Assembly (NCBI RefSeq): GCF_020181615.1
Contig: NZ_CP084029.1
Span: 4,425,142-4,477,626 of the forward strand
From: [Mycobacterium] crassicus
Lineage (GTDB): Bacteria; Actinomycetota; Actinomycetes; Mycobacteriales; Mycobacteriaceae
Direction of reading: 5' to 3'
DNA length: 52,485 nucleotides
Below are positions 1 to 52,485 of the stretch, in pieces. A program made the position numbers and the translations under genes. Below the pieces are notes generated by a model, which made no database searches, had not been told where the DNA came from, and was given only the letters and a program-made list of their open reading frames with translations. The number at the start of each line of letters is the position of its first letter. Within the stretch, counting starts at the first letter, position 1.

Positions 1-829
1 GCACCACGGTTCCGGCCAGATCCCGGGCGTAGAACGCCTGCTTCCAGGTTTCGGGGCGCCCGACCGCGTCGATCACCACGTCGGCACCGAAACCGTCGGT
101 GAGCTCGGCGATGGCCTCGACCACATCCTGAGTGCGGGCGTTGATGGTGTCGGTGGCACCGAAATCGCGGGCCCAGTCCAGCTTGGTGTCGTCGGTGTCC
201 ACCGCGATGATCCGGCGGGCACCGACCAGGGCCGCCCCGGCGATCGCGGCATCACCGACCCCACCGCAGCCGATCACCGCCACGGTGTCATCACGGGTGA
301 GGCCACCGGTGTTGATCGCCGCACCCAGACCGGCCATCACCCCACAACCCAGCAGCCCGGCCACCGCCGGATCGGCGGCCGGATCGACCGTGGTGCACTG
401 TCCTTCATGCACCAAGGTCTTGTCGGCGAACGCCCCAATACCCAGCGCCGGGGTGAGCTCGGTGCCATCGGTCAACGTCATCGGCACCGAGGCGTTGAAG
501 GTGTCAAAACACAGGTGCGGGCGGCCACGCTTGCAGGCCCGGCACTGCCCGCACACCGCACGCCAGTTCAAGATCACGAAGTCACCGGGGGCCACCGCGG
601 TCACCGCCGAACCCACCGCCTCCACCGTGCCGGAAGCCTCATGACCCAACAGGAACGGATAGGAGTCATTGATACCCCCGTCCCGATAGGTCAGATCGGT
701 ATGGCACACCCCGCAAGCAATGACCGCAACCACCACATCATGAGGCCCAGGATCCGGGATCACGATCTCAGTCACCTCGACCGGTTCACCCATTTTCCGG
801 GAGATCACGCCGCGCACAGTCTGACTCAT
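1..829 (-). CDS. mscR: S-(hydroxymethyl)mycothiol dehydrogenase / zinc alcohol dehydrogenase, partial
   Basis: Zinc-dependent medium-chain dehydrogenase that oxidises the mycothiol adduct of formaldehyde in actinobacteria. Only the N-terminal ~276 residues are present; the gene runs off the left edge. The reverse-strand protein begins [12 protein letters not shown]. It has the catalytic-zinc segment GVCHTD, the structural-zinc cysteines in [15 protein letters not shown], and the Rossmann stretch [14 protein letters not shown]. These motifs and the wording around them match M. tuberculosis Rv2259 (MscR) as I remember it. The start is the ATG whose complement lies at 827-829. It is divergent from the AcoR-like regulator at 1294; the 464-bp gap holds a palindrome at 987-1003 and nothing else I recognise. 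A general NAD-dependent alcohol dehydrogenase role cannot be excluded. Confidence 0.85.
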
Positions 830-986
830 CGTGTCCGACCTACCGGCCGTTCCCACCGCTGCGACACCATCAGCACAACCTCGGCCTCCTCGCCGCTCTG
901 AGAGATTGACCAGCCGCCCAGCACGCTTCGCGGATGGCGTGACTGATGTTTACCGTGCTGCCCGCGGGGATCGCAATGCATTGGCC

Positions 987-1003
987 TATCCCAAATTGGG
1001 ACA
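987..1003. promoter_or_regulatory. Palindromic operator candidate, copy 1 (TATCCCAAATTGGGACA)
   Basis: The inverted repeat TCCCAA-A-TTGGGA extends to 16 of 17 symmetric positions. It lies in the divergent gap between mscR and the first AcoR-like regulator. A near-identical 19-bp palindrome lies at 4356-4374 upstream of the paralogous regulator, so this is probably the binding site of one or both regulators. That role is inferred from position and recurrence. Confidence 0.6.
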
Positions 1004-1293
1004 CACTCCGGCGGTAGCGACGGCTGTACAGTCAACTGATTGAGATCAATTCGCCCGGACGAGAAGCCAAGTGCGCCAACCACGCTCGCTACACCCCCGG
1101 CCGCCGGCGCCGTCATCGCGAGTAGGTCGAGCAGCCGCCGACCCCCTTGGCGCACACGCCCCCATGCGGGCCGCCCGCCCGCTCGGCTCCGCACCCGCAG
1201 CAGCCCACGCACGCAAGTGTGATCCACGTCTAAAATTAGCGAGAATGTGATTTATCCAATATAAAGGAGTATGCGTGTTTTAAGTGAGGAACA

Positions 1294-3147
1294 GTGACGG
1301 CCCCCGCTTCCGACCCACCGCCGCATGTGACCGCCGCAAGTGATGCGCTTTCGCTGCGTGCCGGGTCAGGCGTACCGGGGGTTTCCGACCTGATCGCGGC
1401 GTCCTGGGAGCGCAGCCGGGACGCAGGCGTAGATGCCGCCCAACCGCACAGGTCGTTCACCGACGACATCAACACCGGATCTCTGCTGGTGCGATGTGCG
1501 CAGCCCGTGCTCGAACAATTGGAGATCGACACCGCCGACCTGCCACTGGTCATCGCCCTGTCCGACAAGAAGGCCCGCATCGTCCAGCGGATCGACTGCT
1601 CATCGGTGGTCGGACAACTGCTCGACCAGGTCCAGTTCGCTCCCGGATTCGACTGCTCGGAGGCCGCCCTGGGCACCAACGGCATCGGAACCGTCCTCGA
1701 GGCAGGCCAACCGATCAGCGTGGTCGGATCGGAACACTTCACCGAGAACCTGCGAATGTTCGCATGCACAGGCGCTCCCATCATCGACCCGGTCACCAGG
1801 CGCATCGAGGGCGTCCTGGACATCACGTCACTGGCCCAGGCGTGGAGTCCACTGATACCCACCTTGATCAAGAACGCCGCAAAGGACATCAGCCGCAACC
1901 TGCTGCTCGACCGCAACCAGTCCCAACGCGCGATATTCGAGACCTACCTACGTGTCGCCGCCCGATCGGCTCGGCACGCGGTCTTCGCGTTCGGCGACAC
2001 GCTGTTCATCGCCAGTCCCTGCGCCCAACAGATGTTCGACGCCAGCGAGCAACAGGTACTCCGAGAGCACGCGACCTTCCTGATGACGCACAAGGAACAC
2101 GCGGGCGACACACTCGCCCTGCCCGGCCGAAAACGCCTCGTGCACCTCTGGGGAACTCGCATCTTCGCCGGCTCGGAAGTCGCCGGCATCGTGGTGACGG
2201 CCGAATTGGTCAGCTCTCGCCGCACCGGATTGGCCGGCGATTTCGCCGCGCAAGCGTCACCGCAGATCGGGGTGACGGCCCCGCAGCCCGCCGAGATCGC
2301 AGATGCGCCCTTCTGCTCACATGGCTCCCTGGCCGGCGGCCGATCGCCGGCGTGGGTTCGAGCGTGCGGCGAACTACGCGCGGCGCTTGAGAACAAACAG
2401 CCGGCACTGCTGGTCGGGGAGACCGGTGTGGGCAAGTCCACCTTGGTTATTGAGCTTTTTCATTCGATCTATCCCAACGCGCACAGCATTGCGGTCGACG
2501 CGGCACAGATCGGGGCAGAGGTCACTCCATCGGATATCAGCTCGCTGGTGAGCAACCGGAGTGAACCCACCCTGCACATCGTGCGTGACATCGATCAGGC
2601 GAGCCCGGACGAGGTTGAAAAGCTCGAGGAATACTTCTCGGTGGTCGAATCGCTCGACGGGCCGGCGTGGATCGTAGCGACCGTGTCGCAGTCCCCGCCC
2701 AGCTCAGACTTGCCCTGCTGTGAACTGCTGAGTCATTTCGACACCACCATCACGGTCCCGCCACTGCGATGCCGCACCGATGATCTGCCGGCCATCACCG
2801 CGACACTTCTGCACACGATCGCGCCCAAACACAAGATCCGTGTCAGCCCGGCGGCGCAACGGCTCATCTCCCGATACTCGTGGCCACGCAACATCTCTCA
2901 GCTGCGCGAAGCGCTGGCACACGCAGTTCGTCGACGTCCGGTCGGTGAGATTCAGGACGACGATCTGCCCGGCTATTGCCAGACCGGCTCGCGGCGCGCC
3001 CTGACCCCTCTCGAAACCATCGAACGCGATGCGATCGTCGCCGCCTTGCAGAATGTGGCGCACAACCGGGTGGCCGCCGCAACACAACTGGGAATGTCAC
3101 GCTCCAGCCTGTACCGGAAGCTGAAGACCTACGGGATCACCGCGTAG
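1294..3147 (+). CDS. AcoR/MimR-like GAF-AAA-Fis transcriptional regulator, paralog 1
   Basis: A 617-residue regulator. A GAF-like sensor domain (about residues 65-205, conserved APGFDCSEAALGTNGIGT) precedes an AAA-type domain with Walker A GETGVGKST at 375-383. A Fis-type helix-turn-helix forms the extreme C-terminus (RVAAATQLGMSRSSLYRKL). The AAA part is degenerate. The segment between Walker A and the would-be Walker B (HIVRDIDQA) is too short to hold the sigma54-contacting GAFTGA loop, and no such motif is visible. This suits actinobacteria, which lack sigma54, and MimR-type activators. Starts at GTG 1294 after AAGTGAGGA. Divergent from mscR, so it may activate alcohol or ketone oxidation genes. 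Its paralog is at 4445-6262. Confidence 0.85.
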   Translation: MTAPASDPPPHVTAASDALSLRAGSGVPGVSDLIAASWERSRDAGVDAAQPHRSFTDDINTGSLLVRCAQPVLEQLEIDTADLPLVIALSDKKARIVQRIDCSSVVGQLLDQVQFAPGFDCSEAALGTNGIGTVLEAGQPISVVGSEHFTENLRMFACTGAPIIDPVTRRIEGVLDITSLAQAWSPLIPTLIKNAAKDISRNLLLDRNQSQRAIFETYLRVAARSARHAVFAFGDTLFIASPCAQQMFDASEQQVLREHATFLMTHKEHAGDTLALPGRKRLVHLWGTRIFAGSEVAGIVVTAELVSSRRTGLAGDFAAQASPQIGVTAPQPAEIADAPFCSHGSLAGGRSPAWVRACGELRAALENKQPALLVGETGVGKSTLVIELFHSIYPNAHSIAVDAAQIGAEVTPSDISSLVSNRSEPTLHIVRDIDQASPDEVEKLEEYFSVVESLDGPAWIVATVSQSPPSSDLPCCELLSHFDTTITVPPLRCRTDDLPAITATLLHTIAPKHKIRVSPAAQRLISRYSWPRNISQLREALAHAVRRRPVGEIQDDDLPGYCQTGSRRALTPLETIERDAIVAALQNVAHNRVAAATQLGMSRSSLYRKLKTYGITA

Positions 3148-3205
3148 TCCGTGAGATCGGACATTCGCAGTACCGCGACTGTGTCGACGACACCGGCTGG
3201 GAGAA

Positions 3206-4327
3206 CTACCGGCCGTAGTCCTCGGCGACCGGTGCGAGGGACAGCTGGCTGGTGGCCTCGCGGATGTACTCACCGATCTGGCGCAACGACCGGACGGCCT
3301 CGGGCACTATTGCCCCCGCGAGCTGGAACCCGTGCACCTGACCGGGCCATACCCGCAACTGGACCGGTACCCCGACGGCGGCCAACCGGCACGCGGCCAG
3401 CCGGGCATCGTGGAGCAACACCTCGGAATCGGACACATGGATCAACGTGCGGGGCAGGCCGGGCTTGATGTGCTCGAGCGGTTCGTAGATCGCCTCGGAC
3501 TGACCGTTGCGCCGGGCCGCCTTCGTGATCAGATCGACGAGCGCGTCGAACGCCTTGGCACCGAACATCGCATCGGTGTGAATATTGGGGTGCGCCTGCT
3601 TGGCGGCCTTGGCGATCTGCGTCAGCGGCGACATGGCGACCATGGCCGCGGGTCGCTCACCCTCGTCGAGTAGCCGCTGGGCCAATGCCAGGCACAGGTA
3701 GCCGCCGGCGGAATCACCGGCCAGCACGATCTGGCCGGGCTCATACCCCTGGTCACGCAGCCACCGGTAGCCGTCGTAGCAATCGTCGATCGCATCCTTC
3801 ACCGAGTGGGCGGGAACCAGTCGGTAGTCGACCATCAATACCGGTGAATCCGCGTAGTGCGACAACGCGGCGACCATCCGTCCATGCGTGTCGGGACCAC
3901 CCGTGATGAAGGCGCCACCATGCAGGTACAACACGACACGTTCGGCGCCGGCGGCGGGCAGCACCCCTGGGCCGCGGACCAACCGGGCCGCGCAGCGGGG
4001 TAACCGAACCGTGCCGTGCATGCTGCCCGGCGCGGGCGTGGCGCCCCGCGCGACGAAATTCACCACACCCCATGGCCACGGCGCATTCGGAAGGTGACTG
4101 CCGATCGCCAAGGTGGGCCGGATGGTGGCCCGGGCGGCGAGCCCCACGAGCCGACCCGCGAGGCTGGGACCGTCCTCCACAACCTCCCGCAGAAGCGGTG
4201 AAAGCACCCCTTTGACACCGCGGGTGCGGGTGCCGCGGTCGTCGATGCTGATCAGAGTTGCGATGATCTTTTCCGTTCGTGCAATGCCCCTACCAGGAGC
4301 GTTGTGCCATTCGTCACTACTGCGCAT
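3206..4327 (-). CDS. HSL-family alpha/beta hydrolase (Lip-type esterase)
   Basis: A carboxylesterase/lipase of the hormone-sensitive-lipase family, probably cytoplasmic or membrane-associated, acting on short or medium acyl esters. It has the oxyanion motif LHGGAF, the nucleophile elbow GDSAGG, an Asp in HVSDSEVLLHDA and the catalytic His in GQVHGF, in the expected order. About 373 residues from ATG 4327; an in-frame GTG at 4345 would add six residues and neither has a clear ribosome binding site. Convergent with regulator 1 and divergent from regulator 2 at 4445; the palindrome at 4356-4374 lies just upstream of its start. The true substrate cannot be read from sequence. Confidence 0.8.
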   Translation of the reverse strand: MRSSDEWHNAPGRGIARTEKIIATLISIDDRGTRTRGVKGVLSPLLREVVEDGPSLAGRLVGLAARATIRPTLAIGSHLPNAPWPWGVVNFVARGATPAPGSMHGTVRLPRCAARLVRGPGVLPAAGAERVVLYLHGGAFITGGPDTHGRMVAALSHYADSPVLMVDYRLVPAHSVKDAIDDCYDGYRWLRDQGYEPGQIVLAGDSAGGYLCLALAQRLLDEGERPAAMVAMSPLTQIAKAAKQAHPNIHTDAMFGAKAFDALVDLITKAARRNGQSEAIYEPLEHIKPGLPRTLIHVSDSEVLLHDARLAACRLAAVGVPVQLRVWPGQVHGFQLAGAIVPEAVRSLRQIGEYIREATSQLSLAPVAEDYGR

Positions 4328-4355
4328 CAGTGTCACGGATATCACCCGCCCCCGA

Positions 4356-4374
4356 GTGTCCCAATTTGGGACAC
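4356..4374. promoter_or_regulatory. Palindromic operator candidate, copy 2 (GTGTCCCAATTTGGGACAC)
   Basis: A perfect 19-bp inverted repeat: GTGTCCCAA, a central T, then TTGGGACAC. It sits between the esterase start and regulator 2, 70 bp upstream of the latter. The core matches the site at 987-1003, and I found no third copy in the window. It is probably an autoregulatory or divergent-promoter operator of the AcoR-like pair. Confidence 0.65.
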
Positions 4375-4444
4375 GGCAGCTTGAACGTGAGGCAGATCAC
4401 GATCAGAATGTGGTTGCGGGCCTCTGGGAGTTGAGGGGGCGGTG

Positions 4445-6262
4445 ATGCGCGGGGATGGTGCCCCAGACCTGCGGGTGGCAGCCGCCCGCCTTGGCTTTCT
4501 GGAACACGGCAGGTCCGCAGTGGCGGGCGTCTCCAACCTGGTGGTCGCGTCGTGGGAGCGCAGCCAGGCCGCCGGGGTAGACGTGAGTGAACCGCGCAGT
4601 TCGTTCATCGACGAATTCGATACCGGATCCCTGCTGGTGACCTGCGCCCAACCGATCCTCGACCAATTGGCCGACGACGTCGCCGACTCCCCGCTCGTGG
4701 TGGCCCTGACCGACAAGACCGCCCGCCTCGTCCAACGGGTTGACTGCTCGGCGGAGGTTGCGCGCATGCTCGACCGGGTGGAGTTCGCGCCCGGATTCGA
4801 CTACGCGGAGTCGACCATGGGCACCAACGGGGTGGGCACGGTCTTCGAGGCGGGCCAGCCGGTCAGCGTGGTCGGCCCGGAACACTTCACCGAGAAGCTG
4901 CGGCAGTTCGGGTGCACCGGTGCCCCCATCATCGACCCCATCACCGGACGTATCGAGGGCGTCCTGGACATCTCGACACCTGCCAGCTTGTGGAACCCCT
5001 TGGTGCGCACGCTGGTCAAGACCGCCGCCAAGGACATCAGCCGCAACTTCCTGCTCGACCGCAGCCAGGCCCAGCAGGCCATCTTCGACACCTACCTGCG
5101 CATCAGCGGCCGGTCGGCCAGACAGGCGATCTTCGCGTTCGGTCACTCGGTGTCGATCGCCAACTCCGTCGCCCAGCAGATGTTCAACGCCGACGAGCAG
5201 CGGCTGCTCTACGAGTGTGCGACGTTCCTGATGACACACCGCGACTCCACGACCGACTCGTTCCCGCTGCCGGGCAGAGAGCAGCCGGTGCGTCTGCGGG
5301 GGACCCGTGTCGTGGTCGGCTCGGATGTCGTCGGCGTGGTGGTCGTCGTCGATCCGCTACCGGGCCGGCGACCCGGACCACCGGCGGCCTACCCACAGCA
5401 ACTGCTGCCCCGACTCGTGTCGCCGACCGAACCGGCCACAGAGGTGCTGGTCGAGCCGTTCAGCTCACCGACGTGGGTGCGGGCCTGCGACGAACTGCGG
5501 GATGCGCTCCGGAAGAGAAAACCTGCGCTGGTGATCGGCGAACCCGCCGTCGGGAAGGCCACCCTGGTGACGGAGCTGTTCCACGCGGAGTACCCCGGCG
5601 CCTGCCGTGTCACGGTCGACGCGGCCCGATTCGGGTCCGAGCGACCACCGCCGAACGTCCATACGCTGCTGAGCAATCCCGATGAGCCGACACTGTGCAT
5701 CGTGCGCGACCCCGATCAGGCCGGCCCGGACGGCGCCGAACCGCTCGAGGAGTTCTTGTCCGCGGTCGAATCTCTGGGCGCGGCCGTCTGGTTGGTCGGC
5801 ACGGCGTTCTCGTCCACCCAGGACATGCCGTTCGGTCCGTGGCTCGAGCACTTCGACACCACGATCACCGTGCCACCGCTGCGCTACCGTACCGACGACC
5901 TGCCCGCCGTCACCGCCGAGCTGCTGCGGGAGATCGCACCGGAGCACCGGGTGCGGCTCAGCCCGGCAGCCCAACTGCTCATCGCCCGATACTCGTGGCC
6001 TGGCAACCTCGCTCAACTGCGCGAGGCGCTGGTGCACGCTCTTCATCGGCGCCCGGTCGGCGAGATTCGGGAGGCTGATCTGCCCGGCTACTGTCACACC
6101 GCCTCCCGCCGCACGTTGACTCCGATCGAAGCGGCCGAACGCGACGCGATCGTCGGAGCCCTGCGGGACGTGAACGGCAACCGGGTGGCCGCCGCGACGC
6201 AACTGGGAATGTCGCGTTCCAGCCTGTACCGGAAGTTGAGGACCTACGGGATCACCGCGTAG
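4445..6262 (+). CDS. AcoR/MimR-like GAF-AAA-Fis transcriptional regulator, paralog 2
   Basis: About 605 residues, collinear with and highly similar to the protein at 1294. It has a GAF-like domain (APGFDYAESTMGTNGVGT), an AAA domain with an altered P-loop (GEPAVGKATL instead of GETGVGKST), and a Fis HTH nearly identical to paralog 1 (RVAAATQLGMSRSSLYRKL). No GAFTGA loop is visible. The P-loop Ser/Thr after Lys is Ala, so nucleotide binding may be weakened or lost. ATG 4445 is preferred because GAGGGGG at 4433 is suitably spaced; GTG 4442 is also possible. The near-identical DNA-binding helices imply overlapping operators, consistent with the shared palindrome. Confidence 0.85.
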   Translation: MRGDGAPDLRVAAARLGFLEHGRSAVAGVSNLVVASWERSQAAGVDVSEPRSSFIDEFDTGSLLVTCAQPILDQLADDVADSPLVVALTDKTARLVQRVDCSAEVARMLDRVEFAPGFDYAESTMGTNGVGTVFEAGQPVSVVGPEHFTEKLRQFGCTGAPIIDPITGRIEGVLDISTPASLWNPLVRTLVKTAAKDISRNFLLDRSQAQQAIFDTYLRISGRSARQAIFAFGHSVSIANSVAQQMFNADEQRLLYECATFLMTHRDSTTDSFPLPGREQPVRLRGTRVVVGSDVVGVVVVVDPLPGRRPGPPAAYPQQLLPRLVSPTEPATEVLVEPFSSPTWVRACDELRDALRKRKPALVIGEPAVGKATLVTELFHAEYPGACRVTVDAARFGSERPPPNVHTLLSNPDEPTLCIVRDPDQAGPDGAEPLEEFLSAVESLGAAVWLVGTAFSSTQDMPFGPWLEHFDTTITVPPLRYRTDDLPAVTAELLREIAPEHRVRLSPAAQLLIARYSWPGNLAQLREALVHALHRRPVGEIREADLPGYCHTASRRTLTPIEAAERDAIVGALRDVNGNRVAAATQLGMSRSSLYRKLRTYGITA

Positions 6263-6282
6263 TCCTGCTGCGGGCCGACCCC

Positions 6283-7281
6283 TTAGAACAGTGAAATCTG
6301 CTCACCGGTCGGCCCGGCGTCGGTGAATTCCTCGATGCCGGTGCCTTGGACGACTCCGCCCACCCCGCCGACGCAGGCCATGAAGTGCGTGTCGGTGACC
6401 ATCGGCACCCCGAGTTCCCGCGCCTGATATCCCTTGCCCTGTTCGGCCCGGTCGTCGTTGCAGATCACCAACGAGGTGTTCATGTCCACGACGTCGCTGT
6501 AGGCCAGCCCGGCGTGCAGGATGCGTTCGACGAGTTCCTCGTGGGTGCGGGTGCATTCGGCCGACAGCGCCACCCGCATACCCTGCACCAGCGGGCGATC
6601 CCGCTGGTAGCGCCCGGGGTTGAGGTAGGCGCACGGCATCCGCGCCGCCAGCGCCTTCAGCGGCCGCAGTTCGTCATGGGTAATCCGGCCGTTTGGCCAG
6701 CGCCGCCGGGTCACCGGCCGTACCGGCAGCCACACATCGCGTTCCCGGGCCCGCTGCAGCGCGGGCACCAGCACCCCGGCCAGCACGCGGGCGTCGTCGA
6801 GTGCGTCGTGCGCCCGGGTCTGCACCACACCCCAGTGCGCGGCCAGCGTCTGTAACCGCAGGTTGTCCAGGCCCAGGTCGAGGCGTCGGGCCAGCTCCAG
6901 GGTGCACATCACCGAGTCGACGGGCAGTACGGCGCCGGCCATCTCGGCCTCGGCCGCCAGGAAGGTGTAGTCGAAAACCACGTTGTGCGCCACCAGGGTG
7001 CGACCGGCCAGCAGCTCGACGACTTCACCAATGACGTCGGCGAACTGCGGCTGTCCGGCCAGCATCTCGGCGGTCAGACCGTGCACATGGGTGGGCCCGG
7101 GGTCGGTCCCGGGGTTGACCAGATGCGACACCGAGCGCTCCACCTGGCCGTCGGCGTCGAGGGCCAGCGCGGCGACACTCAGCACCCGGGCCTGTCCGGG
7201 CCGGAACCCCGACGTCTCGACGTCCACGACCACCCAGCCGTCGCCGGGATCTCGGGCCGGGCGCCCCCACAGCGCACTCAT
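6283..7281 (-). CDS. dnaQ: DEDDh exonuclease, DNA polymerase III epsilon-like (DnaQ family)
   Basis: A 3'-5' exonuclease-family protein with exo motif I VVVDVETSG, the AHNVVFDYTFL motif II region and HDALDDARVLAGVL as motif III. A C-terminal ~90-residue BRCT-like segment (RVALSAECTRTHEELVERI) follows. From ATG 7281 it is 332 residues, close to the M. tuberculosis Rv3711c length I remember; an in-frame TTG at 7341 would add 20 residues with no clear ribosome binding site. Divergent from murT, as in M. tuberculosis. It probably acts in DNA repair or proofreading; the main mycobacterial proofreading activity is known to lie in the DnaE1 PHP domain. Confidence 0.85.
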   Translation of the reverse strand: MSALWGRPARDPGDGWVVVDVETSGFRPGQARVLSVAALALDADGQVERSVSHLVNPGTDPGPTHVHGLTAEMLAGQPQFADVIGEVVELLAGRTLVAHNVVFDYTFLAAEAEMAGAVLPVDSVMCTLELARRLDLGLDNLRLQTLAAHWGVVQTRAHDALDDARVLAGVLVPALQRARERDVWLPVRPVTRRRWPNGRITHDELRPLKALAARMPCAYLNPGRYQRDRPLVQGMRVALSAECTRTHEELVERILHAGLAYSDVVDMNTSLVICNDDRAEQGKGYQARELGVPMVTDTHFMACVGGVGGVVQGTGIEEFTDAGPTGEQISLF

Positions 7282-7352
7282 GCCACTGAGGATGGCACGC
7301 CGGGCCGGCCGAGGCCCGTCCGCCGTCGGCCGTGTCGTCAACTTAAACTTCC

Positions 7353-8582
7353 GTGGTGATCAGCGCCCGTGGACGACTCGCCCTGGCCGCCGGAGCGAGC
7401 GCCCGCTGGGCATCGCGGGTGACCGGCCGCGGCGCGGGCGCCATGATCGGCGGCCTGGTCGCGATGACCCTGGACCGCTCGATCCTGCGCCAGCTCGGCG
7501 CCGGGCGGCGCACCGTCGTGGTGACCGGCACCAACGGCAAGTCGACCACCACCCGGATGATCGCGGCCGCGCTGCGCGATCTGGGCCCGGTGGCCACCAA
7601 TGCCGAAGGCGCCAACATGGACGCCGGGCTGGTGGCGGCACTGGCCGCCGACCGCGACGCCGGGCTGGCCGCCCTCGAGGTCGACGAGATGCACGTCCCG
7701 CACGTGGCCGACGCGGTCGCGCCGGCGGTGGTCGTGCTGCTCAACCTGTCCCGCGACCAGCTGGACCGGGTCGGTGAGATCAACGCCGTCGAGCAGGCGT
7801 TGCGGGGCGGCCTGGCCAGGCATCCGAACGCCGTGGTGGTGGCCAACTGCGATGACGTGCTGATGACCTCGGCCGCCCACGACAGCGCGCACGTGGTGTG
7901 GGTCGCCGCCGGCGGGCGGTGGGAAGGCGACTCGGTGAGCTGCCCGCGCAGCGGTGAGGTGATCGAGCGCGACGGGGCGCACTGGCGCTCCACCGGCGCC
8001 GACTTCGCCCGGCCCGAACCACAGTGGTGGTATGACGACGAGGCGCTGTACGGGCCGGACGGGCTGGTGCTGCCGATGCGGCTGGCACTGCCGGGTGCGG
8101 TCAACCGCGGCAACGCCGCCCAGGCCGTCGCCGCTGCGGTGACGCTGGGCGCCGACCCGGTCAAGGCGGTGGCCGCGGTCTCTGCGGTCGATGAGGTGGC
8201 CGGCCGCTACCGCAGCGTGCAGGTCGGTCAGCACACCGTGCGGATGCTGCTGGCCAAGAACCCGGCCGGCTGGCAGGAAGCACTGTCGATGGTCGACCCC
8301 GCTGCCGCCGGAGTGGTGATCGCGGTCAACGGGCAGGTGCCCGACGGCGAGGACCTGTCCTGGCTGTGGGACGTGCGCTTCGAGCATTTCGAGGGTGTTG
8401 CGGTGGTCGCGGCCGGGGAGCGCGGCACCGACCTGGCGGTGCGGCTGGGGTATGCCGGTGTGCAGCACACGCTGACCCACGACACCGTCGCGGCGATCGC
8501 GTCCTGCCCGCCGGGGCAGGTCGAGGTGGTCGCCAACTACACCGCGTTCCTGGCCCTGCAGCGGAGGTTGGGCGTCTTATGA
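7353..8582 (+). CDS. murT: Lipid II isoglutaminyl synthase, MurT subunit
   Basis: Mur-ligase-like subunit that with GatD amidates the alpha-carboxylate of D-Glu in lipid II. It has the P-loop TGTNGKSTT (58-66), the Mur middle-domain stretch NLSRDQLDRVGEI and the C-terminal MurT domain (DVRFEHFEG). Family members usually carry a four-cysteine zinc ribbon in the middle domain; here only Cys197 remains (SCPRSG) and the other expected positions are Ser, Arg/Ser and Gly/Ala. GTG start at 7353. It overlaps gatD by 4 bp (ATGA), so the two are translationally coupled. The order dnaQ-murT-gatD matches Rv3711c-Rv3713. Confidence 0.92.
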   Translation: MVISARGRLALAAGASARWASRVTGRGAGAMIGGLVAMTLDRSILRQLGAGRRTVVVTGTNGKSTTTRMIAAALRDLGPVATNAEGANMDAGLVAALAADRDAGLAALEVDEMHVPHVADAVAPAVVVLLNLSRDQLDRVGEINAVEQALRGGLARHPNAVVVANCDDVLMTSAAHDSAHVVWVAAGGRWEGDSVSCPRSGEVIERDGAHWRSTGADFARPEPQWWYDDEALYGPDGLVLPMRLALPGAVNRGNAAQAVAAAVTLGADPVKAVAAVSAVDEVAGRYRSVQVGQHTVRMLLAKNPAGWQEALSMVDPAAAGVVIAVNGQVPDGEDLSWLWDVRFEHFEGVAVVAAGERGTDLAVRLGYAGVQHTLTHDTVAAIASCPPGQVEVVANYTAFLALQRRLGVL

Positions 8583-9286
8583 CCGTGCGGATCGGGCTGG
8601 TGCTGCCGGACGTGATGGGCACCTACGGCGACGGCGGCAACGCGGTGGTGTTGCGGCAACGTCTTGCGCTGCGCGGGATCCCCGCCGAGATCGTCGAAAT
8701 CACGCTGCGTGATCCGGTGCCCGAGTCACTCGATGTGTACACGCTGGGCGGCGCCGAGGACTACGCACAACGGCTGGCCACCCGGCATCTGATCCGGCAC
8801 CCGGGGCTGCAGCGCGCTGCCGAACGCGGGGCACCCGTGCTGGCGATCTGCGCGGCCATCCAGGTGCTCGGGGCCTGGTATGAGACCTCGGCCGGGGAAC
8901 GGGTCGACGGGGTGGGCCTGCTGGACCTGACCACCTCACCGCAGCAGGAGCGCACCATCGGCGAGGTGGTGGCCACGCCTTTGGTGACCGGCCTGTCGGC
9001 GCCGCTGACCGGCTTCGAGAACCACCGCGGGGGCACCGTGCTGGGGCCCTCGGCAGCCCCGCTGGGTGCGGTCACCAAGGGTGCCGGCAATCGGGCCGGT
9101 GACGGGTTCGACGGCACGGTGCAGGGCAGCGTCATCGCCACCTACCTGCACGGGCCGTGCCTGGCCCGCAACCCCGAGCTGGCCGACCTGCTGTTGTCGA
9201 GGGTGGTCGGTGAGCTGGCGCCGCTGGAACTCCCCGAGGTGGAATTGCTGCGCGCCGAGCGACTGGCCGCGCCGCGGCGAAGCTGA
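8579..9286 (+). CDS. gatD: Lipid II isoglutaminyl synthase, glutamine amidotransferase subunit GatD
   Basis: A class I glutamine amidotransferase of the CobB/CobQ type that releases ammonia from glutamine for MurT. At 235 residues it has the nucleophilic cysteine in VLAICAAIQVLG (Cys91), the catalytic histidine in YLHGP (His191), and the glutaminase signature YTLGGAEDYAQ. ATG 8579 overlaps the murT stop. Cytoplasmic, acting on lipid II at the inner membrane face. Orthologous by order and motif to Rv3713 (often annotated cobQ2). Confidence 0.93.
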   Translation: MTVRIGLVLPDVMGTYGDGGNAVVLRQRLALRGIPAEIVEITLRDPVPESLDVYTLGGAEDYAQRLATRHLIRHPGLQRAAERGAPVLAICAAIQVLGAWYETSAGERVDGVGLLDLTTSPQQERTIGEVVATPLVTGLSAPLTGFENHRGGTVLGPSAAPLGAVTKGAGNRAGDGFDGTVQGSVIATYLHGPCLARNPELADLLLSRVVGELAPLELPEVELLRAERLAAPRRS

Positions 9287-9302
9287 CACTACGTTTGCGG
9301 CT

Positions 9303-10571
9303 ATGACCGATCAGAGCACCGTTGCCCAAGCCGCGATCGGAATCTCGCAACGGCTCTACGGCCGGCTGGCCGACACCGCCGGCGTCATCGAGGAGCTGGT
9401 GGCCAAGGAATCGCCGGAGCTGACCGGTGACCCGGCCCTGCTGGAACTACTGCACGCCACCGTGGCGGCCAATGTCGACACCTACTTCACCGCGATCCGG
9501 CACAACATCCCGGTGGCCGATATCGCCGCGCCCGCCGTCGCACTCGAGCACTCCCGCCGGCTGGCGCAGCGCGGAGTGCCGGTGAACGCCCTGGTGCGTG
9601 GTTACCGGCTGGGCCACTCGATCGCGCTGCAACTGGTGCTCGAGGAGATCCGTGCCGCCCAGTTGGATCCCGACCTGAGTCTGAGCGTGCTCGGGCAGAT
9701 GTCGACGCTGATGTTCGGCTACATCGACGAAATGTCGCAGCAGGTGGTCGCCGTCTACCAGCTGGAGCGGGAACGCTGGCTGGAGAGCCGAAATGCTGTG
9801 CGCGCGTTGCGGGTACGCGAGATCCTGTCCGGGGACAGCATGGATGTCGATGCGATGACGACCGCGATCCGTTACCCGCTGCTGCGAACCCACGTCGCGA
9901 TCGTGGTGTGGTACCCGGAGTCGGGCGGCGACCGACTTTCCGCCGCAGAGGGTTTCGTCAAGAACCTCGCGGAATCACTTGCGGTGCACGGCGCGCCGTT
10001 GTTCATCCCGGCCGACAACACCACCGGATGGGCCTGGCTTCCCCTGCCGTCGGCCGAGGTGCCCGATGTGGTGGAACAGATCCGCGGCTTTGCGCTGGCC
10101 GCGGCCGACGAACCGTGGGTCGCGATCGGCGATCCGATGCCCGGGGTCCAGGGCTTCCGCCGGTCGCACCAGCAGGCGCTGGCGGCACACAGCCTGGCGG
10201 TCGCCTCCGGATCGGCCCGGGTCAGCGCGGCGGGCGATCCGGGCCTGTCCGCCGCGGCACTGCTCGGCGGCGATGTCGAGGCGGCGCGGGCCTGGGTCGG
10301 CGAGGTGCTCGGCCCGTTGGCCTGCGCCACCGACAACGATGAGCGGTTGCGCGACACCCTGCGGGTGTTCCTGCGGACCGGCTCCAGCTTCAAGGCAGCC
10401 GGTGAATTACTGCACTTCCATGTCAACACCATGAAGTACCGCATCCAGCGGGCCGTGGAACGCCGCGGCCGCCCGATCGCCGACGACCGCCTCGACGTGG
10501 AGATCGCGCTGCTGCTGTGTCAGTGGTACGGCGCGGCGGTGTTGTCCCCCTTGTCTCCCGGAGACCAATAG
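9303..10571 (+). CDS. PucR/CdaR-family transcriptional regulator
   Basis: A 422-residue protein with an N-terminal RsbRD-like helical region (YFTAIRHNIPV...VNALVRGYRLGH), a degenerate GGDEF-like middle, and a C-terminal PucR helix-turn-helix (about 355-415, FKAAGELLHFHVNTMKYRI). It lies 16 bp after gatD and about 100 bp before alkB, all in the same direction. In many actinobacteria the alkB cluster is controlled by a downstream TetR gene; none is present here, so this gene is the best local candidate for alkane-responsive control. That role is inferred from position. The start ATG 9303 lacks a strong ribosome binding site. Confidence 0.8.
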   Translation: MTDQSTVAQAAIGISQRLYGRLADTAGVIEELVAKESPELTGDPALLELLHATVAANVDTYFTAIRHNIPVADIAAPAVALEHSRRLAQRGVPVNALVRGYRLGHSIALQLVLEEIRAAQLDPDLSLSVLGQMSTLMFGYIDEMSQQVVAVYQLERERWLESRNAVRALRVREILSGDSMDVDAMTTAIRYPLLRTHVAIVVWYPESGGDRLSAAEGFVKNLAESLAVHGAPLFIPADNTTGWAWLPLPSAEVPDVVEQIRGFALAAADEPWVAIGDPMPGVQGFRRSHQQALAAHSLAVASGSARVSAAGDPGLSAAALLGGDVEAARAWVGEVLGPLACATDNDERLRDTLRVFLRTGSSFKAAGELLHFHVNTMKYRIQRAVERRGRPIADDRLDVEIALLLCQWYGAAVLSPLSPGDQ

Positions 10572-10668
10572 CCGCCCGATTTCCGGCTGCCCGGGACGAG
10601 CGACCACCGGGCTCAGATACCTAACGTCGAGGTCATCAAAGCTATGACCAGGCGAAAGGTTGACATCG

Positions 10669-11904
10669 ATGAGCACCGAAGTGGCCGGCGGACCGGCGAT
10701 CTGGCAGGACAAGAAGCGTCATCTGTGGCTGTTGGGCCTGGTCGTCCCGACCATGCTGTTCCTGATGTTGCCGTTGGTCTGGGCGCTTAATCAGGCCGGC
10801 CTGCACACCGCGGCGCAACTGCCGTTGTACATCGGGCCGATCCTGCTCTACGTGCTGCTGCCGGCGCTGGACCTGTGGATCGGCGCCGACGGGCAGAACC
10901 CCCCGGATGAGATGATGGCGGCGCTGGAGAACGACAAGTACTACCGCTACGCCACCTACGCCTACATCCCGTTCCAGTACGCCAGCGCCATCTTCGGCGC
11001 CTACCTGTTCACCGCCTCGGACCTCGGCTGGCTCGGGTTCGACGGGTCGCTGGGCTGGCTGGGCAAGATCGGGGTGGCGCTCACCACCGCGACCGTGGCC
11101 GGGGTCGGCATCAACACCGCCCACGAGCTGGGCCACAAGCGGGAGTCGCTGGAGCGGTGGCTGGCCAAGATCACCCTGGCCCAGGTCTGCTACGGCCACT
11201 TCTACGTCGAGCACAACCGCGGGCACCACGTGCGGGTGGCCACCCCGGAGGACCCGGCGTCGGCACGGTTCGGCGAGACGTTCTGGGAGTTCCTGCCGCG
11301 CAGCACCTGGGGCGGCATCCGCTCGGCGTGGGAGCTGGAGGCAGCGCGGGTCCGCCGGACCGGCAAGAACCCCTGGGACCCGCGGACCTGGTGGGGCAAC
11401 GACGTGATCAACGCGCTGGTGATGTCGATCGTGTTCTGGGGCGTGCTGATCGCGGTGTTCGGTGTGGCACTAGTCCCCTACGCGCTGATCAACGCCTTCT
11501 ACGGTTCGTCGCTGCTGGAGTCGGTGAACTACCTGGAGCACTACGGGTTAGTGCGCCAGAAGCAGGCCGGCGGCCGCTATGAGCGCTGCACCCCGCAGCA
11601 CAGCTGGAACTCCGACCACATGGTCACCAACCTGTTCCTCTACCACCTGCAGCGACACAGCGACCACCACGCCAACCCGACCCGGCGCTACCAGACGCTG
11701 CGCAGCTTCGACGACTCGCCGAACCTGCCGGCCGGATATGGGGCGCTCATTGGGGTGACCTACTTCCCGACGGTGTGGCGCAGGCTGATGGACCACCGGG
11801 TGCTCGAGCACTACGCCGGTGACATCACCCGGGCCAACATCTCGCCGCGCCGCCGGGAGAAGATCCTGGCCCGGTACGGGGCGTCGGAAAAGACGGCCGC
11901 CTGA
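10669..11904 (+). CDS. alkB: Alkane 1-monooxygenase AlkB
   Basis: Integral-membrane diiron hydroxylase that converts medium-chain n-alkanes to 1-alkanols with electrons from rubredoxin. The 411-residue protein has the AlkB signatures HELGH (152-156), EHNRGHH (181-187), NYLEHYGL (287-294) and QRHSDHHA (328-335), plus several hydrophobic helices at about 20-40, 52-70, 95-120, 133-150 and 250-275. ATG 10669 follows GAAAGG with good spacing. It overlaps the first rubredoxin by one base and begins a four-gene translationally coupled operon (alkB, two rubredoxins, reductase). Confidence 0.96.
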   Translation: MSTEVAGGPAIWQDKKRHLWLLGLVVPTMLFLMLPLVWALNQAGLHTAAQLPLYIGPILLYVLLPALDLWIGADGQNPPDEMMAALENDKYYRYATYAYIPFQYASAIFGAYLFTASDLGWLGFDGSLGWLGKIGVALTTATVAGVGINTAHELGHKRESLERWLAKITLAQVCYGHFYVEHNRGHHVRVATPEDPASARFGETFWEFLPRSTWGGIRSAWELEAARVRRTGKNPWDPRTWWGNDVINALVMSIVFWGVLIAVFGVALVPYALINAFYGSSLLESVNYLEHYGLVRQKQAGGRYERCTPQHSWNSDHMVTNLFLYHLQRHSDHHANPTRRYQTLRSFDDSPNLPAGYGALIGVTYFPTVWRRLMDHRVLEHYAGDITRANISPRRREKILARYGASEKTAA

Positions 11905-12077
11905 TGGCCCGCTACGGCTGCCCGGGCTGCGGCTACGTCTACGACGAGGCCGTCGGGGCGCCCCGAGAGGGGTTCCCCGCCGGCACCAGCTGGCAGCAGA
12001 TCCCCGACGAGTGGTGCTGCCCGGACTGTGCGGTACGCGAGAAGTTTGATTTCCAACCGATGGGAGTGAACTCATGA
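11904..12077 (+). CDS. rubA: Rubredoxin 1 (alkane hydroxylase electron carrier)
   Basis: A 57-residue rubredoxin with two iron-binding CxxC pairs, [12 protein letters not shown] and WCCPDCAV. It transfers single electrons within the AlkB system. The second pair is flanked by an extra Cys and carries an Arg insertion (CAVREKFDF), as in type 1 alkane-associated rubredoxins, which generally cannot replace the second type in AlkB electron transfer. The ATG overlaps the alkB stop (TGATG) and the stop overlaps the next rubredoxin start (ATGA). Confidence 0.9.
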
Positions 12078-12256
12078 ACGACTACAAACTGTTCCGGTGC
12101 CTGCAGTGCGGCTTCGAGTACGACGAGGCGCTGGGTTGGCCGGAGGACGGCATCAACCCCGGCACCCGCTGGGCCGACATCCCCGAGGACTGGAGCTGCC
12201 CGGACTGCGGCGCGGCGAAAGCCGACTTCGAGATGGTGGAAGTGGCCCGGCCATGA
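12074..12256 (+). CDS. rubB: Rubredoxin 2 (AlkG2-type)
   Basis: A 60-residue rubredoxin with iron ligands in [12 protein letters not shown] and [13 protein letters not shown]. This is the standard AlkG2-type arrangement known to support AlkB hydroxylation. It overlaps its neighbours by 4 bp on both sides. Together with the preceding rubredoxin it follows the usual actinobacterial alkB-rubA-rubB order. Confidence 0.92.
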
Positions 12257-13434
12257 CGGGAACGGTGATCGTCGGTGGCGGGCTCGCCGCGGTCCGCACC
12301 GCCGAGCAGCTACGGCGCAACGGCTACACCGATCCGATCACGATCGTCGGCGCCGAAGACCGTCCGCCCTATGACCGGCCGCCGCTGTCCAAGCAGATGT
12401 TGCGCGGCGAGGTGGACGACGTCGCTTTGAAGCCGGCGGGTTTCTACGACGACAACGGGATTGCGTTGCGGCTCGGGGTTGCCGCCCGTGCCGTCGATGC
12501 CGCGGCCCACACCGTGACGCTGGCGAACGGGCAGGTGCTCGACTACGACCAGTTGGTGATCGCCACCGGCCTGGTGCCGCGGCGCATCCCGGCGTTTGGC
12601 GACCTGGACGGCATCCACGTCCTGCGGTCGTTCGATGACTGTGCGGCACTTCGGGATCGGGCTGCGACGGCCCGTCAGGCGGTGGTGATCGGCGCCGGCT
12701 TCATCGGCTGCGAGGTGTCGGCCAGCCTGCGCGGTGCGGGCGTGGCGGTGACGCTGATCGAACCGCAGGCCACGCCGCTGGCCTCGGTGCTCGGCGAGCA
12801 GGTCGGGGCGTCGATCACCCGACTGCACCGCGCCGAGGGCGTCGATGTGCGCACCGGCGTGGGGGTGGACTCGGTGTCCGGCGTTGCGGCCGTCGAGTCG
12901 GTGACACTGTCCGACGGTTCGGTGATCCCGGCCGATCTGGTGGTGGTCGGGATCGGGTCGCGCCCGGCCAGCGACTGGCTGGCCGACAGCGACATCGCGG
13001 TGGCCGACGGCGTCGTCTGCGACGGCGTCGGGCGCACCAGCGCCGTCGATGTCTGGGCGCTCGGCGACGTGGCGTCCTGGCGGGACGGCACGGGATCCCA
13101 AGCCCGGGTCGAACATTGGAGCAACGTCGCCGAACAGGCGAGGATCCTGGTGGCAGCGATGCTGAGCCTGGATGCGATCCCCCGCCCCGGCGTGCCCTAC
13201 TTCTGGAGCGACCAGTACGACCTCAAGATCCAATGCCTGGGCCACCCGCGGGTTGGCGACATCGTGCATCTGGTGCACGACTTCGATGAGCAGGCCCGGC
13301 GGTTCCTGGCCTACTACGAGCGCGACGGAGTCCTGACCGCGGTGGTGGGCGCGGGCATCCCCGAGCAGATCCGCACGGCGCGCGGCAAGATCGCCGCGCG
13401 GGTGCCGATCGCCGAAGTGCTGCAGCCGGTTTAG
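12253..13434 (+). CDS. Rubredoxin reductase (FAD/NAD(P)-dependent)
   Basis: A 393-residue flavoprotein that reduces rubredoxin from NAD(P)H. It has the FAD dinucleotide motif [15 protein letters not shown], the NAD motif [15 protein letters not shown], the second FAD motif [10 protein letters not shown], and a C-terminal reductase domain ending [14 protein letters not shown] 12253 overlaps rubB by 4 bp. In other clusters this is alkT or the rubredoxin reductase of rubA-rubB operons; closely related enzymes serve ferredoxins of P450 or dioxygenase systems, and position decides here. Its stop overlaps the convergent gene at 13431 by 4 bp. No tetR gene follows. Confidence 0.88.
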
Positions 13435-14279
13435 GGGCGCCAGCCGCGGGACCGCAGGGCATCCCGGGTACGTCGGATGACGTCATCGGCGTCGTCCTCC
13501 TTGATCACCCGAATGTTGATCCAGCCCAGGCGTTCCAGCTTGCGCTGACGCTTGTGGTCCCTGACGTATCGCGGACGGTCCTTCTGGTGTTGCTCCCCGT
13601 CATAGTCGGCGGAGACTTTGTAGTCCTCCCACCCCATATCAAGCCAGGCGAAGGGCCAATAACCCCGCTCGATCACCGGGATCTGGGTGGTCGGCACGGG
13701 CAGGCCCGCATCGATCACTAGCAACCGCAGCCAAGTCTCCTTGGGCGAGGCGGCGCCGGCGTCGACCAGCGGCAAGGCCGCCCGCAGCTTGCGCAACCCG
13801 CGGGCGCCGCGGTGATGCTTGGCCAGCAGCAGCACGTCCTCGGTCGAGAACGGGGTGGCCCTGGCCAGGGCGTCGAGGTGGGCCACCGCGTGGCCTCGGG
13901 GCAGGTGGCGGCCCAGGTCGTAGGCGGTGCGCGCGGGTGTGGTGACCTGGATGCCGGCGACCTTGGTCATTGCGTCTGCAGCCAGGGTCTCGTCACGAAC
14001 GATCAGGCCTGATTGCGAGCGGGTGTTCTGCGCGATGAGTTCAATGTCCGCATCGGCGTCGACCCACTCGGCCCCGTGCAGGGCCGAGGCCGCTACGCCG
14101 GCTATCACCCCTTTGCGCCCGGAGGCGAGCCAGGCCGCCGTCACACGATCACGCAGCGTCGGCGTCGTGTCCTTGGCCAGGTAGACGCCGCGATAGAGCG
14201 GGTGATACCAACGCTGCAGTTCGTGACGGGTCAGGTGGCCCGCGGCGACCGCTTCACTGCCGACGAAGACCCTCTCCAT
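13431..14279 (-). CDS. DUF559 / AbiEi-like conserved hypothetical protein (Rv3714c-like)
   Basis: A 282-residue protein. The N-terminus (ATG 14279, LTRHELQRWYHPLYRGVYL) resembles the AbiEi-type N-terminal domain. The C-terminal third (DYKVSADYDGEQHQ..DHKRQRKLERLGW) carries the Vsr/DUF559 nuclease-like pattern with D-x-DGE-x-H. By position between gatD and recR it corresponds to Rv3714c. The function is not established; a nuclease fold is suggested but unproven. A strong hairpin lies 35 bp upstream of its start (14314-14370), and such genes recur as dispersed paralogs in mycobacterial genomes. Confidence 0.7.
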   Translation of the reverse strand: MERVFVGSEAVAAGHLTRHELQRWYHPLYRGVYLAKDTTPTLRDRVTAAWLASGRKGVIAGVAASALHGAEWVDADADIELIAQNTRSQSGLIVRDETLAADAMTKVAGIQVTTPARTAYDLGRHLPRGHAVAHLDALARATPFSTEDVLLLAKHHRGARGLRKLRAALPLVDAGAASPKETWLRLLVIDAGLPVPTTQIPVIERGYWPFAWLDMGWEDYKVSADYDGEQHQKDRPRYVRDHKRQRKLERLGWINIRVIKEDDADDVIRRTRDALRSRGWRP

Positions 14280-14313
14280 GGCGGGATGGTGCCAGTCAGC
14301 ACCGACACCTTCC

Positions 14314-14370
14314 CGAGACTGACGTTTTGCAGGTGTCTACTCGCACTTTCCCTGCAAAACGTCGGTCTCG
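14314..14370. repeat. Long imperfect inverted repeat (hairpin) upstream of DUF559-like gene
   Basis: Left arm 14314-14333 and right arm 14351-14370 are 20-base inverted repeats matching at 19 positions (CGAGACTGACGTTTTGCAGG and its complement with one change), around a 17-base loop. It lies between the recR 3' end and the DUF559-like start, both on the reverse strand. There is no T tract, so it could be a mycobacterial-type terminator for recR or a REP-like mobile palindrome. Confidence 0.7.
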
Positions 14371-14390
14371 CGGGGAGAAATGGGTGTGCG

Positions 14391-15002
14391 TCAGGCCATG
14401 GCGCGGCGGCCGGTGAAGGCCCGCCCCAGGGTCAGCTCGTCGGCGAACTCCAGGTCACCGCCCATCGGCAGCCCGGACGCCAACCGGGTCACGCTCAACC
14501 CCGGAATATCGCGCAGCATCCGCACCAGGTAGGTGGCGGTGGCCTCGCCCTCGGTGTTGGGGTCGGTCGCGATGATGACCTCGTTGACGTCGATGCCGTC
14601 GATGCGCTCCCCGACCCGATTCAACAGCTCACGCACCCGCAGCTGCTCGGGGCCGATCCCCGACAGCGGATCCAACGCGCCGCCGAGCACGTGGTACCGG
14701 CCCCGGAACTCCCGGGTGCGCTCAATGGCGGCGACGTCCTTGGGTTCCTCGACGACACAGATCTGGGCCAGGTCCCGGCGCGAGTCCGCGCAGATCCGGC
14801 AGCGTTCAGCGTCGGAGACGTTGCCGCACACCTCGCAGAACCGCACCCCGTCGCGGACCTTGGTCAGCACCGCGGTGAGCCGGTCGATGTCCGACGGCTC
14901 CACCGACAGCAGGTGAAACGCGATCCGCTGGGCGCTCTTGGGACCGATGCCCGGCAGCTTGCCCAGCTCGTCGATCAGGTCCTGGACCGGACCCTCAAAC
15001 AC
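14391..15002 (-). CDS. recR: Recombination protein RecR
   Basis: A 203-residue RecFOR-pathway protein that helps load RecA at single-stranded gaps. It shows the HhH region [19 protein letters not shown], a zinc finger with cysteines in [16 protein letters not shown], and a Toprim domain ([30 protein letters not shown]). Length and motifs are standard. It abuts ybaB directly (ybaB stop 15003-15005), giving the near-universal ybaB-recR operon, corresponding to Rv3716c-Rv3715c. Confidence 0.97.
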
Positions 15003-15347
15003 CTAGGCCCCCGGCATGCCGAGCGCGTTGCCCATCCCGCCCGCCAGCGGGGAGAGCCGCTGCTGAGCCAGCGTCTGCGCCTTCTTCGACGCGTCGGCGA
15101 GCGCGCCGACGATCAGGTCCTGCAGCGTGTCGATGTCCTCGGGGTCGACGACCTTCGGGTCGATCTGCACCGCGAGTACCTCGCCGCTGCCGTTGGAGGT
15201 GACCTTGACCAGGCCGTTTCCGGCTTCCCCGTGCACCTCGGTGACGGCCAGCTCCTGCTGCGCCTGCAACAGTCGCTGCTGCATCTGCTGAGCCTGGGCC
15301 AGCAGCGCCGACATGTCGGGCGGGCCGCCTGGGCCTCCTGGTTGCAT
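15003..15347 (-). CDS. YbaB/EbfC nucleoid-associated protein
   Basis: A 114-residue DNA-binding protein of the YbaB/EbfC family, which bends DNA as a dimer. Features include a Gly/Pro/Met-rich start ([18 protein letters not shown]), a coiled region of Gln/Leu repeats, and the family core [18 protein letters not shown]. It starts at ATG 15347 and ends immediately before recR. Transcription begins leftward in the gap shared with the divergent amidase gene. Confidence 0.93.
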
Positions 15348-15456
15348 GACACTCCCCTTGCTTCGGTGGTCTCGACTTGGTTGCGGCTTGGTTCCAGCTG
15401 GAGACCCGGTGCGTGTGAGATCCCCAGCGTAGTCGGCGCGAGCCTACGTTGGCGGC

Positions 15457-16221
15457 GTGCGTGTACCTGTTATCTCGCGTGTCGGCATCGCGATCACCAC
15501 CGGCCTGCTGGTGGCCGCCGCGGTGCCCGGCGCCCCGTTGTCGTCGGCCGCTCCCGGCAACATCGCCGGAATGATCGTGTTCCTCGATCCCGGGCACAGC
15601 GGCGTCAGTGACCCCGCCAGCATCGGGCGCCAGGTGACCAACGGCCGGGGCGGCACGAAGAACTGCCAGACCAGCGGCACCACCACCAACAGCGGCTATC
15701 CCGAGCACAGCTTCGCCTGGGACACCACCCTGCGGATCCGCCAGGCCCTCAACTCCGCCGGGGTGCGCACCGCGATGTCCCGCGGTGACGACAACGGGCC
15801 GGGTCCGTGCGTCGACGCGCGCGCCGCGATGGCCAATTCCCTGCACCCCGACGCCATTGTGTCCATCCACGCCGACGGCGGGCCGGCCGGCGGCCGCGGA
15901 TTCCACGTCAACTACTCGGCGCCGGCCCTCAACCCGGCCCAGGAGGGCCCGTCGGTGCGGTTGGCCCAGGTCATGCGCAGCCACCTGCAGGCCGCTGGCA
16001 TTCCGCCGGCCAACTACATCGGCACCGACGGTTTGAAGGGACGCGCCGACCTGGCCGGGCTGAACCTGGCCGAGTACCCGTCGATCCTGGTCGAGTTGGG
16101 CAACATGAAGAACGCAGCCGACGCCGCCCTGATCGAGAGTCCGGCGGGCCGGCAGCGCTACGCCGACGCCGTCGTCCGCGGTATCGCCTCATATCTGAGC
16201 AGTCAGGCGGCGCTTCCTTGA
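15457..16221 (+). CDS. ami1: N-acetylmuramoyl-L-alanine amidase (Amidase_3), secreted
   Basis: A zinc amidase cleaving the lactyl-L-Ala bond of peptidoglycan. An N-terminal signal peptide (hydrophobic IAITTGLLVAAAVPGAPL, probable cleavage after SAA near residue 33) targets it to the cell wall. The Amidase_3 fold starts at IVFLDPGHSG, has the zinc Glu in PEHSFAW, the second His in SIHADGG, and the catalytic Glu near VELGNMKN. The 254-residue length, GTG start and divergence from ybaB-recR match Rv3717 (Ami1). It is the last gene of the conserved mycobacterial block; accessory DNA begins just downstream. Confidence 0.93.
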   Translation: MRVPVISRVGIAITTGLLVAAAVPGAPLSSAAPGNIAGMIVFLDPGHSGVSDPASIGRQVTNGRGGTKNCQTSGTTTNSGYPEHSFAWDTTLRIRQALNSAGVRTAMSRGDDNGPGPCVDARAAMANSLHPDAIVSIHADGGPAGGRGFHVNYSAPALNPAQEGPSVRLAQVMRSHLQAAGIPPANYIGTDGLKGRADLAGLNLAEYPSILVELGNMKNAADAALIESPAGRQRYADAVVRGIASYLSSQAALP

Positions 16222-16235
16222 TCACTTTGCGGGCC

Positions 16236-16252
16236 GTTCCTGCATAAGGAAC
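16236..16252. promoter_or_regulatory. IclR-type operator candidate, site A (GTTCC-N7-GGAAC)
   Basis: The 17-bp palindrome GTTCCTGCATAAGGAAC has six-base arms. It has the same outer arms and spacing as sites at 18983, 22774, 35527, 39595 and 39741, but inner T/A in place of G/C. It lies 74 bp upstream of the small ORF at 16326 and the hydrolase at 16490. Confidence 0.55.
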
Positions 16253-16325
16253 GAAGCGGTGACTTCACCTCCGGTGTCAGCCAGGATACGGGGCACCAAC
16301 CACTCCGCAGGGAGCGTCGATCACT

Positions 16326-16487
16326 GTGTCGAAATCACTAAGGCTCATGGCGAACCGGGTCGGAGTCGACGATGCCATATACGAAGCGATCGCCCTCGCT
16401 GACCGAACGATTCAAGCGGTAAAACACATTCCGGACGGCGGCGATCCGATCACAGCACTCACCCCGATACCCAGAGAAGCTCGCTGA
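16326..16487 (+). CDS. Small hypothetical protein (53 aa) coupled to hydrolase
   Basis: A GTG-initiated ORF encoding 53 residues (MSKSLRLMANRVGVDDAIYE at the start). A GGGAG sequence about 13 bases before the GTG could be a ribosome binding site. The stop lies 2 bp before the hydrolase ATG at 16490, which suggests translational coupling. I recognise no family. It could also be non-coding leader sequence; third-position GC is only moderate. Confidence 0.4.
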   Translation: MSKSLRLMANRVGVDDAIYEAIALADRTIQAVKHIPDGGDPITALTPIPREAR

Positions 16488-16489
16488 AT

Positions 16490-17407
16490 ATGGAATTGCC
16501 GGTCAGCGAATCCCCGATGTGTGACGGCGTGCGGTATGAGACCTTCGACGTTCCGGTCGTCGGCGGCAACCTGAGGGTCGGCAGTTGGGGCGATGGCGGT
16601 CCGGTGATCCTCGCCGCACACGGCATCACTGGAAACCACCTCCATTTCGGTGAGCTCGCCAAGCAGCTCCAGCCGAACTTCACCGTGGTGGCCCCGGACC
16701 TACGCGGGCGAGGACGCAGCAGTGATATCGCGGGACCCTTCTCGATGGCAGACCATGCGGACGATCTCGTCGCCGTGCTCGACTTCTTCGGGGTCGAGCA
16801 AGCCACCGTCATCGGCCACTCGATGGGCGCATTCGCCGCGGTGGTTTGTGCCGAGCGCCACCCGGGCCGGGTGCAAAGCCTGGTTCTGATCGACGGCGGC
16901 ATACCGCTGGATCTCGGGGCGATCGCCGGCCTGCCGACCGAGCAGTTGCTCGCCAACCTGATCGGACCCGCGATCGACCGCCTACACCGCACCTTCGAAT
17001 CGCTGGCGGCGTATCTGGATTATTGGCGGCAACATCCGGCGTTCACCGACACCTGGGACACCCGTATCGAAGAGATACTCGCCTACGACCTCGGTGGTCG
17101 TCCCCCGACGCTCCGGTCGACGGTGCGTGCGGAAGCTGTCATCGCGGATGCGGAAAGCGAGCTGGACAGTGAAGCTTTCGATCGCGCACTGGCGCAGCTG
17201 GCGGTACCGGCGATCCTTTTCCGCGCCGAGCGCGGAATCCTCAATCAGGCACCACCGCTCTACTCCGATAGTGCCGTCGCGGCCTGGGCCGAGGCGGTAC
17301 CGAAGCTTCGCAGTGTGACCATTTCCGCCACGAACCACTACACGATCCTGCTGACCGAGCGTGGCGCCAAGGCAGTGTCCGACGGCCTGCAGCAGTTCCT
17401 CCGATGA
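16490..17407 (+). CDS. Alpha/beta hydrolase (esterase / C-C hydrolase type)
   Basis: A 305-residue alpha/beta-hydrolase with oxyanion region LAAHGITGN, nucleophile elbow GHSMGAF, an acidic residue in the late strand (LFRAERGI region) and His in SATNHYTIL near the C-terminus. Starts at ATG 16490 behind AGAGAAG. It lies downstream of IclR-type site A and upstream of ndh in the same direction, so it may belong to the aromatic regulon as an esterase or ring-fission hydrolase. The substrate cannot be determined; it is clearly distinct from the meta-cleavage hydrolase at 47806. Confidence 0.75.
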   Translation: MELPVSESPMCDGVRYETFDVPVVGGNLRVGSWGDGGPVILAAHGITGNHLHFGELAKQLQPNFTVVAPDLRGRGRSSDIAGPFSMADHADDLVAVLDFFGVEQATVIGHSMGAFAAVVCAERHPGRVQSLVLIDGGIPLDLGAIAGLPTEQLLANLIGPAIDRLHRTFESLAAYLDYWRQHPAFTDTWDTRIEEILAYDLGGRPPTLRSTVRAEAVIADAESELDSEAFDRALAQLAVPAILFRAERGILNQAPPLYSDSAVAAWAEAVPKLRSVTISATNHYTILLTERGAKAVSDGLQQFLR

Positions 17408-17541
17408 CACGTCGATGCCAGTCGCCGACTTCGGGTGTCTGCCGAGCTCATCTAGGCGCCGGCCGCGTCATCAAAATCTGTTGCTGCCGTGGCAGACTCG
17501 CGCGCCAATCCTGAAATGGACCGCGGTGAGAGGGAAGGTTG

Positions 17542-18957
17542 ATGAGCATACCGACAGCCAGGACGCGCCATCGCGTCGTCGTCATCGGGAGCGGATTCGG
17601 CGGGCTGACCGCGGCCAAGGTCTTGAAGCGGGCCGACGTCGATGTCACCCTGATCTCGAAGACGAACAGCCATTTGTTTCAGCCACTGCTCTACCAGGTG
17701 GCCGCTGGGATTTTGTCCGAGGGCGAGATCGCCCCCACCACCCGTCTGGTGCTGCGTAAGCAGAAGAATGTTCGGGTGTTGTTGGGCGACGTCGAGGCGA
17801 TCGACCTGACCGCGCAGACAGTGACATCGAAATTGATCGACATGCACACGGTGACACCGTTCGACAGTCTCATCGTCGCCGCCGGCGCCCAGCAGTCCTA
17901 CTTCGGCAACGATCAGTTCGCCACCTTCGCGCCGGGCATGAAGTCGATCGACGACGCCCTGGAGTTGCGCGGCCGGATCCTGGGTTCGTTCGAGGCGGCC
18001 GAGCTCACCACCGACCAAGTCGAGCGGGACCGCCGCCTGACGTTTGTCGTGGTCGGCGCCGGGCCGACCGGAGTGGAGTTGGCGGGCCAGATCGCTGAAC
18101 TCTCAACGCGGACGCTGGCTGGGGCATATCGGACCATCAAGCCGACCGACTGCCGGGTGATTCTGCTGGACGCCGCGCCCGCGGTGTTGTCGCCGATGGG
18201 CGAGAATCTGGGCCGCAAGGCCCAGCGCCGGCTGGAGAAGATGGGCGTCGAGGTCCAACTCAGCGCGATGGTCACCAACGTCGACTACTGGGGCATCACC
18301 GTTCAAGACACAGACGGCAGCGAACGCCGCATTCCCTGCGCATGCAAGATGTGGGCGGCCGGCATTCAGGCCAGCCCGCTCGGCAAGATGATCGCCGAGC
18401 AATCCGATGGAACCGAAACTGACCGAGCGGGAAGGGTTCTGGTGGAACCCGACCTTACCGTCAAAGGGCACCCACACGTCTTCGTCGTCGGCGATCTGAT
18501 GGCGGTTCCCGGCGTTCCTGGCATGGCGCAGGGTGCGATCCAGGGAGCGACCTATGCGGCCAAGACGATCAAGCGTTCGCTCAAGGGCCACGACGATCCG
18601 GCTCGCCGCAAGGCGTTCAAGTACTTCGACAAGGGCAGTATGGCCACGGTGTCGCGGTTCAGCGCCGTGGCCAAGGTCCGCAAACTGGAGTTCAGCGGCT
18701 TCATCGCATGGCTGGCCTGGCTGGTGCTGCACCTGTACTACCTGGTCGGTTACAAAAACCGATTGACCACGATCATCGCCTGGCTGATCGCCTTTGCCGG
18801 CCGCGGTCGTGACCAGATGGCCATAACCAGCCAGATGATCTATGCCAGGGTGATATTGACCAAGGCGGGCCCGCACGCGCAGGGAGCCCTTGCGGCATTC
18901 GAACGCGCCGAACACCGCGAGCAAGCCGAAGCAACCGGACGCCCCGGCACGGGGTAG
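17542..18957 (+). CDS. ndh: Type II NADH:quinone oxidoreductase (NDH-2)
   Basis: A single-subunit, non-proton-pumping NADH dehydrogenase that passes electrons to menaquinone. It has the FAD motif VIGSGFGGLTAAKVL, the quinone-site segment LFQPLLYQVAAG, the NADH motif VVGAGPTGVELAGQIAEL and the second FAD motif VFVVGDLMAVPGVPGMAQGA. A C-terminal membrane-anchoring region (FIAWLAWLVLHLYYLVGYKNR) follows. About 471 residues, similar to mycobacterial Ndh. ATG 17542 is preferred over TTG 17539 because AGGGAAGG is better spaced. Mycobacteria normally keep ndh elsewhere, so this is probably an additional copy in the aromatic block. Confidence 0.9.
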   Translation: MSIPTARTRHRVVVIGSGFGGLTAAKVLKRADVDVTLISKTNSHLFQPLLYQVAAGILSEGEIAPTTRLVLRKQKNVRVLLGDVEAIDLTAQTVTSKLIDMHTVTPFDSLIVAAGAQQSYFGNDQFATFAPGMKSIDDALELRGRILGSFEAAELTTDQVERDRRLTFVVVGAGPTGVELAGQIAELSTRTLAGAYRTIKPTDCRVILLDAAPAVLSPMGENLGRKAQRRLEKMGVEVQLSAMVTNVDYWGITVQDTDGSERRIPCACKMWAAGIQASPLGKMIAEQSDGTETDRAGRVLVEPDLTVKGHPHVFVVGDLMAVPGVPGMAQGAIQGATYAAKTIKRSLKGHDDPARRKAFKYFDKGSMATVSRFSAVAKVRKLEFSGFIAWLAWLVLHLYYLVGYKNRLTTIIAWLIAFAGRGRDQMAITSQMIYARVILTKAGPHAQGALAAFERAEHREQAEATGRPGTG

Positions 18958-18982
18958 CGGCGGGCGTCGCCCGAGTTCCGGT

Positions 18983-18999
18983 GTTCCACTACACGGAAC
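18983..18999. promoter_or_regulatory. IclR-type operator candidate, site B (GTTCC-N7-GGAAC)
   Basis: GTTCCACTACACGGAAC lies in the 118-bp gap before the tautomerase gene at 19076. It shares outer arms, spacing and the CACGGAAC right half with the site at 35527. It probably controls the tautomerase-dehydrogenase-phasin operon. Confidence 0.65.
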
Positions 19000-19075
19000 A
19001 AACAACACCGCCGGTTCGAGCCGCGACATATGGTCGGTTGCAGTTGTGCTCGTCATCGAACAGGAAGGCGTGGAT

Positions 19076-19309
19076 ATGCCGCTGGTCGAGGTCACTCTCA
19101 CCGAAGGGCGCACCGCCGAACAGATCCGGACTCTGATTCACGAACTGACCGGCGCGGTGGAGCGGGCAGTTTCCGCCCCGGCCGCCAATATCCGGGTGGT
19201 GGTCCGTGAAGTACCCCCAACGCACTGGGCCGCCGGCGACGTCACCATCGCAGAGCGGCGCGAACGCCAGGCCCGAGCAACGGACACGCCTGGCCCCACC
19301 GATTCGTAA
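19076..19309 (+). CDS. 4-oxalocrotonate tautomerase family protein
   Basis: A 77-residue tautomerase with Pro directly after the initiator Met (MPLVEVTLTEGRTAEQIRTL), the catalytic Pro1 of the family. The second half (NIRVVVREVPPTHWAAGD) matches the 4-OT strand carrying active-site Arg residues. The ATG at 19076 follows AGGAAGG. It ketonises 2-hydroxymuconate to 4-oxalocrotonate in the oxidative meta-cleavage branch. It is 11 bp upstream of the semialdehyde dehydrogenase that would form its substrate. The length is slightly above the usual 62 residues because of a polar C-terminal tail. Confidence 0.85.
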   Translation: MPLVEVTLTEGRTAEQIRTLIHELTGAVERAVSAPAANIRVVVREVPPTHWAAGDVTIAERRERQARATDTPGPTDS

Positions 19310-19320
19310 GGGAGCATGTC

Positions 19321-20760
19321 ATGACGGCGGCATCCTCGTTCGGCCACATCATCGATGGCGAAGAGATCGACTCCCTCGACGGTGCGACGTTCGACAGCGT
19401 CGACCCGTGGACACGTGAGCCGTGGGCGCAGGTCGCCTTGGGCGGCAAAGCCGACGCCGACCGCGCAGTAGCCGCGGCCCGCAAGGCTTTCGACGAGGGA
19501 CCGTGGCCGCGGATGGGGTTCAACGAACGCGGCGCGATCCTGCACCGGCTGGCCGATCTGATGGAGGAACACGCTGACGAACTCGGCCTGGCCGACACCC
19601 GGGACATGGGCAAACCGATCACCCAGTCGCGTGGCAACGACGTCCCGAGGTCGGCGCTGAACTTCCGGTTCTTCGCCGACCACGCCCGGATGTCGACCGC
19701 TGAGGTGTTGCCGATGGACAGCGGTCATCACACTTACAACACGTTCGCGCCGGCCGGCGTGGCCGCGGCGATCTCGCCGTGGAACTTCCCGTTGATGCAG
19801 GCGACCTGGAAGGTCGCACCGGCGTTGGCCTGGGGCAACACCGTGGTGCTCAAACCGGCCGAGGACACCCCGACCTCGGCGACCATGCTGGGTCGGCTGG
19901 CCAAGGAAGCCGGCATGCCGGCCGGTGTGCTCAACGTGGTGCACGGGTACGGCCCGGATTCCGCCGGCCAAGCACTCACCGATAATCCCGCGGTCGACCG
20001 GATCACCTTCACCGGCGATTCCGGCACCGGCCGCATCATCATGCGAGCCGCCGCGGCGAATCTGACCCCGGTGAGCATGGAACTGGGAGGCAAAGGCGCC
20101 AATGTCGTTTTCGCCGACGCCGATCTCGACAACGCCGTCGACTGGTCGATTCGTGCGATCTACACCAATACCGGTCAGGTCTGCCTTGCGGGCAGTCGGC
20201 TGTACGTGCAGCGCCCGATCTACGACGAGTTCCTGTCGCGCTTCGTCGCGGCGGCCGAGGCGATGGTCATCGGCGACCCGAAAGAGGAAGCCACACAGAT
20301 CGGTCCGCTGGTCTCCGAAGAGCACTACCGCAAGGTGAAGTCGTACGTCGATCTGGTGCCCAGCGAAGGCAAGATGATCACCGGCGGCCTGGGCGACGGT
20401 TGGGTGGTCAAACCGACGGCGGTGGTGGATATCGCTCCCGATGCCCGCTTGTGCCGCGAGGAGATTTTCGGCCCGGTCGTGGTCATCACCCCGTTCGACA
20501 CCGAGCGGGAGGCTGTCGAGCTGGCCAACGACACCCGGTACGGCCTCAATTCGATGCTGTTCACCGACAACCTGCACCGGGCACACCGAGTTGCCGGCTT
20601 GTTGAAGGGCGGCAGCGTGTGGGTCAACTGCTTCTTCATCCGCGACCTGCGCGCACCGTTCGGCGGGTCGGGCGATTCCGGGGTCGGTCGAGAGGGCGGC
20701 AATTTCAGCCGCGAGTTCTTCACCGAACCGAAGGCCGTCATCATGCAACTGGCCCCGTAA
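19321..20760 (+). CDS. 2-hydroxymuconate-semialdehyde-type aldehyde dehydrogenase, copy 1
   Basis: A 479-residue NAD-dependent aldehyde dehydrogenase with catalytic Cys288 in TNTGQVCLAG, general base Glu254 in SMELGGKGAN, and C-terminal RAPFGGSGDSGVGREGG. The last motif is typical of the hydroxymuconic-semialdehyde and HpaE-like group. It lies directly after the tautomerase and before a phasin-like gene, behind IclR-type site B. Likely substrate: a ring-fission semialdehyde such as 2-hydroxymuconate or 5-carboxymethyl-2-hydroxymuconate semialdehyde. It is distinct from the XylG-like enzyme at 23968, so the two may serve different ring-fission products. Confidence 0.87.
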   Translation: MTAASSFGHIIDGEEIDSLDGATFDSVDPWTREPWAQVALGGKADADRAVAAARKAFDEGPWPRMGFNERGAILHRLADLMEEHADELGLADTRDMGKPITQSRGNDVPRSALNFRFFADHARMSTAEVLPMDSGHHTYNTFAPAGVAAAISPWNFPLMQATWKVAPALAWGNTVVLKPAEDTPTSATMLGRLAKEAGMPAGVLNVVHGYGPDSAGQALTDNPAVDRITFTGDSGTGRIIMRAAAANLTPVSMELGGKGANVVFADADLDNAVDWSIRAIYTNTGQVCLAGSRLYVQRPIYDEFLSRFVAAAEAMVIGDPKEEATQIGPLVSEEHYRKVKSYVDLVPSEGKMITGGLGDGWVVKPTAVVDIAPDARLCREEIFGPVVVITPFDTEREAVELANDTRYGLNSMLFTDNLHRAHRVAGLLKGGSVWVNCFFIRDLRAPFGGSGDSGVGREGGNFSREFFTEPKAVIMQLAP

Positions 20761-20797
20761 TGACCATGGAGTACCAACAGCCGCGAGGAGGCTCATC

Positions 20798-21085
20798 ATG
20801 ACCGAAAAGGACACGGCATCAGCCGGTTCGGCTATACCGTCGTTCGAAGAGACCACTGATCGCATTCGCGCGATCAACGAGAAGATCCTCGAAGCCGGCA
20901 AGAGCGCCGGGAGCGCGTGGCTGGACGCGTACGAGAAATCGTTGACCAATCTGTTGGCCTTCGAGAATCAAGCCGCCGGGGCCAGTCAGTCGGACTGGAT
21001 TGCCGCCCTTGCCAAGGCCCACACCGATTTCGTCGCCAACATCACCAGCGCGTACACCCAGGCCGCACGTGAACTGTTGAAATGA
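20798..21085 (+). CDS. Phasin-like small protein, copy 1
   Basis: A 95-residue, largely helical amphipathic protein (FEETTDRIRAINEKILEAGK near the start, ending AYTQAARELLK). Similar to the proteins at 34247 and 35061. The pattern of a short polar start, helix, AWLDAYEKSL, FENQAAG and FVANITSAY resembles phasins, which coat polyhydroxyalkanoate or lipid inclusions. The third gene of the tautomerase operon, with GAGGAGG at 20785. Its stop is only 4 bp from the convergent gene at 21090. A lipid-droplet or granule role is inferred from resemblance; there is no PHA synthase in the window. Confidence 0.7.
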   Translation: MTEKDTASAGSAIPSFEETTDRIRAINEKILEAGKSAGSAWLDAYEKSLTNLLAFENQAAGASQSDWIAALAKAHTDFVANITSAYTQAARELLK

Positions 21086-21089
21086 CGGG

Positions 21090-21911
21090 CTAATCCCCGT
21101 GTTCGGTGAGCAGGGCAAGCGCGTCGGCCACACTCAGATCATCGCGATCTTTGGCCGGAGCCCAACGCTCGAGCGCCGAGGCGACACCGAGCGCCAGACC
21201 GGCGGGTAACCCGGAGCCCTGCAGGGTGTCGGCGATCTCGCGCATCTCCGGTGCCCACCGCCAGGCCTTGGCGGCCACCTCGGGAAACTGGTCGACGTCG
21301 GCCAGTGGCAGGCTACGCAGCAGATCCGCTTCGCGCGTGAGGAATTCGTCGACACCATGCACGCCGGCCAGAGCGTGCGCGACGGCGGCCAGTACCCGGC
21401 TGGCCTTCTGATAGGACGCATAGGCCATCTTGAGCGCGGAGGCGCGCCCGATCCCGCCGGGCAGCACGACCACCTCCAGGGCGGTGCCGTCGAACAGGTC
21501 GGGTATCCGGTCGGCATCACCGGACAGGTACAGCCGGGTGGTGCCCCAGCGGTCCGGCGGCTCTCCGATGATGCCGCCGTCCACCACCCACGCTCCGGGC
21601 AACAGCGCGGCGATACGGTGCATACGGGTCGGGGCAATGGCGTTCGCGTCGACGTACACGCCTGTGTATCCGGCAACCGCGCGCGCCACGTCTTCGGCAT
21701 GTGCCGGCGGGCAGATCGACAACACGACATCTGTGCCATCCAGGGCAGTTGCCAAGTCGGCGTGCTCCTCGAGTCCGGCGTCACGCGCGCGCTGCCGGGT
21801 GGCAGCACTGCGACCCCCGCCGACCCATCGCACCGTCGCGCCGCCGGCGACGGCCTGCCGACCGACCTCGGCGCCCATTCGTCCCGGGTGCAACAACGTC
21901 ACAATGTTCAT
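21090..21911 (-). CDS. NAD(P)-binding 6-phosphogluconate-dehydrogenase-like oxidoreductase (DUF1932 type)
   Basis: A 273-residue Rossmann protein. The N-terminus has a modified dinucleotide-binding motif (VTLLHPGRMGAEVGRQA) with an NADP-like Arg after the second strand (VGGGRSAATRQRA). A beta-hydroxyacid-dehydrogenase-like middle (LSICPPAHAEDVAR; VVDGGIIGEPP) is followed by the helical DUF1932-like C-terminal domain (ALKMAYASYQKASRVLAA). It probably reduces or oxidises a hydroxy acid or imine; the substrate is unknown. Downstream of, and co-oriented with, the alternative-oxidase-like gene across a 76-bp gap. A 9-of-10 match to the IclR motif overlaps its start codon, which may be chance. Confidence 0.75.
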   Translation of the reverse strand: MNIVTLLHPGRMGAEVGRQAVAGGATVRWVGGGRSAATRQRARDAGLEEHADLATALDGTDVVLSICPPAHAEDVARAVAGYTGVYVDANAIAPTRMHRIAALLPGAWVVDGGIIGEPPDRWGTTRLYLSGDADRIPDLFDGTALEVVVLPGGIGRASALKMAYASYQKASRVLAAVAHALAGVHGVDEFLTREADLLRSLPLADVDQFPEVAAKAWRWAPEMREIADTLQGSGLPAGLALGVASALERWAPAKDRDDLSVADALALLTEHGD

Positions 21912-21987
21912 CGGCTCGGAACACTGATGCGTAGTCGATCGGGAGTTGGCGCTGACGCGCGAGTCGCGGTCGCGCCGGCCAGCGCCA

Positions 21988-22683
21988 CTATAGGAACCGT
22001 GGTCGTGTCATCGCGGCTTCGCTGGACTGTCTGTGGACCCGCTCGTCGTGTCCGATTTGACGGAACAGGTCGGCAAGAGAGGCGAAGGCGCCGTAGTCAC
22101 CGGCAAAACTCGACTCGAAGGGTTCATTCTCCCATTCAGGATGTTCCGCGACGAGGGTCATGTATTCGTGTTCGGCGTGGTCTTCGAAGTCGGCGTTGAG
22201 TCGGTGGGACCACGACGGCCGCACGACGAACAGCAGCCAGGACACTTGGTAGTAGACGAACGCGATCGCCTGCGGGATCCAGTAGTACTTGATGCGCGCC
22301 TCGGTCACCCCGCTGCGGCCGATCAGTTCCTCGAGAATCAACAGGTGCCATTGCTCGTTGTCCTGCTGCGCACGCGACTCAGCCACCCGATCGTAGATGC
22401 GGCGCGCAAAGTCGGTGCGCCCGTGCATGTGGGTGATGGCGATATAGGCCACTTGCTCCCAGGACTGGTAGGGAACTCGTGCCACCAGTTCGAGCACCTT
22501 GAACTTGCTCAGCGTCCTGCGCCTGCCATAGAGCGTGTCCAGGGTGAAGAAGAGTATGCGGGCCAATATCCCATAGCGGCGGCGGGGGCTGGCCAGCGTT
22601 TCATGTTGGGCTCGAACAAGAGCGGCGTGACCCAGGTGGGGTGGCTGCGCGGAGTGGTCGATCTCGAACGCACGGTCCGTCAT
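21988..22683 (-). CDS. Alternative-oxidase-like diiron protein
   Basis: About 231 residues that I align by eye to alternative oxidase (AOX). LELVARVP corresponds to AOX LETVAGVP, DNEQWHLLILEEL to ENERMHL, QAIAFVYYQ..VRPSWSHR to the QAI..SP..HR membrane-facing segment, FEDHAEHEY to LEEEAVxxY, and HDERVHRQ to ADEAxHR. From ATG 22683 all six expected iron ligands are present: Glu65, Glu110, His113, Glu167, Glu214, His217. AOX enzymes are monotopic quinol oxidases reducing O2 to water without proton pumping. The start 22683 fits GGGGAGGAG better than ATG 22689. Alternative readings are another carboxylate-diiron oxygenase of the same fold. Divergent from the dmpH-like gene, with IclR-type site G 90 bp upstream. 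Confidence 0.75.
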   Translation of the reverse strand: MTDRAFEIDHSAQPPHLGHAALVRAQHETLASPRRRYGILARILFFTLDTLYGRRRTLSKFKVLELVARVPYQSWEQVAYIAITHMHGRTDFARRIYDRVAESRAQQDNEQWHLLILEELIGRSGVTEARIKYYWIPQAIAFVYYQVSWLLFVVRPSWSHRLNADFEDHAEHEYMTLVAEHPEWENEPFESSFAGDYGAFASLADLFRQIGHDERVHRQSSEAAMTRPRFL

Positions 22684-22773
22684 GGCCATCTCCTCCCCGT
22701 CAAGCGGTTGGCGTCCGGCGCCTATCGGGCATCGTCCGCAGGCTATTCGGGTAGCGGCGGGGACGCGAGCACT

Positions 22774-22790
22774 GTTCCGTCGATGGGAAC
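22774..22790. promoter_or_regulatory. IclR-type operator candidate, site G (GTTCC-N7-GGAAC)
   Basis: GTTCCGTCGATGGGAAC lies in the 453-bp divergent gap between the AOX-like gene (start 22683) and the dmpH-like gene (start 23137). Perfect outer arms and standard spacing. The rest of this gap holds a weaker site at 23050-23066 and no gene I can support. Confidence 0.6.
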
Positions 22791-23049
22791 GCGCGATACC
22801 GGCGGCGTTGAGGCGGGGCTACGGCAACGCTGTCCTGCCGAGGGCGCCCCAGCCTGTCCGCTACCGAGTCATTGGTTGCTGGGAGGCCCCTTCCTTGTCG
22901 ACCGATTACCGGCTGTCGGCGTCGACCAGCTCCCTGCCGCAGTCGAATTGCTGCTGGCCGAGACCATGCGCGGCTGACGGGGAGCCCGGCGGTGCCGGCG
23001 ACGTCAGTGCTCGCTGCCGCACAACTACCAAAAACCGCAGCTGCCACTT

Positions 23050-23066
23050 GTTCCGATAGGAGGAAT
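23050..23066. promoter_or_regulatory. Weak IclR-type operator candidate, site F (9 of 10 arm bases)
   Basis: GTTCCGATAGGAGGAAT differs from GTTCC-N7-GGAAC only in the last base and lies 70 bp upstream of the dmpH-like gene. A single-mismatch match is expected about once per window by chance, so the support is mainly positional. Confidence 0.35.
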
Positions 23067-23136
23067 GACAGCCGGTGAGTGGCGGCCGGTGGCCTTAGGT
23101 TGGGGTGAGCCGTACCACGCCAGCTGAGGAGGATTT

Positions 23137-23922
23137 GTGGCCAAGTGGGATGAAGCGAGTGTTGCCGCCGAATTGCTCGCCTGCGAGGCGGAGCGCCGTG
23201 ATCGCGAACCATTTACCGACGAATGGCCGGAGCTCGACGTCGATACCGGCTATCGCATCCAGGATGCGAACCTGGCCAAGCGGTTGGCCCGGGGCGAGAA
23301 GCTGGTGGGCGTGAAGCTGGGTCTGACCAGTGCGGCCAAGCAGAAGCGGATGGGTGTGTACGCCCCATTCGTCGCGTGGCTCACCGACGACATGATCCTC
23401 GACGAGGGCGCCCCGGTGCCGCAGGCCAAGCTGATCCACCCGCGGATCGAGCCGGAGATCATTTTCGTGATGAAGGACCGGCTGGCAGGCCCGGGTGTCA
23501 CCCGCGAATCGGCGATGGCCGCCGTCGAGACGGTCTCGGCCGGTGCCGAGGTGATCGATTCCCGGTACAAGAACTTCCGCTTCCGTGCCGGTGATGTGGT
23601 CGCCGACAACGCATCCAGCGGGGCGTGGGCGACCGGCTCGGTAGTGGTCAAGCCCGAAGACATCGATCTGCTGAATGAGAAGGTCGAGGTCTACGTCGAC
23701 GGCAAGCTCGAGCACACCGGCACCGGCGCCGACGTGCAGGGGCACCCCGGCGAGGCGCTGGCGCTGGCCGCCAACGACCTGGCCCGCCGTGGGTTGGCCA
23801 TCGAGGCCGGCCAGATCGTGCTGACCGGCGGTATCACCGACGCGGTCTTCGCCCCGCCGGGGTCGACGGTGACCTGCAAGTTCTCCACCCTGGGCGAGGT
23901 AACCATCGAAGGCGGCAAGTGA
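23137..23922 (+). CDS. 4-oxalocrotonate decarboxylase / 2-oxo-acid hydratase family protein, copy 1
   Basis: A 261-residue member of the hydratase/decarboxylase family that acts on meta-cleavage intermediates using Mg2+ or Mn2+. LIHPRIEPEIIFVMK, VIDSRYKNFRFRAGDVVADN and GIVLTGGI-like C-terminal sequence fit the XylI/DmpH decarboxylase subgroup (DSRYxNFxF) better than the hydratase subgroup (DSRxxDWKIK). GTG 23137 follows GAGGAGG. It precedes the XylG-like dehydrogenase at 23968, so dehydrogenase and decarboxylase of the oxidative branch are together; the tautomerase is 4 kb away at 19076. A second decarboxylase is at 40763. Confidence 0.82.
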   Translation: MAKWDEASVAAELLACEAERRDREPFTDEWPELDVDTGYRIQDANLAKRLARGEKLVGVKLGLTSAAKQKRMGVYAPFVAWLTDDMILDEGAPVPQAKLIHPRIEPEIIFVMKDRLAGPGVTRESAMAAVETVSAGAEVIDSRYKNFRFRAGDVVADNASSGAWATGSVVVKPEDIDLLNEKVEVYVDGKLEHTGTGADVQGHPGEALALAANDLARRGLAIEAGQIVLTGGITDAVFAPPGSTVTCKFSTLGEVTIEGGK

Positions 23923-23967
23923 TGCCGTGCAGCGAGGCGATTAGCAGCGAGAAGGGAAGTTAGCAAA

Positions 23968-25443
23968 GTGCACGAGCACAAGGAGATCAAAGTTCGGCAG
24001 CTGCCGAATTTCATCAACGGCAAGTTCGTCGAGACCGGGAATACATTCGACGTCTTGTACCCGATCACCGGTGAGGTCACCGCCCAGGCGCACGCCGCGG
24101 GCAAGGCCGAGGTGGACGCGGCGGTCGCGGCCGCCCAGGCGGCCCTGCACGGCCCGTGGGGCAAGATGTCGCAGGCGGAGCGCTCCAAGATGGTCCGTGC
24201 CATCGCCGACGGCGTCAACAGACGGTTCGACGAGTTCCTCGAAGTGGAGGTCCTCGACACCGGCAAGCCCTACTCGGTCGCCAGCCACGTCGACATCCCT
24301 CGGGGTGCGGCCAACTTCGAGACCTTCGCCGATGTGCTCCGCGAGAATCCCACCGAGGCATTTCGGATGGACACCCCGGACGGCCTGGGCGCGCTCAACT
24401 ACGGGATCCGCCATCCCCGCGGCGTTATCGGCATCATCTCGCCGTGGAACCTGCCGCTGCTGCTGATGACCTTTAAGGCCGGTCCGGCGCTGGCCTGCGG
24501 CAACACCGTGGTCGTCAAGCCGTCCGAGGTCACCCCCTCGTCCGCCACCCTGCTCGGCGAGGTCATGAACGAGGTCGGCGTGCCGGAAGGCGTCTACAAC
24601 GTCGTGCACGGGTACGGCGAGACCGGCGCGCTGATCACCTCGCACCCCGACGTCGACGGCGTCACCTTCACCGGTGAGACCGTGACCGGTTCGATCATCC
24701 TGAAAGCGATCGCCCCGACGCTGAAAGCCTCCTCGATGGAGATGGGCGGCAAGAACGCCGGCATCGTCTTCGAGGATGCCGACCTCGACCTGACCATCAA
24801 GGAACTGGGCCGGTCGTGCTTCCTCAACACCGGCCAGGTCTGCCTGGGCACCGAGCGGGTCTACGTCCACCAGTCGATCTTCGACAAGGTCGCCGACCGG
24901 CTGGTGGACTACGCCAAGAACGAGCTCAAGTACGGCTACCCCGATGAGGAGTCCACCAACTTCGGTCCGGTGGTCTCCGACGAGCACCGCGACAAGGTAC
25001 TGAGCTACTACAAGCTCGCCGAGGAAGAGGGCGCCGAGGTGCTGTACGGAGGCGGCGCGCCGACGTTCGGCGACGAGCGAGACGGCGGTTCCTGGGTGGA
25101 ACCCACCATCTGGAAAGGTCTCGCCCACGACAGCCGGGTGGTCACCGAGGAGATCTTCGGACCCGCCGTTGCGCTGATCCCCTTCACTGACGAGGACGAG
25201 GTGATCAAGCTCGCCAACGACACCGACTACGGTCTGGCGGCAACCTTCTTCAGCACCAACTCCTCCCGGGTGCACCGGGTCGCCCCGCAACTCGAGGCCG
25301 GAATCGTCTGGGTCAACAGCTGGTTCCTCCGCGACCTACGCACGGCCTTCGGCGGCATGAAACAGTCCGGCATCGGCCGCGAGGGCGGCGTGCACGGGCT
25401 GGAGTTCTACACCGAGATGTCCAACGTCTGCGTCAAGATCTGA
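23968..25443 (+). CDS. 2-hydroxymuconic semialdehyde dehydrogenase (XylG/DmpC-like)
   Basis: A 491-residue NAD-dependent aldehyde dehydrogenase that oxidises 2-hydroxymuconate semialdehyde, the product of catechol meta-cleavage. Catalytic Cys292 lies in LNTGQVCLG and Glu258 in SSMEMGGKNAG. The C-terminus ends FYTEMSNVCVKI, very similar to the characteristic DmpC/XylG ending. Starts at GTG 23968, 45 bp after the decarboxylase. Its 3' end abuts the benD remnant on the opposite strand. The similarity to the enzyme at 19321 is at family level, not that of a recent duplicate. Confidence 0.9.
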   Translation: MHEHKEIKVRQLPNFINGKFVETGNTFDVLYPITGEVTAQAHAAGKAEVDAAVAAAQAALHGPWGKMSQAERSKMVRAIADGVNRRFDEFLEVEVLDTGKPYSVASHVDIPRGAANFETFADVLRENPTEAFRMDTPDGLGALNYGIRHPRGVIGIISPWNLPLLLMTFKAGPALACGNTVVVKPSEVTPSSATLLGEVMNEVGVPEGVYNVVHGYGETGALITSHPDVDGVTFTGETVTGSIILKAIAPTLKASSMEMGGKNAGIVFEDADLDLTIKELGRSCFLNTGQVCLGTERVYVHQSIFDKVADRLVDYAKNELKYGYPDEESTNFGPVVSDEHRDKVLSYYKLAEEEGAEVLYGGGAPTFGDERDGGSWVEPTIWKGLAHDSRVVTEEIFGPAVALIPFTDEDEVIKLANDTDYGLAATFFSTNSSRVHRVAPQLEAGIVWVNSWFLRDLRTAFGGMKQSGIGREGGVHGLEFYTEMSNVCVKI

Positions 25444-25455
25444 AGCCGGCGCCCT

Positions 25456-25653
25456 CCAGCCCTGGTCTCCACCCGCGACCGAAAGCACGGTTCCGGTGAT
25501 GTACGACGCCTCGTCGGAGGCCAGGAAACAGATCGCGGCCGCCTGTTCGTCAAGCGTGCTGTAGCGCCTCATCAGTGACGATTCGATGGTCTGGTCGATG
25601 TGGGTCTGGAACCAGCCGCGCTCCAACTCGGTACGGGGTTCGGGGGTGCCGCG
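25456..25653 (-). pseudogene. C-terminal remnant of benzoate cis-diol dehydrogenase (BenD/XylL)
   Basis: The reverse strand encodes about 66 residues that read as the end of a BenD-type short-chain dehydrogenase: IDQTIESSLMRRYSTLDEQ then ICFLASDEASYITG and VAGGDQGW. The catalytic Tyr/Lys half and the Rossmann N-terminus are absent. The expected stop after the Gly-Gly-Asp-x-Gly tail is missing, and the frame continues into antisense of the dehydrogenase at 23968, ending at 25336. The 294-bp gap 25444-25737 holds nothing else I recognise. This is the scar of a lost benzoate-degradation gene. Confidence 0.7.
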
Positions 25654-25737
25654 ACCATCGTTGTCCCGGGCCCGCAAACGCGTCCCGTCAACGGATGTGA
25701 CCAACCGGTACCCCAACACAGACCGCTTGCTTGGTGC

Positions 25738-26616
25738 TCAGATGTTGCTTTGATCGGGCGGAACTTGGGCTGCGACGGGCTCGGCGTCCGCTGCACCGCC
25801 AACGAAGCGGCGGCAGCCGAGGGTGTACGCGGTCATCGACAGCGCACCCATCGCGTAACCATCAACCAGCACATCGGTGGTCGATCGGTCACTGGCCGCC
25901 AGGCCGGCCAGGTAAAGCAGCGGAATGAAGTGGTCCGGTGTCGGGACCGCGACCGCAAAATCCGGGTGGGATTGCAGTCCGGCAAGATCGGCTGGGCTCG
26001 TCGTCATGAGCTCGCGAGCAGCGTCGTCGAACGCCCGCGCCCATCGGTAGCCGGTATCGGGCCGGCGCCAATCTATTCGGGCCAGGTTGTGCACGATATT
26101 GCCGCTGGCCAGCACCAGCACTCCCCGATCCCGTAGCGCGGCCAGCTTGGCGCCGAGGTCAAGGTGGTAATCGAATTGCTTTTGCGCGTTGACCGCCAGT
26201 TGCACCACCGGAATGTCCGCGGCCGGAAACGCGTGAACCAGCACCGACCACGCGCCGTGGTCAAGGCCCCAGCTGTCGTGGTCAAGGCCCACCCAGGCCG
26301 GTTTGACCAATTCGACGATCTCGCCGGCCAAGTCGGGGTCACCCGGCGCCGGGTACTCGACCGCGAAGAGTTCGTCGGGGAATCCGTAGAAATCATGGAT
26401 GGTCCGAGGTTGCGCCATCGCGGTGACCGCGGACGCGTTGATGTACCAGTGCGCGGAGATCATCAAGATCGCCCGCGGGCGGGGAACGCTCGCTCCGAAG
26501 TCGCGCCATGCCTCGGTGTACCGATTGTGTTCGATGGCGTTCATCGGGGTGCCGTGACCGAGGAAGGCCGCCGGCATCCGCACCGGCTTTGCATCGGCGG
26601 TGGACGTCATCGGCAT
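25738..26616 (-). CDS. LigB-superfamily extradiol dioxygenase, DODA/YgiD-like
   Basis: A 292-residue class III ring-cleavage dioxygenase resembling 4,5-DOPA dioxygenases. The metal and active-site histidines are visible in FLGHGTPMNA, ISAHWY, LDHGAWSVL and ASGNIVHNLA, in the family order. It would cleave a catechol-type ring with O2 at a mononuclear metal site. Substrate unknown; it is unrelated in sequence to the type I catechol 2,3-dioxygenase at 45317. ATG 26616 used; a second ATG is two codons in. Divergent from pknK across 230 bp, with only a degenerate IclR-like half palindrome at 26725-26741. Confidence 0.85.
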   Translation of the reverse strand: MPMTSTADAKPVRMPAAFLGHGTPMNAIEHNRYTEAWRDFGASVPRPRAILMISAHWYINASAVTAMAQPRTIHDFYGFPDELFAVEYPAPGDPDLAGEIVELVKPAWVGLDHDSWGLDHGAWSVLVHAFPAADIPVVQLAVNAQKQFDYHLDLGAKLAALRDRGVLVLASGNIVHNLARIDWRRPDTGYRWARAFDDAARELMTTSPADLAGLQSHPDFAVAVPTPDHFIPLLYLAGLAASDRSTTDVLVDGYAMGALSMTAYTLGCRRFVGGAADAEPVAAQVPPDQSNI

Positions 26617-26846
26617 CCCGTCACGGTTGTGGACTACCCCCGAATGTAGACCTGCAATCGCCGGACTTGGCCGTCATCCCGGCGCATCCATTGAGCCCAG
26701 TACACGCACCGAATCGGGCAGTGTTTACCGCTAGGCGGAACAGCGCTGAACAACGGCCACGACGGTCTCTACTCTCGGTAGTGTGCTGGCCCAAATCCTC
26801 GGTCGGCTTGGTCACGGCTGCGTAAGCTGAACGCCGAGGCAAGCTG

Positions 26847-29800
26847 ATGGCCGAATACGACCCGTTGGTAACTCGACACGACATGATGGGCGATGTCGCC
26901 GCCGAGTTGGTGTCGGCTGGCTTAACCGAACCGCAGGAGATCGGCCGCGGCGGCTTCGGCGTGGTCTACCGCTGTGTGCAGGTCTCGCTGGATCGCACTG
27001 TTGCCGTCAAGGTATTGACCGCGGATCTTGACCAGGAGAACCTCGATCGGTTCATCCGCGAGCAACGCGCCATGGGCCGACTGTCGGGGCACCCGAACAT
27101 CGTGAATGTTCTACAGATCGGTACGACTGCGAGCGGACGACCGTTCCTGGTGATGCAGTATCACCCGCACGGCACGCTGGACGCATTAATCCGCAAGCAC
27201 GGTCCGCTCGACTGGAGCCGGGTGTTGCGATCGGGCGTCAAACTTGCCGGAGCGTTGGAGACGGCGCACGAAGCCGGCGTCCTGCATCGTGATGTGAAGC
27301 CGGCGAACATCCTCTACACCGAGTACGGCGAGCCTGCGTTGACCGATTTCGGTATCGCGAGGGTCGCGGGCGGCTTCGAAACAAGAGCGGGTTTGGTCGC
27401 CGGGACACCGGCGTTCACCGCACCGGAAGTGCTGTCGGGAGCGATACCGTCGGTGGCGTCGGATTTGTATGGCCTGGGTGCGACGTTGTTCTGCGCGCTG
27501 ACCGGTCATGCCGCGTTCGAGCGCCGCAGTGGCGAGTCGCTGATTGCGCAGTTTGTCCGACTCTCGAGTGCGCCTGTTCCCGATCTGGGCAAGCTCGACA
27601 TTCCCGATGCGTTGTCGCAAGCCGTCGAGCAGGCGATGGCCGCGGATCCAGCGGACCGGCCGGCATCGGCCGCCGAGTTCGGCGCCGAGTTGTGCGAGAT
27701 CGGCAGGCGCATCGGCATGGGCGGCGAGGCGATGGCGTTGCGGCTGGATGCGGCCGCGGACGCGCTACTGACCGGAGCCGCCCCGAGCACCGCGGTCAGT
27801 GGGCTACGCAGCACTTTCAGTAAGTTCACCGTGCCGCCCACCCCCCCGGCCAAGCTTCGCCCCCCGCGTAGTCCGCGGGCGCAGGTCCCTCGACATCGGT
27901 TGATCGATGCGTTGCGCACGGGAAAGCAGCGGCGGCTCACCGTGATTCACGCGCCGTCCGGCTATGGCAAGAGCACGCTGGCGGCGCAGTGGGGGGAAGA
28001 ACTGGCCCGCGAGGGCGTACCGGTGGCGTGGCTGACCGTCGACGACGATGACAACAACGTGGTGTGGTTTTTGGCGCATCTGCTCGAGTCGATTCAGCGG
28101 GCCCGCCCGGGCCTCGCCACCTCGTTGGGCCAGGTGCTCGAAGAGCAGGGTGATAAGGCCGGCCGCTACGTTTTGACCACGCTGATCGAAGAGCTGCACG
28201 ACAGCGATGAGCAGATCGCGTTGGTGATCGATGACTGGCAACGGGTGTCGGATGCCGAGACCATCGCAACGCTCGGTTTTCTGCTCGAGAACGGCTGCCA
28301 TCACCTGCATCTCATTGTGACCAGCTGGTCGCTTGCCGGGCTACCGATGAGCCGCCTGCGAATTCTGGATGAGTTGACCGTGATCAGCGCCGATGATTTG
28401 CGTTTCGACGTCGTCGAGGCCAAGTCGCTACTGGACGATGTCGACGGCTTGCGACTGTCAGCCGACGACATCGAGGCGTTGACCACATCGACCGAGGGAT
28501 GGGCCGCCGCACTGCAATTGGCGGCACTGTCCCTGCACGCCGGCGGCGATGCCGCCAGCCTGGTGAGCCAACTGTCCGGCGCCAACGACGTGATCGGCAT
28601 CGGCGAGTTCCTCGGCGAGAATGTGCTGGATACGCTGGAACCCGAGATGGTCGAGTTCCTGATGGCGACCTCGATCACCGAGCGGACCTGCGGTGGGTTG
28701 GCATCAACACTGGCGGAGGTACCCCGCGGGCAGGCGATGCTCGAGGAGGTCGAGCGGCGTGGCCTGTTCCTGAAGCGCATCCCCGACAATCCGACGTGGT
28801 TTCGCTTCCACCATATTGCTATGGAGTTTCTGCGCCGCCGTCTCGATCGGGACCGGCCCGAGCGGGTCGAACAACTTCACCGTGCCGCCTCGAAGTGGTT
28901 CGCCGAGCACGGGGATCTCAACGAAGCCGTCGATCATGCGTTGGCCGCGGGCGAAGTCACCCTGGCGGTCGACTTGGTCGAACAGGACAGGACAACCCTG
29001 ATCGAGCAGGCGAAGATGGCGACCTTTCTCGGGATCATTGCAAAGCTGCCGCCGCGGTTGGTGGTGACGCGAGCACGGCTGCAGCTCACCATCGCCTGGG
29101 CCAACATGCTGCTGCAACGTCCGGTGCCGTTCTCCGCCGCGCTGAAGCGCTTCAAGGCTGCCTTGGATCACGAAAACCTCTCCGAGGCAGCACGCGCGGA
29201 CCTGCGGGCCGAGGCCGACGCGCTACGCGGAGTCGCGGGAGTCTTCGCCGACCGGACCGAAGGGGTAGACACATTGCTTGTCGAAGTGCTGTCGAGACCG
29301 GACACCTTGCATCCGCGGGTCGCCGCGGTGTCCGGAAATGCCGCCGCGTTCGCGGCGATCTACCGCTTCGATTTCGACGCCGCCTACCGCTTACTGGAGT
29401 GGGCGGGTGATTATCACCAACTGGTGGGGCCGCAGAGCGGTGTCTACGCGCGTTGTTTTGCCGGCATCGCCGCGCGGTATCAGGCCGACATTCCTCGTGC
29501 CCGCGCGTACTTCCGGGAGGCGTTCGAGATCGGCGCCGGACTGGGACCGCGCTCGCACGTGCGGTTGTTCGCCGGTGCGCTTCTGGGCCAACTGCTTTAC
29601 GAGGCCGACGAATTACCCGAAGCCACACGCCTGCTCGACGAAAGCTATGAGTTCGGGTCCGACGGTAGCGGTGTTGACTACCTGACTGCGCGATACGTGA
29701 CCAGCGCGAAAATCAAAGCAGCACAAGGCGAGCACACCGCGGCGATCGACCGCCTGGCGGCCGGGATAAAGGTCGCAGACGAGTCGGGGTTGCCGCGGCT

Positions 29801-30194
29801 TGCGGCCGCCATCAACAACGAGCGGATCAGGCTCGGTATCGCGATCGCGCCGCAGGTTGCCGACCGGTTGCGATTGCCTCGCGTCATTCCGTCCGATGAT
29901 GGAATCGCGATGATGACAGCTGAACTCGATGAGGATTCAGCGATTCGTCTACTGTCTGCCGGCCATTCGACCGATGCCCACGACCAAGCCTGCCGACGCG
30001 CCGACGAACTGCTGGCAGGAATCGACAGTACGCGCAGACCGCTTGCGGCCCTGAACGCCGAACTGCTGCTGGTTGAAACACTGATCGCGACGGGAAGACA
30101 GCACGATGCCGAAACCAGGTTGACCGATCTGACTGCACGTTGCACAGAACTTGGATTGTCGCGCTTGTTGATCGACGCCGGACTGTCTCGATGA
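26847..30194 (+). CDS. pknK: Serine/threonine protein kinase PknK with MalT-like ATPase region
   Basis: A 1115-residue protein, close to M. tuberculosis PknK (about 1110). The N-terminal kinase has the Gly loop IGRGGFGVVY (32-41), Lys55 in VAVKVL, HRDVKPAN (147-154) and DFG at 167-169. Its activation loop contains Thr residues (FETRAGLVAGTPAFTAPE). A second module is an STAND/MalT-like ATPase with P-loop APSGYGKST near residue 370 and Walker B LVIDDW, followed by helical TPR-like repeats to the C-terminus. No transmembrane segment is obvious, so it is probably soluble. It overlaps the FHA-ABC gene by 4 bp (ATGA), implying that the transporter is its substrate; this is inferred by analogy with PknF-Rv1747. 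Confidence 0.9.
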   Translation: MAEYDPLVTRHDMMGDVAAELVSAGLTEPQEIGRGGFGVVYRCVQVSLDRTVAVKVLTADLDQENLDRFIREQRAMGRLSGHPNIVNVLQIGTTASGRPFLVMQYHPHGTLDALIRKHGPLDWSRVLRSGVKLAGALETAHEAGVLHRDVKPANILYTEYGEPALTDFGIARVAGGFETRAGLVAGTPAFTAPEVLSGAIPSVASDLYGLGATLFCALTGHAAFERRSGESLIAQFVRLSSAPVPDLGKLDIPDALSQAVEQAMAADPADRPASAAEFGAELCEIGRRIGMGGEAMALRLDAAADALLTGAAPSTAVSGLRSTFSKFTVPPTPPAKLRPPRSPRAQVPRHRLIDALRTGKQRRLTVIHAPSGYGKSTLAAQWGEELAREGVPVAWLTVDDDDNNVVWFLAHLLESIQRARPGLATSLGQVLEEQGDKAGRYVLTTLIEELHDSDEQIALVIDDWQRVSDAETIATLGFLLENGCHHLHLIVTSWSLAGLPMSRLRILDELTVISADDLRFDVVEAKSLLDDVDGLRLSADDIEALTTSTEGWAAALQLAALSLHAGGDAASLVSQLSGANDVIGIGEFLGENVLDTLEPEMVEFLMATSITERTCGGLASTLAEVPRGQAMLEEVERRGLFLKRIPDNPTWFRFHHIAMEFLRRRLDRDRPERVEQLHRAASKWFAEHGDLNEAVDHALAAGEVTLAVDLVEQDRTTLIEQAKMATFLGIIAKLPPRLVVTRARLQLTIAWANMLLQRPVPFSAALKRFKAALDHENLSEAARADLRAEADALRGVAGVFADRTEGVDTLLVEVLSRPDTLHPRVAAVSGNAAAFAAIYRFDFDAAYRLLEWAGDYHQLVGPQSGVYARCFAGIAARYQADIPRARAYFREAFEIGAGLGPRSHVRLFAGALLGQLLYEADELPEATRLLDESYEFGSDGSGVDYLTARYVTSAKIKAAQGEHTAAIDRLAAGIKVADESGLPRLAAAINNERIRLGIAIAPQVADRLRLPRVIPSDDGIAMMTAELDEDSAIRLLSAGHSTDAHDQACRRADELLAGIDSTRRPLAALNAELLLVETLIATGRQHDAETRLTDLTARCTELGLSRLLIDAGLSR

Positions 30195-33082
30195 CCTCGG
30201 CGGAGGTTCCGGAGCTGACCGTTCGGTATGACGGATCCGATCACACGTTCGGGGCGGGCGACGAGGTGGTCATCGGCCGTGACAGCCGCGCTGACCTGCG
30301 CATCGCGGATCCGTTGATCTCGCGCGCGCATCTACTGCTGCGGTTCGAGCAGGACCGGTGGGTCGCGGTTGACAACGACAGCCTCAACGGGATGTTCGTG
30401 CGCGGTCGGCGGGTGCCCACTATCGACATCGAGGACGGCCTGCACATCAACATCGGCAGCCTGGTGGGGCCGCTGCTGACTTTTGGGGTGGGCAACCAGC
30501 ACGGGTCAGCCGAGGACTCCGCCGCGTCGGCGGTGTCCGACATGGCGCAGCAGGCCAACTCGCAGCTCACTGCGATCGGCCCGGCACCTCGCCGTGGTCG
30601 TCACACGAAGTTGGATCTTGTGACCAGTTTGCGCAAGATCGGCCGGCCCGTCGGGTCGACGGAGCCCACGGGTCTGGTCAACATCGGTCGGGCCGCCGAC
30701 AACGACATCGTGGTCCCCGATCCGTTGGCCTCGCGTCACCACGCGACGTTGGTGCCGACCGCGGCGGGTATGGAGATCCACGACGCCCACAGCATCAACG
30801 GCACATTCGTCAACGGCGTAGCGGTCGATCAAGAGTTGCTGCACGACGGCGACGTGGTGACGGTCGGCAACGCAGATCTGGTGTTCTCCGATGGCACGCT
30901 GATCCACCGCACCGAGACCGAAACAGCGACCCGTACCGGTGGCCTCGGGGTGCACAGCATCGGGTGGACCATCGCGCCCAACAAGACGCTGCTGGACAAC
31001 ATCTCGTTTGTCGCCCGCCCCGGCACGCTGACCGCGGTGATCGGTCCATCCGGCGCCGGCAAGAGCACGCTGGCCAAGCTGATCGCCGGGTACACCGCGC
31101 CGACCCTCGGAACGGTGATTTTCGAGGGTCACGACATTCACGCCGACTACGCTTTGTTGCGCAGCCGGATCGGGGTGGTGCCCCAAGATGACGTGCTGCA
31201 CTATCAGCTCACCGTCAGCCAGGCGCTGGGCTACGCCGCCGAACTGCGGCTGCCGCCCGACACCAGCAAGGCCGAGCGCCGCGAAATCGTCACGCAGGTG
31301 CTCGACGAGCTGGATCTGACCGTGCATGCCGACACGCGGGTCGACAAGCTCTCCGGCGGCCAGCGCAAACGCGCCTCGGTCGCGATGGAATTGCTGACCC
31401 GACCGTCGCTGCTGATCCTCGACGAGCCGACATCGGGTCTTGATCCCGCGCTGGACCGCCAGGTGATGACCATGCTGCGGCAACTGGCCGACGCCGGGCG
31501 GGTGGTGCTGGTTGTGACGCACTCGCTGTCCTACCTCGACGTGTGTGATCAGGTGCTGCTGCTGGCGCCCGGCGGCAAGACAGCGTTCTGCGGGCCGCCA
31601 AATCAGATCGGCCCGTCGATGGGCACGACCAACTGGGCCGACATCTTCACCGCCATCGGCGCCGATCCCGACACGGCGCATCTGCAGTTTCTTGAGCGCG
31701 TCAAACCTCCACCGCCCCTGCCGGAAGGCGAGAAGCCCGCCGCGTTGGGCGGACCGGGCCGCATCAGCCTGCGGCGCCAGTTTTCCACGATCGCGCGTCG
31801 CCAGGTCCAACTCGTCACTGCCGATCGGGGCTATTTCACCTTCTTGGCGGTGCTTCCGTTCATCTTGGGAACGCTGACGCTAATGGTCCCGGGCAATGCG
31901 GGGTTTGGGCTTGCCGACGTGCGCGGTCCCACCCCAAACGAGCCGGTGCAGATCGTCATGCTGCTCAGCATCGGCGCCGCCTTTATGGGGGCGGCGCTGA
32001 CCGTTCGGGATCTGGTCGGTGAACGGGTGATCTTCCGCCGCGAGCAGGCCGCCGGCCTGTCGGCCTCGGCTTATCTGGTCGCCAAGATAGTCGTCTTCAG
32101 CATGGTCGTCTCGGTGCAAACGTTCGTATTGTTCGGCATTCTCACCATCGGCAAAGGCACACCCCCCTCCGACGCGGTCGTTCTCGGCGATCCGACATTC
32201 GAGCTGTATGTCACTCTTGCCGCCACCGCCATCGTCTGCGCGATCATGGGTCTGGCTCTGTCCTCCGCCGCCAGCTCACAGGATCAGATCCTGCCCATGC
32301 TCGTCGTGACCGTCATGTTGTCGTTTGTGTTCTGCGGCGGGCTCATTCCCGTCAGCGACCGTGTCGTTCTCGACCAGCTGTCCTGGCTCGTACCCTCCCG
32401 CTGGGGTTTCGCCGCCTCTGCCTCCACCGTTGATATCCCCAACGTTGTCCCGCTGACACCGGCCAACGAGACCCTGTGGACGCACAGCCCCAAATGGTGG
32501 CTGTTGGACATGACGGCGCTGCTCGTCCTCGGCGTCGTTATGGCAATGTTTACCCGGTGGCGGCTCCGGCTGAAGGCTATCGCCGGGCCGAAGCCAGCCG
32601 GCCCGGCCAAACGATTGGCTGTGGCTGCGGGTCGAAAAATCAAGGGCATCACGCGGCCTCGCGCGACCGCCACCCTGCCGGGCAGGCGCAACTACGCCAG
32701 AATCATCTATACGTGCGTGTTGGTCGGGGTCCTGGTCGCGTTAGCGGCAGATTTGATATTTCTGATGTCGCGATCGCACCGTTACGTGCCGCCGTCCCCT
32801 ACCTCGCCGGTGCCGCCGCCGACCTCGGCTGTGGTGGCGCCGCCCCCCACCACGACTGTGGCGGTGCCGCCGCCGACCACAACTGTGGCGCCGCCGCCCC
32901 CCACGGCTGTGGTAGCGCCGCCCCGCACCACAACTCCGGTGCGGCGGGCTCCGACACAGTATCCGGTGACGCCGGTGCCCGAATCTCCACCGGCGCCCGA
33001 ATCTCCACCGGCGCCCGAATCTCCGCTATTCCCACCGCCCCCTCCTCCGCTGGCGCCAGCGCCCGAAGCCACACCCGGCTGA
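30191..33082 (+). CDS. ABC exporter with two FHA domains and proline-rich tail (Rv1747-like)
   Basis: 963 residues. Two FHA phosphothreonine-binding domains lie at about 20-90 and 165-240 (each with GR..D.D and SRxH motifs). An ABC ATPase follows with Walker A GPSGAGKST at 285-293, signature LSGGQRKR near 387 and Walker B LLILDEPTSGLDP, then an ABC2-type permease of about six helices (540-790). Beyond the Rv1747 pattern there is an extra hydrophobic helix (IIYTCVLVGVLVALAADLIF, about 840-860) and a ~100-residue Pro/Thr-rich tail, probably outside the membrane. ATG 30191 overlaps the pknK stop. FHA binding to phospho-Thr made by PknK is the likely control. Confidence 0.88.
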   Translation: MTSAEVPELTVRYDGSDHTFGAGDEVVIGRDSRADLRIADPLISRAHLLLRFEQDRWVAVDNDSLNGMFVRGRRVPTIDIEDGLHINIGSLVGPLLTFGVGNQHGSAEDSAASAVSDMAQQANSQLTAIGPAPRRGRHTKLDLVTSLRKIGRPVGSTEPTGLVNIGRAADNDIVVPDPLASRHHATLVPTAAGMEIHDAHSINGTFVNGVAVDQELLHDGDVVTVGNADLVFSDGTLIHRTETETATRTGGLGVHSIGWTIAPNKTLLDNISFVARPGTLTAVIGPSGAGKSTLAKLIAGYTAPTLGTVIFEGHDIHADYALLRSRIGVVPQDDVLHYQLTVSQALGYAAELRLPPDTSKAERREIVTQVLDELDLTVHADTRVDKLSGGQRKRASVAMELLTRPSLLILDEPTSGLDPALDRQVMTMLRQLADAGRVVLVVTHSLSYLDVCDQVLLLAPGGKTAFCGPPNQIGPSMGTTNWADIFTAIGADPDTAHLQFLERVKPPPPLPEGEKPAALGGPGRISLRRQFSTIARRQVQLVTADRGYFTFLAVLPFILGTLTLMVPGNAGFGLADVRGPTPNEPVQIVMLLSIGAAFMGAALTVRDLVGERVIFRREQAAGLSASAYLVAKIVVFSMVVSVQTFVLFGILTIGKGTPPSDAVVLGDPTFELYVTLAATAIVCAIMGLALSSAASSQDQILPMLVVTVMLSFVFCGGLIPVSDRVVLDQLSWLVPSRWGFAASASTVDIPNVVPLTPANETLWTHSPKWWLLDMTALLVLGVVMAMFTRWRLRLKAIAGPKPAGPAKRLAVAAGRKIKGITRPRATATLPGRRNYARIIYTCVLVGVLVALAADLIFLMSRSHRYVPPSPTSPVPPPTSAVVAPPPTTTVAVPPPTTTVAPPPPTAVVAPPRTTTPVRRAPTQYPVTPVPESPPAPESPPAPESPLFPPPPPPLAPAPEATPG
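32981..33016 (+). repeat. 18-bp tandem repeat in transporter proline-rich tail
   Basis: Two exact copies of GAATCTCCACCGGCGCCC (32981-32998 and 32999-33016) are followed by a partial third. They encode ESPPAP hexapeptide repeats. Upstream, 32800-32940 holds imperfect repeats encoding PPPTTTVA units. The array could vary in copy number between strains. Confidence 0.85.
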
Positions 33083-33158
33083 AGCGCAGCCTCGTTCGCC
33101 AGAGTCCTGGTCGGCCGGTTCGCGATCGATCACGTTGGCCAACCGCCCTGGCGTGCCG

Positions 33159-33995
33159 TCAGAGCTCTTCGTAGGTCGCCGGATCCTGGCCGGCGATGCG
33201 CCCGTCGGAATGTCCGAGCGCGGTGATCCGCCCAACTTCCTCATCAGTCAATTGGAAAGAGAAGAGATCCAGGTTTTCTCGTTGCCGGCTGGGCGAGGCC
33301 GCCTTGGGCAGTGGGACAGCGCCTAGTCTGACATGCCAGGCCAGCACGACTCGGCCGGATGATACGCCATGAACCGCGGCGATTTCGGTGACTACCGGAT
33401 TGTCGAGCAGGTCATTGCCGCGGCCGAGCGGACTCCAGGCCTGCGTCACAATTCCATGTTCGCGGTGATAGGCAAGCGCCTCGATCTGGGGGAAATACGG
33501 GTGCATTTCGATCTGGTTCACTTCTGGGGTAACACCGGTTTCATCAACGAGTCGCTTCAGATGCGCCGGCAAGAAGTTGCTCACACCGATATGACGCACC
33601 AAGCCGCACTCCCTGGCTTCGATTAGCGCCCGCCAGGCCTGGACGTAGCGATCCAGCCGGGGCAGCGGCCAGTGGATCAGGTAAAGGTCGATCGAGTCGA
33701 GGCCGGTCCGGTAGACGCTCTCGGAGATCGTGTCGATTGCCTCTTCGTACCCTTGATGGCGTCCCGGCAACTTCGAGGTGACGATGAGTTGCTCGCGGGC
33801 CACACCACAGTTGCGGACGGCGGCGCCCACTGCGCCCTCGTTCTCGTAGTTGAACGCGGAATCGAGTAGGCGGTAGCCCGTGTGAATGGCGGTCTGGATC
33901 GCCTCCACACCCGCGGCGCCGTTGAGTAGGTATGTACCCAATCCGACCACCGGCAGTGAGAGCCCGTTTGCAGTTTCGATTGTCGGGACGTTCAT
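33159..33995 (-). CDS. Aldo/keto reductase
   Basis: A 278-residue NADPH-dependent aldo/keto reductase. The AKR tetrad is recognisable: Asp in LLDSAFNYENE with the catalytic Tyr, Lys in VTSKLPG, and His in LIHWPLP. The cofactor segment VLAWHVRLGAVPLPKAASPSRQRENL is present. ATG 33995, about 250 bp divergent from the phasin-like gene at 34247. It convergently meets the FHA-ABC gene with a 76-bp gap and no clear terminator. It reduces an unknown aldehyde or ketone, possibly a detoxification role. Confidence 0.88.
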   Translation of the reverse strand: MNVPTIETANGLSLPVVGLGTYLLNGAAGVEAIQTAIHTGYRLLDSAFNYENEGAVGAAVRNCGVAREQLIVTSKLPGRHQGYEEAIDTISESVYRTGLDSIDLYLIHWPLPRLDRYVQAWRALIEARECGLVRHIGVSNFLPAHLKRLVDETGVTPEVNQIEMHPYFPQIEALAYHREHGIVTQAWSPLGRGNDLLDNPVVTEIAAVHGVSSGRVVLAWHVRLGAVPLPKAASPSRQRENLDLFSFQLTDEEVGRITALGHSDGRIAGQDPATYEEL

Positions 33996-34172
33996 GTCTG
34001 CACCAACCTTCCATAAGGGACCGTCGACTCCAGATGCCTGGCCGGTGGCGTAGAAGGGTGCCTCATCCTATCGTTACGTCCGCGATTCCGGAGACAAAAA
34101 GCCTTGACGCGGTGCCGATTTGGCAAACACTCACTCGACAGACGCCTGCACGGGCGGCATCGCACGCCCGAT

Positions 34173-34209
34173 CGTTTGCATGTTAACTAGAGATCAGTTA
34201 ATCTGCTAA
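34173..34209 (+). promoter_or_regulatory. 37-bp promoter element shared with the divergent phasin gene
   Basis: An AT-rich element running from CGTTTGC to CTGCTAA, 37 bp upstream of the phasin-like ATG 34247. Aligned without gaps it matches the reverse complement of 35411-35447 at 27 of 37 positions, including both ends exactly. It is probably an operator of the XRE regulator at 34599, which lies between the two phasin genes. Confidence 0.6.
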
Positions 34210-34246
34210 ATATCCGATCACGCCATCCGCCCCAAGGAGAAACGAT

Positions 34247-34507
34247 ATGCCAACCCCAACCACGTTCGAAGAGACCGCCAAGCGGATCCGCGAGGTCAAC
34301 GAGAACCTGTTCGGCCTCGTCAAAGAATCCGGTCAAGCCGCGCTCGACAGCTACGAGACAGCGGTGCAGAGCCTGGTCGAGTTCGAAAAGGCCGCCACCG
34401 GTAGTACCCAGATCGCCTGGGTCAAAACCGTCACCAACACTCACGCGAAGTTCGTCGAGGACATCACGGGCGCCTACCTGCAGATCGCGCGCGAAGCCCT
34501 GAAGTGA
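34247..34507 (+). CDS. Phasin-like small protein, copy 2
   Basis: An 86-residue amphipathic helical protein (starting MPTPTTFEETAKRIREVNEN). It matches the copies at 20798 and 35061 through FEETxxRIRxxNE, ALDSYETAVQSLVEFE, QIAWVKTV and KFVEDITGAY. Preceded by AAGGAG at 34235. It carries its own strong promoter element at 34173 and an intrinsic terminator at 34518, so it is a single-gene unit. It likely coats polyester or lipid inclusions formed from surplus acetyl-CoA. Confidence 0.72.
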   Translation: MPTPTTFEETAKRIREVNENLFGLVKESGQAALDSYETAVQSLVEFEKAATGSTQIAWVKTVTNTHAKFVEDITGAYLQIAREALK

Positions 34508-34517
34508 CCCCGGCAGC

Positions 34518-34554
34518 AAAAAATGGGACCCCCGGAAGGGGGTTCCATTTTTTT
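34518..34554. terminator. Canonical bidirectional intrinsic terminator
   Basis: AAAAAATGGGACCCCC (34518-34533), a GGAA loop, and GGGGGTTCCATTTTTTT (34538-34554). The 11-bp GC-rich stem has one G-T pair and a seven-T tail, with A tracts for the other strand. Unusually strong and classical for a mycobacterium. Confidence 0.93.
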
Positions 34555-34598
34555 CTGCCCGACCGACCGATAGCCGTCTTTCAGTTAGCGTTGACTCC

Positions 34599-34985
34599 GT
34601 GCAGAACAAGACACCCCAGAGCCTGCTGGGGGGCATCATCAGGCAACAGCGGGAGTTGGCGGCGATGCCGATGCGCCATTTCGCGAACGCGGTCGGCATC
34701 TCGAATGCGTACCTGTCGCAGATCGAGCGAGGCTTGCGTGCGCCGTCCGATGCGGTGCTGGAAGCGATCGCCGACTCTCTCGACGTATCGACCGATGAGT
34801 TGTACGACCGGGCCGGTTTCGTCAGACCACCCAAAGCAGGTGAGCAACCCGAGCCAGACCTGGCGGCGGCTATCGACTCGGCGACCGAACTCACCACCGC
34901 GCAGCGACGAGCGATGGCAGAGATCTACCGGGGGTTTGTTGCGGCAAACCATGTCCGGCGGTCACCTCAGCATCAAGCAGAGTGA
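34599..34985 (+). CDS. XRE-family transcriptional regulator (Rv0474-like)
   Basis: A 128-residue regulator with an N-terminal Cro/CI helix-turn-helix (ANAVGISNAYLSQIERGLRA, about 30-50). The C-terminal segment ends NHVRRSPQHQAE. The HTH and DELYDRAGFV region resemble M. tuberculosis Rv0474, the regulator beside hbhA; HbhA is itself phasin-like, which strengthens the link to the flanking phasin genes. GTG 34599 follows a CAGTTAGCG sequence (34582-34590) resembling part of the shared 37-bp element, so autoregulation is plausible. Confidence 0.8.
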   Translation: MQNKTPQSLLGGIIRQQRELAAMPMRHFANAVGISNAYLSQIERGLRAPSDAVLEAIADSLDVSTDELYDRAGFVRPPKAGEQPEPDLAAAIDSATELTTAQRRAMAEIYRGFVAANHVRRSPQHQAE

Positions 34986-35006
34986 CCCTGTCGGCACGGC
35001 AGAATG

Positions 35007-35045
35007 GCCGCGGCCTCCGTCCCAGGCTGGAACGGAGGCCGCGGC
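35007..35045. terminator. Tail-less hairpin terminator between convergent genes
   Basis: A perfect 14-bp stem (35007-35020 with 35032-35045; left arm GCCGCGGCCTCCGT) around an 11-base loop. It lies between the XRE regulator end (34985) and the convergent phasin end (35061). There is no T tract, the form often seen in mycobacteria. Confidence 0.75.
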
Positions 35046-35060
35046 TTGCGCAACTGATTG

Positions 35061-35354
35061 CTACTTGAGGATGTCGCGCATGGCGTTGACATAGAAGCCG
35101 CTGATGTCCTGCACGAACTTTGCCTGCATGTTGGCCAATGTCGAGACCCATTCAATTTGACTGTCGCCCGCGATCTTGGACTGGAAGTCCACCAGGGACT
35201 GCAGTGCATGCTCGTACGCGTCCAGTGACGCCTGGCCGGCCTGCTTCGCGGAGTCAATCAGCGTCTCGTTGAGGTCGCGGATGCGCGCGACACCCTCCTC
35301 GACGGCGCCCGCGTCCAACGCCGTGGATTTGGCCGTCTTGCTCGTGGTTGTCAT
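35061..35354 (-). CDS. Phasin-like small protein, copy 3
   Basis: A 97-residue amphipathic helical protein with a Thr/Ser/Ala/Lys-rich start (MTTTSKTAKSTALDAG). The core is like copies 1 and 2: RIRDLNETLIDSAKQAGQAS, SLVDFQSKIAG, QIEWVSTLANMQAKFVQDI. Divergently arranged relative to copy 2 with the XRE regulator between. AGAAGGAG precedes the ATG at 35354. Upstream lie the shared 37-bp element (35411) and, further out, IclR-type site C (35527), so two regulators may act here. Confidence 0.72.
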   Translation of the reverse strand: MTTTSKTAKSTALDAGAVEEGVARIRDLNETLIDSAKQAGQASLDAYEHALQSLVDFQSKIAGDSQIEWVSTLANMQAKFVQDISGFYVNAMRDILK

Positions 35355-35410
35355 CGTGAACTCCTTCTATCGTTGTGGCGGCTTTGACATTTGGCTGCTC
35401 GAACAGCCTG

Positions 35411-35447
35411 TTAGCAGGTTAGCTCAAAGCTAGCTAATTAGCAAACG
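35411..35447 (-). promoter_or_regulatory. 37-bp promoter element shared with the other phasin gene
   Basis: The reverse complement of this segment aligns ungapped at 27 of 37 positions with 34173-34209. It contains overlapping TTAGC/GCTAA inverted repeats (TTAGCTAGC, GCTAA). It lies 56 bp upstream of the phasin-like start at 35354. Confidence 0.6.
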
Positions 35448-35526
35448 CGGGCGGGGCCGCCACCGTGAGCGACGCCAACGACGGTCCCGCCATCCTGCCT
35501 CGAAGCGATACGCGGCCGGCGCCGGT

Positions 35527-35543
35527 GTTCCGCCACACGGAAC
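35527..35543. promoter_or_regulatory. IclR-type operator candidate, site C (GTTCCG-N5-CGGAAC)
   Basis: GTTCCGCCACACGGAAC has perfect six-base arms. It lies between the phasin-like start (35354) and the end of the hydroxyquinol dioxygenase (35643), so it would act on the leftward phasin promoter. Confidence 0.7.
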
Positions 35544-35642
35544 CCCCACGCCACTGCCGCCGGCTTCGCTGAATGCATCACCCTCGCTGATTTCCAGGCG
35601 CTGGAGGTCTGACGAGATCCGCGCTCCCACTACATCAGTCGA

Positions 35643-36542
35643 TCAGCGGTCTTCGTGCGGAGGCGCGGGGGCGAGGACGATACCGAGGCGGACGCTTGAC
35701 CAGGGCAGATCGCCGAGATCACGCCCATCGGGGGTGGGAACACCCGGTGGCCGGCGATCGAATTCCTTGATCAGCGAATCCTTGACGCCGAACACAGCAT
35801 CGCGGTCTATGTATTCGTCGCCGGCGACGAAGATGTGGGTGACCAGGGTCCGCAACCCTTCAGCAGTGACCATGACGTGCAGGTGGGCCGCCCGCATCGG
35901 CGAGCGCTGCACCGCTGCCAGCAACGCGCCGACCGGGCCGTCGTGCGGAACCGGGTACGGAACGGGTGTCAGACACCAGAAGCGGTAAGCACCGTGCTCG
36001 TCGCTGAACAGGTAACCACGGCCGGCAACGCGACCGTCGGGGTATTGCACATCGTAGTAGCCGTCCGCGTCGGCCTCCCACACGTCGATCCGGGCGCCGG
36101 CAACCGGATTACCGCTGATGTCGGTGACCGTGCCCTCGACCCAGCACGGCTCGCCCGCGGCGCCGGCGGCGATGTCGCCGCCGATCGGGATATGTGGAGC
36201 GTCATCAACAAAGAACGGGCCGAATACCGTTGCCTCGGTGGTGTTCGCATGCGCCTCGTTGTTGACGGCGATGGTCTGCATCGAGGCGCCCAGCACATCG
36301 GAGAGCAGAATGAACTCCTGACGCCGCTCATCGGTGATGTCGCCGCAATCGGTCAAAAACTTGATGGCGGCATCCCATTCCTGCTCGGTCAGCCGTACGT
36401 CCCGGATGAAGCCGTGCAGATGACGAACCAGGGTTTGCATCAGCTGCCGCAGCCGCGGGTCCGGAGTCTCACCGAATGACGCGACCACCCGGTATACCAG
36501 GCTCTCCTCGACTTCCCGCTGTTCGGACGTGAGCTCGGCCAT
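35643..36542 (-). CDS. Hydroxyquinol 1,2-dioxygenase (intradiol)
   Basis: A 299-residue non-haem Fe(III) intradiol dioxygenase that cleaves hydroxyquinol to maleylacetate. The N-terminal dimerisation domain ([20 protein letters not shown]) and the catalytic Tyr/His ligand regions [27 protein letters not shown] and AAHLHVMV are present. ATG 36542 starts MAELTSEQ; a longer upstream frame would overlap the reductase. It lies 2 bp after maleylacetate reductase in one operon, which settles hydroxyquinol over catechol as substrate. Two IclR regulators sit upstream of the operon. Confidence 0.88.
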
Positions 36543-36544
36543 GG

Positions 36545-37624
36545 TCACTCTTCCCTTTCGTTGGCGACTGTCCTGGGGTCGCTGCCTCGCCATGCCGCAT
36601 ACAGCAACCGGCGCAGATTCTCCGCGGTGACCGGGCGGGGATTGCTCGCGGGGACCGCCTGCCTGATGATCTCGACCGCGTCGTCGATGTCGGCGGCGTC
36701 AAACCCGTAATCACCGAGCGCCCGCGGCGCGTCGAGTTGCTCCCGGAGCCGCTCCAGGCCGTCGATTGCGCTGGGGACCTCGAGGGCGGCCGCGATCCGT
36801 GCTGCTGCTTCTGGGGCAGCAGATGCGTTGAACGCCAGCACGTACGGCAGTACGACGGCGTGGGTTTGGGCATGCGGCAGGTTGTAGGTACCGCCGAGAA
36901 CGTGGCAGATCTTGTGGTGAAATCCCGAGCCGGCCGACGAGAACGCCACCGCCGAGAGGTAGGCACCGTACAGCGTGTACTCGCGTCCACTCAGCCCCAT
37001 CGGGTCCGACACCACCTGCGGCAACCCGATGCGCAAGGCGCGGATCCCCTCCTGCGCCAGGGCCCGGTCGATGGGATCGGAGTGCGGGCCCCACATCGCA
37101 TCCACCGAGTGCGCGATCGCGTTCAATCCCGAGGCCACGCTCACCGGTACCGGCAGGGTGCGCGTCAACTCCGCGTCGTAGATGACTGCCCGGGGCAGTA
37201 CCCGGGGGTCGACACCGGTACTCTTGCGGTCGCCTTCGGTCAGGCCCCACATCGCGGTGGCCTCCGACCCGGCATAGGTGGTCGGGACCGCAACGATCGG
37301 CAGCCCGCTGGACAGCGCGATAGCTTTGGCCAGCCCGGTCGCCGAACCGCCGCCGATACAGACCAGCGCGTCCACCCGATGTACCGCGGCCGCGGCGCGG
37401 GCCCGCTCTGCCACCTCTGTCGGTACGTGCATCGCCACCTCGTTGTGCTGGTGCACGACCGGCAGGTCGGTGACGATCTTCTCCGAGCGCGCCGCCTCGG
37501 CCGGGGACGCGATCACCATGACCCGTTCGGCACCCAGCCGCTTGACCTCGCCGGTAAGCATGGCCGCTGCCGCGCCCGCACCAAAACAGATTCGCTGCGG
37601 CAGATTTTCATGCTCAAACAGCAT
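36545..37624 (-). CDS. Maleylacetate reductase
   Basis: A 359-residue iron-alcohol-dehydrogenase-family enzyme that reduces maleylacetate to 3-oxoadipate with NAD(P)H. It has the nucleotide-binding [15 protein letters not shown], the family stretch [14 protein letters not shown] and the metal or active-site region [14 protein letters not shown] 37624 ([10 protein letters not shown]) fits the typical start of the family; a TTG nine bases upstream is less likely. First gene of the two-gene operon with the dioxygenase. No IclR palindrome lies in its 88-bp upstream gap, so it may be read through from the IclR gene at 37713. Confidence 0.9.
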
Positions 37625-37712
37625 GGCTGGCAAGCCGTTTCACAGCCTACAGCTCAGCCACCCGGCGCCGCGCGCCCGGCGAGACGATCGGCAAACCGAG
37701 CCGCCGGCAGAA

Positions 37713-38489
37713 TCAGATATCGAGGTCGCCCACCAGACGCCGGGCGGCAACGATGACAAGGCGAGCGTTCGACTCAATTCGGTCCTCCAATTCCGCCGAT
37801 GTCGCCACCAGTGATATCGCCGCAACAGCTCGGCCCGTGCGGTTGCGAACGGGTGCAGCGACTGACGTGATGCCAAGAGCGGCCTCCTGGGCATTCACTG
37901 CGTAGCCACGTCGCTTGGTCTGTTCCAGTGCCGCGTTGAATCCGGCGAGGTCACGGATCGATTTCGGTGTCCAAGCCGGGAATCCCGCCTCGCGTCGTGC
38001 GTTGGCGACCAGCGGATCAAACGCGGCGATCGCCTTGCCGGAACTGCTCACGTGCACCGGCATGCGAGCGCTGATGCGGGCCATCGCCGGGTATCGTCCC
38101 GGACCATGCATGCGCTCGATGTAGATGACATTCGCTGCGTCCGGCACCGCGAGATGGACGGTGAATCCGGTCCGCTGACGTAGATCTTCCAGAATCGGCC
38201 TAGCCCGCGGCCTGATCGGTAACCGACTGATCGTGAGTTGGCCCAGTTCATGTAGGCGCAGGCCCAGTTGGTAGCGGCCGGTCTCCGGGTCGCGCGCAGC
38301 GAACCCGCGGTCGCACAGACTGGTCAGCAGCCGATGCGCGGAACTCTTGGAGATTTCCAGCCGGTCGGCCAAGTCGGTCACGCCGAGTTGTTCGTCCCGT
38401 TGGAAACAATCCAGTAAGTCGAGTGCATTGAGCACCGACTTCAAGCCACCGTCTACAGCGCGACGGGCACGGTTAAAACTCGCCTTCAT
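37713..38489 (-). CDS. IclR-family transcriptional regulator 1
   Basis: A 258-residue regulator with an N-terminal winged HTH (VTDLADRLEISKSSAHRLLT) and a C-terminal IclR effector domain (TGFTVHLAVPD...VHVSSSGKAIAAFDP...YAVNAQEAALGITSVAAPV). ATG 38489 is chosen over the longer frame because AGAGG precedes it. Upstream of, and co-oriented with, the hydroxyquinol genes, so probably their regulator; also a candidate for the GTTCC-N7-GGAAC sites. The effector is presumably an aromatic intermediate. Confidence 0.88.
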   Translation of the reverse strand: MKASFNRARRAVDGGLKSVLNALDLLDCFQRDEQLGVTDLADRLEISKSSAHRLLTSLCDRGFAARDPETGRYQLGLRLHELGQLTISRLPIRPRARPILEDLRQRTGFTVHLAVPDAANVIYIERMHGPGRYPAMARISARMPVHVSSSGKAIAAFDPLVANARREAGFPAWTPKSIRDLAGFNAALEQTKRRGYAVNAQEAALGITSVAAPVRNRTGRAVAAISLVATSAELEDRIESNARLVIVAARRLVGDLDI

Positions 38490-38598
38490 CGAACCTCTGC
38501 AGTCAACTCTAAACCTCTGACCACGGTGGCGGCACCCGGTGCGGAATCGCACGTCAAGCTCGCCGCGACCGCTTGGGACTTCGGTCTGGTGAACCGCA

Positions 38599-39402
38599 CT
38601 AGCGCCGACTCCGGCCCGGTGGTAGCACCGTTCTGATTTTCTGTGAAATCGCCGCCGCGGTCAGCTGGAGCGGTTTTGCGTAGTAGCGCCAGTCATCTTC
38701 TCGGCTTGGCTCTTGCTGGCAGACGATGGCGACGGCCGCGACGACCTGACCGCAGGGGCCACGCACAGGGACCGCGATCGATGCGACACCGATCTCACGC
38801 TCGTCCACGGTGTGCGACCAGCCTCGAGCCCGAACCATGCACAGTTCACGACGAAATTGAGCCGGATCGGCGATCGTGTGTGCTGTTGGGGCGTCAAAGT
38901 GATACGCCGCCAACAAAGCGCCCAATTCGGCATCGGGGAGGTACGCCATGATCGCTTTGCCGCAACTGGAGTAATGCGCGGCCAGTCGAGTGTTGTAGGC
39001 ACTCGTCGGATGCCGGCCGTTGCGCTTCACGAGTTGCTCGATATGCACCACTTCGGTGCCGTCCAGCACGCCCAGGTGCACCGTCCGTCCGGTCCGTTGG
39101 TGGAGGTGCACCAAGTTGGGCATAGCCGCCTCGTGCAGTTGCAACGGTGCGGAGGCCGCCGCGGCGAGGTCGATGGAGACCAACGAGAGACGATATGTCC
39201 GGGTTCCCGGATCGTGCTCCAGCAGACGCTCCGCGACGAGCGCGGTGAGTATCCGGTGCACGGTGCTCTTGCTGAGACCGAGGTCGCGACTGAGTTGAGT
39301 CACTCCTCGCGGGCCGGGACTATGACTGAACGCCGTGAGCACCCGAGCGGTGTTCTGCGCCGACGACATCCGCTCCAAACCGCGCTCCAAGGTACTGGTC
39401 AC
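38599..39402 (-). CDS. IclR-family transcriptional regulator 2
   Basis: A 267-residue IclR protein. HTH VTQLSRDLGLSKSTVHRIL lies at about 34-52; the effector domain runs from TGRTVHLGVLD through YSSCGKAIMAYLP to VASIAVPVRGPCGQVVAAV. GTG 39402. It is divergent from the dmpE-led phenol operon across 551 bp that contain sites D and E. This makes it the strongest candidate regulator of that operon and of the shared palindrome family. Its HTH differs from IclR regulator 1, so the two may bind distinct or overlapping sites. Confidence 0.88.
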   Translation of the reverse strand: MTSTLERGLERMSSAQNTARVLTAFSHSPGPRGVTQLSRDLGLSKSTVHRILTALVAERLLEHDPGTRTYRLSLVSIDLAAAASAPLQLHEAAMPNLVHLHQRTGRTVHLGVLDGTEVVHIEQLVKRNGRHPTSAYNTRLAAHYSSCGKAIMAYLPDAELGALLAAYHFDAPTAHTIADPAQFRRELCMVRARGWSHTVDEREIGVASIAVPVRGPCGQVVAAVAIVCQQEPSREDDWRYYAKPLQLTAAAISQKIRTVLPPGRSRR

Positions 39403-39594
39403 GTGGTCTCACCTGCCGACCAACGGACAAAGACGCGGACCGGCGACCGGTGGAAGCGATCGCATCTCGGTGATGTAGGCGCGACGGATGGTGGCGACTG
39501 ACCCGCCGTCGTTTGACGCGTCGCTATCGCGTCGTGATATACCGTGACCGACACCACATTGACGATAGTCCGAAGACGGGTTAAACACCTCGGC

Positions 39595-39611
39595 GTTCCG
39601 CTATACGGAAC
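39595..39611. promoter_or_regulatory. IclR-type operator candidate, site D (GTTCCG-N5-CGGAAC)
   Basis: GTTCCGCTATACGGAAC, perfect six-base arms with further flanking symmetry (CGGC outside left, GCCG further right). In the divergent gap between IclR regulator 2 and the phenol operon. Confidence 0.75.
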
Positions 39612-39712
39612 AAACGCCGGGCGATACCCGACACCGTTAGCCGTGACGACCATGCTCAACTCAACCGCGCAGTCGGCATCGTGAGACGAAGGCCAACCTC
39701 CGGCGGGATCGT

Positions 39713-39990
39713 TCACAGATCACCCCCGGATACCGGCGTGGTTCCGGTCGGCGGAACGACCCGCCGGCAGAACCACCACTTGCTACCAGACCGCTGACAC
39801 TCGAACGAGGCGTCCAGCACGCAACCCGGTCGCCGGGCGGACAACGTCGATGACGACCTTTTCGACTCCGTGCGGCTCGAATGATCCGAATAGCGGGGCA
39901 GATTCCGCCATGAGGAACACTTCGTTGTAGAGGCCCGAAGGCTGGCGCATGGTGTGGCTGTGGTCACTCCCACTGTAATTGCCGAACTCG
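39713..39990 (-). pseudogene. Possible decayed gene of unknown family
   Basis: Reverse-strand translation gives two coding-like stretches in adjacent frames: GLYNEVFLMAESAPLFGSFE up to about 39830, then a stretch including CQRSGSKWWFCRR ending at a stop at 39713-39715. A single frameshift near 39820 would join them. I do not recognise the family. It overlaps site E and the start of the hydratase at 39954. It may equally be a chance reading of the divergent promoter region. Confidence 0.25.
39741..39757. promoter_or_regulatory. IclR-type operator candidate, site E (GTTCCG-N5-CGGAAC)
   Basis: GTTCCGGTCGGCGGAAC, perfect six-base arms, centred 146 bp from site D and about 200 bp upstream of the dmpE start. 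Two sites in one gap suggest looping or separate control of the divergent promoters. The 551-bp gap otherwise shows only a doubtful decayed reading frame. Confidence 0.65.
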
Positions 39991-40766
39991 CAGACGTGCT
40001 CTGGAACGCAGACAACACCTGCGTGCCGGTGGAGCCGCTGACGGACGGCAACCCCGAACTCGACATCGATGACGCGTATGCGATTCAGAGCCGCAACATC
40101 GATCGCCGAGTCGCAGCCGGGGCGCACATCCAGGGCCGGAAGGTGGGACTGACGTCGCGCACCATGCAGGAGTTGCTCGGCGTCGACGAACCGGACTTCG
40201 GCGTCCTGCTCGATGACATGTACGTCGAGGACGGCGACGAGATAGCACTGGCCGAGCTGGTTCAGCCGCGGGTCGAGGCGGAGATGGCGTTCGTACTCGA
40301 TTCCGATCTCACCGGTCCTGGCGTCACGACGGCGAACGCGTTGACGGCGATCGGCGGTGTACTGCCCGCTATCGAGATCGTCGACAGCCGGGTGGCCGAC
40401 TGGCGTATCAAACTCGTGGACACCGTCGCCGACAACGCGTCATCGGGCAAGCTGGTGCTCGGCGGGCGGATACGCAAGGTCACCGAGCTGGACCTTCGGC
40501 TGATCGGAATGGCGTTGAGCCGCAACGGCGCCGTCATCGATACCGGGGCCGGGGCGGCCGCGCTGGGAAACCCGGCACGCTGCGTCGCCTGGCTGGCGAA
40601 CAAGCTCGCCCAGTTCGAGATCACGCTTCGAGCCGGTGAAGTGGTGTTGCCCGGCGCGGTGCACCGGATGGTGACCGTCGCACCCGGCGATGTATTCCGG
40701 GCCGACTTCGCCCACCTGGGTGCGGTCACCGCACGGTTCTCCAACAACTCCGAGGTTTCCTCATGA
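39954..40766 (+). CDS. dmpE: 2-oxopent-4-enoate hydratase (DmpE/XylJ-like)
   Basis: A 270-residue hydratase adding water to 2-hydroxypenta-2,4-dienoate to give 4-hydroxy-2-oxovalerate. Subgroup markers match DmpE/XylJ: EPDFGVLLDDMY, LVQPRVEAEMAFVL, IVDSRVADWRIKLVDTVADN, and TGAGAAALGNPARCVAWLAN. GTG 39954 is used; GTG 39960 is possible and neither has a strong ribosome binding site. It overlaps the next gene by 4 bp. First gene of the phenol operon, downstream of IclR-type sites D and E. The aldolase that would use its product is not in the window. Confidence 0.87.
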   Translation: MAVVTPTVIAELADVLWNADNTCVPVEPLTDGNPELDIDDAYAIQSRNIDRRVAAGAHIQGRKVGLTSRTMQELLGVDEPDFGVLLDDMYVEDGDEIALAELVQPRVEAEMAFVLDSDLTGPGVTTANALTAIGGVLPAIEIVDSRVADWRIKLVDTVADNASSGKLVLGGRIRKVTELDLRLIGMALSRNGAVIDTGAGAAALGNPARCVAWLANKLAQFEITLRAGEVVLPGAVHRMVTVAPGDVFRADFAHLGAVTARFSNNSEVSS

Positions 40767-41536
40767 TCGATCCCAGCCAGGTGGCCGAAGAACTCTTCGT
40801 GGCCGAGCGCGAGCACAAAGCCATCGATCCTTTCACCGACGCTCATCCAGACTTCGATCTGGAGGCTGCTTACGAGACGCAGCGGCTCGTTGTGCAGAAG
40901 AAGGTCGATGCCGGCGACCCCCTGGTCGGTGCGAAACTGGGCCTGACCAGCCGCGCCAAGCAAGAGGCCATGTCCGTGTCGGACCCGTTGTACGGCAAGG
41001 TCACTCGCTCAATGCTGGCGCCCTACGGCGAGCCCGTTGATCTGAGCCAGCTGATCCAGCCGCGGGTCGAACCCGAGATCGCCTTCCTGCTGGGTGCGGA
41101 GTTGGGGGGTGGCGCGACGGTCACCGAGGTGCTGGCGGCGACCGAGGCCATCTTCGCAGGGATGGACGTCCTGGATTCACGCTACCGGGACTATCGGTTC
41201 ACCCTTCCCGATGTGGTCGCCGACAACTGCAGCGCGGGCAAGTTCCTGCTCGGTCCCCGCGCGCTGTCGCCGACCGATCTCCCCGACCTCGGGCTGCTCG
41301 GGTGTGTGTTTCGCAGCGACGGCGAGGTGGTCTACACGGCGGCGGGCGCCGCCGTGATGGGGCACCCCGCGGCATCGGTGGCGTGGCTGGTCAACCGACT
41401 GGCCGAACGCGGCGAGTCGATCCCGTCGGGCTCGCTGGTTTTTTCCGGCGGGCTCACCGCACCGATCCCGCTGCGCGCCGGTCATTCCGTCACTGCCGAG
41501 TTCGATGGGCTCGGCACCGTCGAGGTCTACGCCTGA
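40763..41536 (+). CDS. dmpH: 4-oxalocrotonate decarboxylase (DmpH/XylI-like), copy 2
   Basis: A 257-residue decarboxylase converting 4-oxalocrotonate to 2-hydroxypenta-2,4-dienoate, usually in a complex with the DmpE hydratase, which lies immediately upstream with a 4-bp overlap. Markers: LIQPRVEPEIAFLLG, VLDSRYRDYRFTLPDVVADN, AAGAAVMGHPAASVAWLV, FSGGLTAPIPL. It fits the XylI subgroup better than the copy at 23137, which may be specialised for another ring-fission series. Confidence 0.87.
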   Translation: MIDPSQVAEELFVAEREHKAIDPFTDAHPDFDLEAAYETQRLVVQKKVDAGDPLVGAKLGLTSRAKQEAMSVSDPLYGKVTRSMLAPYGEPVDLSQLIQPRVEPEIAFLLGAELGGGATVTEVLAATEAIFAGMDVLDSRYRDYRFTLPDVVADNCSAGKFLLGPRALSPTDLPDLGLLGCVFRSDGEVVYTAAGAAVMGHPAASVAWLVNRLAERGESIPSGSLVFSGGLTAPIPLRAGHSVTAEFDGLGTVEVYA

Positions 41537-41567
41537 CCGGCCGGTCCGGCGTTGAACAGGAGAGAAA

Positions 41568-42602
41568 ATGGTTGAGATCGCGTCGAAGACCATAGAACCG
41601 GTCCGCAACACCTTCCAGCACCTGATGGACCGGTTCGGCGACAAGCCGGCGACTCGGTATCAGGAGGGCACCTACAACATCCAGGCGATGGAGAATTTCC
41701 ATTACCGGCCGCTGTGGGATCCGAAACACGAAATCTATGACCCCGATTTCTCCGCGGTGAAGCTCACCGACCCGTACAACTACGCCGACCCCCGGCAGTA
41801 CTACTACGCGACATACGTGGAGAACCGGGCCCGTCACCACGAGTCGTTCGGCCAGGATTTGAAGTACATCGAGGAACGCAATCTGTTCGCGCGGCTGCCG
41901 CAGAACTGGCAGGGGCTGGTGACGCGACTGGTTTTGCCGTTGCGGCACTACGAGTCCGGCGGCCAGTTGGTCTTCATCAATGCCAATCGGCTGGCGTGGG
42001 GCACCTCGATTTCCCAACCGTGCGGGCTGGCGTCGATGGACCGGGTCGGTAACGCCCAATCATTGAGCATGGTGGGCCTAGCGATGGGCGGCGGCGCACC
42101 CGACAAGCTGGCCGAGGCAAAGCAGTGCTGGCAAGAGCAGCCCAGTCTGCAGGAGGTGCGCCGACTCGTCGAGGAAGCTCTCATCGAGGAGGACTGGGTC
42201 AGCGGGGTGCTCGCCTACGAGTTGACCGACGCCCAGTTGTACCCGCTGCTGTTCCAGCACCTGGATGATCGGGCCCTGTTCCGCGGCGCGATGGCGTACA
42301 GCCTGATGGCCCAGCACTTCAGCCGGTGGCACATCGACAATCAGAAGTGGATCACGGCATTGCTGAAGGCATGGGTGGCCGACCCGCAGTACGGCGAAGA
42401 GAACCGTAAGGCGTTGGGCGCCATGGTGGATCGATGGTATCCGCAGTCGCAGGAGGCGGTCCGCCTGCTGGCCAAGGATATCGAGCACAACTTCGGCTCG
42501 ACGTCGATCGTGTCGGCGGCCACCCGCTATGCGTCCGAGTTGGCGACGACGCTGGAGAAGATCGGCATTCCGCTGACCGCACCGGGAGGGGTTCGGTCAT
42601 GA
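41568..42602 (+). CDS. dmpL: Phenol hydroxylase P1 / beta oxygenase subunit (DmpL-like)
   Basis: A 344-residue beta subunit of the multicomponent phenol hydroxylase, a soluble diiron monooxygenase. It has the four-helix ferritin-like fold without a full iron site and packs against the alpha subunit. Recognised from NFHYRPLWDPKHEIYD, RHHESFGQDLKYIEERN, GWxxFxAxxAW-like RLAWGTSISQPCGLASMD, and its place before the effector and alpha genes, the order of dmpL-M-N-O-P. AGGAGAG precedes ATG 41568. There is no dmpK-type assembly gene before it; dmpE-dmpH sit there instead. Confidence 0.9.
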   Translation: MVEIASKTIEPVRNTFQHLMDRFGDKPATRYQEGTYNIQAMENFHYRPLWDPKHEIYDPDFSAVKLTDPYNYADPRQYYYATYVENRARHHESFGQDLKYIEERNLFARLPQNWQGLVTRLVLPLRHYESGGQLVFINANRLAWGTSISQPCGLASMDRVGNAQSLSMVGLAMGGGAPDKLAEAKQCWQEQPSLQEVRRLVEEALIEEDWVSGVLAYELTDAQLYPLLFQHLDDRALFRGAMAYSLMAQHFSRWHIDNQKWITALLKAWVADPQYGEENRKALGAMVDRWYPQSQEAVRLLAKDIEHNFGSTSIVSAATRYASELATTLEKIGIPLTAPGGVRS

Positions 42603-42636
42603 CTCGCGCAGCGCAAATCACGGAGGAGTGGCGCCC

Positions 42637-42930
42637 ATGACTGAGCCCAGAACACAACGGATCCGCAACGTGTCCCTCGATTTGCAGGACAACGACGCCT
42701 CCCGCCCGATCATCGATGCGATCGAGCGCGACAACCCCAACGTGGAGCTCAAGCGGATGCCCGGGATGGTCAAGCTCACCTCCCCCGGACACCTGGTCAT
42801 CCGGCGCCTCACGGTCGAGGAGATGAGCGGCCAGGAGTGGGATACCGAGGAATTGCAACTAGTGATCATCTCGTTGTCCGGCAACATCGACACGGATGAG
42901 GACCAGATCTTGATCAAGTGGGACCGGTAG
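42637..42930 (+). CDS. dmpM: Phenol hydroxylase P2 regulatory / effector protein (DmpM-like)
   Basis: A 97-residue cofactor-less effector of the MmoB/DmpM family that couples electron transfer to oxygen activation by docking on the alpha subunit. Typical features: NVSLDLQDNDASRPIIDAIE and the core RxxGMVKLTSPGHLVI, ending DQILIKWDR. ATG 42637 has GGAGGAG at the right distance; an in-frame GTG at 42628 overlaps that site and is rejected. Confidence 0.92.
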   Translation: MTEPRTQRIRNVSLDLQDNDASRPIIDAIERDNPNVELKRMPGMVKLTSPGHLVIRRLTVEEMSGQEWDTEELQLVIISLSGNIDTDEDQILIKWDR

Positions 42931-42942
42931 GAGAGGAACAAC

Positions 42943-44448
42943 ATGGCTAAGGTATCGATGCGAGAGCGCTACCAATTACTCACTCGCGATCTGGACTGGG
43001 CACCCTCGTATGTCACCGAGAAGCAGCTCTACCCGCACATGGACTTCGAGGGCATCAAAATCCACGACTGGGATGCCTGGGAGGATCCGTTCCGGCTGAC
43101 CGTCGACGCGTACAGCAAGTACCAGACGGAGAAGGACAAGCGGCTCTACGCGACATTCGACAGTTTCGCGCAGGGGCAGGGACACCTGTCAGTCAGCGAC
43201 GCGCGCTACTTCGCCGCTATGAAGCTGTTCCTGTCCGGCGTCATGCCGCTGGAGTACAACGCCCACCGCCACTTCGCCTATCAGGCAAGGCATCTCAGTG
43301 GGCCGGGCCCGCGGATCGCGACGTTGTTCCAGAGCATCGACGAGTTGCGCCACACCCAGACCGAGATTCACGCACTTTCGGCGGTTAACAAGTACTACGA
43401 GGGATTTCACTCGCCGACGAAGATGTTCGACCGGTTGTGGTACCTCAGCGTGCCGAAGTCGTACTTCGAAGACGGACTCTCGGCCGGGCCGTTCGAGTTC
43501 ATGGTCGCGATCTCGTTCAGCTTCGAGTACTTCTTGACCAACCTGCTGTTCGTACCGTTTATGAGCGGTGCCGGCTTCAACGGCGACATCTCGACCATGA
43601 GCTTCGGCTTCTCCGCGCAAAGCGATGAGAGTCGACACATGACGCTCGGCCTCGAGGTGATCAAGTTCATGCTCGAGCAGGACGAGGACAACGTGCCGAT
43701 CATCCAGGACTGGATCGACAAATGGTTCTGGCGAGGCTACCGGCTGCTGACGATCGTCGCCTACATGCAGGACTACCTGCTGCCCAAGAAGATCATGAGT
43801 TGGAAAGAATCCTTCGAGCTTTACCTCGAAGAGCAGATGCTCGGCGGGTTGTTCCCCGACCTGGAGTACTACGGCATCCGTCCGCCGCGGCACGTCGAGC
43901 AGGCCATCGTGGAGAAGAACTACATGAGCCATCAGGCCGGCTGGACCTTTTACTCAATGTCGCATGCCGCCGGGTTCAGCACGACGATCCCGACGCAGGC
44001 GGAGCTCGACTGGTTCTCCGAGCAGTACCCGGACACGTTCGACCGCTACTACCGACCACTGTGGGACAAGGCCGCGAAAATGCAGGCGGACGGGAACCGC
44101 TTCTTCGCCGGCGGTCTGCCGCAGCTGTGCCAGGTGTGCCAGGTCCCGATGTTGTACACCGAGATGGGCGACCCCACGACCAACTGCCAACGGCACAGCA
44201 CCTACCAAGGCGAGCGGTACAACACCTGTTCGGATGGCTGCCAATGGATCTTCGAGCGGGAGCCGGAGAAGTACATCCAGGCGTGGTTGCCGGTGCATCA
44301 GATCCTGCAGGGCAACTGCGGCGGCACGGAGATTCCCGACATCCTCAAGTGGTGCGGCATCCAGGAACACGACGGCGGTGAGTACACCACCTCGGCGGAT
44401 TACGAGCGGTGGACGAAATGGCAGTCACCGGTGGGGGTGCGGGCATGA
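42943..44448 (+). CDS. dmpN: Phenol hydroxylase P3 / alpha oxygenase subunit (DmpN-like)
   Basis: The 501-residue catalytic subunit that hydroxylates phenols to catechols. Diiron ligands are visible as Glu104, Glu134/His137 (DELRH), Glu195 (SFSFEYF) and Glu229/His232 (DESRH). Stretches such as FMSGAGFNGD and DKWFWRGYRLL, and the C-terminal cysteine cluster LCQVCQVPM..CSDGC (the zinc-binding region of phenol hydroxylases), agree closely with Pseudomonas DmpN as I remember it. Preceded by AGGAG at 42930. It overlaps dmpO by 4 bp. Confidence 0.95.
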   Translation: MAKVSMRERYQLLTRDLDWAPSYVTEKQLYPHMDFEGIKIHDWDAWEDPFRLTVDAYSKYQTEKDKRLYATFDSFAQGQGHLSVSDARYFAAMKLFLSGVMPLEYNAHRHFAYQARHLSGPGPRIATLFQSIDELRHTQTEIHALSAVNKYYEGFHSPTKMFDRLWYLSVPKSYFEDGLSAGPFEFMVAISFSFEYFLTNLLFVPFMSGAGFNGDISTMSFGFSAQSDESRHMTLGLEVIKFMLEQDEDNVPIIQDWIDKWFWRGYRLLTIVAYMQDYLLPKKIMSWKESFELYLEEQMLGGLFPDLEYYGIRPPRHVEQAIVEKNYMSHQAGWTFYSMSHAAGFSTTIPTQAELDWFSEQYPDTFDRYYRPLWDKAAKMQADGNRFFAGGLPQLCQVCQVPMLYTEMGDPTTNCQRHSTYQGERYNTCSDGCQWIFEREPEKYIQAWLPVHQILQGNCGGTEIPDILKWCGIQEHDGGEYTTSADYERWTKWQSPVGVRA

Positions 44449-44768
44449 CCGTCAAAGCCATCGGGCCCTACGAGTTCCCCGCGAAGGACCGGCAAGAGAT
44501 CTTCGGCGACGACCAGTTGGTCTGCGTGCACTGGGACGACAACATGTTCTACTACGCGGGAGCAACCTTCCGGGTTCCCCGATCGATGAAGTGGTCGGAT
44601 TTCAAGTCCCAGATGATCGACCCGTGGGCGGCGGCCGACCCGGACTATCGTCCGGACGCCGCCACCGACTGGCGCCGCGATGACGAGCCGATCGACCCGA
44701 AACCCGACGACACCATCACCGACCTGGGCATCGTGCACAAAGGGTTGATCAGGTTCCGGGTGAAGTGA
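44445..44768 (+). CDS. dmpO: Phenol hydroxylase P4 / gamma subunit (DmpO-like)
   Basis: The 107-residue small subunit of the phenol hydroxylase oxygenase (alpha2beta2gamma2). It begins MTVKAIGPYEFPAKDRQEIF and contains LVCVHWDDNMFYYAGATFRV, as in DmpO. ATG 44445 overlaps the dmpN stop by 4 bp, and its own stop overlaps the ferredoxin start (TGATG). The strict overlaps fix subunit stoichiometry by translational coupling. Confidence 0.92.
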   Translation: MTVKAIGPYEFPAKDRQEIFGDDQLVCVHWDDNMFYYAGATFRVPRSMKWSDFKSQMIDPWAAADPDYRPDAATDWRRDDEPIDPKPDDTITDLGIVHKGLIRFRVK

Positions 44769-45166
44769 TGGCACTGCTCCGCATGCAACCCGGCAACGTC
44801 GAGTTAACGGTTCACGAGAATGAGTCGATTCTCGACGCGATCATTCGCGGCGGCTACACCTGCCGCTTCGGGTGTCGCCGCGGCGGCTGCGGACAGTGCA
44901 AGGCGGACTTGGTCTCCGGCGAGGTGGAGTATCGCAAGAAGGTCGCCGACTCCGTGCTGAGTGAAGAGGAACGGGCCGACGGGGTGGTGCTGACCTGCCG
45001 GACCCACCCGGTCTCCGATGAGGTCGTGCTGCAGATGCGTCACACCGAGAAGTTCAAACTGTTCGTCCCACTGGCCTACGCCATGGGGCAGGTCGAGGTC
45101 ACCGCCCACAAGCTGAAAGCTGCGGGAATACATATATCGCTTCAGGTCAATTCAGATGCCAAATAG
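44768..45166 (+). CDS. dmpQ: Plant-type [2Fe-2S] ferredoxin (XylT/DmpQ-like)
   Basis: A 132-residue ferredoxin with cysteines 36, 41, 44 and 77 in the plant-type pattern (CRRGGCGQC and LTCRTH). In dmp and xyl operons the equivalent DmpQ/XylT precedes catechol 2,3-dioxygenase and reactivates it by re-reducing its iron. The same position here, before the dioxygenase copies, supports that role. It is longer than XylT, with a C-terminal region (KLFVPLAYAMGQVEVTAHKL) of unknown role. It starts on the last base of the dmpO stop. Confidence 0.82.
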   Translation: MALLRMQPGNVELTVHENESILDAIIRGGYTCRFGCRRGGCGQCKADLVSGEVEYRKKVADSVLSEEERADGVVLTCRTHPVSDEVVLQMRHTEKFKLFVPLAYAMGQVEVTAHKLKAAGIHISLQVNSDAK

Positions 45167-45178
45167 GGAGAAGCCGCC

Positions 45179-45280
45179 ATGGCGGTAAACCGACTCGGTT
45201 ACGTGCACGCTCGTGTCACCGGGGCCGATTTCCCGGCCATCACCGGGACCACCGACCGGTTCACCAACGCATTCACCTGA
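45179..45280 (+). pseudogene. Collapsed catechol 2,3-dioxygenase copy, 33-codon in-frame remnant
   Basis: An intact short frame starting MAVNRLGYVHARVT and ending DRFTNAFT. It equals the first 14 residues of the dioxygenase at 45317 joined to parts of its last 34 residues. Residues about 15-269 and about 282-295 are missing. At both joins the parent-type sequence carries short repeats (TCAC and CGACC), so replication slippage or recombination between microhomologies is likely. Nearly the same DNA: 38 of the first 42 bases match. It keeps a ribosome binding site (AGGGAGAAG) and a stop, so it may still be translated. Confidence 0.85.
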
Positions 45281-45316
45281 TCCACCACAGAACCACACAA
45301 GTTAGGAGGCAGCGCG

Positions 45317-46228
45317 ATGGCAGTAAACAGGCTCGGTTACGTGCACGCTCGTGTCACGGATCTAGAAGAAGCCATCGGCCACTACAGCAACACTCTGGGC
45401 CAGAGGATCGTCGAGCAGCAGGACGGCAGGGTCTACCTGAAGTCCTGGGACGAGTTCGACCACCACTCGGTGGTGCTCGAAGAGGGTGGGGTGGGCCTGG
45501 TCAAGCTCGGCTTCAAGGTGCAGACCGACGACGACCTGGCCGGCTACGAAAAGCGCATCACACAGTTCGGCGCGACCACCGAGCGGATGAGCAAGGGCGA
45601 GAACCTCGCGGTCGGTGACGGCTTGCGGGTGGTCCTGCCGTCCGAACACGTTGTCGAGTTCTACACCGAGATGGAATACCTCGGCACCGAAACCGGCACG
45701 TGGAACCCGGATCCGTGGCCCCGCGACACGCGGGGAGCCGGGGTGCATCGGCTGGACCACGCGCTGATCGCGGCGGAGGATCCCGCGCTCGTCGAGCGCT
45801 TCTTCATGGAGTGCCTGGACTTCCGACCTGCCGAACGGCTGATCAGCGATCCCACCGAACCCGACCTCGTCGGCAGCTGGCTGTTCTGCGGACAGAAGGC
45901 GCACGACCTGGCGGTGATCAAAGGGGAGAATGGCAAGCTGCACCACTGGGCCTACTGGCTCGACGACTGGAATGACGTGCTGCGCGCAGGTGACATCTTC
46001 TCGATGGACGAGGTGTCGATCGATATCGGCCCGACGCGGCACGGTATCACCCGCGGCAAGACCATCTACTTCTTCGACCCGTCGGGCAACCGCAACGAGG
46101 TGTTCACCGGCGGCTACATCACCGGGGCCGACTTCCCGACCATCACCTGGACCACCGACCAAATCGGTAAGGCGATCTTCTACGTCACGCGAGAGCTCAA
46201 CGACCGGTTCACCAGCGTATTCACCTGA
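45317..46228 (+). CDS. dmpB: Catechol 2,3-dioxygenase (type I extradiol)
   Basis: A 303-residue Fe(II) extradiol dioxygenase producing 2-hydroxymuconate semialdehyde. Two VOC-type domains; the C-terminal one holds the metal ligands His148 (HRLDH), His209/210 (LHHWAYW) and Glu261 (GNRNEVF), with Tyr251 nearby. AGGAGG at 45303 precedes ATG 45317. It follows the ferredoxin and the collapsed copy and precedes the phenol hydroxylase reductase, an order different from dmp, where the reductase comes before the ferredoxin. Confidence 0.95.
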   Translation: MAVNRLGYVHARVTDLEEAIGHYSNTLGQRIVEQQDGRVYLKSWDEFDHHSVVLEEGGVGLVKLGFKVQTDDDLAGYEKRITQFGATTERMSKGENLAVGDGLRVVLPSEHVVEFYTEMEYLGTETGTWNPDPWPRDTRGAGVHRLDHALIAAEDPALVERFFMECLDFRPAERLISDPTEPDLVGSWLFCGQKAHDLAVIKGENGKLHHWAYWLDDWNDVLRAGDIFSMDEVSIDIGPTRHGITRGKTIYFFDPSGNRNEVFTGGYITGADFPTITWTTDQIGKAIFYVTRELNDRFTSVFT

Positions 46229-46255
46229 CCAAGCACGGGAGGACGAGACACTGCC

Positions 46256-47317
46256 ATGACCGAGACATTCAATATCACGGTCGAACCACTCGGCCGCCAA
46301 GTACAGTGCCGCGCCGACCAGGACATACTCGATGCGTGCCTGCGGGAGGGTGTCTGGCTGCCGCATGCATGCACGCACGGTACCTGCGGGACGTGCAAGG
46401 TGCAGGTGCTCGAGGGCGACGTCGAGCACAACGACGCTTCCACCTTCGCGCTGATGGATTACGAACGCACCGAGGGCAAGACGCTGATCTGTGTGGCGAC
46501 CCCGACCTCGGATGTCACCCTTGAAGCCGACGTCGACGTCGAGGAAGGGGTGGAGTTCCACCCGATCCGGGACTACACCGGGACGGTGGCCGCCATCGAG
46601 GATTGTGCGCGCGGCACCCGCCGGTTGTTGATCGACCTGGATCAGGACATGGTGTTCAACCCGGGGCAATACGTTCAGGTCAGCATCCCCGGGAAGGGCG
46701 TGCACCGAAGCTGGTCAATGGCTAATCCGCCCGGCGAGCCGAACCGGGTCGAACTGCAGATCCGCAACACCCCGGGTGGTCTGGCGACCGAAGGGTGGGT
46801 ATTCAAGGACCTCGCCGTCGGCGACAGGCTACAGCTGGTCGGCCCCTACGGGCGGTTCTTCCTACGCGAAGCTCGCGATAAGCCGATGGTTCTCATCGGC
46901 GGAGGCACTGGGCTCGCCCCGCTCAAGTCGATCGTCCGCCATGTGCTGGAAACCGGTTTGCCCCACCGACTGTACCTGTATCAGGGCGCGCGGACCGAAG
47001 CAGACCTGTACGACGTCGACTTCTTCCGCGACCTCGAGAAACAGTTCGTCGAGCAGTTCACCTACCGTCCGTGTCTGTCTGACGAGGAGGTCGACGGCTA
47101 CGGGCATGGGATGGTCACCGACGTCGTGGCCAGCGATTTCGACACCTGCCGCGGCCATACCGCCTACCTGTGCGGACCACCGCCGATGGTGGAAGCGGCG
47201 ATCAAGACGCTGATGAAGAAGCGACTGTTCCCGCGCGACATCTACCGTGAGGACTTTTTCGATGCATCCGACAAGGCCACCGGCGGCGTACGCAGCCCGC
47301 TGATAAAGACGACCTGA
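46256..47317 (+). CDS. dmpP: Phenol hydroxylase P5 / FAD-[2Fe-2S] reductase (DmpP-like)
   Basis: A 353-residue NADH-dependent reductase for the oxygenase. An N-terminal plant-type ferredoxin domain with Cys39, Cys44, Cys47 and Cys79 (CTHGTCGTC) is followed by an FAD domain (RSWSMANPP) and an NAD domain (IGGGTGLAPLKS; CGPPPMVEAA). The ending DIYREDFFDA is typical of DmpP. It lies 28 bp after the dioxygenase. The displaced position, downstream of the dioxygenase, suggests rearrangement of the ancestral dmpLMNOP order. Confidence 0.95.
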   Translation: MTETFNITVEPLGRQVQCRADQDILDACLREGVWLPHACTHGTCGTCKVQVLEGDVEHNDASTFALMDYERTEGKTLICVATPTSDVTLEADVDVEEGVEFHPIRDYTGTVAAIEDCARGTRRLLIDLDQDMVFNPGQYVQVSIPGKGVHRSWSMANPPGEPNRVELQIRNTPGGLATEGWVFKDLAVGDRLQLVGPYGRFFLREARDKPMVLIGGGTGLAPLKSIVRHVLETGLPHRLYLYQGARTEADLYDVDFFRDLEKQFVEQFTYRPCLSDEEVDGYGHGMVTDVVASDFDTCRGHTAYLCGPPPMVEAAIKTLMKKRLFPRDIYREDFFDASDKATGGVRSPLIKTT

Positions 47318-47359
47318 CGTGCACTGGAAACGAATACCACAGCCTGACAAGGAGATTTG

Positions 47360-47809
47360 ATGACGAGCGTCGTGAGCCAGCGTGATGTCGTCTTCACGCC
47401 GTTCATGTTGCGGGTGCGGGATGCCGTCAACGGGACGTCGCCAGAGCCGACCAAACTGCGGTTCGAGCCAAGCGGCACCTGCTCGATCGCCGCGGCGGTC
47501 GATGAATGGTTCGGGCTGCGGACGTACGCGGAGCACATGATCTCCGAGGCGAATGCGATGTTGGACGCCGACGCAGAGCGCATCGAGCTGCGCGACGAAT
47601 GTGGCACCGGTGTACTGGCTTTCGAGCTGAGCTGGCGGGGGCGTCGGCTCCGGCTGTCGATTGACATCGACCCGCCGGGACACACCGCACGACTTACGAC
47701 CGGCGACGATCACCATGCCCAGACCGAAAAGCCTTCGGACATCAGGGCGCTCGACGACATCATCATCGACATGTTGATCCAGGCCGGGGAAGCGGTCGAT
47801 GACACATGA
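47360..47809 (+). CDS. Hypothetical protein in phenol operon (149 aa)
   Basis: Unrecognised. About 149 residues, soluble, with no signal peptide or membrane segment. It contains PTKLRFEPSGTCSIAAAVDE, a moderately conserved-looking centre (RIELRDECGTGVLAFELSWR) and an acidic end (DDIIIDMLIQAGEAVDD). ATG 47360 has AAGGAG upstream. It is translationally coupled to the downstream hydrolase (4-bp overlap at 47806), so it is really expressed with the pathway. Possible roles are an accessory or assembly factor for the monooxygenase, but the sequence gives no proof. Confidence 0.7.
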   Translation: MTSVVSQRDVVFTPFMLRVRDAVNGTSPEPTKLRFEPSGTCSIAAAVDEWFGLRTYAEHMISEANAMLDADAERIELRDECGTGVLAFELSWRGRRLRLSIDIDPPGHTARLTTGDDHHAQTEKPSDIRALDDIIIDMLIQAGEAVDDT

Positions 47810-48633
47810 CGGATGACGAACGACCCGAAATCGGCGAGTCGGTAGTCGCCGCCGGTATCCGGACGAACTACCTGACAGCCGGCACCGGCGAGCCGGTGGT
47901 GCTGATTCACGGCTCGGGGCCGGGGGTGACGGCCTATGCCAACTGGCGGCTGACCATCCCGGACCTGGCCAAGCAGTTCCGTGTTCTCGCCCCGGACATG
48001 GTCGGATTCGGCTACAGCGAGCGACCCGACGACGTCAGCTACGACGTGCAGACCTGGGCCGATCAGGTGGTGGGCTTCCTAGATGCCCTGTCAATCCCGA
48101 AAGCATCGTTGGTAGGCAACAGCTTCGGCGGGGCGATCGCACTGCGGGTCGCCACCGGGCACCCCGACCGGGTGGACCGACTGGTGTTGATGGGCAGCGT
48201 CGGCGTACCGTTCCGCATCACCGCAGGACTGGATGCCGCCTGGGGATATGAGCCGTCGGTGGAGAACATGCGGCGACTGCTCGACGTGTTCGCCTATTCT
48301 CGTGAGCTGGTCACCGACGAGCTGGCACAGGTGCGCTACGAGGCGAGTATCCAGCCGGGCTTTCAGGAGTCGTTCGGTTCGATGTTCCCGCCACCGCGGC
48401 AGCAGCACGTTGACGCGATGGCGACGCCGGACGATGCGATCGCCAAGCTCACCCACGAGACGCTCATCATTCACGGCCGCGACGACCAGGTGATACCGCT
48501 GGACACCTCGTTGCGACTGTTACAACTCATCAACCGCTCGCAGTTGCACGTTTTCGGCCGATGCGGGCACTGGACACAGATCGAGCACAGCGTGCAGTTC
48601 AACCGACTTCTCGACGAATTCCTGGCTGGCTGA
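47806..48633 (+). CDS. dmpD: 2-hydroxymuconate-semialdehyde hydrolase (DmpD/XylF-like)
   Basis: A 275-residue C-C bond hydrolase that cleaves meta-fission products to 2-hydroxypenta-2,4-dienoate and a carboxylic acid. The family-specific oxyanion segment IHGSGPGVTAYANWR, the nucleophile elbow GNSFGGA, Asp in IIHGRDDQVIP and His in GRCGHWTQIEH are all present. It provides the hydrolytic branch, which ketone ring-fission products from methylated catechols need. It overlaps the preceding hypothetical gene by 4 bp. Confidence 0.93.
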   Translation: MTDDERPEIGESVVAAGIRTNYLTAGTGEPVVLIHGSGPGVTAYANWRLTIPDLAKQFRVLAPDMVGFGYSERPDDVSYDVQTWADQVVGFLDALSIPKASLVGNSFGGAIALRVATGHPDRVDRLVLMGSVGVPFRITAGLDAAWGYEPSVENMRRLLDVFAYSRELVTDELAQVRYEASIQPGFQESFGSMFPPPRQQHVDAMATPDDAIAKLTHETLIIHGRDDQVIPLDTSLRLLQLINRSQLHVFGRCGHWTQIEHSVQFNRLLDEFLAG

Positions 48634-48642
48634 GGAGGAAAC

Positions 48643-48951
48643 ATGGGCACCGTAATGGCGGCTTTAGACTTTCACGGCGACACCAAAACGTTGAAGGAAT
48701 GCTACGACAAGGCCCTACGCCACATCGTGGATATCTCACCGGCGCGCCCGGTGATCCACCTCGCGGTGCCACGCGACTACGGCCTTATGGTGTGCGACGT
48801 CTGGGACTCCGAAGATGCCATGCGGGCATTCGAACACAACCCGGAGATCGCCAAAGCGATTGCGGCAAGCGGCTTGCCGGAGCCGACGCGCCGGGTCTTC
48901 GAAGTACACAATCTCGGCTGGCCGATATCGGCAATGCCGCTGTATCGGTGA
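48643..48951 (+). CDS. Small hypothetical protein, dimeric alpha/beta-barrel-like (102 aa)
   Basis: A 102-residue soluble protein (MGTVMAALDFHGDTKTLKEC at the start). The repeated pattern of a strand, a helix, a strand ending VCDVWDSEDAMRAFEHNPE and a final strand VFEVHNLGW resembles the ferredoxin-like fold of ABM/DABB proteins. No catalytic site can be named. GAGGAGG precedes ATG 48643, 9 bp after dmpD. Its place between dmpD and the dehydrogenase complex suggests a pathway-related role. Confidence 0.65.
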   Translation: MGTVMAALDFHGDTKTLKECYDKALRHIVDISPARPVIHLAVPRDYGLMVCDVWDSEDAMRAFEHNPEIAKAIAASGLPEPTRRVFEVHNLGWPISAMPLYR

Positions 48952-48976
48952 GTGGACGAGAGCGAGGCAGGAAGTC

Positions 48977-50002
48977 ATGGCCGTAACGAATAAGACCACC
49001 AAGGCGAGCACCGGCACCCGTCGCCGTCGTAGCGCGACACCCGCACCAGATCGTGACCTGTATCTGCGCATGTTCCACACCATGGCGCTGCACCGGGCGG
49101 TCGAGGACCGGATGACCAGCATGTACCGGCAGGGAGAACTACTCGGTTCGTTCTACTCCGGGAACTGGCACGAGGCGATCGCGGTGGGGACCGCGGCGGC
49201 ATTGCGGGACAGCGATTTCCTGGCCCCACTGCACCGCGACCTCGGCGCACACCTGTGGCGAGGAATGGATCCCCGTGAGGTGATGGCCAGTTTCATGGGC
49301 AAGGCCACCGCGCCGACCGGCGGCCGGGACGGCACCCTGCATTACGGGCGACTCGACCTCAACATCTACAACCCGCCGAGCCACATTCCGGACAATTACC
49401 CGGTGGCCACCGGTGGGGCGTTCGCGTTCAAGTACCGCGGCGAAGACGGCGTCGCGCTGGCGTACTGCGGCGACGGTTCCACCGGGGCCGGCGATTTCCA
49501 CGAGGCACTCAACATCGCCGCGGTTCTGGAACTGCCGTGCATCTTCATCGTGGAGAACAATCAGTACTCCTACTCCACGCCGCTGCGCCTGACGTCGAGG
49601 TCGAAAGACTTCGCCACCAAGGCGATTGCCTACGGTATGCCGGGCGAGAAGGTCGATGGCATCGACGTGGTCGCGGTGTACGAGGCGACATCGAGGGCCG
49701 TCGACCTGGCCAGGTCCGGTGGCGGCCCGTCGCTGATCGAGGCCACCACCATGCGCATGCACGGCCACGCCGAGCACGACCCGGCGGACTACGTGCCGAC
49801 AGAGCTGCACGCGGAGTGGGCAAAACGTGATCCGGTCGACGTGTTCGCCGCGCGGTTGCAGGAACTGGAATTCGCCACCGCCGACGACATCGCGAAAGTC
49901 AAAGCAGAGGTGCGGCAGCTCGCGATCGACGCCCGCAAACAGGTGCTGGCCGACCCGATGGCAGAGCCCGATGATTTGGAGGCGCGTGTCTATGCCAACT
50001 AA
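48977..50002 (+). CDS. TPP-dependent 2-oxoacid/acetoin dehydrogenase E1 alpha subunit
   Basis: A 341-residue E1 alpha subunit. The thiamine-diphosphate motif GDGSTGAGDFHEALN ... IVENN is clear, followed by the phosphorylation-loop-like segment SYSTPLRLT. The N-terminus has an extra basic, low-complexity stretch (KTTKASTGTRRRRSATPAPD). Acetoin dehydrogenase AcoA and pyruvate dehydrogenase E1 alpha are alternative calls; AcoA-like enzymes share this length. ATG 48977 follows GGCAGGAAG. Overlaps E1 beta by 11 bp. Confidence 0.88.
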   Translation: MAVTNKTTKASTGTRRRRSATPAPDRDLYLRMFHTMALHRAVEDRMTSMYRQGELLGSFYSGNWHEAIAVGTAAALRDSDFLAPLHRDLGAHLWRGMDPREVMASFMGKATAPTGGRDGTLHYGRLDLNIYNPPSHIPDNYPVATGGAFAFKYRGEDGVALAYCGDGSTGAGDFHEALNIAAVLELPCIFIVENNQYSYSTPLRLTSRSKDFATKAIAYGMPGEKVDGIDVVAVYEATSRAVDLARSGGGPSLIEATTMRMHGHAEHDPADYVPTELHAEWAKRDPVDVFAARLQELEFATADDIAKVKAEVRQLAIDARKQVLADPMAEPDDLEARVYAN

Positions 50003-50984
50003 AACCGCCACCACCAACGGCGACGTCAGCTATCTCGACGCGGTGAGCCAGGCGCTGGCCGCCGAGATGGATGCCGACGAGAACGTCTTCCTCATCGGAG
50101 AGGACGTCGGACAGTTCGGCGGCGCCTTCAAGGTGACCCAGGGCTTCCTGGAGAGGTTCGGCGAGCGACGGGTCGTCGACACCCCGATCGCAGAGTCGGG
50201 TTTCACCGGGCTCGCCGCGGGCGCGGCGCTGCTGGGACTGCGCCCCGTCGTCGAATTCCAGTTCGCCGACTTCATCTCGTGTGCATTCGATCAGATCATC
50301 AATGTCGTAGCGCGCCACCACTTCCGCACCAACGATCCGATGCCGATCACCTTCCGCTGCCCGTTCGGGGCTCGGCTGCGCGCCGGTCCGACACATTCGC
50401 AGAGCATCGAATCCTACTTCGCGCACGTGCCGGGATTGAAGATCGTCGCGCCGGCGACGGTGGCCGATGCCGGTGGCCTGTTGATCAGCGCGATCCGGGA
50501 CAACAACCCGGTGCTGTATCTGGAAAGCAAATACCTCTACCGAAGGATCAAGGCGCCGCTGTCGCTGGACCCGGTCCCGATCGGCTCGGCCAAGGTGGTC
50601 CGGGAAGGCGAACACGTCACCCTCGTCACCTACTCGGTCGGCGTGCATCAAGGACTGGAGGCCGCCGAAGAGCTGGCAAAGGAGGGGATCTCCGTCGAGG
50701 TCATCGACATCCGAAGCCTGGTTCCGCTGGATGTGGAAACGATTGCCACCTCGGTGCGCAAGACCGCGCGCGCCGTCGTGCTGCACGAGGCGGCACGCCG
50801 GCTCGGCTACGGCGCCGAGATCAGCTCTGTCATCACCGAGGAGTGCTTCTGGTCGCTCGATCACCCGGTCGTGCGGATCGCGGCCAAGAACACGCCCATC
50901 CCGACCAGCCCCGCCTTGGAGGACGACGTCGTACCGCAGACCGCGGAGGTCATCCAAACGCTGCGCAAGGTGGCGACGACATGA
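49992..50984 (+). CDS. TPP-dependent 2-oxoacid/acetoin dehydrogenase E1 beta subunit
   Basis: A 330-residue transketolase-type beta subunit (LIGEDVGQFGGAFKVTQGF, DTPIAESGFTGLAAGAA, GARLRAGPTHSQSIESYFAH). It forms the alpha2beta2 E1 component with the preceding gene. ATG 49992 gives MPTKTATTNG; it overlaps E1 alpha by 11 bp and E3 by 4 bp. The substrate, pyruvate, acetoin or another 2-oxoacid from the pathway, cannot be read directly. Confidence 0.9.
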   Translation: MPTKTATTNGDVSYLDAVSQALAAEMDADENVFLIGEDVGQFGGAFKVTQGFLERFGERRVVDTPIAESGFTGLAAGAALLGLRPVVEFQFADFISCAFDQIINVVARHHFRTNDPMPITFRCPFGARLRAGPTHSQSIESYFAHVPGLKIVAPATVADAGGLLISAIRDNNPVLYLESKYLYRRIKAPLSLDPVPIGSAKVVREGEHVTLVTYSVGVHQGLEAAEELAKEGISVEVIDIRSLVPLDVETIATSVRKTARAVVLHEAARRLGYGAEISSVITEECFWSLDHPVVRIAAKNTPIPTSPALEDDVVPQTAEVIQTLRKVATT

Positions 50985-52384
50985 GCGGCGGGAGCGACTA
51001 CGACGTCGTGATCATCGGTGGTGGCCCGGGCGGGTACGCCGCCGCGCTGTACGGGGCATCGGCCGGGCTTTCCATCGCGCTCGTCGAAGACGACGCGCTC
51101 GGCGGCACCTGCCTGAATCGGGGGTGCATCCCGGCGAAAGCACTGCTGCAGACCGCCGAAGTGCACCGGACCGCCAACCACGCCGGCGATTTCGGCATCG
51201 TCGCCGACGGTGTCAGCACGTTCAGCGCGGACTGGTCGAAGGTTGCCACTCGCACGACCGGGATCGTCGACCGGCTGGTCGGCGGATTGGCGGGTTTGAT
51301 CAAGCGACGCAAGGTCGACTTGGTCACCGGGCGAGGGCGGCTGACCAGCTCCGGCGGGGTCTCGGTAGACGGCAAAGAGCTGCGCGGCAAAGCGGTCATC
51401 ATCGCGACCGGCTCGGTGCCGCGCAGTATTCCGGGTTTCGAGTTCGACGGCGAGCTGATCGTGAGCTCCGACCACAGCACCCGCAGTTCGAGCCTGCCGG
51501 AGCGGGTCGCGGTCATCGGCGGCGGTGTCATCGGCTCGGAGTTCGCGTCGGTGTACACCGACGTCGGGGTCCAGACCACACTGCTGGAGGCGCTGCCCGG
51601 CGGTGTCCTCCCGATCGGTCCGGACCCGGAGTTGGCCGGCATTCTGAGTAGGGCGCTGGTCAAACGCGGGACCAAGATTCACGCCCAGGCGATGGCGAGT
51701 CCGCCGGAGAAGTCCAATGGCGGACTCGTTCTCGGATTCGAGACGAAGGACGGCTCGGAGAAGATCGAAGTCGACCAGGTTCTGGTGGCGACCGGACGAC
51801 GTCCGGTCACTGAGGATATGGGCTTGACCGAGGCTGGAGTTCGAGTCTCGGACAAGGGTTTCATCGAGGTCGACACGACGACGATGGCAACCACGAAGCC
51901 GGGTGTCTATGCGGTCGGCGATGTCGTCGACACTCCCGGATTGGCACACGTCGCCTACGCGGAGGCGATCGTGGCGATCAAGGCGATTCTCGGTGAGAAC
52001 CCGCTGCCGGTCGACTATGACCGGGTCCCGTGGGTGGTCTATACCCATCCGGAGGTGGCCTGGGCCGGCTACACCGAGGCAGCGGCCAAGGCCGCGGGGT
52101 ACGACGTCGTCGTACACAAGCACAAGTTCGCGGGCAACGGCCGCGCCATGATCATCGGTGACACCGACGGCCTGGTGAAGATCGTCGCCGAGCGAAACGG
52201 GCCCCTGCTGGGCGCCCACATTGTCGGCCCGTGGGCAAGCGAGTTGATCTCAGAGAGCTATCTGGCGATCAACTGGCAGGCCTTACCCGAGGAAGTCGGC
52301 GCGTTCATCCACGCGCATCCCAGCCTGTCGGAGGCGGTGGGAGAAACCATGCTCGCCCTGACCGGACGATCGCTACATGGCTGA
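50981..52384 (+). CDS. Dihydrolipoyl dehydrogenase (E3)
   Basis: A 467-residue flavoprotein that reoxidises dihydrolipoyl groups of E2 with NAD+. FAD motif IIGGGPGGYAAALYG, redox disulfide GGTCLNRGCIPAKAL, NAD motif VIGGGVIGSEFASV, FAD motif VYAVGDVVDTPGLAH, and the dimer-interface His/Glu in AHPSLSEAVGE. It is complete, starts at ATG 50981 overlapping E1 beta, and precedes E2 by 12 bp. This dedicated E3 is separate from the housekeeping lpdC expected elsewhere in a mycobacterial genome. Confidence 0.94.
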   Translation: MSGGSDYDVVIIGGGPGGYAAALYGASAGLSIALVEDDALGGTCLNRGCIPAKALLQTAEVHRTANHAGDFGIVADGVSTFSADWSKVATRTTGIVDRLVGGLAGLIKRRKVDLVTGRGRLTSSGGVSVDGKELRGKAVIIATGSVPRSIPGFEFDGELIVSSDHSTRSSSLPERVAVIGGGVIGSEFASVYTDVGVQTTLLEALPGGVLPIGPDPELAGILSRALVKRGTKIHAQAMASPPEKSNGGLVLGFETKDGSEKIEVDQVLVATGRRPVTEDMGLTEAGVRVSDKGFIEVDTTTMATTKPGVYAVGDVVDTPGLAHVAYAEAIVAIKAILGENPLPVDYDRVPWVVYTHPEVAWAGYTEAAAKAAGYDVVVHKHKFAGNGRAMIIGDTDGLVKIVAERNGPLLGAHIVGPWASELISESYLAINWQALPEEVGAFIHAHPSLSEAVGETMLALTGRSLHG

Positions 52385-52396
52385 ACGGGAGCAATG

Positions 52397-52485
52397 ATGG
52401 CAGACGACGTGCACGAGGTGACCATGCCGAAACTCGGTGAGACCGTCACCGAGGGAACGCTGTCCAAGTGGCTGAAGTCGGCCGG
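52397..52485 (+). CDS. Dihydrolipoamide acyltransferase (E2), N-terminal fragment
   Basis: Cut by the right edge after about 29 residues. It begins MADDVHEVTMPKLGETVTEG, the start of a lipoyl domain (xVxMPKLGETVTEGTLSKW); the lipoyl-lysine lies beyond the window. ATG 52397 (or 52394) follows CGGGAGC. It completes the E1-E3-E2 gene set. Confidence 0.85.
   Translation, partial: MADDVHEVTMPKLGETVTEGTLSKWLKSA

Follow-up and report, generated by a model that had tools for sequence, protein, structure and literature searches.

A clustered GTTCC-N7-GGAAC palindrome as the candidate operator of an IclR-family regulator at mycobacterial phenol genes

IclR-family operators of group 1 have been surveyed (PMC8222616), and the main text of that survey describes a GTT-11-AAC subgroup with the 17-bp consensus GTTYCRYW3RYGRAAC, predicted for 54 ortholog groups. 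According to the same text, the positions of published IclR sites have their maximum at -22 relative to the gene start and mostly fall between -20 and -80, and many gene groups of aromatic metabolism are under-represented in GTT-11-AAC regulons. This peak and the few aromatic groups both count against the model of an IclR1-controlled phenol regulon presented below. Mycobacterium is named 0 times in that main text. A table in the survey lists GenR of Corynebacterium glutamicum, which, like the regulator considered here, is an IclR protein of aromatic genes; however, GenR controls gentisate and 3-hydroxybenzoate genes and not phenol hydroxylase or meta-cleavage genes. For Rhodococcus opacus PD630, the relevant passages of another study (PMC9582017) report activator control of actinobacterial phenol hydroxylase genes, as proposed here, but the regulators PheR1 and PheR2 are AraC-type; the IclR activators HbaR1 and VanR1 of R. 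opacus serve 4-hydroxybenzoate and vanillate. In the open-licence literature, no IclR regulon of phenol or toluene genes was found for mycobacteria, which is weak evidence of absence.

We analysed a 52,485-bp stretch (the window; positions 4425142-4477626 of a genome of one contig, 4,871,803 bases) in which GTTCC-N7-GGAAC recurs (Table 1). On rescanning, the six perfect copies and the 9/10 copy at 23050 listed by the initial annotation were exact, but three more 9/10 copies, at 39902, 21906 and 44474, had been missed. All six perfect sites fall outside the genes scanned for families (the frame ending at 16221, before 16236, was left out of that scan), consistent with their earlier placement between genes. 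They belong to the same 17-bp palindrome class as the GTT-11-AAC operators in the text of PMC8222616, bearing out the proposal of a published IclR-type operator: the 39595 site matches the consensus at 17 of 17 positions and the other window sites at 13-16, ten of these positions being fixed by the search. The 51 perfect sites compared with the consensus match at 13-17 of 17 positions (again with ten search-fixed), and their centre is not always A/T. The GenR site in the survey's table, ATTCC-N7(5)-GGAAT, is near this motif and near the 39902 site, which is an ATTCC variant. Tandem sites 18-22 nt apart are common in the survey, whereas the sites here are single or in pairs 46-57 bp apart. The operator type is already published; the promoter phase is new here, and the proposed phenol regulon was not found in the open-licence literature.

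Table 1. Candidate operators and associated genes, in window coordinates; hexamer offsets are in bp from the palindrome centre
Feature	Position	Strand	-10-like hexamer	Context
Perfect operator	16236..16252	+	CAGGAT, +38, about 16282-16287	246 bp before alpha/beta hydrolase gene
Alpha/beta hydrolase	16490-17407	+
Perfect operator	18983..18999	+	TATGGT, +38, 19029-19034	Before tautomerase, aldehyde dehydrogenase and phasin-like genes
Tautomerase	19076-19309			Downstream of 18983
Aldehyde dehydrogenase	19321-20760			Downstream of 18983
Phasin-like	20798-21085			Downstream of 18983
AOX-like	21988..22689	-		PF01786
Perfect operator	22774..22790	-	TAGCCT, +37, 22745-22740	Faces AOX-like gene
9/10 operator	23050..23066	+	TAGGTT, +38, 23096-23101	Before the next two genes
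Decarboxylase/hydratase-type	23137-23922
Aldehyde dehydrogenase	23968-25443
Phasin-like	35061-35354	-
Perfect operator	35527..35543	-	CAGGAT, +38, 35497-35492	181 bp before phasin-like gene
Intradiol dioxygenase	35643-36593	-		Downstream of iclR genes
Iron-dependent dehydrogenase, maleylacetate-reductase type	36545-37633	-		Downstream of iclR genes
IclR1	37713..38552	-		PF01614 + PF09339
IclR2	38599..39402	-		PF01614 + PF09339
Perfect operator	39595..39611	-	TATCGT, +36, 39567-39562	Faces iclR2, 201 bp off
Perfect operator	39741..39757	-	AACGAT (weak), +36, minus strand
9/10 operator	39902..39918	+	CATGGT, +38, 39948-39953	Between genes; faces phenol operon
Phenol operon	39954..48633	+		Hydratase, decarboxylase, phenol hydroxylase beta, alpha, ferredoxin, catechol 2,3-dioxygenase, reductase, 150-aa protein, hydrolase

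The excess of sites is beyond chance, as the initial annotation had claimed, although its expectation of about 0.05 is the equal-base value. Judged by the eight genome sites that lie outside the cluster, 0.087 perfect copies would be expected in the window (P 6e-10), and judged by the same arms at other spacings, 0.066 (P 1e-10); six are seen. Throughout the genome, the arms occur 89 times with spacers of 2-14, of which 16 have N7, against a mean of 6.1 for the 12 other spacings. An unbiased dyad scan of 413,759 bp around phenol hydroxylase in ten genomes, picked by enzyme and not by motif except for this genome, ranked the palindrome first of 6031 dyads. Eight of the 16 perfect genome copies lie within 50 kb (4441377 to 4491738), comprising the six window sites and two just beyond the window (4488528 and 4491722). 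Seven of the eight perfect sites outside this cluster were fetched for a frame test (4806400 was left out), and six of these lie in long coding-like frames. The exception, 1518798, has the -10 promoter phase described below and is therefore either a true site or a chance one. The genome-wide scan suggested by the initial annotation thus shows clustering, but four of the eight cluster sites are also in open frames (276-345 codons; weaker coding scores, 41-81 vs 119-380), so the coding/noncoding contrast between cluster and outside is not absolute. Whole-genome counts of perfect copies separate the ten genomes carrying IclR1 only modestly (mean 12.3) from 144 sampled genomes without an IclR1 match (mean 6.7, sd 3.3, maximum 20); it is the clustering of sites, not their number, that marks carriers.

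Promoter phase was measured from the palindrome centre in the 56 perfect sites of 13 out of 14 genomes (all but G809), using TAnnnT and nAnnnT, the latter a loose pattern. TAnnnT occurs at 36-38 bp 15 times against 0.58 expected, and nAnnnT is found there in one or both directions at 51 of the 56 sites, while other offsets average 8.7 with a maximum of 16; orthologous promoters recur in the set, so these counts are not independent. The phase is present in 27 of 61 one-mismatch sites and falls to the background rate, about 16%, in two-mismatch sites (52/330). The gap between arm and hexamer is 27-29 bp, and no -35 hexamer is conserved. Of 53 oriented flanks, 16 have an open ATG or GTG frame that begins 6-7 nt past the hexamer, with none at 0-5 or 8-10 nt and an average of 4.7 in other four-base windows, which suggests that the start codon stands where a leaderless transcript would begin. 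A transcript starting there would place the operator centre near -49, a position that suggests activation. Operator and start codon are 49 bp apart at the reductase gene of five genomes and 50 bp apart at the hydratase gene of three.

Taken by itself, this genome has the phase at seven of the eight perfect sites of its cluster; 4488528 is among the five of 56 that are not. All six perfect window sites, 23050 and 39902 have the phase, and the 9/10 copies 21906 and 44474, at or in genes, do not. The initial annotation's assignment of sites to the hydrolase, the tautomerase operon, the AOX-like gene and the gene at 35061 agrees with this phase. However, 39595 and 39741, which had been assigned to the phenol operon, appear by phase to point to the divergent iclR2-iclR1-dehydrogenase-dioxygenase operon. 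A 9/10 site of its own, 39902, would serve the phenol operon, and there the hydratase frame has an in-frame GTG at 39960. The 39902 site is alike in the three genomes that bear IclR2 (this genome, G083 and G251), and near copies precede the phenol hydroxylase beta gene in G083 (ATTCCGCCATGCGGAAC) and G251 (ATTCCGCTATGCGGAAC).

The nearest solved structure to the phenol hydroxylase alpha subunit is a phenol hydroxylase (1.7e-200), and the catechol 2,3-dioxygenase scores above its NCBIfam cut-off. Meta-pathway types were the best family matches of the hydratase, decarboxylase, tautomerase and semialdehyde dehydrogenase, with NCBIfam scores below the cut-offs, and no Pfam family matches the 150-aa protein (47357-47809). 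We read the iron-dependent dehydrogenase as maleylacetate-reductase-like; its homologs in G083 and G251 have a perfect site 74-76 bp upstream. The AOX-like gene passes the PF01786 gathering score (40.5 bits vs 22.7) and its homologs are named alternative oxidase; its product is a putative oxidase. By contrast, the name phasin in the initial annotation found no support: the two phasin-like proteins are 43% identical to each other, but neither matched a phasin or any other model of Pfam or NCBIfam, and none of eight homologs is named phasin. Neither the AOX-like nor the phasin-like genes had a match in the nine other carriers (0/9 each, with no positive control there), so their sites could not be checked in those genomes. 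One motif does appear to join separate blocks and to recur in related genomes with the same enzymes, as first proposed, but its presence at every aromatic-gene block was overstated. Neither a perfect nor a 9/10 site was found at the LigB-type gene (25738-26616) in the motif scan of the window, and action of the alpha/beta hydrolase family protein on aromatics is an assumption.

Past the window, a 9/10 copy at 4485943 lies between MaoC-like and HbpS-like genes. HbpS-like genes with a site are found in this genome, G083 and G251; the first two, which the family scan covered (the G251 gene was left out), are 58% identical. The perfect site at 4491722, between phosphatidyltransferase-like and cyclopropane-synthase-like genes, is phased in both directions, so either gene may be its target. 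A PHB-depolymerase/PHA-synthase-like gene by the perfect site at 4488528 was dropped as a target because this site lacks the phase and reaches into the 3' end of the frame before it, which has family support.

Both iclR products have an N-terminal HTH domain and a C-terminal domain above the cut-offs, confirming the family assignment made earlier. They are 38% identical over 196 aligned positions, and their TIGR02431 scores, 117.8 bits for IclR1 and 136.7 bits for IclR2, are below the >284.75 bits of the PcaR/PcaU/PobR subfamily. The earlier proposal of both as regulators holds less well for IclR2. IclR1 orthologs (E up to 1e-50) and matches to phenol hydroxylase alpha (E up to 1e-150) each occur in 10 of 396 Mycobacterium genomes, and at these thresholds they are the same ten, this genome included; IclR2 orthologs (E up to 1e-60) occur in three of 396. 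The closest IclR2 proteins at named loci are those of Mycobacterium sp. SM1 and of isolate Bu41, and on these two the genome is taken as Mycobacterium. A paralog, IclR3, was found in the stretches of six of 14 genomes (G083, G251, G165, G437, G809 and G873), and G295 has an additional IclR-like frame (33%). The fetched stretches of G047, G176, G391, G009 and G156 have IclR1 but no IclR2 or IclR3 match. The recognition helices are nearly the same (KSSAHRL in IclR1, KSTVHRI in IclR2, KSTVHRL in the relatives' IclR3), so IclR1 was chosen as the binder by its co-occurrence with the sites, and on these comparisons it is most likely the better candidate.

In the nine other carriers, 36 perfect sites lie in 341.9 kb around the alpha gene, where about 0.5 would be expected, and 71 in the remaining approximately 48 Mb (107 in the whole genomes). 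The individual stretches of 29-40 kb hold 2, 3, 5, 5, 5, 5, 4, 3 and 4 sites. IclR1 lies inside the alpha-gene stretch in seven of the nine; in G083 it stands at a distance of about 47 kb and in G156 on a separate contig, with sites close by in both. A second hydroxylase alpha, 24-25% identical to that of the window, is present in the stretches of all nine, and that of G251, one of two family-scanned, is nearest to toluene/o-xylene monooxygenase (1.5e-192). For these gene maps, matches overlapped by better-scoring ones were removed, and labels placing several of the sites inside antisense or over-long frames were excluded from the counts. Further IclR1 matches in other genera came from two of 401 genomes sampled in the family (E up to 1e-55) and from two of 219 sampled in the order (E up to 1e-58), and the association of IclR1, phenol genes and sites appears to repeat in these four genomes. 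G437 and G873 have a phenol cluster beside IclR1 with one and three perfect sites, respectively, and the phenol cluster of G809 has only 9/10 sites. In G585 the beta subunit, the 150-aa protein and the hydrolase are matched and there is one perfect site, but its 18-kb contig has no alpha match.

The sites, their clustering and recurrence, the promoter phase and the co-occurrence with IclR1 can all be read from the sequences. From them we infer binding, activation rather than repression, an inducer and transcript starts: the palindrome is probably an operator bound by an IclR-family protein, IclR1 being the likeliest, that activates a phenol regulon. An IclR dimer would sit on YGTTCCG-N5-CGGAACR, with its centre about 37 bp ahead of the -10 hexamer, immediately before a -35 region that is poorly conserved. 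A phenol-pathway compound would bind the C-terminal domain of the regulator, whereupon transcription would be activated. The activator reading is preferred because the dimer would lie upstream of the -35 region and no -35 hexamer is conserved. Predicted targets are the phenol hydroxylase/meta-cleavage operon, the detached meta-pathway blocks and the iclR-dioxygenase branch, with the AOX-like, phasin-like and HbpS-like genes and one of the two genes at 4491722 as additions, so that the regulon would extend beyond the window to 4485943 and 4491722. More tentatively, IclR1 may be a dedicated activator of often leaderless promoters, with the 37-bp operator/-10 phase kept across two families, and in this species the same switch before AOX-like (respiratory bypass), HbpS-like (haem-related), lipid and granule-like genes might make it one sensor for phenol breakdown and tolerance.

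It is also conceivable, though doubtful, that IclR1 binds but represses, and that phenol compounds release it. IclR proteins are generally seen as repressors in the passages of PMC9582017, and in G165, G083 and G251 iclR1 itself is preceded by some 9/10 sites at 34-43 bp; however, the operators stand upstream of -35 at a fixed phase and not over the -10 or the start, no -35 is conserved, and the same passages report IclR activators of aromatic pathways. That IclR2, alone or jointly with IclR1, reads the sites, the paralogs answering different inducers through one operator set, seems unlikely to us. IclR2 is the first gene of the operon faced by 39595, the helices are near-identical, and the ATTCC variant is alike in the three IclR2 genomes, yet site clusters occur in carriers without IclR2, and of the stretches from 14 genomes only six contain IclR3. 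IclR2 as the sole regulator was set aside on its presence in three of 396 genomes against those clusters.

Explanations that dispense with an IclR protein fare far worse. GGAAC is a -35 element of ECF sigma factor promoters, with a -35/-10 gap of 16-18 bp. The right arm has these letters, but the gap here is 27-29 bp and the ECF promoter arrangement was not found; moreover, both arms count, the mismatch in phased one-mismatch flanks falling 20 times in the distal arm and 13 times in the proximal one, and there is an excess of perfect palindromes, making an ECF promoter highly improbable. RNA hairpins or terminators, whose arms could pair, might be suspected at 16236, which starts 15 bp past a reading frame end. 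Nevertheless, at the reductase promoter in six genomes one arm base is changed per site and uncompensated, the arms are kept while the spacer varies, and the promoter phase is present; chance palindromes are ruled out by the dyad rank (44 seen, 0.6 expected) and the window excess (6 vs 0.07-0.09), and we give hairpins and chance together a negligible likelihood.

An IclR1-controlled regulon would offer a testable scheme, with a named regulator, for the meta-cleavage of phenol, and in relatives probably of toluene, in mycobacteria. The fixed operator/promoter phase should make it possible to predict further targets from sequence, and shows which member of a divergent gene pair is served by a palindrome. 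If confirmed, the regulon would link the phenol signal to the AOX-like oxidase and to other accessory genes.

Three perfect copies of the GTTCC-N7-GGAAC palindrome are often present between two divergent hydroxylase operons in other Mycobacterium genomes carrying phenol hydroxylase and IclR1 (G009, G156 and similar), and two of the three are spaced 46-57 bp apart. One perfect site outside the cluster of eight (genome 1518798), as read by eye, has a tRNA-like stretch on one side and a reading frame on the other. In the stretch that separates the aromatic blocks of the window, neither a perfect nor a 9/10 site was found.

In both relatives with the closest IclR2 (Mycobacterium sp. SM1 and isolate Bu41; loci L018 and L019), a 9/10 site lies immediately ahead of the gene for a 243-aa protein, which has no Pfam match. 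No gene for this protein adjoins IclR2 in the window.

Features and their coordinates (window positions unless stated otherwise)
Feature	Position	Remarks
Short frame, ~53 codons	16329-16489	Downstream of site 16236, ahead of hydrolase gene; read by eye
Protein kinase with NTPase and TPR-like region; FHA-ABC transporter fusion	within 26847-33082	Separates aromatic blocks
Perfect site outside cluster	genome 1518798 (L003:1501-1517)	TAGGAT at +37 (bp from palindrome centre)
243-aa protein frame	L018:9273-10004; corresponding frame L019:9270-10004	Immediately 5' of IclR2
Intergenic region of divergent hydroxylase operons	G009 5271565-5272104; G156 C4:4394-4932	Others alike

A protein search with the phasin-like protein (35061-35354) returned only eight homologs. 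Two of these are on contigs of lengths 4754 and 21035, the same as those of the contigs of two IclR1 homologs; these equal sizes hint that the phasin-like gene may be linked to the IclR1 gene elsewhere.
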